A DNA stretch of 64,000 nucleotides from Scatophagus argus (taxonomy: Eukaryota; Chordata; Actinopteri; Scatophagidae): positions 3,363,408 through 3,427,407 of the forward strand of contig NC_058513.1 in assembly GCF_020382885.2 (NCBI RefSeq). The letters run 5' to 3'. Position 1 is the first letter of the stretch; each line of letters opens with the position of its first letter. Of this stretch, positions 1 to 64,000 are shown in pieces. The position numbers and the translations under genes are program-made. Under the pieces are notes generated by a model. It saw only the letters and a program-made list of their open reading frames with translations, was not told where the DNA came from and did not search any database.

Positions 1-17
1 AGAGGAGAGGTACACAG
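1..17 (+). CDS. possible end of an exon cut by the window edge
   Basis: The first bases run into a strong donor-like sequence, CAG|GTAGGT, at 17/18. With a plus-strand exon ending at 1084 and another at 3999-4178, this could be an upstream exon of the same gene. Only 17 bases are visible, so neither frame nor product can be judged, and a donor match alone is weak evidence. Confidence 0.2.
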
Positions 18-1004
18 GTAGGTCGCTAATGCTATATCTGAACAGGAGGTCTATTTTCAAACATATTTTCCACATGTGTGAAAATAACGCCTACAACTAG
101 CTACGTAGGACGACACATTTAATTTGACTGCAGTCACTGGATATTTGACCTCTGTGTCGGTCAAAGGCCAAAAGACTATTCTAATCTTAATTAATCTGGT
201 CTACTTTAAAGTACCTTCTCTGGGCTAAATGACTGGGCAAAACTAAATCACTTTAGCAGGAAGATCAGAACACTGTTGCCAGAAAACAGGTAGAGAGGGA
301 AAAGGGTCAGATCACAAGTTCACAGGGGAAGGCTGAAGGAGAGAAACTTTAGCCTGACACCTGACTGCACTGAGGTGATTACTCACTCTCACAGGGTCAG
401 GAATGACAACTGCTGTGCCGACTCCTCACTCACTGTGATATTCCAACTAACTCTCCTGCAGTGGGCAACAGGAGTAAGAAGCAGGTTTTAGCTGAAATGT
501 TTCCAAGCATATATCAAAATTACTTTGACAAACATATTCATACAAAGTCTCAGCATTTTTAGAGTGTTGGAGTTAAAATTAAACCAAAGTAAATGAGCAA
601 GAAGACACCGACTCACTGAGCCTCCAGGCACCAGGTTCAGGGACAGATTCAAATAACCCTCCTCCCTCACGTATTGCATACCACCTCTGCAGGACTGAGA
701 GGGGGTATATTGGGGAATATTTACACCATAAGTTTTAAGTGTCTGTGGCTGTGTGTTCATAACTTATGCACATCCTGTAAAAGTGAGCATTACCAGGGCA
801 GGTGTAAGTGAGGGCCATGTGGGCCTCTGCTCTGAACACATCAGCCAACAGACACTTTTTTTTTTCTTCCGTGTTGTTGTTGAAGTGGATGTGACTCCAA
901 CCTCCACAAAGAGTAAAAGATGAAACACATCTGTTGAGTGAGTGGGTGTGTGTGTGAGTGTGTGTAGAGGTGCTGCACCTGATGAGCTGAGAGCCGGAGG
1001 TGAG

Positions 1005-1084
1005 AACTCCATACTTACACCGTGGAGCTCCTGAACAAAATGAGTCAGCGTCAAGAGGCCCTGCAGAGGCTAGAGTCAAACAGG
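1005..1084 (+). CDS. probable internal coding exon, unrecognised gene
   Basis: A plus-strand frame is open from the AG at 1003-1004, just after an in-frame TGA at 1001-1003, to a donor AGG|GTAACG at 1084/1085. The last codons read VELLNKMSQRQEALQRLESN followed by R, a charged, helix-like segment. The exon ends in phase 0, matching the phase-0 start of the exon at 3999. The acceptor is poor: the upstream tract is GT-rich rather than pyrimidine-rich, and an alternative start after the AG at 1025-1026 is possible. Family not recognised. RNA evidence or homology would settle whether this is an exon. Confidence 0.4.
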
Positions 1085-3998
1085 GTAACGTCAGTATAAG
1101 TATGAAGTGTAATTTCAATCAGATTTTTAATCTCAAAATTGCTTCAAAATAATGAAATCGTTTAGTGAATTTTGGGTGACAGCATACTAATGGCTCATGA
1201 CTGCTACAACATGACTGGACCCCTTGGAAATTGTGTTCATGCCTAAAAGAAAATTGGGGAATGCATCAAGTTCTCCTAAATTAGTCGTACAGGCCACTTG
1301 GGAACCAATCCATTTGTACGAGTGGTTCTGAGAGCAGTAGAGCTGAAGGGAGCTGCACAGTGATCATTTGTTGTGGCTTTGTCACTACTAGTAACAGCGT
1401 TCACATTATGCATTGTCATTTTTTTTATCAGCGTGACTAGAAAACTATTCATCACTGCAGCTGTGATTGGATGCACATGAAGCTGACTTGTCATCCACCC
1501 TGTTTCTGTTGTACATATATATCTCGTTTTTATCTTACAGTAACTTCTGCAAAAAAAACTGTTGACGACATCTGACTGTTCCAAACCTATACTTGTCTAA
1601 AGTCATCTAATCTAATATTCTAGATGCTTAAATTAAATCACAACAGTCTTCCTGACCTCAACACTGAGTCTCAGCTGATGTTAGTTAAGCAGTCATGAAC
1701 ATACAGACTTTACTAGATTTAACCAAAGAGTGTTTTAGAAATTCATGTTGAGGGAGGACTGCAGAAGAAAAGTGATCATTGACTTGAACCTATTTAGCCC
1801 CACAGGGTGCTTAGTTCTTCTCCATAGAGACATTGTTGTTATGTTTGCAATTTCTTTTCTTTCATCTTTTGTACTGAGTGCAACAGGTCTTAAGAACAAA
1901 ATAAGGCCAAATAAGCCCCAAGAACTTGGGTTAGACACTTTGATATTGCAAACAACAAACACAACTTTTTCCCTTTATTTTTGGTTTCACCCTTTATTGA
2001 TAACCTCAAGTCCTGAACTGTGGTAAGCTTTCTTTTTGTTTGGTCCCCTTGGGCCTGTTGTTTGGCTCACTTGGATTATGCATAAAAAAATTATTTTCTA
2101 AACCTTCATATTTTTCTTTGTTCTTTATTTGTGAATGAGTTAAGTTGTGGGTAAGAGTTTGTGGAATGTAACCTATGAGAGGTTTGAGCACATTGTCCTG
2201 TGGAGGTTCAGACAAATGTCTAGCTGTGTATGCACAGTATATGTCCATGGACACGTGTGTTCCCTTGAATAAGACATGATGAATGGCTTCACTGAATGCA
2301 GTCTTTAAGGTGTGAGCATGTTGGCTTTTGCTGTAGCAGCTTATCGTGTTATAGGTCACATTAACAACGTACTTATCATATCACATAATCAGAACCATGC
2401 AAGTATGTTATCCAAGCACTAGGACTACAAGGTCGCTTGATGCGTGCAGGACAAGAACAGTTACAGTGACGATGAATAAATAAATATTCAGTCAGATGTA
2501 AACAGTAAGAGGTAGAACATAAGAAGCTTATATGAGAGCCTATAGGGCCTGTATCATGAATCAAGTTCAAGCACATTGCAAACATTGCTATCCAACTACT
2601 TCATGTCTCATTAACATGTAAAAAAACAGCATAACATTGTCATGATGAACCTAAACCATGAACATGTGGGTGTGTGTTTTGTGTGACAGGATTAGTCTCT
2701 GAATGGCTGTTGTCAATATTCACATCTAAGCTAACATAAGCTAGCAAATTTGGTTGCTCTCTGTGCCTTCCTAGTGCGACTAGCTCGCTAACAGCTTTAG
2801 CGATGTACCCACCTAGCCATGTGAAAGACTAGGCAGGTATGTAGGTAACCAGGCAGGTCGGATTTCCACTTTGGACTGAATGAAAAGATTGCATGGGCTT
2901 ATTACAGGCCTGTTGTGACTACAGACAGCAGAGCTTTTCTTTTCTTGTTAATCTTGAAATGTTAGAAGATACTCTACAAGCACAACAAAAAATGCTTCAA
3001 AAACATATTTCCAACCCTACCTTTGAACTGATTAAATTTAAAATCATGCATAATTATGTTGACTTTGTCAGTTGATATCACAATTAAATGGTTTTTTTTT
3101 TCTTTTTTTTAAATCTGCAGCAGAGATTGAGAATAGAAATGAATGCTGGTTAACAAGTTATGTTTGTGGGACTGACTGATCGATCAGGTCAGCTGTCTAT
3201 CTCATTTTTTGCCAAACATTCGGGCTGTGAAGCAGTTTTGTTGTTGTCCAGCTGAAAAGATAAAGAATAAAAGATTTCAGAGCCTTCATACGGCTGAGGA
3301 GGTTCACTATGAAAAACATCAAAAATGCTGGATGCCTTGAGGTGTTGATGTGGATGAAAGTTTTTACACATGAAAAATACAGACAGCCTGATGTTGAGTT
3401 ATCTGGCTTCACTAAGCAGAACATTAGTACTGACAATAGGTAACATCAAACTGGCTTGGTTAACTTTAATCCACTTATGAATGTGTTTAATATGATGCAC
3501 TACATTGAACACTATGCAAATATTAAAGGAAGGACTGGGTTGGAACTATTAGGGTTTTTCATTGTTTAGAAGTGAAGATTCATACGGAGAATAAATAGAT
3601 AACACAGTTTTTAAACAAAACGAAACAATCAGTCACTCACTAAAGAAATATGTTTCATTGTTTCTGGCCCAGTTTCTTTCCATTTACAATGTAGTTTCCT
3701 TCATCCTTTAAAAAAAGTACAACACATGTCATGGATTAAGAACAATGCTTGTCATAGTTGTATGAGAGAATCAGAGGTATTCTGTTCCTGAGAGAAAATT
3801 AAGATGTTGATGAAGAAAATTCTAATAGTATGTTTGTATTCTGTAATATTTACTTTGATTAGACTTTTGAAAGGCTGCAGTAGTGCTGTATTACTCCTAC
3901 TGGCTTTCATATAGTCCAGAACAACATCTTTCAAAATCAGGCCATGAACCTTTGAGCCATCTTTCCCTCAGCAACAGCAACAGCAGCAGCAGCAGTAG
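1085..3998 (+). other. putative intron of the left-edge gene
   Basis: About 2.9 kb between the two candidate exons. It is AT-rich, with no ORF that looks like protein, no RNA gene and no clear transposon. A pyrimidine stretch ending CTTTCCCTCAG (3961-3971) and a following CAG-rich run (3971-3995) lie just before the proposed last exon. Confidence 0.35.
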
Positions 3999-4178
3999 CA
4001 GCTGATGAGGACCCCCGACCAGGCCCTTTCAGAGAGCCACAGTCTGCTCCCCCTGCCAGGACCACCACAGGAAGAGGAAGAGAGCCCAGCAGCAGCTACA
4101 GATGTCTACTTCAGAGGAGAGGCTCATCCACGCTGGAGCTCCTCCATCTCCACCCCACTACATGATAATGTAGATTAA
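3999..4178 (+). CDS. probable last coding exon, C-terminus of an unrecognised protein
   Basis: Sixty codons are open from CAG at 3999 to a TAA at 4176-4178, preceded by CAGTAG|CAG as acceptor. The frame reads QLMRTPDQALSESHSLLPLP at the start and ends with STPLHDNVD. The middle has a short Glu run (EEEE), an Ala run and the stretch VYFRGEAHPRWSSS. Such mixed, non-repetitive composition with a GC-rich base content unlike its flanks is typical of a real C-terminal tail. The exon begins in phase 0, matching the exon ending at 1084. Just upstream is a CAG/CAA run that would encode poly-Gln but is closed by TAG in this frame. The alternative acceptor CTCAG at 3967-3971 would open a different frame (A/T-rich then Pro/Arg-rich, stop near 4163), so the frame choice is an inference. 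Gene identity unknown. Confidence 0.5.
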   Translation, partial: QLMRTPDQALSESHSLLPLPGPPQEEEESPAAATDVYFRGEAHPRWSSSISTPLHDNVD

Positions 4179-5831
4179 TTTATGCTCCCTCCTTTCAAAA
4201 TTTACAAAGCAAAAGTCACTCATCTGTAACGATGAGGGAACTAATAACTAAACAATAACTCTTCTCTTCTAAGTATCTATCTTGTACATCATCACTGGCA
4301 ACTGAAAGAAAAATGGTGAGTTGGATAGCAAATATGACGCAAAGAAGAAGAAGCTCCTTCTTAATTTTATTTTAATTTTATTTTATTTTAAAAGTTAGTA
4401 CTTGTATTGGTTTCAGTAAATGAGACATATGTTTAGTATATAAATATCATACATGTTGACTGATTATCTGAGCTGAGTGTCTCCTTTGGCTCTGATGCAG
4501 CAGTAAGTAACTTGCAGTGGGATGAAATGTATAATATTTGTGTACAAAATGTAGTGGAGTGGGGATATATAGAATACAAAGATACTTCAGACAAGGCTAC
4601 ACGTTAAGTCCATTCCTTTTCCCAGTTTAGGCTGGACTGATGATGGTGTAATTGAATGTGAAGCCGAAAAGCTCAGCTGAACCGATTAGAGGAGCTATGG
4701 AAAATTAACAGCTATTTTACTAATTGATCAATAGTTGAAGTAATTTTAAAACATATCTCCTCTGGTTGTAGCTTCCAATATGTGGGGATTTGATTCTGTC
4801 TTTGTCATAAGGCATATGGCTGATGATTGGATGAAATTTGGTATTTGTCACCATTTTCCTCCATGTGATAAACAAAATGATAGACAAATTATTTGAGAAC
4901 ATAGTTCAGATAATGAGATGATCAATAGCTGTGGGTCAAATTGTGATAAAGATTATTCAAAGTTCTCTGACTTTTGATAATTATTAGAGACTTAAGAATT
5001 AGAGACTAATCCCAAAAAATGACTAGTTGATGTCATAATGAAGATAATCAACGGTTGCTGCTCTAACTGAATGTATTTGCTACAGAAAAATTCAGAGACT
5101 CAAACTGTATCAGATAAAAACTGCAGGATTCATGCTGCATATTCTTTGAGAAATGTCAGCAGCAGAATATACATAATACATAACACAGGCAGTAGGTGAA
5201 TATAACCACTTATTTAAAACAGCTGCTGCTTTTAACAATGGGCCTCAATGAGTATTTTCTGCTTTGCTGGTGTCACACAAATTCTGTTTTTCCCGAACCT
5301 GTTCTGCCAAATGTTTTTTTTTTTTTAAATAATTTATCACTACAAAAGAACAAGCAAGCTCAGTTGAAATTCTTGAAAAACAATTGAAAACTGTTTTTCC
5401 TACTGTAACATCAAAACTTGATCCTCTAGTTTCCACGTCTTTAACAACGCCAAAACAAGTGGGGAGGGAAAACAAAAGTCCCCAAACCAACAAACAGAAC
5501 CAGCGACTGGAGAGGAGGAGATAATACCTGACTGTCCCGTGATTTTGATGTGATTTTGGCCTCTTCCCTGGCGGCTTTTGAAGAAAATCCAGTCATTTCG
5601 TGTTGACACATGTTAGCGAAGTTTTAGCAATCTGTTTCTTAGAGTTTTCATAAAGCCTCTGCGTGTTTTTTTAACTGAATCAGTTTAGTGATTGATTGTT
5701 TTCATAGCTTCACATCTAAGTGGATTATTACTATGCTCTACAGTGCGAAAGAGCAGCGAGACCTCTGGGATAGCTTAAGCAGCTGAAGCATGCAGTCGGT
5801 TTTCCTCAGGTGATAAATCTCCCGTTAGTCA

Positions 5832-5863
<32 letters not shown>

Positions 5864-6649
5864 ATAGTGGTTGTTCTGGTTTCAGCAGAGCTACTTTTCA
5901 TTAGTCCTTATTAGGATCCATGGCTGCTAACTTTGTAACTTCCAAATGGACAATGACAGATTAATTTGGCAATTTTTTTTAAAGTCCCTAAATTCCTAAT
6001 CACTGTAAACCGATTTTAAATGAATTATTTTTTTGCATTCAGGAAAAATACTTCCATGTCTCTGCCTCTTTGATGAGATACTGACATTTTTTAGTATGTC
6101 GTTGCAGTACCCCATTAATGTTTCAAGTTAAAATATGGAAAGTTTTTGAAAGGGGTTAAGTCTTGGGTTCTCAATGTCCTTGAATATGAGGGGAAGAACA
6201 ATTTGCTCCAAATTTATTACTCCAAAGATAAACAAAAATACATACAACTGTACTACTGTACTGGAAATTGGACCTTCCACTGACAGAATCTGATATTCTG
6301 ATATATAATTTATAAATATAATCTGATTCTCTGATATGTAAGATAAAAATGGCTCCAACTTTGGAAGTTTCAACTATATGCCTAGAAATGGAAGTTACAA
6401 CTCCTGTTTTCAGGCTTACAGGAAAGTGCACAGCTCCAGCCAATGGTGTTGTTAGGCCTGGATGTACTATGACTAGCCTTAGATATAAAAAGACAAACAA
6501 ATAAACAACAATAAAAAAGATGAAAAACAAAAAAAGAATAATAGAAAATAACATAACCCCTGATCTACTAATCTGATCAGGATTTCTAACTTTCATGTTG
6601 ATTAAGAAGACTTTGGAAGCAGTGAGTATGGAGTCCCAGTCTGAGCCCT
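4179..6649. other. no gene seen; AT-rich noncoding DNA
   Basis: After the proposed stop there is no second ORF, RNA gene or transposon I can support. An ATTTT-type repeat lies near 4362-4392 and an (AC)n microsatellite at 5832-5864. If 3999-4178 is a last exon, its 3' UTR lies here. Confidence 0.5.
5832..5864. repeat. (AC)n microsatellite
   Basis: About 16 dinucleotide units, broken once by a T near the 3' end. Confidence 0.95.
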
Positions 6650-6928
6650 TCTGTGCAGAGTTCTATATTCTGTGCCTGCGTGGGTTTTCTCTGGGTACTC
6701 CAGCTTCCTCCCACAGTCCCAGAAACATGTGCATTAGGTTAATTGGCTACTCCACATTGCCCCTAGGTGTGAGTGTGTGTGATTGTCTTTGTGTGTCAGC
6801 CTTGTGATTGACTAGCGACCAGTCCAGGGTGAACCCCGCCTCTTTCCCGTAGCCAGCTGGGATAGGCTCCCTATGTAGGGGAGTCGTGAACCTGCATGGA
6901 TAAAGTGTCAGAAAATGGATGGATTATT
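6650..6928 (-). repeat. common teleost interspersed repeat, copy 1 (minus orientation)
   Basis: This is the reverse complement of the element at 43591-43947 and 62285-62560. Shared landmarks are CTTCCTCCCACAGTCCC, CATTGCCCCTAGGTGTGAG, CCAGTCCAGGGTGAACCCC and CAGCTGGGATAGGCTCCC, ending with a GGATGGAT-type terminus. The family is very common in fish genomes; its class is not certain from the sequence. This copy is diverged and lacks a clear target-site duplication. Confidence 0.8.
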
Positions 6929-9364
6929 AAGACTTGCAAATTGGACTTCATAGGTAACATGTCGACTTTCAGATCTAACACACCAACATCCTTAAGCAAT
7001 AAAGGATCTTCAATACATGCAATATATCTGACATCAGTAGTCATAGTTTTATGATAGCTTACATGCTATAACTAATTCTTGACTGAACCTGGATGCTGCT
7101 GGGCATAAGGTTGAGCCAATTTTACATTTCTACTACTTGCAATGTAAAAATATAATGGATTAATATTGTGCATAGAGAATGAAGTCACACTCCCGCTGTG
7201 TGTATTGTAACCTCTGCTTCACTGTTTTTTTGATTTGGTAGCCAGGCTGGCCACATGTGCATGTTAAAACTTGTAAGTCGCCTTCAGTCCTCCTCACTGG
7301 TTTTAAAAAGGGTGGCCTTCTAAGAAACTTTCTCCTATTATAGCTAAACAGTGCACTAAAATATGCTTCTGAACACAGTTGAGGGAATAAATGCAGTACA
7401 CGTTAAAAAAAATCTTATTTCTTGTAAGATCAGCACAGCCTAGTTTTACAGTTCCATCCAAGCTTCGTGAGCAGTTTGTGCTCAGTTGCACTTCTTGTTT
7501 TCAACTTGAATGAATGATAGATTGAATTGATTGAATGTCAGTCATCTATCTATCACAAACAATGCAAATAGGCAAAGTCTCCATAATGTTAAGTTATTTC
7601 TTTTAGTGGAAAAGATGTTTCAGACAAAAACCACTATGCAGTAATGCAGATAGGACGTACACTTTAGCTTTTCCTTTTGATCTTCATTGGCCGCTTTGTT
7701 GGGACCCTATGATATGCTGGATATTCCCTGTTTCCCTCTTTTCGGAAATCAAACAGCACTCCCTCTGAGTTCATTTAACTCAATCAATATGATTAAAGCT
7801 ACCGCAGTGCTTTTACATCAGTACAATCAGCAGCACCTGTGGTTTCTCAATGCTGGTGCCAGCGTTCAAGACTCCTTCCTGATCAAGACTAATATCACAG
7901 GGGGTTTTATTTTGCTGAGTCTTATTTTCTTCATGTTCACATATCTCTTGACTAAAGATGATCTGATGTAAACTGATGTTTTGTCTGTATGTTTAACATG
8001 TTATCAATAGACCAGAATCACGCCTTCACACACTGGCAGTCCACCTTTTCTGGGGCAGAAAGTCTGTGGGAAAGTAAAGTTGAAAGAGAATTTGCAACTT
8101 GAAGAAACCCCGGCAGCTCGGAGTTGTGTGGAGCCATGGCATTCATTACAGTAGAAGCACATACACATGACTTCTTTTGTGTTGGGAATTTGAATGCTTT
8201 TCTGAAGCTGCCTCGCTGAGCTCAGTGTTTGAAGCAGCACAAGTCATTCTCCACACACCCACGGGAGCCTGGTGGCTTTAAAGTATAATTTCCACAGTGG
8301 AATTCACAGAAATACGTAAAAAAAGAGTAGAGTTTTTTTTTTTTTTTTTAGAGATTTTCACTGGAACTCCAATTCAGAATTCTTATTGTAAACACATCAG
8401 CATGTTAAACTGTCAAAATTTGATAAGTAAGTAAATAGCATAGTCCTTTTCTCATGTTTTAGACAGACAAAATAAGATTTCATCATGATCAGCTTCACAG
8501 GACATAACAAACTCCTCTTCCAATTAAACGTGCTGTGCAGCGCCTCTAGCATCAAAACGATATAAAAACGTAACTTTTCTGTCAAACACATGGTGTGATA
8601 GTGCTGCTGAGCATTCCAGCGTGGGGTTCCTCTAATTCAAACGCACTCAAAATGCAAAATCCCGCAGCGTGCTGTTGTGCCAGATCTGTCTGTGTTTCAT
8701 GAAAAGCATTTCAAAGAGAGGAGCAAGCAGAGAGCTTCTAAGGGCAAGTGAACCAACCACTGCCCACTTAAGCAGCAGTGGTGGAGCCATGATGACTGTG
8801 TCAGAAGTCTGGTTTGAGTTCAGACAGTTTGAACTTTTTATTCATATTTTATCTTTTGTAAGTTAGAGTCATAGAGCCACAAATCACTGATTACAATAAA
8901 ATAACTGGTAACACTTAAGTTTATATGCCACAAACCACAGCGTATACTTTACTTAAATGCCATGTTTCATTCTAGCCTCAAGGAAAATAATACAGGCAGT
9001 GCCTGTGGCTTAATGCAGGTGTTGTATTGTGAGTTTGAGGATGCTAGCTGTGCAAGTGATTCTAGACTAATGAATCATTATGAACACAGGAAGGACGCAA
9101 ATACAAGACACAGACAGAGTGGTGTTGGTTAGAAAGGAGGTTTTATTGTACAAAAGGATCTGGACGAGGGGCTGGTGACACTGAATGGGGATCCAGTGGT
9201 AGCAGGAAGAGTGATGGTAATGGATGGACCCGGCATGAGCATAGAATGAAGTGACGCATGGCAGGCAGGGCCAGTATAGAGGCTCGGTGGTTATTGTCTC
9301 ATCGAGATGCACAAAATGTTCTCTTCAGCATCTGTGGCAGGGGCACCGAAAATGCTAGAGAGCT
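6929..9364. other. no gene seen
   Basis: No ORF in this stretch resembles protein or has convincing splice sites. A T-run at 8333-8350 and ordinary AT-rich sequence are all that stand out. Confidence 0.5.
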
Positions 9365-9580
9365 ATAGAGAAGACGCCTTCACACGTGCTTAACATGAAA
9401 CGCTAAATGTTTAGGCACAAAGTGGTGTAGTTCAGGAGGAAATCTGTGAAGTGTGTCTTGAACTCCCAGGAGACTGAGTGGTGTGTGAGCCACCACTCAG
9501 TGCTGGCCCCTCTTCATTGTAAAGTTAGTCTGATCATTTGATAATGAAGCTGATGTGTTTGCTAAGATAAAAACCAAAAT
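9365..9580. repeat. dispersed repeat fragment related to 14590-14700
   Basis: Shares CGTGCTTAACATGA and GTTTAGGCACAAA with the stretch near 14600, in the same order and spacing. This resembles a dispersed teleost element whose fuller copies contain 'aaaccatgatcttttcctaa'-type sequence, seen also near 28495. It contains a hairpin at 9473-9501. Confidence 0.4.
9473..9501. other. 11-bp perfect inverted repeat, 7-nt loop
   Basis: ACTGAGTGGTG at 9473-9483 pairs with CACCACTCAGT at 9491-9501. It is short, lies inside a repeat fragment, and no function is implied. Confidence 0.6.
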
Positions 9581-9599
9581 TTCATTCCACATACTAACT

Positions 9600-9900
9600 G
9601 TCATATCAGCCTGTCATTTCAGACTCCCTCCTGCCCTGCAGTAACCCCTCTCACACCATAGCCAATCAGCTGACCCCCCCCACTCTCCACCTGCACACCT
9701 GTTCCCACTTTCCCTTCCCCATCAGCCCTGCAGTGTACCAGCCCACTCATTCTCTGCCAGATCATCTATTGTGTTTCCTGCGTAGCTGTCCAGCCTTTTC
9801 TTCAGCCTGAATACATTTGTCTGTTTTGATCTGCCTGCCTTGTTGATATTTTCCTGTTTTTGACCACAAGTAAATATCTTTCAAGTTTTACCTAATGTGC
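9600..9900 (+). repeat. LTR-like dispersed repeat remnant
   Basis: A pyrimidine-rich stretch with CACACCTGTTCCCACTTTCC, CTGCCAGATCATCTATTGTG and CTGTTTTGATCTGCCTGCC. This style of sequence is typical of the ends of fish LTR or other mobile elements, and similar stretches lie near 28190-28450 and 57080-57410. No coding part or paired terminus is visible, so the class is a guess. Confidence 0.3.
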
Positions 9901-12099
9901 TTTTCTTGCTTGAATTTTGCATCTGTATTCAAACGTGTTTTTTTTTTATCAAGTAAATTTAACATATATGATATTCAAATATGCTCAAAATACCCTCCAT
10001 TCCCTGGTATATTCATATAAAAATATGAATAAAACAAGTTATGAAGGCAATCTCACTGCCGTCCAAAATACTGACAAGGAAATGTAGTCTTCATCATCTG
10101 GTTTATGGTGCAAGATACTGCAGTTTTACTTGTGGTTCTTTGGCCCCCCACAATGTTACATTAACCCTTAAAATGTATTTTGTGAATGCAAAGTAGTCAA
10201 ACTATTGAATAAATTTAACCCGAAGTCATCAATAAAAACTGCTGGAATCACAAACAAAAGATCACGAGCAGTTTCACATCTGATTTGTCTCCAGCAGCGT
10301 GGTGGCTTCAGAAACAGAGACACAACTCAATAACACTGTCATGCTGTGAGTTACAACACTGGTTTAAAGTGCTGACATGAAGCGCATATCTTAGGACATG
10401 ATGGAGTACTGTGGATCTGCAACCTTACCTCCTCCATATGCATGGCAGGATGGAGTGGATTTAAGTCTTTTTTCTCTCTGTCTGTCTGTTTACAGATGAG
10501 ATGCCACATCATGCCTCTTCGCTCTCATTGAAGACACAGTGGGACTAAAAAAAAAGGCCTAAACAACACCAAACTCAAGGTCTACTGTGAGGTGAAGAAG
10601 TGTAGTATGTGACTGACTGCTCTGATGTGTGCTCATCTCACGAATCCATCTGCATGAGGGTGTTCCTCTATGACACTCACTGTCAACAGCAGCTGAAGCC
10701 ATGCGTCAGAACCGACTCAGCTCCAGCACAATGATGTGCAAAGAATCAAATTCAGCATTTGTAAATTTGTTGTCCGTGACGTTTAAAAAATAAACTATAG
10801 CCTTTCGTTTTGTGAAATATCAGAATTTATTTAGATCTACCTGAACACAAGCTACTCCACAACTGAAGCTGAAGGTTCCCAGGGAGACGGTATGACTTGT
10901 CCATTTCCCTTAACCTTCTCGTAAAAACCGAAGCTTCTACGATTTGAGGAACTTCTGATGCATACTAAATGATATACCAGCAGTTTCTTGTGCTTTCCCA
11001 TCCCGTCCTCAGCTGTCTGTGACATTTTGAAGCTCATTAGGATGCCTGGGCAGTGAGCGTTGGGACAGTGTACTGCTAAGGTGCTCTAGGTTGGATTATG
11101 ACCAAACAAAGCACCCAATCTCACTGTAGCCTACTTCCATTGATTTACAGTATTTATGCAGTTATAACTCAGTGTGTATGCTGGGTCCCGACTGCAGCCG
11201 AGCTGGCTCAATTACTTAATACAGGGCCAGCCGACTCCTAATCCCCATAACCACGATGGAAGGCTTTGCAAAGAGGAAGTGACAGCAAACTAATCCATAA
11301 AGCTTTGGTACACAGTGGCTTTAAGGGGCAAGTTTATGCATGCAATTAATATGATACAGCAGACTTACAGATCTTTGTGATGCAGTCATTTTCTTCCTGG
11401 GTGCTCCATAACAAACAGACTGAGAAATAAGATCAGTCTAGAGCCAATGCACAAACAATCTGTTTATTTGACTGCCTTAAAATGATGAAGAGTTTCCGGT
11501 GGTGTTGGTGGTGCTGGTTGGGGGGGCACTATTTAGTAATGATATAATTCTACAAAACTAAACATTTTAAAGACTGACACTATGTTCCGCAGATCATTAA
11601 ATTCAAGCCAAAAACACGATCCATTACTTAATCGTGTTAAATAACATCCCCCTCAACGACACTGCCTCTCCTGACTAACTTATCAACTGGCTGGTCACAA
11701 ATGGTATATACCAAGAGATCCCTCATTAAATCTGTTCGCCTGGTATGCGACTCTGGAGTGACATGGAGGCTGATTTGTTGCTGGGAATGACACTGACATC
11801 TCGCTGTAGCTGGTAAACATGACCTCTCCATCTGCTGCTGGATTAATGATGTTGCCTTGGAGTCCTTGTTGAAAGAATGACCGAGAACAGCCAAATTAAA
11901 TCTGACCACACACCCAACAGGCAACGGAGTGGTGGACAGTGAGTGTAGAGTGGCATATGAAGAACTTTTAAAATATATTGTAAGTGATTGCTAGACACAG
12001 ATCTGTTGTTACGGAACAAGTCAAACCTGAATGAAATGAATTGTGGCTGACAAAGCTGACATTTTATTTACTTGTAAAACTGAGCAAGATGAACACGTT
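9901..12099. other. no gene seen
   Basis: Noncoding as far as can be read. The part around 11270-11400 is free of obvious repeats and of balanced base composition; it could be a conserved noncoding element, but this needs alignment to other fish. Confidence 0.4.
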
Positions 12100-12560
12100 C
12101 CACAGACTTTGTGAGCAGCTCTTTTCATTCTGCGCAGAAGGAAGTGTGCATCTGCTCATAGAGGCGAGATGAGCTAACTAAGCCAGCTAATGTTACAGAT
12201 CAGCCAAGAAGGACGTGTTTAAAGTTCGAAAACACCAGTTCGAGCCTCTCGTCCATGAGTAGATGCACACTTCCTTCTGTGCAGTGATACGGTGTGTTGT
12301 CCGGTGGGAAATAAAACAGTTCCTACGTGAAACTGCTCAAAGCGATGGATTATCTTGAGCAAGTGGGTCATGATTTCTGGAAAGAGATACTGCGGTTGGT
12401 TGGTTTTGAGGTTGTTTTATTTATTTATTTTTTGGTACAAACGAAGTGCCATCTCATTGAATTATATTAATGTCGTTGGCAGACATCTTCAAACTCTGCT
12501 ACTCACAACAACAGTCTAGATGGATAAATAGCACTACAGGCAGTTTAAAGATAATGAAAA
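12100..12560. repeat. MITE-like repeat with an imperfect inverted repeat
   Basis: Imperfect arms at 12130-12168 and 12248-12284 pair over about 37 bases (CAGAAGGAAGTGTGCATCT opposite AGATGCACACTTCCTTCTG) around a 79-nt interior. Downstream motifs GGATTATCTTGAGCAA and CAGTCTAGATGGATAAATA also recur, diverged and partly in the opposite order, in every array unit (around 35128-35340 in unit 1). This points to a nonautonomous DNA element family with copies in both places. No transposase is present. Confidence 0.45.
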
Positions 12561-14589
12561 GCTGAGGGGAACTGAAGAATCAAGTGATAATTCTTCATGG
12601 GTTCATCTCTACATCCCAAAGTAGCACCTTTTCATATTACACACATTCTTACACATATTCTTTACTTATTAATACAAAAATATTGATTAGTGCAGCTTTA
12701 AGTTCTGGTTGATTGTGATGTAGGTGATTAAGTTAAAAAGATTTTACGGCTAGAAGGGAGTTATTCCATAGTTAACTGAAAGAAATTGGATTACTTGTGT
12801 GTATTTGATAAGCTCAGTGGATTATGTTGCTAAGCGGATAACAGAGTACACTGTGACAGTAATTTCCACCAAAACGTTACCCACGAGAGGCGAGCTCCCT
12901 GCCAGCGCTGATGTCATCAGAAATACAGGCCGAGCCGCCCCTGCCACAAGATTCCTTAATGGAACCATTTTAATTCACCAAGAGTTTTGTTATGCACTGG
13001 ATTTCCAACTTTTTAAGAGTCTCTCCCTTTTTACTTTTTATCCAAATTTTATTGGATTTTTTTATTATTCACTTTGCTGCAAACAGCTCAGCACTCCCGC
13101 TAAGACGAGTCTCTCTTCTTCATGTTTCTCACTGATTTGATTGCTAGACACACTAGGTCACCTTAAATCAGACTTGCAATTTGGTGACACCTATGTGTTG
13201 TTTCTGGATTTTTTTTTTTTTCTTTAATGACCTATTTTCTTTAAAAGGCGTTTGAAAAGCATGCTGATTTGCACAGAAATGTCCTCATTCATGTCTGATA
13301 TCCGTCAGGTAGATTTTCCATTTCAGGCGAGTAAGAACAGTTTATCTGTGGGTGACAGCTCGTGCCAGCCTGTAAGTGCTTGGATTTGGTTGCAATCAAT
13401 CTGGGAGGTTTTCCAATTTAGTTGTCATGGGGGAAATCATGAAAACAATTGTTTAAAACCCCATCTATCAGAGAGTAAGTAGAGTCAGCAGAATGTAGAA
13501 GGCAGTAGTATGGTCATGACACTTCATATGTGTCATTCTTCACAGATGAAATATGTCACCACTGACATGTGGTTGGCTTTGGCTTCAAAAACAGCCATAT
13601 TTACAAATGTATCAATTACCAGGCCCAATCCAGAGTCAGGAGGAATTCAAATAGAGAACCCATTTATTGCGCATCTCTCATTCCTGATTTATCATAACCG
13701 CTGATGTATATCAGCAAAGTAGTGGATCTGCCCTGTGATGTCAGAATTGAATTGAATTAGACCCATTATCTTTACTTCCTCATGAGACTGGAAACAGGAA
13801 ATCAAGAGCTATTCTTATCCTCTCATCTACATGTTTCCTTCACTGATCTTGACGGAAGAGGGTGATCATCACTGTGTGCCGCTCAAGTTGGTGATTTATA
13901 GATTAATTAAGACGTACTCCACCAATTGTAGAACTAAAGATCACTTTACCAGTCGGCAGGACTGTGATTCAGCCTGTCTGAGGTAAAAGCTGGTGAATGT
14001 CAAAGATGTGGACTTTTACCAAGCAGGGATGGCCAAACGAAAGAAGTTATTGCTTACGTTAATCTACTTTGTCTCCAAAATTACATATCAGTACTACTAA
14101 ATTACAAGTGCAATTAGTGCATTTAGAAACATTCAAGAAACATAGTACCACATAGATTATGTTTTTTTTATGCGCAAACAAGGCAACATTTTAAATGATG
14201 GTATCTGCAAAGATATCAAACATTAATACTGAAGGCATTTTCAAAGCAGTAACTGGCAAAACACATTTGTTGACTTACAGTATTAACTACCGCACATAAA
14301 TATTTTTATGTTTTCAACTCCATAGCATGCCTAATTGCTGTTGGATACCAGTAATACCATGTTGTCTTGGTTAGACATTGGAAAATGTCTGTTCTGACTT
14401 GAAGTTAACAAGTCCTCCCAATTAAACAAGTTGTTTGTAACTTTCCCTCTGAGTAACACATATAAGTACTTTCAGCTTGTTCTCATCCAGGTCCTGAGTC
14501 ACTATCCGCTAAGTGATGTGTCCTCTCATCTCATCCAGATGTACAAAGAACCCTTTAGCAATGCGCAAAACCTTCCTGCCACAAAAACT
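12561..14589. other. no gene seen
   Basis: Open frames here are AT-rich or hydrophobic by chance and lack splice signals. A T-run lies at 13209-13221. Confidence 0.45.
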
Positions 14590-14700
14590 TTCTAACACAT
14601 GCTTAACATGAGACGGCACTTTGGTCAAGTTTAGGCACAAAAAAATGTTTCTCCTGAGAGAAAACTATGTGTGTGACCCACCAATCAACATAAACCATCA
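14590..14700. repeat. dispersed repeat fragment related to 9365-9580
   Basis: Carries ATGCTTAACATGAGACG and GTTTAGGCACAAAAA, matching the fragment at about 9385-9425. It continues toward the palindrome at 14777-14825. Confidence 0.4.
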
Positions 14701-14776
14701 CACCCTTTGGGACTTTCTTGCTTTGTAAAATCCAATATTGATGGGGATGTGTTTGCATTGGAGGAACATTAAAGGC

Positions 14777-14825
14777 GTGTCTCATCCAGATGCTAAAGGG
14801 TACCTTCTGCATCTGGATGAGACAC
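14777..14825. other. 17-bp perfect inverted repeat with near-palindromic 15-nt loop
   Basis: GTGTCTCATCCAGATGC (14777-14793) and its exact reverse complement (14809-14825) flank a 15-base loop containing AGGGTACCTT, itself almost self-complementary. Part of the arm (CTCATCCAGATG) also occurs at 14529-14540. As RNA this would fold into a very stable hairpin of 49 nt, shorter than a typical microRNA precursor. Confidence 0.75.
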
Positions 14826-17800
14826 CGAGGGACAGGACAAAATGGCAGTATCTGACACCCTGGGAATTAAACTGGGTTCATATTTTCTGATCTGACACCC
14901 CATCAGCAGGATGACATTTGTCTCTGCAGTTGATTTTACCCTGCTGTGGTTAAGGCTGGGTTTATTTTGGGGGACCTATGACAAACCTTGTAATTCAGGC
15001 AGAAATTACACATTTTCCAAAATGTATTTGACAAAACAGTTTTGTGCAAACAGAGGTTTTACAAGACAAGGTTGTAAATGATGGAGGATTTTGTAATTCT
15101 GAAGGCTGACAGAGACTAAAAGTCAGGATATCTCAGCCTCTTCTGCTTTGATTATTCATTTTTTTAATCTGTCAGTAAATGCCAGTCCCCAAATTTAAGT
15201 GCGCTATAAATGGCTAGAGTGCCCCTTTAATTTGTTGACTGTCAAATAATTTGGTGACAAATATTCATTCGGCGTGATGATTTCTGCAGTCAAGCTCTTG
15301 AGACAGGAATGCTTTATGCCACGCTGTTAAATTTAAAGGGGGTAAGATATGCAAAATCACCTTTTCAGTTACAGAGTCTGCAATTTAAGTAATTCTTGGG
15401 AATAAAACCAGTGAAAATTGGGAAAGAGAGAATGAGAAAGCCGGCTGTCCGTCTCCACGGGGCACTGATCAAGAGCAAGAACAACATTAGCATTCCACCC
15501 CGACTCTGAGGCATTACTGAACGTCTAAGCCAGAGCCAATTGATTTTTGCTGCCATTCTCTTATTTCATCTTGTGGGTGAAATATGCAGCTGTATGTGTT
15601 CGTCCATCTACTAAGTATAAGCTCTTGATGATCCCGGTCAAGCCATAGGAACAGAACTTTAAGCAAAGGGTGATGGAAATTGGAAATGGATGTCTCACAG
15701 CATTGCATTAAAGTGAGTGACAATACCACGCTGATTTTCATTTGTAGTGATGGTACTATCTCATTTTTTCCATTACCATGAGCATACTGTTCTAATTTTC
15801 AGGCAGAGGGGTGGGCAAGTGGGTGGATTTTTTGCATTTCTGTATGGTGAGCCAACAGAATCTGGGTAAATAGGAGCATCAAAGCAATCTGCTGCTGGGC
15901 ACCGAGAGCACAGGCTCATTATACAGGGCCTTGGCTGAGGAGTAGCCGGGAAGACATGCCAAGTTAGACTCCCGTTGTGACAGACAGTGCTCTTTAGCTA
16001 TTAATCAACAGGCTGAGAAATTGAAAGGACAGCGAGTCGCTAATGGAACAATTTGTCTCACTGTGAGGGATTGAATTTCACTGCACCGAGGCTCCCAGTA
16101 TACCATCTCATCCACCGCTTCGAGTCACTCCCTGTCAAACTCCTCTGTTTTTCTTGGGATATTTCTTCTAAAGAACAGAATGTATGATACAGTACAATAT
16201 AGTGCCTATTAAAATAGGCTATGTGTTATATTTTACCCTCAATAAATTACCATTGTCTACTGCATTTTGTGTGGTACAAGGTCACCCTTAACTAGAATGC
16301 TGAGTTATTTTATGACAAAGGGAAGCCGGAAGACTTTGCAGCTAACACATTACTTTTCAGTGGAGTTTTATTAACCATAACTCAATTTCTGGTCTGTGTC
16401 ACATCATCAAACCGGTACCTTTAGTGTACATGAACACTAATCTGTGTTATAACTGATTTTAATCATATTCAGCATATGATATAAAACATAAACTGCTTAC
16501 TATCTCTGTATGATTCTAACATCCTTCAGGTTACTGGGCGTCTGTGCAGGAGTGTCTCCATCTCAGACAGTCTCTGTCATTTCTCTAATAAGCTGCAGGT
16601 CTTAATCAGTATGACACTTTTACCATTTCTTTATTTTATTTTATTTTTTTTAATTGTTTATAGCTTTCATTTTATAACTTACAGTGCACAATTTAGGCTT
16701 GGGGTAAAACTTAGTAAGCAGTTTAGATATGTATTATAGCTGAGTAGCTCTATGCGTTAAGAAATTATTGTTTGACCAAGATTTAGATCAAGGCTGTCAA
16801 AAGCTGGCCCACCGTGAGGGTCAGTTTGACCCACCAGATGTTTCTAGTTAAAAAAGAAAAAAAAACTAACTTTAGAGCTTATAGGAATCAGTGATGGAGA
16901 CTAGAGACACATTTTGCGTCTTAACAGTACAACAGATGCTTGTTTTTGGTCTTTGGCCCACCATTAAGTTTGGCTTTCAGCTCTCCAAAGAGAACATGTT
17001 TGGATACCCCTGATTTAGACAGATGTTTGTTAACCTCCACATGGACAAAATACTGATGTTTTTTAACAAACAGCAGTAGTGTAGAGGTCTGGTTCACACC
17101 CAAAATGTCCCAGAAAAAACTCCAAAGTGAACGCTCTGCTCACGCTTGTGCTCTCTGTCATATAATTCACCGAAAGTGACTTCTGTTTTATATATTTTGT
17201 GAATCTGTGGTTCACTCACCCAAAACAAACATCTGGATGAGCGATACATTCAGTCAGATTCTGTCTTTACTTTTAGTTTCATTGTTTTTATTGTTATTTG
17301 TCATTGCAGGGTAACTTTTGTTAAAACTGCTGTTCTTGAATACTACATTATCGAACTTGAAGGCGTTACTGCACGTGCACTATCTATGTCCTGGTTATGA
17401 ATTATCCAGAGGTGGACCATGTAATACATGATTAAGTGGTACGAGCAAATGAACTGTGGAGTCTCATAAGAAGCTGCAGCCAGCAGGTTAATAATAGGAC
17501 AGGGAGCATCATCTAAACATCACGTGCCTAGTGCAGAGTGACTGATTAAACAATATAATGAGCACATGGGACATGAGTGACAGACTTTTAAAAGCAGATC
17601 GGATGTCTGAAATTAATTGCAAAAGATTTCTTCTCCCTTATTGGCGCTCCTCCAGCTGGTGGTGCGCTTGGCCACCACTGAGCTCGCATATGCCTAAAAA
17701 CAGCCCTGTGTGACACAGCAACAACTTTCTCTGAGAGAAAGTGACAATGATTTTTTTTTTTTAAATCCTGCCAGACCCGTCATCAGTACAAACTCATGCT

Positions 17801-20020
17801 GTGCATCCAAGCATTCCCCCAGCCCACGGAACTTTATTTGAAATTTATTGGAGAACTTAAAGTTTCCCAAAAAAGATATGTTAAGATGTAGTTTGGGGAA
17901 ATATGTACAAACTGATGCACAAGTCAGGTAGACAGGTTTAATGTGAAGTAGATTGTGAATGTACGAATGGTTATTTTAGTCATCTATTATTGTGAGATTT
18001 TTCTCTCGTCATTTTCTTCAAAGACAAAGGCTGCAACAGCAAATCCAAGGCATGAAACTACTGACTGAAGCGTCAGTATAAAAGATGAGCACCAGCATCA
18101 GAACATAATAACAAGGCTATCTGAAGGACAGTCCAATAGGTAAACACTCTCAAAAAGAACTTACCATTTAGGTGTGTTTAGAAAGGTCCAGTTTAAAATA
18201 CTGCTGTGTGTACTTAGTTGAAACATTCAGTTTAAATCAGTTCACTTTAGGATTCTGTGTCGCAGTGAACGAAACAATCAGGTTCTGCGGGAGGCTGCTA
18301 GAAAGTAAAAGATCTAATCTCAGTCTGATTGTTCAACTTGTATATCACTCTTGTAAGCAACCACGGATTTTGCTGCTTAAGTAGATGCTAGATTATGGTC
18401 TGTCTTATCTCTTCCTCACAAGAAAGGATGACGCATGTGGTTGAAGCTAATTCTCCAACAGCAGACAGTTCATGCGACTATGACGGAGCAAGGTCGAATA
18501 GTATACGGTCTTTATGTCATGTTTGAAGCATAGTGAAAATGAATATGTGAAAGTGGTTGCTTGTGATGGCCAGACAGGATACAGACAAAATTCACAACTA
18601 GCTGGAGAACACAGTGGCACAATTAGCAGCTTAAGAGCCTGATATTAGCCTGATATCAGGAGTTTGTAAAGATCAAAAACAAGGCTAAAAGAAGAGTGAA
18701 TATTGGACCATGTCAACACAAGTGACATAGTGTTAGCAGAGCAGCTGCAGCTTCACTGCTCTGTCTGTGTATAGATAGAACAGAATATTTGTACACTCTG
18801 TAAGCAATACCAGAGTCTCTAAGGTTATTGTATATTATTGAATATAAAAACTTAGATGGGAATCAGGGTCTGCAGTCTTTGTAATAACAACACTGTGGGA
18901 CATCACAATATGCTTGTAAAAGTGAAAGCACACTGAATATTAGACAGTATTTGCCATAGAAGTGTGTTCTACCATGTGTTGTGCTGCAAGTTGTTTGTAC
19001 TATATACACTGTATAATCATGAATTAGAAGTGAAAAAATAATAAATAAATGAATTTGAATTTGCTATACACCTCTGAACAGTTCCTTGTAAACAGTGATG
19101 GAATCTGAAACTGATGAGCGTATGATCCAGAGCCGCCGTTCCGAAACGAAAAGGAAAAACACCAGGAAACAAAGTTGGATTAATCACATGAGCAACATAA
19201 ACTGATAATATGGTTAAATCATCCAGGAAAGTCCTTGTTTAGAAGAGTCTAAAGCTAACATTTTCATTTTGTAAGCTCCAGTGGAAGTAGTGCTAGAACA
19301 AGCAGACAGAGGATATGTGATGGAGTCAATAAATGTATAAAGCAGCTACAGCAAGCCTAAGGCCCTCCTTTCCAAAGTGTCTCTAACCTCTAATGCCACG
19401 CTGTTGACAGGTGAGATTATAATTTGACACACAGTCTCTTTGTCAGGCCCTTTGGCTAACAGAACACTAATATTTATCCCAGCTGCCAGCCAGATATTAA
19501 CTAATGATGTATGATGAGAGTAAGAGCCAAGTTTGTAACTCTCCTGGCCTACAATTTTTCGATCTTACTATGTTTGTTTTCATTTTCATTTTTCCCTCCT
19601 CCCTCCTGTATTCGTCTCATTCCGCCACTCCGCTCACTTTCGGCCCATCAGGCAAGACAGATTATTGATCCTGTTTTTCCTGAACAGCAGAGCCACACCA
19701 TTATCTCCTGTCAGAAGCTGTGCCTGGCTGTCAGGCATATAAACAACAGCCTGAGATTGTGGGGTTCATATGAAGTGGCAGGCTGACCCTGGGATCCTGG
19801 GAGGTTCATAAACACACACTGTTGGACAGTCCGGTCCAAATGATCATTAAGGAGGTTAGGACACAGCTGGGCTGATGGCACTGGGACACCTTGTTATATG
19901 GAAGAACTGATCAGGATGGACTGAAGCTGAACATTTACCTTACAGGCATTTTCATCTAGCTATGTGTCAATACAATGTGGGCCAAAATGAACAATATTAA
20001 ATTACTGAGGCCAAGAGCCA
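14826..20020. other. no gene seen; possible conserved noncoding blocks
   Basis: No supportable exon. Blocks at 15890-16110 and 19600-19790 have balanced composition and no repeat features, as expected of developmental enhancers in a gene desert. This is only a visual impression. Confidence 0.35.
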
Positions 20021-20021
20021 G

Positions 20022-20079
<58 letters not shown>
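20021..20079. repeat. (GA)n microsatellite
   Basis: About 58 bases of GA, interrupted by an A shift near 20039 and a single C near 20069. Confidence 0.95.
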
Positions 20080-20799
20080 ACTTGTTAGCATTCTAACATT
20101 GGCTGTTTGTAATTAAACACAAACCAAAATACTCTACAAATCAAAAGTCTGACCTGATGATGGTGCTGTACTAAAATGTCACAGTGTTGGTCTATCCAAC
20201 AGTTGTTGAGACTTTTCAATAGAAGCCATAAATGTCAACCTCATTGTGGTTGCAGAGGAAAAGTGAGCAGATCACCACAGCCAAGCAGGCAGTGGAATGG
20301 GGAACATAAATGTCAAAATTCATGCATCCATCCATTGACATATGGTGGCAGTTTATATTTCTTATTAAGGCTGCAATGAAAAGTATGAATGGTCAATATG
20401 TCCCTTTATTATGAGGATGTAAGAACTGAATGGAGATCGTCTGAAAAGGAAAGGAAAGCAGTGCGACCATGCTAAACGACTGTTACTGCTCATTGAAGGA
20501 ATTGTCGAGTAGGCAATCTATATAACAATGCAATCATTTAGTAACCATGGTAACATATTTGCTTCAGCATATAGGCACAGGGATCTTTCTTGTTTTGACA
20601 GTTCCTCATTAAAATGTCACTGAAACATAGCGGCCACACAGTAGATATCTCATATGTCTCTGTCTTCACAATATGCTTCAAGATGTCTTGTTTGTCCTGT
20701 CCAGCTGTGTCTCCAACTGGACATATGGGAGCCACTTCATTAGTTGGACTGAGCACCAGAAGAAAAGCACAACAACGCATCTTTTTTTCCTTGGTTTAA
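20080..20799. other. no gene seen
   Basis: Nothing recognisable before the LINE remnant that follows. Confidence 0.4.
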
Positions 20800-21300
20800 A
20801 CCTCATTATCAGAACTAAAGGTTCCCACCTTTGCAGCCATGTTTTTGAATAATTGTATCAATAAAGCCATACTGGGTGATGTTCCCTGTACCCTTGTCCA
20901 TCCTGGCTTTGGGAATTATGACCTACTCTCCTCCATGTAGTAATTTACCACAAGTTTTGACCAATTTTGAGAAAACAGCATTTTCATACTATGTACCTCT
21001 TTCATGGAATAACCTGCAAAAACATTCTAAATTGGATACATTAACAAATCTAAGGGCATTATTAGAAATGTGGTGAAGGTTGTTTTGTTTTTGTTTGTTT
21101 TTTTTTATTATTATTTTGAGTGCCACATGTTTTCTGCTGTTTTTCTGCTTTTATTTCTGTGAATTTTGGTATATAATGTGTTGTTTGTTGAATTTAATAT
21201 GTTTAATATGTGATTTGTGGCTGCTATCTTGAACAGATCTCTCTTATGAAAGAGATTTTAATCTCAATGGCACTTCCTCGTAAGATGAAGGTAAAATTAA
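20800..21300 (+). mobile_element. 3' end of a non-LTR retrotransposon (LINE, L2/CR1/Rex-like), decayed
   Basis: The stretch 20972-21076 encodes FSYYVPLSWNNLQ followed by KLDTLTNLRALLEM. This is the recognisable tail of the reverse-transcriptase polyprotein of fish L2/CR1-type LINEs, where an F-S-Y-x-A-P-x-x-W-N-x-L-Q pattern is followed by KLDSL. After the stop, the 3' UTR contains AGATTTTAATCTCAATGGCA and ends in an AAATTAAATT-type tail near 21290. Only the 3' end is present, as is usual for 5'-truncated LINE insertions, so this is an inactive remnant. The exact clade is uncertain. Confidence 0.65.
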
Positions 21301-23214
21301 ATTAAAATTAAGTTTAAAGATCAGGATAATCAGCTAGGTCAATTTCAAACCACTGGGAGACTGGACAGTTGAGTTTCTTGACCCGTGAAGGAAATCTACT
21401 CAGCTCTGTCCGCTAGCGCAATCTACAACATTAAGGCCATGCTGCGATACCAATAGCCACAGGCAACCATTCCCTGCCTGTATAACTGTCTCTCTCTCCC
21501 TATCTGTCTGTCTCTCTCAGAGTGAATCATGCCATTAAGGTCCCAGCATGTTTCAGAATGGAACAGAGGCGATGGGCTCGAGGCTGCCACATATCCTCCA
21601 TGACAACCAGTGATCGATGACGAATGACGGCACGCTCTAATGAAACCAGGCAAGGGGATTAAAAACAACCCTCCATAACTTGCCAGGCTGTTGATACATT
21701 CCACAGTCATCTTCCCTTGCAGAATCTCTCCATTCCTCTCCCCTGCCTCGCTCTTTAATTCCTGTTGTTTTATTTACTCTTGCCTCCACACTGAAGAAAA
21801 CATTTTTTAATATGGAATAAACCGACTTTTGCTGATGAGAAACGACACCGATTTCCTCGTGGCAGGGAATTCAGTTGAAGATGCATCAGTGCTCACAATA
21901 ATAAACTTTGGGGAAAAAATATGATCTTATCCTGAGTCCGGGGTCAGCCCTGACACAAACTACTACTGCTTTTAAAGGGGCAGTTCAACAAACTAAAAAT
22001 GACACATCACCTATTTAAGTTGTTAATTTAAATACTTTAACAGCCTGCTGCCTATCTGCACATCCAGCGGACACAGGGTAACATTATCATTAATGTCGAG
22101 TCGCATTCCTGTCCGCTTGATGACTTTATTGTGTCTCCTTAGCTCAGTTAGTGCAGTGTCTATGATGCCAACAAGCTAAGCAACGTCTCCTGGCTTTGTA
22201 AAACACTTATGGTGTTATGAAATAGTCTTCATTCATTCAGTCAGTATAGTCAAAGACAAAAAAATGTGTTTGTCAAAAAGAATGAAGTGACCATACACAC
22301 TACACAAATAAGATACAAATATTCAAGGCCATCGCAAAATACACACTATATAACACACTGAACTCATAAGCTACCTATCTGAGCAACAGAGTTATATTAA
22401 AAAAAAAAAAAAATAGCAACAGACCAACAGAATATTTCCTTGAACATTAATGTTTATTACGCGTAAGTTCCACGATTTTATTAGGTGGGTGATGAAATGT
22501 CCTGTTTGCTCGTACAAAATAATGATGTGGCTCTACACAAAATCAGAGAGCGCCAACGGAGGCACAGAGGATCAGAGAGAAGACACTCTGAAAGAAAAAG
22601 AAAAAAGGCCCCAGTTGTGCTTTAGTCTAAAAAAAAAAAAAAAAAAGTGAAAAAGTTAAGCTCTTCTTGACGAATGTGTGGGTGGTGGGTGAACGAGAGA
22701 TGGTGGTGAGATGAAGAAGGTAGGAAGAGGGGAGGGGAGGGGCAGGGGGCTGAGATGAATAAGGTACATGGGCCCAGATGCTCAGATAAATTATTCACTT
22801 CATTCTTCAATACTGTCCTGCCAGCTGCCTTTCATTGAGCCTGTCAGGTGCCCAGCAAGGATTGGCATGGCAGGAGAGGTGTCATGCCAAGTGGTGAAGA
22901 AAAGAAAGAGAGCTGGAGAGAGAAACAGGGGGGGGGGATAAAACTTTTGTTAGGTGCTGGATTGGGCTGCAGCCGCTAGCCTTTCAACAACCGTGACTAA
23001 ATTTGCGTGTAAAGTCCTCCCTTTCATTTTTTTTCAGACTAGTGATTCACAAAATGTGGTTGCCCATTTTGCACATCAAACTTCAAATGTTTTAGGTATC
23101 ACTAAAAGTACTATTATAGACTAGTAATGTGGATATTGTATCCAAGGAAACAAAGGAATCAACAATAAAACAAAAGTCACTGTAGACGGATGAACAAAAC
23201 ACCTCTCACCCTCT
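21301..23214. other. no gene seen; homopolymers and possible conserved blocks
   Basis: Contains A-runs at about 22399-22413 and 22629-22646, and a G-run near 22930-22938. Blocks at 21510-21720 and 22800-22910 look repeat-free and of balanced composition. No coding exon is supportable. Confidence 0.35.
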
Positions 23215-23560
23215 GCATCAGACAGTGGAGGCTCTGAGCAGTTCCTTCAGCGGCAGACTGCTACACCCTCAGTGTAGGAAGGAGCGCTACCACAGGTCTT
23301 TCATTCCCGCTGCTGTTAGACTGTATAATTCTATGGTCTAGTCCTCTTTCTTCCCTTATGAGGACTTGTATATAGCTTTATAGTGTACTATTTTTACTTA
23401 CCTTGTAAATTGTTAATTTATTTCACCTCTATATTTTTTGTAACTGTTTATGCACACTTTTTGCACTCTTCTTGTGTTCTTGTGAGCTGCCACAACAGGT
23501 GAATTTCCCCACTGCGGGATCAATAAAGTTCATCTTCATCTTCATCTTCTTCTTCTTCAA
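23215..23560 (+). mobile_element. 3' end of a second non-LTR retrotransposon with ATCTTC tail
   Basis: Begins near CAGACAGTGGAGGCTCTGAG and includes GTGTAGGAAGGAGCGCTACC, TTCATTCCCGCTGCTGTTAG and ACTGTATAATTCTATGG, the usual C-terminal coding region of a fish LINE (GRLLHPQ..KERY..SFIPAAVRLYNS pattern, here with frameshifts). The 3' UTR ends GTGAATTTCCCCACTGCGGG, then ATCAATAAAGTT and an (ATCTTC)n tail. It is 5' truncated and inactive. Confidence 0.65.
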
Positions 23561-24229
23561 AACACATCCGAAACAGATTGTGGGGATGTAGCACCAACAT
23601 GTACAGTGTGTTGTGTTTGCTGAGTTGTGCTCAGTTGCCAAATTAAATTTTCTATCCATCACTCGTTCTTGTGCCGAGCCCTGTGATGGTGATTTCTGGG
23701 GGAGAAACTGCCTTTACAGAAAAAAAAAAGTGTTTTCTGATGACGCAGGCTCATACAAAACCACTCAAGTCTTCCTTTCAGTCACTTCGCCAGCCTCTAT
23801 CTCCTTCACATACAGCTACAGGCCCTCCAAGAGCCCACAGTGTGCTGTTTTCCTGTGAGTTTCTATATTCATCAGCCAGAGCTTTGAGGAGACTATAGCA
23901 TGTTTTCTCATGTTAAGCCAAAACAGCCCACTTGTACCATAGTTGCCTGGATACACATGCAGTTTTAATCCCACTACAGGGACAGTGGAATGAGAAAACC
24001 TTGTCCCTTACTTAGGTGACGTAAACCTTGAAATAATCTCACTAACAATATTTTCTACTCAGCATAGCCTCTCTCTGTCGCTCTCATACAAATACACACA
24101 CATAGTTTATAGTTGGAAAATATTTCAACATTTTGGAGAATATATTTATTTGCTTTTTAGGAGTGTTAGATGAGAATGTCTGTCAGTTAAGTATGTAAGT
24201 GAAGCCAGGAGGCGATTGGCCGACCTTAG
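23561..24229. other. no gene seen
   Basis: Open frames around 23613-23900 lack splice signals and any recognisable product. Confidence 0.4.
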
Positions 24230-24760
24230 TGGAATAATCGGAAGTAGAGGTGTGAGAAGGTGAGCACCCCCCTGCTCACTGTCTGCCGCGACGGACACTT
24301 TATGATGACGTGGCCTGCGAGGCAGCGTCGGAAGAAAGACTATTTGGACTTTCCCCACATGTACACGCGAGTGCACATACACACATACGCACACAGAGAG
24401 AGATGGATTCTTTAACAGCTTGTATATATGCTTAGTGCTTGGTGACATGCTTGGCGTGGCGTGCACCATAGACGCTTCGGCGCCGGAAACACGGCCCGCC
24501 GCGTCCCTCGCTCACAACTCAACCGTGACAGTTTTCTCCCCGGTCCTGCATCCAGGTGTGTAGTGAAGTACCCACTACTGCTCTAACTCTTCCTCTGTCC
24601 GTTTGCAAAGACTCTGGTTCTTCATATACTCGCGTACATGTATTCACCTACACTCCCGGTCCGGCTCCACTGCTCCTCTGCGGAAGCGCGCGCCGCTGCA
24701 GGGGCGGGCTTTATTGAGCGCGGGGCAAGGGGGCACGTCCCACTGCGCTCAGGGGTGTTT
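24230..24760. promoter_or_regulatory. CpG-rich island, possible promoter
   Basis: CpG density rises sharply here within AT-rich surroundings: CTTCGGCGCCGGAAACACGG, GCCCGCCGCGTCCCTCGC and GAAGCGCGCGCCGCTGC, with a GC-box-like GGGGCGGGC near 24700. A donor-like CATCCAG|GTGTGT lies near 24554. This fits a CpG-island promoter with a 5' noncoding exon, but no linked coding exon was found on either strand. It could equally be an orphan island. Confidence 0.4.
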
Positions 24761-27700
24761 GTATTTCTTTACTGTGTTGATTATGCAATATTTCTACAAA
24801 GTTATTGTGTGATGTGTGAATATATATGGTGTGGTTAATGAAATTGTACATGTTTATTTAGGTATGGATTTATTATGATTAATAATATTGTATAGACCAT
24901 TATGATTTTTGGTGATCCCCTCGATAATGGTTTGAACCAATTGTGCTCAACCAGCAGCCCTATTTAAGGGAGCCTCATTTAGCTTTGGGACATTTTGGAG
25001 AAAAGTACTATGACCTGCAGTTTTTTGGTTTTTTTTGGTTTGTTTTTTCCTCTCCCCTCCTTTTTGCTCCTTTCTCCTGGCACCTGAAGCTTTGCTGCCT
25101 CCTGTTTCAAACCTCTTCCACCTGAATCTGAACTTGCCTAGCTCCCTTTATTCAGGGAGACCACTGTAGTGGAGGGAAACATTTAGCCATAGTTAAAGCA
25201 TCTGCCTACCAGCACCTCTAAGGCTCACTCACTAGCATATTATTTCTTGGTTATGTACGGCATACAAAAACAGAAACATAAAAAAAAAAGAAAGTAATAG
25301 GATTTGGGACAACCAGCCGTTTCCCCCACTTTCCAGAAGGTCAAAGATCAAACTGTCCTTCATAGGATTTTTCATGATGAACTAAAGAGATAAACAAAAG
25401 AGTGTCATTGTGAAGGGAAAAGTCAGCCCGACAATCTGAAAACATAAAATTGATTCTTAAATCCTGTCTTTATTAAATCATTAATAGCAATAACAAAGAA
25501 AACGGTATCCAGTTCCAGTTTACTGTTGAACACAAAAAGGCAACATAAAAATATGGAGCAGAATTACAGAATGATGACTAACACCTTGTCTATACTTAGC
25601 AAGAGCAGCATGTTAGCAGTGTGCAGTAGCTTCAGTCCTCCATTAGTGTCCATAGTGACACGGTTGCTCGATGGCCAGTTCAAAATCAGTGTAATTACAT
25701 GGATACGGGGGAGAAAACAGACTTGATGCTCAAAACTTGAAGCTTACAGTCACAACCTGAAGAGTGTGCTCAGTAGAGCGCAGATCTCCATCACGCTTGC
25801 AGTCAAGATGACAGCTAAGATAACAAAAGTGAGGATTTATTCATCTGACAGTGTAGCTCATTTTTGTGGATCATAATAGGAGGAAGTGTAGAATTAATCT
25901 ACCAGGTTTTAAGCCATGTCAAAGGCAAACTATGGCCTGCAAACCTTGTTTTTAGTGTAGACAGCTGCTGGAAAATCCTTTTGCTATGTTTTAACACATA
26001 TTGTGCTGCTGGAGAGCATAAGCCTTCTTGCTCTTATCCTGGCCTAACTTTGTGACCTCTAACACTGTGCAGCTTTCTCCCCCACATCCACTCTAAGTAC
26101 TTAATTTCATTCGGCAGCATTTAAGACAGCTTCAGGCCCTGTGGCTGTGGCCTGACATGTTGGGTACTTTTGCCAGCCTGCACTCTACCAGATGCCTAAA
26201 ATACATAAATATACAGTACATTTTAGCTAAGACCAGTCCCATATTCAGTGTAGGAAGTACTCAGATCTTTTACATGAGTAAAAAGTAGCATTAGCACAAT
26301 ATACAAATACTTACAAATACAGTATTTGATTTGTTTGTTCTAGGTTACTCTGGAAACATGGTTTAAAAAGGTAGACTATATGTTTGGACAATTTTTAAAT
26401 GTAAATTTACACCCTGGATATAAATGAGAAAGAGTTTTGTTGTTGTTGTTGTTGTCATTGTTTTCGGTGATTTGGGTGAACAGCACCTTTAAAACTGAAA
26501 AAGACATGTCAGCATACAACAAACCAACTCGTCTTGCTATAACACAGCAAGTTTGACATTTATCTTTATTGCAGTGGATTAGTTCTGGCTGCAGTAGCTG
26601 ATAAGTAACTGACCAGATATTTGGATAAACGGCCTAAGATTTCCCATCAAATCCTCATTGAAATCTTAGTGAGAAGTAACACAAGACCAAACAAACAACT
26701 GGATTCAGATAAAGAGCCTCAGATTTCCCGTTAAGCCTCACAAATCTCTGACAGCAGCAATAATTCCCCTACGCGACTTCCTGCTGTGCTGTCCTGCTAC
26801 GCGTAGTCCTTCACTAAATCTGACCTGATTGTTGAGCGTTGTCATCATACCCTCAAAATCTAAAATGCAGTCATTTAATTATATGGCATGGCACGCTTCT
26901 ACCAATAACACACGCAGAGTAAATTGATTCTCAGTAATTTGGAGGTCCATTTTCTGCTGCAGTTCCACTCATTTGATTCGTAATGGCTCAGTGTGACTCG
27001 TTATGGTTCCATTTATGTTAATAGAGCCATGTTTGAAAACAGAGCAGAACAATAGGCAAGCAAATATTGTATTGCATATGAACTATGCGTCCTTAACTCC
27101 ACACAGACATAGGATTTGAGACACAAGTTAGCCTGGTTAGTATGGCTGTTTGTTTGCAGGTTGATGGGTGCTAATTGCTGCACACCCACAGGTCTGGTTT
27201 GGAAGGCCAGCGTGGCGGTCTGAATTAAAACAGCTGCCGGGCACTCAGGGGCCACATTAAGACCCAGAGGGACTGGAACACAGTCCTTAACAAGCTGGTC
27301 TGGCCAATTACAGAGCCATTCTGCCTGCCCAGAGCACCACATCAGACTCAACACACACCTGTTTGTGTGTGTCTGTGTGTGTGTGTGCATACAGATGTTT
27401 ACTTTCAGACTCTCAGATGTTCAGCCTTGACAGCAAACAGCATCCTGATCTGAGCTGAACTAATTCTCGTCAGTGGGTTAATATAACAACTTTAAGTCGC
27501 CACCACAAAGTTATACATGAAAAGTTAATCAAGTAGGTCTTCAGGACTGTCTAAACTTAATTAAACATCATGTAGCACTTTTCATTGGATGTTGGCAGCT
27601 GTTTGAGCCTGCTTGCAGATTATGTCAATGCCAAGGCGTTACACCATTGTCCCCTGCTAATATTTTTAACAATCTCAAACGTGCTTGGCATTTTAATACC

Positions 27701-28189
27701 TCGTACTGCTACAATTAAGATCACAACAAAGTTTGTGGAATTTCTGGAGAGTAAAAGGGATTATAGAGTATATATAGGGAGTATAGAGGAAGCTGAGCTG
27801 ATGGTATTCACAATATCTTGCAGCCTATGGCCTGTGCTACAAATTGTTAGCTAGCTGCAGCACTGACATCAAAGGATAGTTTCATAATGTTTTTTTATAT
27901 CTCTCTTACAACAACAGTCAGGTGTGCACATTAAACACTTTTTGCTTTGTGAAAATCATAATATACATGTGTGCATAGCATTTATGTCAGGAGTAAGGGA
28001 GGAAGTCAGGTTACACAGTTTAACACAGAGCGGCAAAGTCTCCATAGGGATGAGGTCAGGGTGGATGGATGGACTTTCAACCAGGAGATAGCTGTTTGTG
28101 TCCTGTGTGAAACCAAAGGTCAACTTATAAATGCAGTTTGAATGTATCTTGATACACCTCATACTAAGAACAAAGTCTCTGTGCTGTTT
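24761..28189. other. no gene seen; one possible conserved block
   Basis: No supportable exon. 27140-27340 is GC-balanced and non-repetitive; a (GT)n microsatellite follows at 27363-27386. A (TTG)n run lies near 26435-26453. Confidence 0.35.
27363..27386. repeat. (GT)n microsatellite, imperfect
   Basis: Short GT run with one C interruption. Confidence 0.85.
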
Positions 28190-28680
28190 TGTACTTCCTG
28201 TCTTATTGTGATTGTCCTACCTGCAGTGCTCATCTCATCGTCTGACTGTCTTTGTTTCGTTTCCCGCTCTTACGATTGTTTGCCCTGCCTTAATTGGTCT
28301 CACCTGTGTCTTGTCAGTCCCTGTGTACATATATACCATGGTCTGTCTCTCAGTCTTTTTTCCTTATGTTTGTTCGTGTTCCATTAATCCTTCCAGTGTT
28401 TTTTGACCCCCAGTGGTTTTTGGACTTTTTCTTGCTTTGTTGACTGTGCTGCAACTTAACCTGCTGGCTTTGTTTGAACTCTATTTTAAGCCAAACCATA
28501 ATCTTTTCCTAAACCTGCTCAGAGGTTTGGTGTCTAAACCCAACTGAATAACCACCATTAACAACATTAATGACATTTTTATTAATGTTACCCTGACAAC
28601 GAAGGTCAAGTACACCTGTTGCCGACTTTCGTTTTGGGAATCATTGGCAAACCACCTATTCTGTCATTTAGCTATGAGAA
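28190..28680. repeat. LTR-like and dispersed repeat remnants
   Basis: The first half (about 28190-28440) is pyrimidine-rich with CTCACCTGTGTCTTGTCAGT and TATATACCATGGTCTGTC, in the style of fish LTR ends. The second half contains AAACCATAATCTTTTCCTAA and GGTTTGGTGTCTAAACCCAA, a motif set seen in many dispersed fish repeats. No protein-coding part is present. Class uncertain. Confidence 0.35.
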
Positions 28681-28712
28681 CGTGTTTTTTTGCTTGGTTT
28701 AAGCATTCCTTG

Positions 28713-28718
<6 letters not shown>

Positions 28719-28745
<27 letters not shown>
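28719..28745. repeat. (AT)n microsatellite
   Basis: About 13 uninterrupted AT units. Confidence 0.95.
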
Positions 28746-28753
<8 letters not shown>

Positions 28754-31700
28754 CTTTTGTAAATGATGAGGACAAAATCTACAGTCCTCATTCTAAAGAA
28801 AAACTTTACGTGAAGCTAATATGAGAAATATCAGGTTCCAGCAGTATGAGTAAGACACCTGCCGAGCTACAGTCAATGGAACACGAGGAGAGAAAAAAAA
28901 AGACTAATCAGCTAACTTAATTTCATCATTTAAATTGTAAGCTAATTTGTTTTTATTGCCGTAATAGTTTAACATTAACCACCCCAACCCTCACCCCCAC
29001 AAAATAATGGAGGGCATAAGGTCTTTTTTCTTTTTGAGTTTTTTTTTTTTTTTTTTGGCTGACAGTACAAAGATAAGAGGAAATTTTTCATTTCATGGTT
29101 GGTACCTCCAACCCTGAACAAGAACACCTGGAGACCCCAATTATAATCTGTGAAATTGGGATGTTTTTATGGGAGACATTTTGACATGTCACAGGAGAAA
29201 GAGCACAGGTGTAAATAATAAAATGACGGCTGGCTGCTTCATTTTCAGGGTCCTGGTATTGTTCATGCTGGTTCACTGTCACGCTGTCATAGCTTAGAGC
29301 AACTGTTAATGTTATTAGTAACACGTGTGCTTTTCCTGCTATGACAAACCTGTGCCTGCTGTGATAAAAGCCCATCTCTAACTGTGTATCATAAGATCAA
29401 AAGTAGAGTTGTTATTCTGTTATATTGTATAATATGAATATATACCATTTATTAGCAAAATTAACCAGAGCATGTCCAGGTGATTAGTTTATGTGTGAAT
29501 ACTGTTCTTTATTTTGTCAGTAAAATTAACAGGTGCTGAATGTGCCATTTCATTTTATTTTTCAATGTAAATGTAACAATGTGGATATTCACTTTAAACA
29601 GTAATTCTAGTCTCAGATTTACAATAGAAGGAAATGTAAAATATCCTTTATATACATTATATTCAATTTGATACAAAGTCTGAATCTGAAAATCTGAATC
29701 TGTGTGTGTGTGTGTGCATAGATTGAAGCATGGTAGTGCCATGACTCGTCCACTAGGATTGATCTCAGCAAATGTGAGTCAATGAACTTGACCTCTCGGT
29801 TGTGTTAGTGGTGTTGGTGCCTTTTTGAGACCTTTTCATGAAAATGCTGAACAAATTTAATATGGCTTGTTGGGTGGTTATTTTCATTTATTTATTTAGT
29901 TTTTAATTTACTTATGCAAGTAACGCGAACAAATAAATGATCCTGTGTGAATTTTTCGACACAACAACAGCCCAGCTTATTAGCCATAGCTGGCTTGGAA
30001 GTTAAGGTGTGTGAGTTTCAGGTTTGCCTCAGCTCCACCTACAGTCCACCTGTCTGCCCATTTCTGAATCAGCTTGGAGTTGGAGTGCAGTCATACAGGC
30101 CAAGCCAGAGTGGCAACAGCAGAGTTATCATCATCACATACCCTTTAGAAACCTACTGGTGTCATCACAGTGTCTGGACACTATTTATTATAGTCTATGG
30201 TATACATATGCACTGTTTTACACACACACACAAGAATGTTCGTACGCATTGTATTAGAACATTAAACTATGCCTTTTTGTTGTTGCTGGGTGGGGTTACT
30301 GCAAAGAAATCATAAAAGTCACAACAAAAATATCTCTTATTTAATTCAAGGTCATTGTGTTGTAATTGTTCTGCTTATTGAGTCAGTCTTCCTTCAGTTT
30401 CCTTTTTATTTCATGAATCTGCTCATGAATCAGGCTAATTGAGCACCAAAACACAATTTAATTGTTTCTGTGTAGAAAAATGATGTAATGTACAATTGAT
30501 TTAGTCGAAATGAGCAAAGTTCTGCTGTCAGGCAAGGATAAAGCATACAGCTCGGGATTTAATCATATTAAAGATGGACTTGCACAGGCTACAGATTAGC
30601 AGATTTAATGTTGCTATTTATCTTTTAACTTTCATTCATTAGAATGGTGGATAGGTTTCGCTGGAGATCAGGAGGTTCGGGATGGGGGAGGAAAGGAGGA
30701 TGAAACCAATTCCCCTCCATTACCTGAGATTAAGATGCCTGGGATGGTTTACTCTGCTCCATTTCAGACCCAAGGACAGAAGCAATACTGACGGGCCACC
30801 GATCAGAGAGACAGAAAAAGAGAAAGCGTAAAAGGAAAGGTAGCGACTGAGACCAACCAATAGATTGGAAGCATAAGAGAGGGCAAAAGGGGCAGGAATA
30901 AAAGTAAAAAAAAAAAAAGTCAGTCAGAGTGCAAATACGCCCACAAAGACCACATCTTTTTTGGCTCAAAAAGTAAAAAGTTACTTGGAAATAGTGTTTT
31001 CTCTTTGCAGTCTCCCACCAGGCTGCACGGACTTTAAAGGGAATTAAATGTTTGAAATAATTGTTTGCTTTCCATCACCTAAGGCACTTTGGTGTTGTTT
31101 TAGTGGGTCAAGAAAGAGTACATGCAGTGTTGTTGTTGGCTTACTCCAACTTCTACCTCAAATTAATCTGGATATCTATTGCTATATTTATGCATAATTT
31201 TCCCTTTTCAAAAAAAGATACAACAGAGTTCTTTGAGTTGCCCTGTCCCTACTAGTTCAAAGTATATGAAGTTAAATAACCTAAAATAATATATAATAAT
31301 ATAGGATAAAGGCTCAAATGCTCTTCGATAAATGGCTAAAATAGCTTAAAGCAATGAATATGAGATGGCTAAAAGTAGTATAATTGATAAATGGTTAAAA
31401 TAAATATAGTTAAATGTGATGTTTGAAATACAGTAACTTAATGAAGAGCTATTGTGACAGCAGAAAATAAAATAAACTTGTATTTGTTCTTCTTGGCAAG
31501 TGTATTAAAAAAGTAGAATTTTAATGTTATTTCAGTTTTGACCTTATGAGTAATTTAGAAAAGAGCGTCTTCTCTAGAGCACAGAGGAAGCCTTGAAATG
31601 TGTTCAGAACACAGCAGGGAAATTCATCATCGAATATGAACAACAATAAAAATGTGGTGAAGGGGTTCTGGTTCGGAGTAAAGTTCTGAGTTTTCTGAAT

Positions 31701-34657
31701 GATTTGAGTCTCAGATTCACTCGGTGTGAAAGTGTCATGAAAGCAAAAGCGGATAAAACATGTCAGTTCAGGCCAACATGTGTCATTAACACAGCTGGAT
31801 GAACACTGCTGTCACCAGAGGGCCTGATCTCACTGTTTTTCAGTTGGCAGTCAGATCACAAATTAGCAGTCAGTGCGCAAAGAAGTCAGGCCGCAACAGA
31901 GTTTTGGGATATTAAAAGTTTTGAGAGAGAAGATCTGATTCATTCTCAGCTCATCATTATGCACTGTGTAACTGGGCTTCCGGCTGAAACATGGCCTACT
32001 TTTTAGGAAAACTCATAGTTTTGACAGTTTTGCCATTAAACACATGAGAAACGCAGCACGTCTCAGCACAACTTTGTATTCTGGTCTTTTAGGTTCCCAT
32101 GGGTGGAGAAATTAATATTTATTCTTTGACAGATTTCTGTCATTTCTGTGTGTCCATGAGCACAAAATGACAGCTGCATATGATTGGCTGAAGCTGTTTC
32201 AGACTTCACATTTCAATTCCGTATCCTACAAAGCTGCTTATTTTATTTGACTACATCCATTTTTGAAGAAGTGTAACCTCTGGCTGCCTGGATGACATTT
32301 ACTGGCAACCTTTTCCAGAGAAAGTGTGACATTTGGGGAGGATAGTTGAGCAGATAAAACCAGAGAAACCTGTGAATGTGGTTCCAGTGTGCTGGCAGAT
32401 TTAGGAATTAAAACACTTGGTCACTGAGTTACCAAACATAACAACATTAATTATAGTGTATATCAGTAATTATTAACAATAATCATTTGGTGAACAAAAC
32501 ATGAAGTGTATATTATGTGTTGGCAGAGTGATAGATATATAGAAATACTGTATTGTTATTTAAAGAGTTCTTCCAGTTGTCATTACACATCCTAATACAG
32601 ATGTTGCTCATGCAGATATCTTGTTCGGTCAATGGTACTACATTTTAGGACGTGGGCCACTCCCAGCTATGACAGGCAGGACCAGTTACATTTAGATGTC
32701 AAGTTCTGGTGCAGTGGACTTTCTGTCATGAAATTAAGTTGCAGCCTGCATGAACACACACAAAGAATCTGACTATTTTTTGTTTCTCTTAACAAGCTCA
32801 CACACTAATGGATGTACAGCAGTAGTCTTGGTTTTTGCTGAGTTTGAACATCAGGTGATTGTCAGTGCACCTTGTGATGAAGCCGTGATCTATCTAGTTT
32901 TCACCACATATATTAAATGAGTCTGGGCAGACATGGATGTAAACTGCAACTGAAAAGAATCCAACCATGCTTAACTGTATTGCTTTTCCTACTGTGATGT
33001 GTCTTCTTTGAAAAAGGTCTGCATAAAGGGAACTGGGGCAGTGTTCTTGTTAGAATGGCCAAAACAAAATCTTAAATTTAAAACAGCCAACTACACTGAG
33101 GAAGAACTAAATTAGTGATTTGCAATTGCAAGCAGCATTAAAATTACAATATTTCAGTGTCCTAGGTCCTAATAATGTTGTACATGTTGAAATATAGTCA
33201 CTGAAATTCAGTTAGAATTATTATATATGTGGTGTAGGTGGTTAAAGACTTTAAAATAGCTAGAGCTGTGTAAATGGTTAAATAATTTCACCTTCTAATC
33301 ACCAAATCAGTTATAAGGCAGCTTTATGAGGAAGTAAGCCAAATTTTTTTTAACTGTTGTAATATGGAGATCTGGGGTGAATGGAGTTTAAAGTGAAACT
33401 ATCAACTTTTGAGGATATGATGTCACAATCTTTCTTCCTTTCACAAATGAAAAAGTGTTGTTAATGTTAATTCATGTTTATGTTTACTCATACTCTTTTG
33501 CTGGTGCACCTTTAGGCTAATGTTAGCTAATGTTAGCAAACATATGATACTGTTGCTACTCTGCAGCTAACATTAGTTCAGCAAATTATCAATATACCAG
33601 TCAACTACTCAGCACCTATTCCAGAAACTAGACAGCTTTGTGCAACTTAAACAGTCAGTCTTTGTAAAACCAACCGAAGGTGTGTTTGTGTGTGTGTGTG
33701 TGTTTGTGCGCATTCTCGGAAATACAATTCCAGCTTACGATGTTGAACAATGAGGCATTATCTCATTCACACACAAACACACTTACAAGCTGCACGGCCC
33801 TGAAAAGAAAACAGCAGAACAAAAAGAATAATCAAAGCATGTCCTCGAAATTAACAGCTCAATTCCATTCTTCATTCACAAAGAAAGATGCCAAACATCA
33901 AAAGTATGTTTTTTTAATGAGGTAGCACTGAGAAGAGAAGAAATCATTGAAGTTGTTTACTGTGTTCCCATTTTTAATTAAGCGAGCCAGGCGCAGTCTA
34001 GGGTGGAGAATGTGCTCTATTCAGTGGAACGGATACCTCGGCCATGATGAATGAGCTGTCATCTCCAATTGTTGCTGAACCTCTGTCTCCTTGACACCCA
34101 GCGATTCCCGCTGCAGCTGGTCCATGCTACAGCTCCACATAGTCGGGAGGTCAGGGGTCATACCAGTATGCTAATGTGGTCACAGCTATAAAGCCTGACA
34201 ACTTGGAGTGTATGTAGTGTAAATGGAGGCACAGAGAACCAGCGTATTCTGTTATCACTGCAGTATGGGGTGAACAGAATAAGAGAAATGCTTTACATCT
34301 GCATCAGCATCAAAGCGGAACTGACGCACGGCTGCTTTTACAAGAACAACGTCAAGGAGAGATGCTGCTGTTCAGATAGCAGAGTAATAGTCTAGAGTGT
34401 GTGGAAATTTCTGGAACACAAAGGAAAAACCACTGAGGAGCGAAGTATGGCAGTGCGGTGACAGGTGACATTACTGTGGCACTCTGGCCACATTCTCTGC
34501 AGGCAGCAGTCCTGCGCCTGCCACAAAGGACATCAAACCCATGTCCCTTGAATGTCACAGTGAAAATGACAGCAGAATCTTCGCTGAGATCTGACACAGT
34601 TTGGAAAACCTTTGAGGAACAGCACAAAAGCCTTCAATAACTGCTCCGAAGTCATAA
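28746..34657. other. no gene seen before the array
   Basis: About 5.9 kb without a supportable exon. A T-run lies at 29039-29056 and a (GT)n run near 33690-33706. 33970-34170 is repeat-free with balanced composition and could be a conserved noncoding block. Unique sequence runs directly into the first array unit at about 34658. Confidence 0.4.
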
Positions 34658-35127
34658 CATCAGACTCAAACACATTTGAGTACTGCACAATACTGTTGTG
34701 TACAATTTGTGACTTCTAAAGTCAGTTCTTCTAGTCTCATGTTAAATCATCGACCTAGCGGACTTGAAATTGATAGTGTGCAACACGTGTGTCGTACTCT
34801 GAACAACCTTAACTTTTAGCTCCATTTGGGTCAGTGTTTTGTACTGTGAACAGAGCGCTGAGGCAGTGGTTGGTAACACAATCACTGTTTCAAGCCACCG
34901 CAGCTGCACAGGTGAAGCTGATTCTAACACTCTTCCAAATAAAGGTTTATTTTTATTATCTTTTCATTTAGTATTATCAGTTTCATTGTCTAACCTTTCA
35001 GTTTTATAGGCTATTGTGATCTGCTATCTTAGGAAACTGTTTCTCGAGCAAGCGAAAACTGTGTCTCCATGTTTTTTAAAGTCAGAATGTGAGTATCTTT
35101 CCTCTTACAAGTAGGGCTATCCATCCA

Positions 35128-35340
35128 TCTAGATTGTTTTGATGTGAGTTGCAGAATTTGCATCTATTCATGGACAAAAACCTTGTGCTCGTGACAGTAC
35201 AGGATGTAGACAGTAACCATATCTTCCTTAGCTGAGCTATAATGTTGGCTAGCTTGGTTTGCTAACAAAAGAAGAGAGTTCATACATATAACTGCTCACA
35301 CAAGATCTGTGGATTATCTTAAGAAACTTCTTTTCTTAAA
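35128..35340. repeat. MITE-like stretch inside each array unit (unit 1 shown)
   Basis: Contains CCATCTAGATTGTTTTGATG, TTTGCATCTATTCATGGAC and GGATTATCTTAAGAAAC. These resemble, with divergence and partly in reverse complement, motifs of the element at 12100-12560. Present at the same place in all six units, so it predates the amplification. Confidence 0.4.
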
Positions 35341-35357
35341 GTGACACCAGTGTTTGA

Positions 35358-35386
35358 TGTTTATTTATTTATTTATTTATTTGTAT
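35358..35386. repeat. (TTTA)n microsatellite, unit 1
   Basis: Six or so TTTA units; the same tract recurs in the other units with altered length and T-runs (for example near 38896, 42435 and 49868). Confidence 0.8.
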
Positions 35387-35738
35387 ATTTGTATATTAGA
35401 CAGAGTGTACTTTGTCTATACCATACTTGGATTTATTTACCTTTCTGAGTTTAAAGATAACCTTTCAGACAAGAAGAGTTTTGTTTTTTTTTTGTTGTTG
35501 TTGTTGTTTTTTTATAATTTATGTCACATAGAGTAAAATAAAAGTCAGTTAAATGAAAGCACTTAACAGAGTAGAAATCTGAAAAATTAACAGTAAATTT
35601 TACTCCATTGTATTTTTCAGAGTAACATTTTAAGTTTGAGTCAAATTTATCCTTATAAATTTACTATATACAACTTATGCTTTACATTTCATACCTCTAC
35701 TTCACCCCATTTCATAGAGAAATATTGTATTTTATATT

Positions 35739-35744
35739 TTTATT
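35739..35744 (-). terminator. candidate polyadenylation signal AATAAA, unit 1
   Basis: On the minus strand AATAAA lies 12 bases after the stop codon of the unit-1 gene. The same hexamer sits at the same spacing in the other copies (for example 39271-39276). This would give a very short 3' UTR; other T-rich matches on the plus strand farther left could serve instead. Confidence 0.45.
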
Positions 35745-35756
35745 TTAAGATAAAGT

Positions 35757-37278
35757 CTAATAGCGTCGGCGTTTGGGTTGTTTGCTGCCTCTGCCGTCGT
35801 CATCATCCTCCTCCTCCTCTCTTCTCCTCTTGCTGGTTCCTCCAGACAGTTGGCGAGAAGAATGTGCTCGCACTGGTTCTTCATCGTCTGTATCGCTGTC
35901 AGTGTTGCTGTCAGTGTCGCTGTCAGCGTCGCTGTCAGCGTCACTGTCAGCGTCACTGTCTGAGACGGCATCATTCCAGAACCTGAATCGTTTCCTGCTC
36001 ATCTTATCTCCTTCATCTTCCTCTCTTGACCTCCTCCTTGATCCTCCAGGCACTGAGCTGGTGGAGGGTGCATCTTCCTCAGCATCACTGTCGACGTCAC
36101 TGTCAGAGATGGCACCAGGCAGTTCATTCCTCCTGGATCCTCCTGGCAGGGGATCTTCTGCTTCCACGGGACGGTTGACCTCCAAGTGAACTCGAGGCTC
36201 AGCAGGAGCATTTTCAAACTGTTGACCAACTTCATCTTCTTCATCTTCTTCATCTTCCTCATCTTCTTCCTCATAGTCATCATAATTATTGTAAGCCAGT
36301 TCATCTCTAATTTGTCTCAGGTAAGCAATGGCTTCCATCACAAGTCCATTGATGAGGACGTACCGCAGCCAGTGAATGGTTCGAGCGTCAAATCGCCCAT
36401 ACTGTTCAATGACCTGCAGTATTTCCTGCTGTGGGTTATGTACCGGTCCAGCTACAAGATCATTTAGACAAATAATTGATTATTACTACTTATATGACAG
36501 GAAAAGTAACCACACACTTCTACAATAATCACTTACTAATAAATCAGTGTTACATAGTTTGAAATGTGTGGATGCTTTTCATAACCTTACACACAGTGTC
36601 TTATATCCTCAGCAGCTCCAGCAACAAGCACTTTTTTGATGAGCAGTGATCAGAAGCTACTGACTGATCTTAAAATTCAGCACGAAATCATTATTTGACT
36701 ATTTTCTATACATGACAACAGTGTCTGCCCAATATCGTTTTATATTAAACCTCAGACACGTTTGTGTGAAATGAGGAGTGAAGTTCCTACCATGGTTAGG
36801 GCCAACGTGGGGTCCGTCTCCTAAGTCTGGCATAACTGAAAACAAAACAAAAAAAGACTATTTTAAATCCACATGATCACATTGTTTTTGTTCATTATTT
36901 ACATTTTATGTTTTCAGTACATCACAACATGTCTGTCCTACACCTTGTAACATTAACACATAAGAGCCCAGACACATTTTTCTTGATAGGAAAATGATGG
37001 AGGATATAAAACATATCAAATGGATTACATGTAACATATTTCTGATGTTTTCTTGGAAAAAGTACCCTGTAGTGTCCAAGATCGTAGTTCTACATATATT
37101 TCACTTTGGACTTTTGTAGTAACTTTTTTCCTCATTTAAAGGTTTTTGACACCAGTGTCACTGTGGGATCTTTTGGGTTAAACATCAGGCATGTTGGTAT
37201 GAAATGAGGAGTGAGGTACCTACCGAGGTCAGGAGCATTGTGGTTAGCACCGTTGTGGGGTCCATCTCCTCTGTCCAT
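35757..37278 (-). CDS. array gene copy 1: acidic Ser-Asp-rich protein, 264 aa, unrecognised
   Basis: Coding exons on the minus strand: 37278-37224 (ATG at 37278, context ACAATGG), 36835-36791 and 36451-35757 (stop TAG). Introns have GT/AG ends and join in phase 1 each time. A noncoding exon ending in a strong donor CAG|GTAAGT at 37811 precedes them. The protein starts MDRGDGPHNG and repeats the motif GDGPH in the second exon. Residues about 43-86 look helical and non-repetitive (IHWLRYVLINGL, then AYLRQIRDEL); 91-107 are almost all Asp/Glu; 197-222 are Ser-Asp dipeptides; basic clusters SRRRSR, KRRR and KQPKRRRY lie at about 171-176, 241-244 and 257-264. No signal peptide or clear membrane segment. 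The composition suggests a disordered nuclear protein; that is inference. I do not recognise the family. Confidence 0.75.
36791..36835 (-). other. short coding exon 3 of copy 1, paralogous to exon 2
   Basis: A 45-base exon reading VMPDLGDGPHVGPNH, flanked by TTTTCAG and GTAGGAAC. The 60-base exon at 37283-37224 has the same GDGPH core, and the flanking introns are also alike (TCACTCCTCATTTCA follows both donors). The two arose by a duplication of about 433 bases. Both are phase 1-1, so gain or loss keeps the frame. Confidence 0.7.
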
Positions 37279-37810
37279 TGTAACTGAAAAGATACAACAG
37301 CTAAAATATTATTTTAAATTCACATGACCGCACTGTCTGTGCTCAGCTTTTACATTTCATGTTTTCAGCCCATCACAATATTGTCTGCCCCACAACTAAA
37401 AAACAAAATGGCGCATTAAGGTACGTATAAAAATAATTATAGGTTAGCAGGTTAGTTTATGTATTTGTGTTGACAATTTAAATGTAATTATCTGTTCCAC
37501 GACTTGACTGCCACACATCTACACGACTGCATTTCTAACTGAAATAGGAACACACTCCTTTTGTGAGTCCAGTTATCCAGGACAAACACAGAAATATGAT
37601 TTGAACTAAACGAATGCCAGCGTTGTGAGTGTATTAGCAAAATCATCTAACAAAATGTCACTTCAAAATCAGTAGAGGATTTGCTGTGTGGCTTTGTGAA
37701 AAGACAAAACAGAACTGTGAATTTAACAGTTAACTAATGAACTAAATTCACGCAATCATTTATTTTCATTCTCAATACTATTCATGCCATGTTCAGGCTT
37801 GTAGACTTAC

Positions 37811-38070
37811 CTGAATTCAAGGAAGCTTGTTTGGTCGCAGAAAAAGGAAGATTTCTGAAGGATCGCGTCGTCAAAACGTCGTACGAGTGGTTTTGTCAGA
37901 AACGTTGTGTGATGCCGTCGAATCTGGTGGAGATCGTAGTGCAAACTGCTGTGTTGGTATCAAAGGAACACCTGATGAGACTACAGCGGAATGTTTTCGC
38001 TGTGAAACATCAGAGCCATCAAAGCACAGGAGTTCCAGGAGTTTTAAGAGTTCCATTTCATCGGTCATCA
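37811..38070 (-). promoter_or_regulatory. 5' noncoding exon and CpG-rich promoter-like segment, unit 1
   Basis: The minus strand has CAG|GTAAGT with the exon ending at 37811, in phase with the exon at 37283, but the joined frame is closed by a TGA about 80 bases upstream and holds no ATG, so this exon is read as 5' UTR. CpG is locally enriched (GATCGCGTCGTCAAAACGTC at 37861-37880, GCCGTCGAATC near 37914), unlike the rest of the unit. A separate 65-codon ORF (38068-37871) could be an upstream ORF. The transcription start is not defined. Equivalent donors lie at 41350, 45252, 48784, 52135 and 55670. Confidence 0.5.
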
Positions 38071-38090
38071 AAAACAAGCATGTCGGGGGC

Positions 38091-38190
38091 GGGCGTGGCC
38101 TAGAGGTTGGAGAATCGGCTTGCTTTCGGAAGGTCGCCGGTTCGATTCCCCCACCGGACAGGCAGGTGGAGTGATCGTGTTGTTCCCCCT
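38091..38190 (+). mobile_element. truncated tRNA-derived SINE head, unit 1
   Basis: A box-like GTGGCCTAGAGGTTGG and B box GGTTCGATTCC (38142-38152) identify a tRNA-derived pol III promoter. The full-length relative near 58155-58345 continues into a body with a 'ccttgagcaaggc' motif; this copy stops before it, and the next array unit begins. Opposite in direction to the array gene whose 5' exon lies just to the left. Confidence 0.7.
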
Positions 38191-39288
38191 CATCAGACTC
38201 AAACACATTTGAGTACTGCACAATACTGTTGTGTACAATTTGTGACTTCTAGAGTCAGTTCTTCTAGTCTCATGTTAAATCATCGACCTAGCGGACTTGA
38301 AATTGATAGTGTGCAACACGTGTGTCGTACCCTGAACAACCTTAACTTTTAGCTCCATTTGGGTCAGTGTTTTGTACTGTGAACAGAGCGCTGAGGCAGT
38401 GGTTGGTAACACAATCACTGTTTCAAGCCACCGCAGCTGCACAGGTGAAGCTGATTCTAACACTCTTCCAAATAAAGGTTTATTTTTATTATCTTTTCAT
38501 TTAGTATTATCAGTTTCATTGTCTAACCTTTCAGTTTTATAGGCTATTGTGATCTGCTATCTTAGGAAAGTGTTTCTCGAGCAAGCGAAAACTGTGTCTC
38601 CATGTTTTTTAAAGTCAGAATGTGAGTATCTTTCCTCTTACAAGTAGGGCTATCCATCCATCTAGATTGTTTTGATGTGAGTTGCAGAATTTGCATCTAT
38701 TCATGGACAAAAACCTTGTGCTCGTGACAGTACAGGATGTAGACAGTAACCATATCTTCCTTAGCTGAGCTATAATGTTGGCTAGCTTGGTTTGCTAACA
38801 AAAGAAGATAGTTCATACATATAACTGCTCACACAAGATCTGTGGATTATCTTAAGAAACTTCTTTTCTTAAAGTGACACCAGTGTTTGATGTTTATTTA
38901 TTTATTTATTTATTTGTATATTTGTATATTAGACAGAGTGTACTTTGTCTATACCATACTTGGATTTATTTACCTTTCTGAGTTTAAAGATAACCTTTCA
39001 GACAAGAAGAGTTTTGGGTTTTTTTTTGTTGTTGTTGTTTTTTTTATAATTTATGTCACATAGAGTAAAATAAAAGTCAGTTAAATGAAAGCACTTAACA
39101 GAGTAGAAATCTGAAAAATTAACAGTAAATTTTACTCCATTGTATTTTTCAGAGTAACATTTTAAGTTTGAGTCAAATTTATCCTTATAAATTTACTATA
39201 TACAACTTATGCTTTACATTTCATACCTCTACTTCACCACATTTCATAGAGAAATATTGTATTTTATATTTTTATTTTAAGATAAAGT

Positions 39289-40807
39289 CTAATAGCGTCG
39301 GCGTTTGGGTTGTTTGCTGCCTCTGCCGTCGTCATCATCCTCCTCCTCTCTTCTCCTCTTGCTGGTTCCTCCAGACAGTTGGCGAGAAGAATGTGCTCGC
39401 ACTGGTTCTTCATCGTCTGTGTCGCTGTCTGTGTCGCTGTCAGCGTCGCTGTCAGCGTCGCTGTCAGCGTCACTGTCAGCGTCACTGTCTGAGACGGCAT
39501 CATTCCAGAACCTGAATCGTTTCCTGCTCATCTTATCTCCTTCATCTTCCTCTCTTGACCTCCTCCTTGATCCTCCAGGCACTGAGCTGGTGGAGGGTGC
39601 ATCTTCCTCAGCATCACTGTCGACGTCACTGTCAGAGATGGCACCAGGCAGTTCATTCCTCCTGGATCCTCCAGGCAGGGGATCTTCTGCTTCCACGGGA
39701 CGGTTGACCTCCAAGTGAACTCGAGGCTCAGCAGGAGCATTTTCAAACTGTTGACCAACTTCATCTTCTTCATCTTCTTCATCTTCCTCATCTTCTTCCT
39801 CATAGTCCTCATAATTATTGTAAGCCAGTTCATCTCTAATTTGTCTCAGGTAAGCAATGGCTTCCATCACAAGTCCATTGATGAGGACGTACCGCAGCCA
39901 GTGAATGGTTCGAGCGTCAAATCGCCCATACTGTTCAATGACCTGCAGTATTTCCTGCTGTGGGTTATGTACCGGTCCAGCTACAAGATCATTTAGACAA
40001 ATAATTGATTATTACTACTTATATGACAGGAAAAGTAACCACACACTTCTACAATAATCACTTACTAATAAATCAGTGTTACATAGTTTGAAATGTGTGG
40101 ATGCTTTTCATAACCTTACACACAGTGTTTTATATCCTCAGCAGCTCCAGCAACAAGCACTTTTTTGATGAGCAGTGATCAGAAGCTACTGACTGATCTT
40201 AAAATTCAGCACGAAATCATTATTTGACTATTTTCTATACATGACAACAGTGTCGGCCCAATATCGTTTTATATTAAACCTCAGACACGTTTGTGTGAAA
40301 TGAGGAGTGAAGTTCCTACCATGGTTAGGGCCAACGTGGGGTCCGTCTCCTAAGTCTGGCATAACTGAAAACAAAACAAAAAAAGACTATTTTAAATCCA
40401 CATGATCACATTGTTTTTGTTCATTATTTACATTTTATGTTTTCAGTACATCACAACATGTCTGTCCTACACCTTGTAACATTAACACATAAGAGCCCAG
40501 ACACATTTTTCTTGATAGGAAAATGATGGAGGATATAAAACATATCAAATGGATTACATGTAACATATTTCTGATGTTTTCTTGGAAAAAGTACCCTGTA
40601 GTGTCCAAGATCGTAGTTCTACATATATTTTACTTTGGACTTTTGTAGTAACTTTTTTCCTCATTTAAAGGTTTTTGACACCAGTGTCACTGTGGGATCT
40701 TTTGGGTTAAACATCAGGCATGTTGGTATGAAATGAGGAGTGAGGTACCTACCGAGGTCAGGAGCATTGTGGTTAGCACCGTTGTGGGGTCCATCTCCTC
40801 TGTCCAT
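39289..40807 (-). CDS. array gene copy 2, 263 aa
   Basis: Exons 40807-40753 (coding part of 40812-40753), 40364-40320 and 39980-39289, all with the same splice sites as copy 1. It has one Glu fewer in the run after KRRR (EEE instead of EEEE) and reads NNYEDYEEE where copy 1 has NNYDDY. The Ser-Asp tract has the copy-1 length but is built from SDAD units, without the Asn variant of copies 1 and 6. The frame is intact. A 5' noncoding exon ends at 41350. Confidence 0.75.
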
Positions 40808-41629
40808 TGTAACTGAAAAGATACAACAGCTAAAATATTATTTTAAATTCACATGACCGCACTGTCTGTGCTCAGCTTTTACATTTCATGTTTTCAGCCC
40901 ATCACAATATTGTCTGCCCCACAACTTAAAAACAAAATGGCGCATTAAGGTATGTATAAAAATAATTATAGGTTAGCAGGTTAGTTTATGTATTTGTGTT
41001 GACAATTTAAATGTAATTATCTGTTCCACGACTTGACTGCCACACATCTACACGACTGCATTTCTAACTGAAATAGGAACACACTCCTTTTGTGAGTCCA
41101 GTTATCCAGGACAAACACCCACAAACACAGAAATAGGACTTGAACTAAACTAATGCCAGCGTTGTGAGTGTATTAACAAAATCATCTAACAAAATGTCAC
41201 TTCAAAATCAGTAGAGGATTTGCTGTGTGGCTTTGTGAAAAGACAAAACAGAAATGTGAATTTAACAGTTAACTAATGAACTAAATTCACGCAATCATTT
41301 ATTTTCATTCTCAATACTATTCATGCCATGTTCAGGCTTGTAGACTTACCTGAATTCAAGGAAGCTTGTTTGGTCGCAGAAAAAGGAAGATTTCTGAAGG
41401 ATCGCGTCGTCAAAACGTCGTACGAGTGGTTTTGTCAGAAACGTTGTGTGATGCCGTCGAATCTGGTGGAGATCGTAGTGCAAACTGCTGTGTTGGTATC
41501 AAAGGAACACCTGATGAGACTACAGCGGAATGTTTTCGCTGTGAAACATCAGAGCCATCAAAGCACAGGAGTTCCAGGACTTTTAAGAGTTCCATTTCAT
41601 CGGTCATCAAAAACAAGCATGTCGAGGGC

Positions 41630-41729
41630 GGGCGTGGCCTAGAGGTTGGAGAATGGGCTTGCTTTCGGAAGGTCGCCGGTTCGATTCCCCCACCGGACAG
41701 GCAGGTGGAGTGATCGTGTTGTTCCCCCT
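41630..41729 (+). mobile_element. truncated SINE head, unit 2
   Basis: Same 100-bp piece as in unit 1 with A and B boxes retained. Reads GAGAATGGGCTTG where unit 1 has GAGAATCGGCTTG. Confidence 0.7.
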
Positions 41730-42827
41730 CATCAGACTCAAACACATTTGAGTACTGCACAATACTGTTGTGTGCAATTTGTGACTTCTAGAGTCAGTTC
41801 TTCTAGTCTCATGTTAAATCATCGACCTAGCGGACTTGAAATTGATAGTGTGCAACACGTGTGTCGTACTCTGAACAACCTTAACTTTTAGCTCCATTTG
41901 GGTCAGTGTTTTGTACTGTGAACAGAGCGCTGAGGCAGTGGTTGGTAACACAATCACTGTTTCAAGCCACCGCAGCTGCACAGGTGAAGCTGATTCTAAC
42001 ACTCTTCCAAATAAAGGTTTATTTTTATTATCTTTTCATTTAGTATTATCAGTTTCATTGTCTAACCTTTCAGTTTTATAGGCTATTGTGATCTGCTATC
42101 TTAGGAAACTGTTTCTCGAGCAAGCGAAAACTGTGTCTCCATGTTTTTTAAAGTCAGAATGTGAGTATCTTTCCTCTTACAAGTAGGGCTATCCATCCAT
42201 CTAGATTGTTTTGATGTGAGTTGCAGAATTTGCATCTATTCATGGACAAAAACCTTGTGCTCGTGACAGTACAGGATGTAGACAGTAACCATATCTTCCT
42301 TAGCTGAGCTATAATGTTGGCTAGCTTGGTTTGCTAACAAAAGAAGAGAGTTCATACATATAACTGCTCACACAAGATCTGTGGATTATCTTAAGAAACT
42401 TCTTTTCTTAAAGTGACACCAGTGTTTGATGTTTTTTTTATATATTTATTTTTTTGTATATTTGTATATTAGACAGTGTACTTTGTCTATACCATACTTG
42501 GATTTATTTACCTTTCTGAGTTTAAAGATAACCTTTCAGACAAGAAGAGTTTTGTTTTGTTTTTTTTGTTGTTGTTGTTTTTTTGTAATTTATGTCACAT
42601 AGAGTAAAATAAAAGTCAGTTAAATGAAAGCACTTAACAGAGTAGAAATCTGAAAAATTAACAGTAAATTTTACTCCATTGTATTTTTCAGAGTAACATT
42701 TTAAGTTTGAGTCAAATTTATCCTTATAAATTTACTATATACAACTTATGCTTTACATTTCATACCTCTACTTCACCACATTTCATAGAGAAATATTGTA
42801 TTTTATATTTTTATTTTAAGATAAAGT

Positions 42828-44709
42828 CTAATAGCGTCGGCGTTTGGGTTGTTTGCTGCCTCTGCCGTCGTCATCATCCTCCTCCTCCTCTCTTCTCCTC
42901 TTGCTGGTTCCTCCAGACAGTTGGCGAGAAGAATGTGCTCGCACTGGTTCTTCATCGTCTGTGTCGCTGTCTGTGTCGCTGTCAGCGTCGCTGTCAGCGT
43001 CACTGTCAGCGTCACTGTCTGAGACGGCATCATTCCAGAACCTGAATCGTTTCCTGCTCATCTTATCTCCTTCATCTTCCTCTCTTGACCTCCTCCTTGA
43101 TCCTCCAGGCACTGAGCTGGTGGAGGGTGCATCTTCCTCAGCATCACTGTCGACGTCACTGTCAGAGATGGCACCAGGCAGTTCATTCCTCCTGGATCCT
43201 CCAGGCAGGGGATCTTCTGCTTCCACGGGACGGTTGACCTCCAAGTGAACTCGAGGCTCAGCAGGAGCATCTTCAACCTGTTGACCAACTTCATCTTCTT
43301 CATCTTCTTCATCTTCCTCATCTTCTTCCTCATAGTCCTCATAATTATTGTAAGCCAGTTCATCTCTAATTTGTCTCAGGTAAGCAATGGCTTCCATCAC
43401 AAGTCCATTGATGAGGACGTACCGCAGCCAGTGAATGGTTCGAGCGTCAAATCGCCCATACTGTTCAATGACCTGCAGTATTTCCTGCTGTGGGTTATGT
43501 ACCGGTCCAGCTACAAGATCATTTAGACAAATAATTGATTATTACTACTTATATGACAGGAAAAGTAACCACACACTTCTACAAAAATCATCCATCCATC
43601 CATTTTCTATACCGCTTATCCATCAGGGTCGCGGGGGAGCTGGAGCCTATCCCAGCTGACTATGGGCGAGAGGCGGGGTTCACCCTGGACTGGTCGCCAG
43701 CCAATCGCAGGACCAACACACAAAGACAGACAACCACACACTCTCACACTCACACCTAGGGGCAATTTAGAGTAGCCAATTAACCTAATGTGCATGTTTT
43801 TGGTATTGTGGGAGGAAGCCGGAGAACCCGGAGAAAACCCACGCAGGCACAGGGAGAACATGCAAACTTCACATAGAAGGGCCCAGACCGAGATTCGAAC
43901 CTCTTGCTATGAGGCAACAGTGCTAACCACCGCACCACCGTGCCGCCCTTCTACAATAATCACTTACTAATAAATCAGTGTTACATAGTTTGAAATGTGT
44001 GGATGCTTTTCATAACCTTACACACAGTGTCTTATATCCTCAGCAGCTCCAGCAACAAGCACTTTTTTGATGAGCAGTGATCAGAAGCTACTGACTGATC
44101 TTAAAATTCAGCACGAAATCATTATTTGACTATTTTCTATACATGACAACAGTGTCTGCCCAATATCTTTTTATATTAAACCTCAGACACGTTTGTGTGA
44201 AATGAGGAGTGAAGTTCCTACCATGGTTAGGGCCAACGTGGGGTCCGTCTCCTAAGTCTGGCATAACTGAAAACAAAACAAAAAAAGACTATTTTAAATC
44301 CACATGATCACATTGTTTTTGTTCATTATTTACATTTTATGTTTTCAGTACATCACAACATGTCTGTCCTACACCTTGTAACATTAACACATAAGAGCCC
44401 AGACACATTTTTCTTGATAGGAAAATGATGGAGGATATAAAACATATCAAATGGATTACATGTAACATATTTCTGATGTTTTCTTGGAAAAAGTACCCTG
44501 TAGTGTCCAAGATCGTAGTTCTACATGTATTTTACTTTGGACTTTTGTAGTAACTTTTTTCCTCATTTAAAGGTTTTTGACACCAGTGTCACTGTGGGAT
44601 CTTTTGGGTTAAACATCAGGCATGTTGGTATGAAATGAGGAGTGAGGTACCTACCGAGGTCAGGAGCATTGTGGTTAGCACCGTTGTGGGGTCCATCTCC
44701 TCTGTCCAT
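42828..44709 (-). CDS. array gene copy 3, 260 aa, intron carries an insertion
   Basis: Exons 44709-44655, 44266-44222 and 43510-42828. The last intron is 372 bases longer than in the sister copies because of the repeat insertion at 43591-43947. The insertion does not touch the splice sites, so the gene may still be spliced. The protein has a Ser-Asp tract four residues shorter than copy 1 and reads QQVEDAPAE where the others have QQFENAPAE. The frame is intact. A 5' noncoding exon ends at 45252. Confidence 0.73.
43591..43947 (+). mobile_element. common teleost interspersed repeat, copy 2, inserted in array unit 3
   Basis: 357 bases absent from the other five units. Flanked by CTTCTACAAAAATCA (43576-43590) and CTTCTACAATAATCA (43948-43962), a 15-base target-site duplication with one mismatch; the single-copy site is CTTCTACAATAATCA in the sister units. 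It starts with TCCATCCATCCATTTTC, includes GAGCCTATCCCAGCTGAC and GGAGGAAGCCGGAGAACCC, and ends CACCGCACCACCGTGCCGCC. No ORF is of transposase type. This is the best-delimited copy in the window. Confidence 0.88.
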
Positions 44710-45531
44710 TGTAACTGAAAAGATACAACAGCTAAAATATTATTTTAAATTCACATGACCGCACTGTCTGTGCTCAGCTTTTACATTTCATGTTTTCAGC
44801 CCATCACAATATTGTCTGCCCCACAACTTAAAAACAAAATGGCGCATTAAGGTATGTATAAAAATAATTATAGGTTAGCAGGTTAGTTTATGTATTTGTG
44901 TTGACAATTTAAATGTAATTATCTGTTCCACGACTTGACTGCCACACATCTACACGACTGCATTTCTAACTGAAATAGGAACACACTCCTTTTGTGAGTC
45001 CAGTTATCCAGGACAAACACCCACAAACACAGAAATATGACTTGAACTAAACTAATGCCAGCGTTGTGAGTGTATTAACAAAATCATCTAATAAAATGTC
45101 ACTTCAAAATCAGTAGAGGATTTGCTGTGTGGCTTTGTGAAAAGACAAAACAGAAATGTGAATTTAACAGTTAACTAATGAACTAAATTCACGCAATCAT
45201 TTATTTTCATTCTCAATACTATTCATGCCATGTTCAGGCTTGTAGACTTACCTGAATTCAAGGAAGCTTGTTTGGTCGCAGAAAAAGGAAGATTTCTGAA
45301 GGATCGCGTCGTCAAAACGTCGTACGAGTGGTTTTGTCAGAAACGTTGTGTGATGCCGTCGAATCTGGTGGAGATCGTAGTGCAAACTGCTGTGTTGGTA
45401 TCAAAGGAACACCTGATGAGACTACAGCGGAATGTTTTCGCTGTGAAACATCAGAGCCATCAAAGCACAGGAGTTCCAGGACTTTTAAGAGTTCCATTTC
45501 ATCGGTCATCAAAAACAAGCGCGTCGGGGGC

Positions 45532-45631
45532 GGGCGTGGCCTAGAGGTTGGAGAATGGGCTTGCTTTCGGAAGGTCGCCGGTTCGATTCCCCCACCGGAC
45601 AGGCAGGTGGAGTGATCGTGTTGTTCCCCCT
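45532..45631 (+). mobile_element. truncated SINE head, unit 3
   Basis: Same 100-bp SINE head. The base just before it differs from units 1-2 (AAGCGCGTCGGGGG instead of AAGCATGTCGGGGG). Confidence 0.7.
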
Positions 45632-46730
45632 CATCAGACTCAAACACATTTGAGTACTGCACAATACTGTTGTGTGCAATTTGTGACTTCTAGAGTCAGT
45701 TCTTCTAGTCTCATGTTAAATCATCGACCTAGCGGACTTGAAATTGATAGTGTGCAACACGTGTGTCGTACTCTGAACAACCTTAACTTTTAGCTCCATT
45801 TGGGTCAGTGTTTTGTACTGTGAACAGAGCGCTGAGGCAGTGGTTGGTAACACAATCACTGTTTCAAGCCACCGCAGCTGCACAGGTGAAGCTGATTCTA
45901 ACACTCTTCCAAATAAAGGTTTATTTTTATTATCTTTTCATTTAGTATTATCAGTTTCATTGTCTAACCTTTCAGTTTTATAGGCTATTGTGATCTGCTA
46001 TCTTAGGAAAGTGTTTCTCGAGCAAGCGAAAACTGTGTCTCCATGTTTTTTAAAGTCAGAATGTGAGTATCTTTCCTCTTACACGTAGGGCTATCCATCC
46101 ATCTAGATTGTTTTGATGTGAGTTGCAGAATTTGCATCTATTCATGGACAAAAACCTTGTGCTCGTGACAGTACAGGATGTAGACAGTAACCATATCTTC
46201 CTTAGCTGAGCTATAATGTTGGCTAGCTTGGTTTGCTAACAAAAGAAGAGAGTTCATACATATAACTGCTCACACAAGATCTGTGGATTATCTTAAGAAA
46301 CTTCTTTTCTTAAAGTGACACCAGTGTTTGATGTTTATTTATTTATTTATTTATTTGTATATTTGTATATTAGACAGAGTGTACTTTGTCTATACCATAC
46401 TTGGATTTATTTACCTTTCTGAGTTTAAAGATAACCTTTCAGACAAGAAGAGTTTTGGTTTTTTTTTTTGTTGTTGTTGTTTTTTTTATAATTTATGTCA
46501 CATAGAGTAAAATAAAAGTCAGTTAAATGAAAGCACTTAACAGAGTAGAAATCTGAAAAATTAACAGTAAATTTTACTCCATTGTATTTTTCAGAGTAAC
46601 ATTTTAAGTTTGAGTCAAATTTATCCTTATAAATTTACTATATACAACTTATGCTTTACATTTCATACCTCTACTTCACCACATTTCATAGAGAAATATT
46701 GTATTTTATATTTTTATTTTAAGATAAAGT

Positions 46731-48241
46731 CTAATAGCGTCGGCGTTTGGGTTGTTTGCTGCCTCTGCCGTCGTCATCATCCTCCTCCTCCTCTCTTCTC
46801 CTCTTGCTGGTTCCTCCAGACAGTTGGCGAGAAGAATGTGCTCGCACTGGTTCTTCATCGTCTGTGTCGCTGTCTGTGTCGCTGTCAGCGTCGCTGTCAG
46901 CGTCACTGTCAGCGTCACTGTCTGAGACGGCATCATTCCAGAACCTGAATCGTTTCCTGCTCATCTTATCTCCTTCATCTTCCTCTCTTGACCTCCTCCT
47001 TGATCCTCCAGGCACTGAGCTGGTGGAGGGTGCATCTTCCTCAGCATCACTGTCGACGTCACTGTCAGAGATGGCACCAGGCAGTTCATTCCTCCTGGAT
47101 CCTCCAGGCAGGGGATCTTCTGCTTCCACGGGACGGTTGACCTCCAAGTGAACTCGAGGCTCAGCAGGAGCATTTTCAAACTGTTGACCAACTTCATCTT
47201 CTTCATCTTCTTCATCTTCCTCATCTTCTTCCTCATAGTCATCATAATTATTGTAAGCCAGTTCATCTCTAATTTGTCTCAGGTAAGCAATGGCTTCCAT
47301 CACAAGTCCATTGATGAGGACGTACCGCAGCCAGTGAATGGTTCGAGCGTCAAATCGCCCATACTGTTCAATGACCTGCAGTATTTCCTGCTGTGGGTTA
47401 TGTACCGGTCCAGCTACAAGATCATTTAGACAAATAAGTGATTATTACTACTTATATGACAGGAAAAGTAACCACACACTTCTACAATAATCACTTACTA
47501 ATAAATCAGTGTTACATAGTTTGAAATGTGTGGATGCTTTTCATAACCTTACACACAGTGTCTTATATCCTCAGCAGCTCCAGCAGCAAGCACTTTTTTG
47601 ATGAGCAGTGATCAGAAGCTACTGACTGATCTTAAAATTCAGCACGAAATCATTATTTGACTATTTTCTATACATGACAACAGTGTCGGCCCAATATCTT
47701 TTTATATTAAACCTCAGACACGTTTGTGTGAAATGAGGAGTGAAGTTCCTACCATGGTTAGGGCCAACGTGGGGTCCGTCTCCTAAGTCTGGCATAACTG
47801 AAAACAAAACAAAAAAAAGACTATTTTAAATCCACATGATCACATTGTTTTTGTTCATTATTTACATTTTATGTTTTCAGTACATCACAACATGTCTGTC
47901 CTACACCTTGTAACATTAACACATAAGAGCCCAGACACATTTTTCTTGATAGGAAAATGATGGAGGATATAAAACATATCAAATGGATTACATGTAACAT
48001 ATTTCTGATGTTTTCTTGGAAAAGGTACCCTGTAGTGTCCAAGATCGTAGTTCTACTTATATTTCACTTTGGACTTTTGTAGTAACTTTTTTCCTCATTT
48101 AAAGGTTTTTGACACCAGTGTCACTGTGGGATCTTTTGGGTTAAACATCAGGCATGTTGGTATGAAATGAGGAGTGAGGTACCTACCGAGGTCAGGAGCA
48201 TTGTGGTTAGCACCGTTGTGGGGTCCATCTCCTCTGTCCAT
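46731..48241 (-). CDS. array gene copy 4, 260 aa
   Basis: Exons 48241-48187, 47797-47753 and 47413-46731. Frame and splice sites are intact. The Ser-Asp tract length matches copy 3, but the acidic segment reads NNYDDYEEE and QQFENAPAE as in copy 1, so it combines variants of different sisters. The second intron has one extra A. A 5' noncoding exon ends at 48784. Confidence 0.75.
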
Positions 48242-49063
48242 TGTAACTGAAAAGATACAACAGCTAAAATATTATTTTAAATTCACATGACCGCACTGTC
48301 TGTGCTCAGCTTTTACATTTCATGTTTTCAGCCCATCACAATGTTGTCTGCCCCACAACTAAAAAACAAAATGGCGCATTAAGGTACGTATAAAAATAAT
48401 TATAGGTTAGCAGGTTAGTTTATGTATTTGTGTTGACAATTTAAATGTAATTATCTGTTCCACGACTTGACTGCCACACATCTACACGACTGCATTTCTA
48501 ACTGAAATAGGAACACACTCCTTTTGTGAGTCCAGTTATCCAGGACAAACACCCACAAACACAGAAATGTGACTTGAACTAAACTAATGCCAGCGTTGTG
48601 AGTGTATTAACAAAATCATCTAACAAAATGTCACTTCAAAATCAGTAGAGGATTTGCTGTGTGGCTTTGTGAAAAGACAAAACAGAACTGTGAATTTAAC
48701 AGTTAACTAATGAACTAAATTCACGCGATCATTTATATTCATTCTCAATACTATTCATGCCATGTTCAGGCTTGTAGACTTACCTGAATTCAAGGAAGCT
48801 TGTTTGGTCGCAGAAAAAGGAATATTTCTGAAGGATCGCGTCGTCAAAACGTCGTACGAGTGGTTTTGTCAGAAACGTTGTGTGATGCCGTCGAATCTGG
48901 TGGAGATCGTAGTGCAAACTGCTGTGTTGGTATCAAAGGAACACCTGATGAGACTACAGCGGAATGTTTTCGCTGTGAAACATCAGAGCCATCAAAGCAC
49001 AGGAGTTCCAGGACTTTTAAGAGTTCCATTTCATCGGTCATCAAAAACAAGCGTGTCGGGGGC

Positions 49064-49163
49064 GGGCGTGGCCTAGAGGTTGGAGAATGGGCTTGCTTTC
49101 GGAAGGTCGCCGGTTCGATTCCCCCACCGGACAGGCAGGTGGAGTGATCGTGTTGTTCCCCCT
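49064..49163 (+). mobile_element. truncated SINE head, unit 4
   Basis: Same 100-bp SINE head with both internal promoter boxes. Confidence 0.7.
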
Positions 49164-49960
49164 CATCAGACTCAAACACATTTGAGTACTGCACAATACT
49201 GTTGTGTGCAATTTGTGACTTCTAGAGTCAGTTCTTCTAGTCTCATGTTAAATCATCGACCTAGCGGACTTGAAATTGATAGTGTGCAACACGTGTGTCG
49301 TACTCTGAACAACCTTAACTTTTAGCTCCATTTGGGTCAGTGTTTTGTACTGTGAACAGAGCGCTGAGGCAGTGGTTGGTAACACAATCACTGTTTCAAG
49401 CCACCGCAGCTGCACAGGTGAAGCTGATTCTAACACTCTTCCAAATAAAGGTTTATTTTTATTATCTTTTCATTTAGTATTATCAGTTTCATTGTCTAAC
49501 CTTTCAGTTTTATAGGCTATTGTGATCTGCTATCTTAGGAAAGTGTTTCTCGAGCAAGCGAAAACTGTGTCTCCATGTTTTTTAAAGTCAGAATGTGAGT
49601 ATCTTTCCTCTTACAAGTAGGGCTATCCATCCATCTAGATTGTTTTGATGTGAGTTGCAGAATTTGCATCTATTCATGGACAAAAACCTTGTGCTCGTGA
49701 CAGTACAGGATGTAGACAGTAACCATATCTTCCTTAGCTGAGCTATAATGTTGGCTAGCTTGGTTTGCTAACAAAAGAAGAGAGTTCATACATATAACTG
49801 CTCACACAAGATCTGTGGATTATCTTAAGAAACTTCTTTTCTTAAAGTGACACCAGTGTTTGATGTTTTTTTTATTTATTTATTTATTTGTATATTTGTA
49901 TATTAGACAGTGTACTTTGTCTATACCATACTTGGATTTATTTACCTTTCTGAGTTTAAA

Positions 49961-49990
49961 GATAACCTTTTAAACCTTTTAAATTTATCC
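49961..49990. other. deletion junction in array unit 5
   Basis: Where unit 4 has 177 bases (46440-46616), unit 5 has only TAAACCTTTT (49971-49980). The filler resembles the adjacent AACCTTT. The loss is downstream of the unit-5 stop codon and of its candidate AATAAA, so the coding part is untouched. Confidence 0.85.
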
Positions 49991-50094
49991 TTATAAATTT
50001 ACTATATACAACTTATGCTTTACATTTCATACCTCTACTTCACCACATTTCATAGAGAAATATTGTATTTTATATTTTTATTTTAAGATAAAGT

Positions 50095-51592
50095 CTAATA
50101 GCGTCGGCGTTTGGGTTGTTTGCTGCCTCTGCCGTCGTCATCATCCTCCTCCTCCTCTCTTCTCCTCTTGCTGGTTCCTCCAGACAGTTGGCGAGAAGAA
50201 TGTGCTCGCACTGGTTCTTCATCGTCTGTATCGCTGTCAGCGTCGCTGTCAGCGTCACTGTCAGCGTCACTGTCTGAGACGGCATCATTCCAGAACCTGA
50301 ATCGTTTCCTGCTCATCTTATCTCCTTCATCTTCCTCTCTTGACCTCCTCCTTGATCCTCCAGGCACTGAGCTGGTGGAGGGTGCATCTTCCTCAGCATC
50401 ACTGTCGACGTCACTGTCAGAGATGGCACCAGGCAGTTCATTCCTCCTGGATCCTCCAGGCAGGGGATCTTCTGCTTCCACGGGACGGTTGACCTCCAAG
50501 TGAACTCGAGGCTCAGCAGGAGCATTTTCAAACTGTTGACCAACTTCATCTTCTTCATCTTCTTCATCTTCCTCATCTTCTTCCTCATAGTCATCATAAT
50601 TATTGTAAGCCAGTTCATCTCTAATTTGTCTCAGGTAAGCAATGGCTTCCATCACAAGTCCATTGATGAGGACGTACCGCAGCCAGTGAATGGTTCGAGC
50701 GTCAAATCGCCCATACTGTTCAATGACCTGCAGTATTTCCTGCTGTGGGTTATGTACCGGTCCAGCTACAAGATCATTTAGACAAATAATTGATTATTAC
50801 TACTTATATGACAGGAAAAGTAACCACACACTTCTACAATAATCACTTACTAATAAATCAGTGTTACATAGTTTGAAATGTGTGGATGCTTTTCATAACC
50901 TTACACACAGTGTCTTATATCCTCAGCAGCTCCAGCAACAAGCACTTTTTTGATGAGCAGTGATCAGAAGCTACTGACTGATCTTAAAATTCAGCACGAA
51001 ATCATTATTTGACTATTTTCTATACATGACAACAGTGTCTGCCCAATATCGTTTTATATTAAACCTCAGACACGTTTGTGTGAAATGAGGAGTGAAGTTC
51101 CTACCATGGTTAGGGCCAACGTGGGGTCCGTCTCCTAAGTCTGGCATAACTGAAAACAAAACAAAAAAAGACTATTTTAAATCCACATGATCACATTGTT
51201 TTTGTTCATTATTTACATTTTATGTTTTCAGTACATCACAACATGTCTGTCCTACACCTTGTAACATTAACACATAAGAGCCCAGACACATTTTTCTTGA
51301 TAGGAAAATGATGGAGGATATAAAACATATCAAATGGATTACATGTAACATATTTCTGATGTTTTCTTGGAAAAAGTACCCTGTAGTGTCCAAGATCGTA
51401 GTTCTACATATATTTTACTTTGGACTTTTGTAGTAACTTTTTTCCTCATTTAAAGGTTTTTGACACCAGTGTCACTGTGGGATCTTTTGGGTTAAACATC
51501 AGGCATGTTGGTATGAAATGAGGAGTGAGGTACCTACCGAGGTCAGGAGCATTGTGGTTAGCACCGTTGTGGGGTCCATCTCCTCTGTCCAT
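50095..51592 (-). CDS. array gene copy 5, 256 aa, shortest Ser-Asp tract
   Basis: Exons 51592-51538, 51149-51105 and 50765-50095. The Ser-Asp tract is eight residues shorter than in copies 1 and 6 and four shorter than in copies 3 and 4, showing change in steps of four residues (12 bases). Frame intact. The downstream flank carries the 167-base net deletion at 49971. A 5' noncoding exon ends at 52135. Confidence 0.75.
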
Positions 51593-52414
51593 TGTAACTG
51601 AAAAGATACAACAGCTAAAATATTATTTTAAATTCACATGACCGCACTGTCTGTGCTCAGCTTTTACATTTCATGTTTTCAGCCCATCACAATATTGTCT
51701 GCCCCACAACTTAAAAACAAAATGGCGCATTAAGGTATGTATAAAAATAATTATAGGTTAGCAGGTTAGTTTATGTATTTGTGTTGACAATTTAAATTTA
51801 ATTATCTGTTCCACGACTTGACTGCCACACATCTACACGACTGCATTTCTAACTGAAATAGGAACACACTCCTTTTGTGAGTCCAGTTATCCAGGACAAA
51901 CACCCACAAACACAGAAATATGACTTGAACTAAACTAATGCCAGCGTTGTGAGTGTATTAACAAAATCATCTAACAAAATGTCACTTCAAAATCAGTAGA
52001 GGATTTGCTGTGTGGCTTTGTGAAAAGACAAAACAGAAATGTGAATTTAACAGTTAACTAATGAACTAAATTCACGCAATCATTTATTTTCATTCTCAAT
52101 ACTATTCATGCCATGTTCAGGCTTGTAGACTTACCTGAATTCAAGGAAGCTTGTTTGGTCGCAGAAAAAGGAAGATTTCTGAAGGATCGCGTCGTCAAAA
52201 CGTCGTACGAGTGGTTTTGTCAGAAACGTTGTGTGATGCCGTCGAATCTGGTGGAGATCGTAGTGCAAACTGCTGTGTTGGTATCAAAGGAACACCTGAT
52301 GAGACTACAGCGGAATGTTTTCGCTGTGAAACATCACAGCCATCAAAGCACAGGAGTTCCAGGACTTTTAAGAGTTCCATTTCATCGGTCATCAAAAACA
52401 AGCGTGTCGGGGGC

Positions 52415-52514
52415 GGGCGTGGCCTAGAGGTTGGAGAATGGGCTTGCTTTCGGAAGGTCGCCGGTTCGATTCCCCCACCGGACAGGCAGGTGGAGTGATC
52501 GTGTTGTTCCCCCT
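52415..52514 (+). mobile_element. truncated SINE head, unit 5
   Basis: Same 100-bp SINE head, last complete one in the array. Confidence 0.7.
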
Positions 52515-53605
52515 CATCAGACTCAAACACATTTGAGTACTGCACAATACTGTTGTGTGCAATTTGTGACTTCTAGAGTCAGTTCTTCTAGTCTCATGTT
52601 AAATCATCGACCCAGCGCACTTGAAATTGATAGTGTGCAACACGTGTGTCGTACTCTGAACAACCTTAACTTTTAGCTCCATTTGGGTCAGTGTTTTGTA
52701 CTGTGAACAGAGCGCTGAGGCAGTGGTTGGTAACACAATCACTGTTTCAAGCCACCGCAGCTGCACAGGTGAAGCTGATTCTAACACTCTTCCAAATAAA
52801 GGTTTATTTTTATTATCTTTTCATTTAGTATTATCAGTTTCATTGTCTAACCTTTCAGTTTTATAGGCTATTGTGATCTGCTATCTTAGGAAAGTGTTTC
52901 TCGAGCAAGCGAAAACTGTGTCTCCATGTTTTTTAAAGTCAGAATGTGAGTATCTTTCCTCTTACACGTAGGGCTATCCATCCATCTAGATTGTTTTGAT
53001 GTGAGTTGCAGAATTTGCATCTATTCATGGACAAAAACCTTGTGCTCGTGACAGTACAGGATGTAGACAGTAACCATATCTTCCTTAGCTGAGCTATAAT
53101 GTTGGCTAGCTTGGTTTGCTAACAAAAGAAGAGAGTTCATACATATAACTGCTCACACAAGATCTGTGGATTATCTTAAGAAACTTCTTTTCTTAAAGTG
53201 ACACCAGTGTTTGATGTTTATTTATTTATTTATTTGTATATTTGTATATTAGACAGTGTACTTTGTCTATACCATACTTGGATTTAGTTACCTTTCTGAG
53301 TTTAAAGATAACCTTTCAGACAAGAAGAGTTTTGGGGTTTTTTTTGTTGTTGTTGTTTTTTTGTAATTTATGTCACATAGAGTAAAATAAAAGTCAGTTA
53401 AATGAAAGCACTTAACAGAGTAGAAATCTGAAAAATTAACAGTAAATTTTACTCCATTGTATTTTTCAGAGTAACATTTTAAGTTTGAGTCAAATTTATC
53501 CTTATAAATTTACTATATACAACTTATGCTTTACATTTCATACCTCTACTTCACCACATTTCATAGAGAAATATTGTATTTTATATTTTTATTTTAAGAT
53601 AAAGT

Positions 53606-55127
53606 CTAATAGCGTCGGCGTTTGGGTTGTTTGCTGCCTCTGCCGTCGTCATCATCCTCCTCCTCCTCTCTTCTCCTCTTGCTGGTTCCTCCAGACAGTT
53701 GGCGAGAAGAATGTGCTCGCACTGGTTCTTCATTGTCTGTATCGCTGTCAGTGTTGCTGTCTGTGTCGCTGTCAGCGTCGCTGTCAGCGTCACTGTCAGC
53801 GTCACTGTCTGAGACGGCATCATTCCAGAACCTGAATCGTTTCCTGCTCATCTTATCTCCTTCATCTTCCTCTCTTGACCTCCTCCTTGATCCTCCAGGC
53901 ACTGAGCTGGTGGAGGGTGCATCTTCCTCAGCATCACTGTCGACGTCACTGTCAGAGATGGCACCAGGCAGTTCATTCCTCCTGGATCCTCCAGGCAGGG
54001 GATCTTCTGCTTCCACGGGACGGTTGACCTCCAAGTGAACTCGAGGCTCAGCAGGAGCATTTTCAAACTGTTGACCAACTTCATCTTCTTCATCTTCTTC
54101 ATCTTCCTCATCTTCTTCCTCATAGTCATCATAATTATTGTAAGCCAGTTCATCTCTAATTTGTCTCAGGTAAGCAATGGCTTCCATCACAAGTCCATTG
54201 ATGAGGACGTACCGCAGCCAGTGAATGGTTCGAGCGTCAAATCGCCCATACTGTTCAATGACCTGCAGTATTTCCTGCTGTGGGTTATGTACCGGTCCAG
54301 CTACAAGATCATTTAGACAAATAATTGATTATTACTACTTATATGACAGGAAAAGTAACCACACACTTCTACAATAATCACTTACTAATAAATCAGTGTT
54401 ACATAGTTTGAAATGTGTGGATGCTTTTCATAACCTTACACACAGTGTCTTATATCCTCAGCAGCTCCAGCAACAAGCACTTTTTTGATGAGCAGTGATC
54501 AGAAGCTACTGACTGATCTTAAAATTCAGCACGAAATCATTATTTGACTATTTTCTATACATGACAACAGTGTCGGCCCAATATCTTTTTATATTAAACC
54601 TCAGACACGTTTGTGTGAAATGAGGAGTGAAGTTCCTACCATGGTTAGGGCCAACGTGGGGTCCGTCTCCTAAGTCTGGCATAACTGAAAACAAAACAAA
54701 AAAAGACTATTTTAAATCCACATGATCACATTGTTTTTGTTCATTATTTACATTTTATGTTTTCAGTACATCACAACATGTCTGTCCTACACCTTGTAAC
54801 ATTAACACATAAGAGCCCAGACACATTTTTCTTGATAGGAAAATGATGGAGGATATAAAACATATCAAATGGATTACATGTAACATATTTCTGATGTTTT
54901 CTTGGAAAAAGTACCCTGTAGTGTCCAAGATCGTAGTTCTACATGTATTTTACTTTGGACTTTTGTAGTAACTTTTTTCCTCATTTAAAGGTTTTTGACA
55001 CCAGTGTCACTGTGGGATCTTTTGGGTTAAACATCAGGCATGTTGGTATGAAATGAGGAGTGAGGTACCTACCGAGGTCAGGAGCATTGTGGTTAGCACC
55101 GTTGTGGGGTCCATCTCCTCTGTCCAT
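53606..55127 (-). CDS. array gene copy 6, 264 aa
   Basis: Exons 55127-55073, 54684-54640 and 54300-53606. It shares the SDTDSNTDSDTD variant with copy 1, from the far end of the array, and has Asn for Asp after it (SDTDNEEP). Frame intact. The 5' exon ends at 55670. Its upstream region differs from the other copies because the array stops at about 55950 and a different SINE follows, so any promoter element within the SINE head would differ. Confidence 0.75.
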
Positions 55128-55945
55128 TGTAACTGAAAAGATACAACAGCTAAAATATTATTTTAAATTCACATGACCGCACTGTCTGTGCTCAGCTTTT
55201 ACATTTCATGTTTTCAGCCCATCACAATATTGTCTGCCCCACAACTTAAAAACAAAATGGCGCATTAAGGTATGTATAAAAATAATTATAGGTTAGCAGG
55301 TTAGTTTATGTATTTGTGTTGACAATTTAAATTTAATTATCTGTTCCACGACTTGACTGCCACACATCTACACGACTGCATTTCTAACTGAAATAGGAAC
55401 ACACTCCTTTCGTGAGTCCAGTTATCCAGGACAAACACCCACAAACACAGAAATATGACTTGAACTAAACTAATGCCAGCGTTGTGAGTGTATTAACAAA
55501 ATCATCTAACAAAATGTCACTTCAAAATCAGTAGAGGATTTGCTGTGTGGCTTTGTGAAAAGACAAAACAGAAATGTGAATTTAACAGTTAACTAATGAA
55601 CTAAATTCACGCAATCATTTATTTTCATTCTCAATACTATTCATGCCATGTTCAGGCTTGTAGACTTACCTGAATTCAAGGAAGCTTGTTTGGTCGCAGA
55701 AAAAGGAAGATTTCTGAAGGATCGCGTCGTCAAAACGTCGTACGAGTGGTTTTGTCAGAAACGTTGTGTGATGCCGTCGAATCTGGTGGAGATCGTAGTG
55801 CAAACTGCTGTGTTGGTATCAAAGGAACACCTGATGAGACTACAGCGGAATGTTTTCGCTGTGAAACATCACAGCCATCAAAGCACAGGAGTTCCAGGAC
55901 TTTTAAGAGTTCCATTTCATCGGTCATCAAAAACAAGCATGTCGG

Positions 55946-56215
55946 GGGCGATCAGAAGGTCGCTGGTTCGATTCCGGGCAGGAAAAAGTTGAGTGTGGTG
56001 GAGTGATAATGCCCCCCCCACCCCATTGGCCAGCTGATGTGCCCTTGAGCAAGGCACTTAAACCCCAATATATGCTTCCCGCTTGATGCAGCAGACAGCT
56101 CCTGTGTGTTTCACTGCATGTTGCATGTGTGTGTTTCAATCAGTGATGGGTTAATTGTAGGGAAGCAATTTCCCAGCTTGGGATTATTAAAGTAACTTAA
56201 ATTAAAAAAAAAAAA
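55946..56215 (+). mobile_element. SINE at the right edge of the array
   Basis: Array homology stops within GTCGGGGGCG, followed by ATCAGAAGGTCGCTGGTTCG and a B box (GGTTCGATTCC), then the conserved body GCCCTTGAGCAAGGCACTTA and an A-rich tail at about 56202-56215. The A-box part is missing relative to the SINE heads inside the array. It has the 3' body that those heads lack. Confidence 0.75.
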
Positions 56216-57079
56216 AATTAAACATTGACGAGGATATGTCACCTTGGCTGGACTACTAGAGTTTGATTTCAGATATAATATACCTTGACATGTGTTTTCT
56301 GTCATGTTGCTGATTAGACCAAATCAAGTTGTGTGAAGTTCTGCTGGGATTGTATTTATACTCATCAGGTTGGGGAGGAAGTGGTTGATTGTCACACTTT
56401 TTACTTTTGAATCCCCCAAAAACTCAATTCTTACTAGTTTCCCTTAGAGTGTGTAATCGAAGTCTAAAGTGTGAATGGGGCATGCAGTGAACTCTCTGTC
56501 TTCAAACCTATTCAAAGGATGTGGGCTGTCAAATACATCTTGTACACTTGTGACAGCCATTACCATCATGGGATCAATAGCCACACTTGATGTGATTGGG
56601 TTTCCTTGTGTTATTGTCCTGAGGGAAAAAATAGAGGCAGTCTTAAAAATTAGTTTAAAAAGTTAATTTTCCATTGAAATACAACAACCTAACACAACCT
56701 CTTGCAATGAGACAACGTATACAGGGAAAATCATTTTTATAAATGTTTTTTTTTCTTATATAACAAAAGAAAAATAATACTCAACTCATCTTCATGGCAT
56801 TCACTCACTATCAGTAACACATGGGACAACCAACCCTGAAGAGAATGTGACAAGCATCCTCAACTGGGATTTTGTTTTTGGCCAGTGGCTAAGCTAACAG
56901 CTATATATTGTAGCCAAGAAAAGACAAAAAGGCTATACTTTTGCACTCAATAATACCTTGTGTATTATTAAAAACATTTCATCTTTTGAGACACTGAGGG
57001 CTCCATTACTTAACATTCAGAAAGGTGTCTGAACTTTTAATATTTCAGAAACATAGTGTACTATTACTCAGGCAGACTA
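56216..57079. other. no gene seen
   Basis: AT-rich noncoding sequence without a recognisable element. Confidence 0.4.
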
Positions 57080-57410
57080 TCAAATGAAGAACCTTCTGTT
57101 AGGATAGGGCTCAGTGTTTTTTGTCTCCTGTCCTCTCTCTCCCCTCCTCTGGTGTGTGAACCAATCCGGAGCAGGGCCGGGCCGACCCGTCTTCCTCCTG
57201 TGATCCACTTACATGCAAACCTGCTGCTCATCTGGTCCAATCATCACCACTCTACCTCCTGATTTATAAACTCTCCTGCTTCACTAACCCCAGATTGTAC
57301 TGTCAGCTTCTGTAGTATTATGTCAGACTCTCTCCTTGAGACGATCTCTGTTTGTGATTTTTCCTTACGATCTAATACTTATCTCTTTGTGCTCAGGTTG
57401 TCAAGTTTTC
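57080..57410 (+). repeat. LTR-like dispersed repeat remnant
   Basis: Contains CTCTCTCCCCTCCTCTGGTG, GGAGCAGGGCCGGGCCGACC, CCTGATTTATAAACTCTCC and GATTTTTCCTTACGATC, a GC- and pyrimidine-rich island in AT-rich flanks in the style of a fish LTR end. A TATA-like TTTATAAA near 57261 would suit a promoter. No internal coding region or second LTR is seen. Confidence 0.3.
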
Positions 57411-58154
57411 CAATCCAGTGTTTTCAGTTTTTGATAGCTGGGCTGCTGTTTTGTTTACGTGGCTCATAGATTGTGTGTTTGATCAAGTGTACTTTTTATA
57501 ATAGTGGGTACCCTGTTTAGACACAATCCCGCAGGAACAAGGCAGATTTATTAATTTGAGCTTACATATGTTGATTTTGGTGGCTGGCTAAAACTAAAAC
57601 TTAAGTAACTGTCAAGTAACTATTAGCAGGTTTTAACAGCTTCAACTGGCTAGCTAATCAGCATTAACTCTGTAAGCTGATTGAAAAGTATCCTGCACTT
57701 ACATGATATCATGCTACACTAATGCTAAAGATGAATGTACCAAATTTGAAGTGTAAAAAAGTTGGCATCCCTAACTAATAGAAGATTTGTAGCACAGAGA
57801 TTGAAGAAGCAACATTTTCCTTGTGTTCCAGTTTCCAGTTTGCATTATTAAGTAGAAAAGCACAATGTTTAATCCAGTCCCTACTAGGGGCCAATTCATA
57901 CCACCACAACAGCTCCCCTGGGCTTTACAGAGCTTTCTTTAGAACTTTACTGTTCTCATAGTCTCATTTTCAACTTCAATATGCAGCTGTGTGCAGCAAC
58001 AAAACAAAAGGTTTAAAAGACGCTGTTCAGCACCAAACAGCAGGCAGACGCAATCTGGTGAACGTAGTGAAGCGTTTGGCAGCAAGAGCCAGATATGTAC
58101 TTCAGGAGCTGATAGAGACTAACAACAAAGCTTACAAATGGACTTCTAAATGTT
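57411..58154. other. no gene seen
   Basis: Nothing supportable before the SINE that follows. Confidence 0.4.
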
Positions 58155-58345
58155 AAACTTCTTTGAGCAAATTGGGGGGGTTAAAGGCCTTGCTCAAGGA
58201 CACATCAGCCAGCTAACGAAGGGGAGTAATCACTCCACCCTTCCACGCTCCACTTCTTCTGTTCCTGCTAGTCCAGGGTGGGGGATCGAACCAGCAACCC
58301 TCTGGTCACAAGCCGCTTCTCCAACCTCTAACACAGCTGCTAAGC
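58155..58345 (-). mobile_element. tRNA-derived SINE, minus orientation, same family as the array spacer
   Basis: Read on the minus strand: TTAGAGGTTGGAGAAGCGGC (A-box region), GCTGGTTCGATCCCCCACC (B box), GTGGAGTGAT and TGTCCTTGAGCAAGGCC. It shows how the head found in the array units is continued in a fuller copy. Confidence 0.75.
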
Positions 58346-61300
58346 AGCTAAAAAGACAGCAAATGTTCATGTTATTCTTGAACTGCTGGATGTGTATATA
58401 GGCAACAGCTAGCAACTTAACAGATAATAACATATTAATGTTGTATTCACAACTTGTTTCCACTGGCAAATTTCCGAAAAAAAAAAAAAAAGGAAAGAAG
58501 TTGTCCATCTGTGCTAACTGTGGAACTTTAAAAACAGCACCCCATGAGAAATACATTTACTAGTGCGGGTGCAAGTCAAATGATATCTGCAAAATACCTT
58601 CTTGAGCTTTGACATCATTTTTTGCAGTGATCTTGGCAGTATGACCTGTCTTTAGAGAGGAGTAGCACTGCCAAGTGTCTGCCCACTGTTCCATTTATCT
58701 GACTGACTGATGACTGATTGAGGTCTCAGTTCTTAGAAATGCTTCTGTGGCCTTTTCCACTCTTCTATGTCCTTTGATATTTATCATTTCTACAGATCTC
58801 TGTCATGAAGACTACTGCTGGTAATCAGACTTCTTTTGATAGGGCAGAGCATCAGTTGTTTCAACGAATGTGATGACACTAATATGGGTTGGATAAAATA
58901 ACTGTTTTCAACAGCAGAGCACGATTCAGGAGTCTTGTTAAGGTTTACATGATGCCTGGATGGCCAATGTATTTTCAGTAAAACATGAAAAAGTACAGCT
59001 TGGAAAAAAAATCTTGGTTCATTCAAGCATGTTACTAAGGGATGCAGGTTAACAGTTCTTGTACAGTTCCTGTTTTGATTACAACAAAACTGCAACGAAA
59101 CGAATGGCATTTGCCCAAAAGTTCTTCATTGGAACCAATGCTTGAAGTCACGCCCAGGAAAAACAATTGCACCATTAGTTCTTTGTATAAAATTTTAATA
59201 TAACCTATGTTGTGATGATGCAATGCAATGCAGCTATCTGTCCTCTCTCTACGGCAAAGGTAGGGTGATGTTATAATTACAATTACAATTATTATTCAAT
59301 TGATTGACCACAGATTAAATGGCAAGTATTTTCATTATCAAATATAGCTTTAGTCATTTGTTTAAACAAAAGCCCCAAGCATTTGCTTCACAAATGTAAG
59401 GTTACGATCTCTTTCTTTGTCATTCATGATGGAGAACAGAATATCTTTGGGCTCTGGACTGTTGGTTCTGGACTTTTGACTCCAGAAATCATAATAGATG
59501 GACATTTTATTGTCAAGGCAATTAGTCTCTTAACAACAATAATAATAACAATAAGGACAGATTAATCAATAATGAAAATAATAGTTTATTGGAGCCTTGG
59601 TTTTAATTCAAAGCTTGTAAAGGTCTGATTTTATTTTGTGTGCACACCAACCCAAAGGGACCTCATGAAACTAATTTGGTAGTGTTTGGGGTCCACACAG
59701 TTACCCAATGCGGTAAAAATCAATACTGGTTTCATTGAACCATGACTGTAATCCTGCCTAACCATTCAACAGTTTTAAGGGTAAAGCCTCAGAAATTTTG
59801 GTTTCAAAATTTCTATTAAAAATTTCTATTAACTATTACAACATTAAATATGAATAAATTATCAACAGTCAAAGTTTAAGGAGGGAAAGTCATTACTTTA
59901 AATAGTGAAATTATGTCATTACAACTGTCATCATAGTTTGATTCGTAGTATTTTTTTTCTAACTCAGTCCTGAACACTTCAGACTTGTGAGAACGACACA
60001 TGGAAAAACTGAAATACAGAAATTTGTCCTGTAAAATATCCAAAACTTTGAGTTTAGCAGAAGAGAGCCGATGATAGCCGATGACAGGATCCCATGGCCC
60101 ACAACAGAGAAAATGTATGTTGAGGGCCTGTAACCGCATGGCAGATAAGAAGATGCTCATAATTTTTACACTGGACTAACTTTGGAAGCTACACACCAAA
60201 GTTAAAAAGACTTATTTTGTAGTTCAAGTATGTAATTTAATCTGCTGTATTTTTTGCCTTTATTGCTGAAACAAGTATTGCCTATGAGAGAAGCACACAG
60301 GAAGCAAGGGGTTTGCATTATCACTGCATGATCTCTTCACCCAGATGCAAATTTGAAAAATGGACAGAATTATCTCCTGAGTGTATATGTATGTACATAT
60401 ACAAATGATTGTATTTATATTGTTCTATTTAATTTTAGGTAATTCTATTCTGTATTAAATTACTTTTATATATGCTCTACGTGTGTTCCATGAAGGGGAA
60501 TACAAACTTTCATTTGTTGTGTAATTCAATGGTGCACGAGGACAAATAAATTTAAAATAAAATTCTTGAATTAAAAAAATTACCAAATAATACCTGTAAA
60601 AATAGTCTTTATGCAGCAAGCTCAAAGCACAATACAGTGAACAGGAAGGCCTTGGCGTACTTGACTGTGAAGGACTGCTTTCTCAAAAAGCAGCACTTCA
60701 GCATTTTATCACATCTCGCTTTCACTAGACAGACACATTAGCACCCAGAAGGCAGACTGCAAATTTGGACTCAACTTGACTGACCTCTAAGAATGACCTT
60801 GTATTTGTCCTCCTTCCCAAGATGAATTTTCCTTTGCCAAATTTCTCATCATTAAAATGTATCAGGACAGCTTCATTTGCAGACTAGAGCAGAACTACTT
60901 GGGAGCTGGAGCAGTGCCAAACTCCCGATAACACAGATACTATCATTGTACCTCAAATTAACCTCCTCCAGATTTGCCTTCAGCTAACTACACAGCTATA
61001 CACAGGGACAAGCCTGGGGTGAAAGCACCTGGTTGTTCTGCTCTGAGGGCAAGATTTTCTTCTTTGCTTTGACAATGGCTCTTGAGAGTTTAGCCTCTTC
61101 ATCTAAATGACATGACAGCGCAGAAGCAGGCAGGTGGCGGCTGCAGCTGAAAATTGGTTCTTATCCCCATGATTAGACTATATTTAACTACTGTAATAAC
61201 CACACGAGAATGATACTGGGTGAGATATTGAAGGCAAAAGAAGTAGTTAGGGCATATAACAGAGCTTTTTATTGCAGTAATTTAGCAGACAAGGGGAGCA

Positions 61301-62284
61301 CGTGCATGTGATGCACAAGAGCTAGAATAAATATAAATAAATAAAAATGAAAATTGCCTCACATTCATGCACCACCATCCCTGAGGATGATGAAAGATCA
61401 GTGCTAAAAAGCAAACTAGCCAGTACTTATCACCCAATGAATCCAGGGTGAACCCACAGCCTGTTTTCTTTTCCCCAACCCCTTAATTATTCATTGCACA
61501 AAAGCCCCTAGAAATACTGAAATGTCTACTTATTTCCTGTCCTTATCTTCAAAGTCTCATGGGAAATAAATGTTTGTCCATTAAAATTACAAGGTACTAA
61601 CAAAGGACTGTAATTTTACAAGGTACTGGAGATAAGCTTAGTATTGCCTGTAGAAAAAATGTGCTGACTGGTCACTGACACTATTTTGCTTAGTACATCA
61701 TGCAGCTGCCTGGTTATGTCTAAAGGCAGGAAGATGGAGGCAAGGACAGGATCTAAATTGCATCAGTCAAGGTATACTGGCCAATCAGAACATCCCACTT
61801 CCCTCTGAAGAACGAACAGCAATCATGCTTATCTGACAAAAATGCTCGTAATGGAAATGAGAGTGTGGATAATCCCTGCTGTATGCTGCCATCATCTTCC
61901 TATCTGCAATAAGACAAAGAGCTTTACATGCAGCAGTCACATAGCTAGCTATTAATGTTAATCTTTACTGTATCCACTGCCTGAACTGTTGATGTCACTT
62001 TTTATTATCAGCAAAACACACAAAAGATCATAAAGCATTCAACCTGACACAACTTTCATGCACTCTGACCGCTAAGTCCTCTCAGTCAAAGTGAATAACT
62101 GGAGCCTAAATGGTTTTACTGAGACACATGCCCTCCATGCCTAACATTTCTGAAAATGCAGACTGAAGATCACTGACACTGATGCTGAAACCAAGGTGAA
62201 CAAAACCTAGCTATTTTTGGATTGCTATTTTTGAGTATTTCAAAAATCCACACGTCCTTCCCATATCTATACTTCTTAGCTGTG
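58346..62284. other. no gene seen
   Basis: About 3.9 kb without a supportable exon. The longest minus-strand frame (60160-59876) is AT-rich, has no good splice signals and resembles nothing known to me. An A-run lies at 58478-58492. Confidence 0.4.
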
Positions 62285-62560
62285 CAGGGTCACAGGTGGG
62301 GGGAGCTGGAGCCTATCCCAGCTGACTATGGGCGAGAGGTGGGGTTCACCCTGGACTGGTCGCCAGTCAGTCACAGGGCCAACACACAAAGACAAACAAC
62401 CACACACACTCACACCTAGGGGCAATGTAGAGTAGCCAATAACCTAATGTGCATGTTTTTGGTATTGTGGGAGGAAGCCGGAGTACCTGGAGAAAACCCA
62501 CACAGGCACAGGGAGAACATGCAAACTCCACATAGAAGGGCCCAGACCGGGATTCTAATT
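62285..62560 (+). repeat. common teleost interspersed repeat, copy 3
   Basis: Same family as 43591-43947: GAGCCTATCCCAGCTGAC, CACCCTGGACTGGTCGCC, GGGAGGAAGCCGGAGTACC and ACATGCAAACTCCACATAG. Both ends are truncated relative to the copy in array unit 3. Confidence 0.8.
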
Positions 62561-63242
62561 TGGATCTTTTCTTTCTATCTTTATCTAAGTTGTATCTTTT
62601 AATGGGGAGTTCACTCCCAGTGTGACTTGTTCCATGTGACAGTCTGATACCATATGGCAGTCTGAAGGGCACTTTGTTGCCTCAGCTTCTCCTAGAACAA
62701 GATTATGTTTTGTTCTAAACAGAAGTGTCAGATATCTTCTCCTTAGATCACAGAAATAAACATGTGTGCACCAGTGTCTTTGTGTGACCATGCAATGTGC
62801 ATGGACTTCAGCTGTGTGCATGTACATTTGAGCTTCTGTCTGTCTCGTGTGTGAGGGACCTTTATCAGAAATCCTAAAATATGCAGTTATTAACTTCTAA
62901 TCTGATGACTTTGGTGCATTTCTGAAGATTTGTTGTAATGTATTTTTCTTTGGGAAACCATAAGGCACGCTGGTTGTCTATGACATGAAAATCCTGAAAA
63001 TGAATCTACAATATTTTCATATGAACAAAGGCTCAAATGGCTTGTGTAATGTGAATGGAGTTGCTCATTCAGGTGCTGACCCCCGTTTGCATCTTTCATA
63101 CAATATAAATATGTAAAAATATAAATAAAGCAGTTGATCTGACTAAACCACTGGGCTATTCATAACCTGTCTGAGACAGCCTCTTGTATTTCTCAGCAAA
63201 AATGTCAGTATTGGTTTTGAATCTTCTGTATCAGATGGACCA
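62561..63242. other. no gene seen; 3' flank of the exon to the right
   Basis: If 63243-63443 is a last exon on the minus strand, its 3' UTR lies here. No convincing AATAAA was found close to the stop on that strand. Confidence 0.35.
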
Positions 63243-63443
63243 TTAAATTGCTCCTTGTTTGTGCCAATTTTTGTCACCTATGGCGTACAACAAGGAGCTA
63301 ATGTCTGAGTTGGAGCTGGCTGTTGGTTCTTGTTCCTCTGGAGGATCTGTATAATCAGTGTAAGAGCCCTGCTTGTCTACAGATAAGTTTGGAGGACAGA
63401 CATCCCTCCAGAATGACAATGAGGTGGCAACAGAGACCCACAG
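63243..63443 (-). CDS. probable last coding exon of a minus-strand gene, unrecognised
   Basis: On the minus strand a strong pyrimidine tract ends in CTGTCACATCCAG| at 63444, followed by 66 codons and a TAA. The exon starts in phase 0 with LWVSVATSLSFWRDVCPPNL, then an acidic part (YTDYTDPPEEQEP), a Ser-rich SSNSDISSLLYAIGD, and ends KNWHKQGAI. Mixed composition and the good acceptor support a real C-terminus. The frame stays open upstream to 63647, but that part reads through the pyrimidine tract and is probably intron. No upstream exon is certain in the last 350 bases. Family not recognised. Confidence 0.45.
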   Translation of the reverse strand: MWVSVATSLSFWRDVCPPNLSVDKQGSYTDYTDPPEEQEPTASSNSDISSLLYAIGDKNWHKQGAI

Positions 63444-64000
63444 CTGGATGTGACAGAGAAAGATGAATGAGGGCAGAGAAGGAGAGATCAAACCCCTTCG
63501 GCACACCTGTTCACACCTGTTCACTGCTTTCACTGATCCTCCTCCAGAAGCACCAAGCACAACGACATGGACAAGAATAGAAGTGGACAAGCAAGTGTGA
63601 AAACAACAAGGAGAATTGTATAGATGCTTATTTGTATAAGGATCCATAGCAGCTTATCAGCTTATCACTCACATGGTTCAGTCTCAGAACTACAGCTTCT
63701 CCGAAATATTTCAATAACACTTTAGATTATTAATGTACAGTGTTATTCTTTGCAATTTACAGTGTACTGGTACATACCAGGTATCAGGGATAGTATTTAG
63801 CTACACATGAGGGGTTTATATGATAACAAAATGAAGGCAGGCTGTCTAGAAAGTTCCAAAATAACTACTTTTTTCAGGAACGTGCATTAAACCTTTAGCC
63901 CAGCATAATATACTGTCACCCACTGGTATGTGTTCTTGTACTCCAAATAAGCAGACAACACAGACTTGGAAAATAGTGTAATAAAAGTCTTTACAAAGAC

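Follow-up and report, generated by a model that had tools for sequence, protein, structure and literature searches.

In venom genes, introns are the more conserved part. At the cattle KIT locus, as Durkin reportedly described in 2012, a circle-mediated duplication brought a duplicated block, in circularly permuted order, to a new chromosomal site. Among mobile elements, VANDAL transposons of Arabidopsis carry the spliced genes of VANC proteins, in which short peptide motifs in tandem and regions of high variability lie next to conserved parts (PMC5735166, sections consulted). For the Helitron, Helitron2 and Helentron class, a circular intermediate has been put to the test, as described in the consulted parts of PMC5148889.

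Here we analysed a window of 64,000 nucleotides from Scatophagus argus (contig NC_058513.1), which contains a six-unit array of a spliced gene. Our preferred reading, to which we give a probability of roughly 0.46, is that a mobile segment, carrying a gene for a nuclear accessory or anti-silencing protein, was amplified locally in tandem to form the array. The array protein resembles VANC in being element-borne, spliced and composed of conserved and hypervariable parts with tandem peptide motifs (PMC5735166, sections consulted), but a companion transposase was not seen here, nor was sequence kinship (Pfam profiles, 0 families). Accelerated coding exons are shared with venom genes of snakes (PMC2711939 and PMC6062510, parts consulted); unlike those, the gene would encode a nuclear-type protein, has a single fast block in one exon and does not show dN/dS above 1.

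The six-unit array and its gene

The array and its parts are as follows, in positions of the window, with gene copies placed by frame and splice-site reading:
34658..55950, minus strand: six-unit head-to-tail array (unit alignment)
53606..55127, minus strand: gene copy 1, 264 aa, with coding exons 55127-55073, 54684-54640 and 54300-53606
50095..51592, minus strand: gene copy 2, 256 aa
46731..48241, minus strand: gene copy 3, 260 aa
42828..44709, minus strand: gene copy 4, 260 aa, with an insertion in intron 2
39289..40807, minus strand: gene copy 5, 263 aa
35757..37278, minus strand: gene copy 6, 264 aa
52402..52514, minus strand: unit junction, a truncated SINE-like stretch fused to the 3' flank (sequence comparison)
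34706..34728, minus strand: last unit, 3' end of the mobile segment, ending in GACTTTAGAAGTCACAAA (end searches)
55947..57538, minus strand: upstream of the array, the mobile segment's 5' part, which is 5'-truncated at this locus (comparison with dispersed copies)

A preliminary description had reported six head-to-tail minus-strand genes of 256-264 codons with the same splice sites at 34658-55950, and this was borne out: the donors GTAGGTAC and GTAGGAAC and the acceptors TTTTGTTTTCAG and ATGATCTTGTAG are the same in 6/6 array copies, and AATAAA begins at the 13th base past the stop in all six. On the minus strand, each unit comprises the end of the SINE-like stretch (named by eye), the gene, the element 3' end and 48 bp of flank. 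The units are all in register, with a start-to-start spacing of 3.35-3.90 kb, and differ by 0.4-0.9%, in agreement with very recent amplification, one of the two explanations offered earlier. The junction formed inside the SINE-like stretch and 48 bp beyond the element end, and a similar one is found at 5/5 unit borders and also on C10 and C20.

Coding length changes in the array (12, 24 and 3 bp) are indeed all multiples of three, and the large insertion and deletion do fall in an intron and a 3' flank: the fourth unit has a 372-bp repeat inserted in intron 2 (43585-43956), and the second unit is short of 144+24 bp in its 3' flank. These multiples of three, previously taken as a possible sign of selection, are a weak sign at best. 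They are located in codon repeats (the Ser-Asp tract and a Glu run) and say little, because the repeat unit (12 bp or 3 bp) is itself a multiple of three. Variable sites numbered 7/768 in gap-free coding and 42/2452 in non-coding sequence, a difference that is not significant (p 0.13), and the coding changes comprised six amino-acid and four silent ones.

The array protein combines GDGPH repeats, three predicted helices, an acidic run, the Ser-Asp tract and basic clusters. In the literature searched, the letters GDGPH occurred in one paper, on a Streptomyces P450 set. The earlier gene model, spliced and protein-coding, stands. A Pfam search of the window protein at E 10 returned 0 families, and PDB searches gave nothing below E 1, either by sequence (residues 1-89 of the window protein, and a distant relative on C24) or by fold. 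For dispersed copies described below, matches to CSN3-like_C (Pfam; C16 E 0.016, C10 16.49M E 0.003) fell below the cut-off and, like SdrC (NCBIfam; C16, E 0.05), were judged to reflect chance or composition. Ten long frames outside the array had no Pfam match, and neither Rfam families nor tRNAs were detected in the window.

Descent from an endogenised DNA virus gene for a small, acidic nuclear protein would account for the nuclear-type acidic character and compact spliced structure, and also for the circular permutations described below, but we regard this origin as very improbable. No relative emerged by sequence (112 stretches matched a pattern in a viral scan, none confirmed; phage tblastn found none) or by fold (BFVD), and no long frame lies nearby in the two copies whose frames were listed.

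Two further features lie upstream of copy 1:
56353..56360, minus strand: TATA box TATAAATA, among the array copies upstream of copy 1 only (sequence comparison)
56284..56305, minus strand: putative first exon (exon A), from ATG to CAAG before GT, reading MTENTCQ, with a predicted splice

Exon A is in phase with exon 1 of copy 1, and the single gene predicted on the segment is of the usual Pol II type: it has a TATA box, its four exons are in phase 1, and a poly(A) signal follows. The TATA region occurs once at the array locus (C21) and also in elements on C10 (16.49M), C22, C9 and C18. A sigma-70 promoter scan was set aside as not applicable to animal DNA. All six copies had been called intact, which holds for the frame but not for copies 2-6, where the upstream TATA box and exon A are missing; only the 5'-most copy has them, and copies 2-6 are probably silent or initiated at an internal ATG. 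Exon A and the TATA box are also missing from 3/6 open dispersed copies (C16, C2 and C20).

A putative low-copy mobile segment with fixed ends

The reading of a lone array gene was incomplete, as the array belongs to a family that is dispersed on what looks like a mobile segment and has nine more gene copies on eight other contigs of the same genome. Homology between copies extends across introns and flanks up to fixed ends, indicating that the gene rides on a low-copy mobile segment of ~4.9 kb with the termini TAACTC...CACAAA. The 5' end TAACTCATTAATC was found at 4 loci and the 3' end GAAGTCACAAA, or a sequence with at most two mismatches to the 23-nt end, at 7 loci (C21, C18, C22, C12 twice, C17 and C19), whose flanks differ; the fixed ends occur at unrelated sites. 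Two short gene-less forms were also found, one of 1.35 kb with both ends and a longer one without the 5' tip. In all, ~17 loci were found, a low count for a transposon. DNA searches, in which only the best candidates are scored, revealed neither a transposase nor a different element sharing these ends. The ~10.7-kb C22 copy at first looked autonomous but was rejected as a partner: it is broken, has lost the core and contains inserted sequence from elsewhere.

That these ends recur at unrelated sites, and also on the gene-less forms, argues against a multigene family of the host that diversifies under selection, for example an immune or a reproductive nuclear factor, and that spread through segmental duplications and circles with no transposon involved. 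We consider such a family possible but unlikely. In its favour, C24, C11 and C18 hold open frames of distant kinship, four of them on C24, at places where end searches found no element end, and the one distant relative that was read has the C-terminal motif in common (z 8 against local shuffles) and a variable middle part; however, composition-adjusted BLASTP did not support distant kinship.

The mobile segment shares several traits with non-autonomous members of the Helitron, Helitron2 and Helentron class, as presented in the consulted parts of PMC5148889: gene carriage, a tail-to-head joined copy (here C2) and no visible target-site duplication (longest shared word in 12-bp flanks 3 nt, 2/2 complete copies). 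A hairpin-like GACTTTAGAAGTC lies 5 nt from the 3' end of the segment and may correspond to the short hairpin that canonical Helitrons carry 10-12 nt from theirs; the last 60 nt fold at -4.5 kcal/mol. Compared with Helitrons as characterised in the same parts of PMC5148889, the termini are not the canonical 5' TC and 3' CTRR, and insertion is neither between A and T nor in TT, the bases beside the two complete insertions being A/C in both. Unlike Helitron2 and Helentrons (PMC5148889, parts consulted), the segment ends share no inverted repeat: for the first 150 nt against the reverse complement of the last 150 nt of one copy, the score of the asymmetric terminal inverted repeat was reached by 956/1000 shuffles. 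No frame of Rep/helicase size was present in the two copies whose frames were listed: the longest had 100 aa in the C9 5' half and, apart from exon 3 with its 189 aa, 159 aa in C22.

With neither inverted repeats nor target duplication, the segment does not resemble a TIR DNA transposon. Terminal direct repeats are also absent, as the C2 element has a 5' end that matches the C22 copy at its 5' end only. The element-borne gene has retained its introns, which argues against an LTR retrotransposon and led us to drop a retro-origin.

Circularly permuted copies

Two circularly permuted copies exist: the C20 copy is one array unit permuted at TTAAG, and the C2 copy is a full element. The C20 permutation looks as if it came from a circle. 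Both resemble the cattle KIT duplication in being a circularly permuted block at a new site, but the presumed circle here would carry a single array unit or the whole mobile element. Circle formation alone would suffice for these two copies, also in a host gene family.

Divergence and selection on the frame

The divergence between copies centres on one region:
54133..54300, minus strand: exon 3 start of copy 1, hypervariable helical core, ~codons 34-89 (copy comparison; three helices predicted)

The exon 3 start differs by 18-25% in 7/9 copies, against 1-6% in introns, and variable sites number 65/156 in the core versus 95/718 in introns (p 1.6e-14), with a sharp edge at exon 3; this block is hypervariable against cold introns. 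To our knowledge, introns several-fold more alike than the adjoining exon are rare outside arms-race genes. Such exon-limited divergence, like that of arms-race genes, would fit a host family under diversifying selection, but dN/dS is not above 1. Silent sites in the core are also raised, so block age or conversion must be at work.

Among dispersed copies, dN/dS was ~1 in the core and in exons 1-2; the value of 0.64 for the middle part did not fall significantly below 1. In core codon models, omega was 1.00 under M0 (iqtree log 1.14). Comparison of M2a with M1a gave 2dlnL of 0.62 for the core, 1.48 for exons 1-2 and 7.42 for the middle part, where three sites exceeded 0.8. Positive selection on the core was dropped, as the site models do not show it there. 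These models were run with our own script, keeping the iqtree tree and its relative branch lengths fixed; they and the core/intron comparison used nine sequences, namely window copy 1 and eight dispersed copies (C19 omitted), including the broken C10 23.07M and C12 copies.

Premature stops were rarer than chance (1 versus 6.17 expected from 204 distinct substitutions, p 0.015); a second stop, in C10 23.07M, was uncounted for too few sequences in its column, and including it gives p ~0.055. Indels in multiples of three made up 33/53 in coding sequence versus 28/139 (p 7e-8), most of them in codon repeats, outside which the proportion was 3/6 (p 0.11). The few stops and in-frame indels are moderate signs that support selection on the frame between dispersed copies.

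A non-functional passenger gene that decays by neutral drift within a non-autonomous element would explain a dN/dS of ~1 in exons 1-2 and core, the three broken frames among nine dispersed copies, the missing promoter in array copies 2-6 and three open dispersed copies, and the lack of a clear in-frame excess outside codon repeats. We find it improbable, since stops lie below chance, frames are open in 6/9 copies at 1-6% intron divergence, and plain neutral drift does not give an exon 3 start so divergent next to such introns. The preliminary description had named dN/dS near 1 with frameshifts in close relatives as evidence against its reading; this pattern was half seen, with ~1 in the core, 0.64 in the middle part and 3/9 dispersed copies broken, but set against it are the scarcity of stops and indels that tend to keep the frame, though mostly in codon repeats.

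Proposed mechanism and significance

Under the preferred reading of an amplified mobile segment, the array would have arisen when the 3' two-thirds of the ~4.9-kb segment were amplified locally in tandem; the segment may move by a borrowed enzyme or at times as a randomly opened circle. Its protein would be nuclear, and its helical domain may contact a partner that changes fast, be it DNA of the element or a silencing factor of the host. The protein would thus have an accessory or anti-silencing role and maintain expression of its own element. That it binds DNA is a guess, since the fold search gave no matches. A bolder version seems quite doubtful to us: a new class of circle-competent vertebrate mobile element with fixed ends and no inverted repeats or target duplication, whose nuclear protein, with a hypervariable helical domain in an arms race with host silencing, would be the animal counterpart of VANC, and whose tandem arrays would be reservoirs from which single units exit as circles and resettle.

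If the gene is only a passenger, the locus still shows the spread and amplification of an unnamed gene family in an animal genome. The permuted copies provide a concrete case of array units leaving as circles. A fixed-end segment without recognisable transposition machinery, together with a fast exon, offers a testable case of an element-borne protein pressed to vary.

A dispersed gene on a putative mobile segment

A six-frame search of the 570.7-Mb assembly (48 contigs) revealed nine further copies of the window gene on other contigs (C2 to C20), six of them with open frames once exons were joined by homology. The family search covered the Scatophagus argus assembly only.

Gene copies outside the window's contig, C21
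C20: open, 267 aa
C16: open, 252 aa
C2: open, 249 aa
C9: open, 265 aa
C10, 16.49M: open, 298 aa
C18: open, 211 aa
C19: broken, stops and a shift
C12: broken, shift near the C-terminus
C10, 23.07M: broken, stop and 3.4-kb insertion

Homology among the copies extends past the gene into introns and kilobases of flank. Probes for both ends and a second protein query added an interrupted element on C22 with the core (start of exon 3) deleted, and two gene-less short forms on C12; end probes and the second query also recovered fragments on C17, C19, C7 and C8. The total is at least about 17 loci, the end-probe and second-query searches having scored best candidates only.

The copies have sharp common ends in unrelated surroundings. 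Differing flanks precede the 5′ end TAACTCATTAATC at four loci (C16, C12, C22 and a C12 short form), and the 3′ end GAAGTCACAAA, or a version with at most two mismatches over 23 nt, stands ahead of differing flanks at the following loci:

C21
C18
C22
C12 (two short forms)
C17
C19

The full element measures ~4.9 kb; one short form (1351 bp) retains the two ends but not the gene, and the other is also missing the 5′ tip. We found no inverted repeats between the ends (956/1000 shuffles reach the same score), no target duplication in the two copies having both ends, and no transposase-sized frame in the two copies whose frames were examined (C9 5′ half; C22). Therefore, we leave the element unclassified, as a mobile segment that is probably non-autonomous. 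The 3′ part of the C19 element (locus L013) carries a ~3-kb insertion, presumably hAT-like, with termini CAGGGG...CCCCTG and a duplicated 8-bp sequence, ATCTAGAT.

The array and its origin

Repeat finding and k-mer offsets bore out the array of the preliminary description: six head-to-tail units at 34658-55950, spaced 3.35–3.90 kb, each with three minus-strand coding exons (55, 45 and 671–695 nt), identical donors and acceptors, and frames of 264, 256, 260, 260, 263 and 264 codons. The large indels also lie as described: intron 2 of the fourth unit has gained 372 bp, and the second unit has lost 144+24 bp from its 3′ flank. Units differ pairwise at 0.4–0.9% of sites. Coding indels (of 12 and 24 bp within the Ser-Asp tract and of 3 bp in a Glu run) are indeed multiples of three, but given that slippage of 12-bp and 3-bp codon repeats produces such lengths, these gains and losses are by themselves no sign of selection. 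Variable gap-free sites number 7/768 in coding and 42/2452 in non-coding sequence (p = 0.13), with six amino-acid and four silent coding changes. Of the two explanations first offered, selection or very recent amplification, recent amplification or homogenisation thus accounts for the array equally well as selection.

The 372-bp insert (43585-43956), flanked by a repeated TTGTAGAAG, is a dispersed repeat also present at 62255-62558 and 6631-6924; copies in the window match at 78–88%, and pieces on C16, C12, C2, C10 and C22 at 79–98%. Divergence is also raised, mostly to 10–17%, in R1–R280 of each unit (55946-55670 in copy 1), up to an ATTCAG/GTRAG donor, although the frame joining this stretch to exon 1 has stops.

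At all five unit borders a SINE-like stretch is joined to the 3′ flank, and similar junctions, in units 93–96% identical, occur on C10 (23066000-23078000) and C20 (13017561-13021068). The C10 locus holds more than one unit, interrupted; C20 carries just one, in circularly permuted order and with both termini at the same TTAAG within the unit. The C2 copy is a whole permuted element, its 3′ and 5′ ends linked via TA, opened near the 3′ end at points about 40 bp apart. Deletions with coincident breakpoints could possibly yield such permuted copies, but two coincidences would be required. The simplest account is that one local duplication started the array, unequal exchange kept its units alike, and an occasional circle integrated at another site. 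In cattle, a circle carrying KIT reportedly integrated elsewhere.

Putative promoter and first exon

Two features lie upstream of copy 1, the 5′-most:

56360-56353, minus strand: TATA box
56305-56284: putative exon A, ATGACAGAAAACACATGTCAAG/GTAT

Joined to the exon 1 acceptor by the predicted splice, exon A translates in frame as MTENTCQVTMDRGDGPH, and with it all three introns are in phase 1. It recurs in the C9, C18 (donor GC, not GT) and C10 16.49M elements; the surrounding region is also found on C22 and occurs once on C21. Given that array units start downstream of exon A, inside the SINE-like stretch (tRNA-type, named by eye, with no call by Rfam or ARAGORN), and end 48 bp past the element's 3′ end, copies 2–6 lack both TATA box and exon A, and may be silent or start at an internal ATG. 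Both are likewise missing from half of the six dispersed copies with open frames (C16 and C2 through deletions over exon A, C20 having no 5′ part), which speaks for either another start or dead copies. The ATTCAG/GTRAG donor near the unit start, conserved in 9/9 matches at eight loci, may mark a further first exon that is untranslated. Weak matches (75–77%) to the TATA/exon A region at C16:10668764-10668855 and C2:21781440-21781516 of the same genome (G000), away from any known copy, are possibly older promoter relatives.

Selection and divergence

Among 204 distinct substitutions in codons 1–195 of ten copies, one stop was seen versus 6.17 expected (p = 0.015). A further stop, in C10 23.07M, fell at a site too sparsely covered to be counted; including it gives about 0.055. 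Indels of the dispersed copies relative to a C21 unit, broken copies included, were multiples of three in 33/53 coding versus 28/139 non-coding cases (p = 7e-8), much of the excess falling in codon repeats. With the acidic run and Ser-Asp tract set aside, the coding fraction was 8/11 (p = 5e-4), and with the C-terminal Glu-Asp run also removed 3/6 (p = 0.11), two of the remaining three non-multiples totalling 21 bp in one copy. On these tests, selection on the frame is supported, not proven. In the dN/dS analysis, omega was ~1 in exons 1–2 and the core and 0.64, not significantly below 1, in the middle part (lnL −782.06 versus −783.58 for omega 1).

Relative to C21, introns diverge by 1–6% and exons 1–2 by 0–15%, against 18–25% over the initial ~170 nt of exon 3 in seven of nine copies (exceptions C20, 1.8%, and C10 23.07M, 5.9%). 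The change at the exon boundary is abrupt. Variable sites make up 65/156 of the core versus 95/718 of introns (p = 1.6e-14) and are spread about equally over the codon positions; even when restricted to third positions, the core is more variable than the introns (p = 2e-7). For positive selection in the core, M2a was not better than M1a. Since silent divergence is raised, amino-acid selection alone is insufficient, and the core block either predates the sequence around it or mutates faster. We favour retained diversity, in which old core variants would have been kept while conversion homogenised the rest.

The protein and its likely distant relatives

The lack of a known family was upheld: the window protein matched no Pfam family at E 10, and two dispersed copies reached a single Pfam model, below its cut-off. 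Single-sequence prediction gave the core three helices (residues 6–17, 22–33 and 37–59; mean pLDDT 74, pTM 0.46). Neither PDB nor viral models gave a fold match below E 1. The basic clusters and acidic tracts would point to a nuclear protein.

A second, distant gene set has open frames of 184–297 aa:

C24:12339569
C24:11126685
C24:10044264
C24:7793642
C11:9132758
C18:11286810

Four of the six lie on C24, a small contig (13.2 Mb). The motif comparison used one of them (C24, 12.34M), whose frame crosses TVTMDGGGDG without an intron and has TVTMDxGGDG-like and GSRRRxREED...RFRxWxE...SDSD motifs in common with the window family. When aligned to the C16 copy it outscored every one of 3000 shuffles for all three window sizes (z 8, local composition kept), but composition-adjusted BLASTP saw nothing; kinship is therefore likely, not proven. 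C24 matches C11 or C18 at 52–55% in the N-terminal and middle part and 86–88% in the C-terminal part; as in the window family, the former is variable and the C-terminal motif conserved.

Proposed role

The elements have mobility-type ends and divergence limited to exons. For the protein we propose a nuclear site, a partner and an effect. The best account would be an accessory protein, nuclear and encoded by the element, in which the variable helical domain contacts a partner that itself changes. By analogy with, not kinship to, VANC (PMC5735166), this partner might be the element's DNA or the machinery of silencing.
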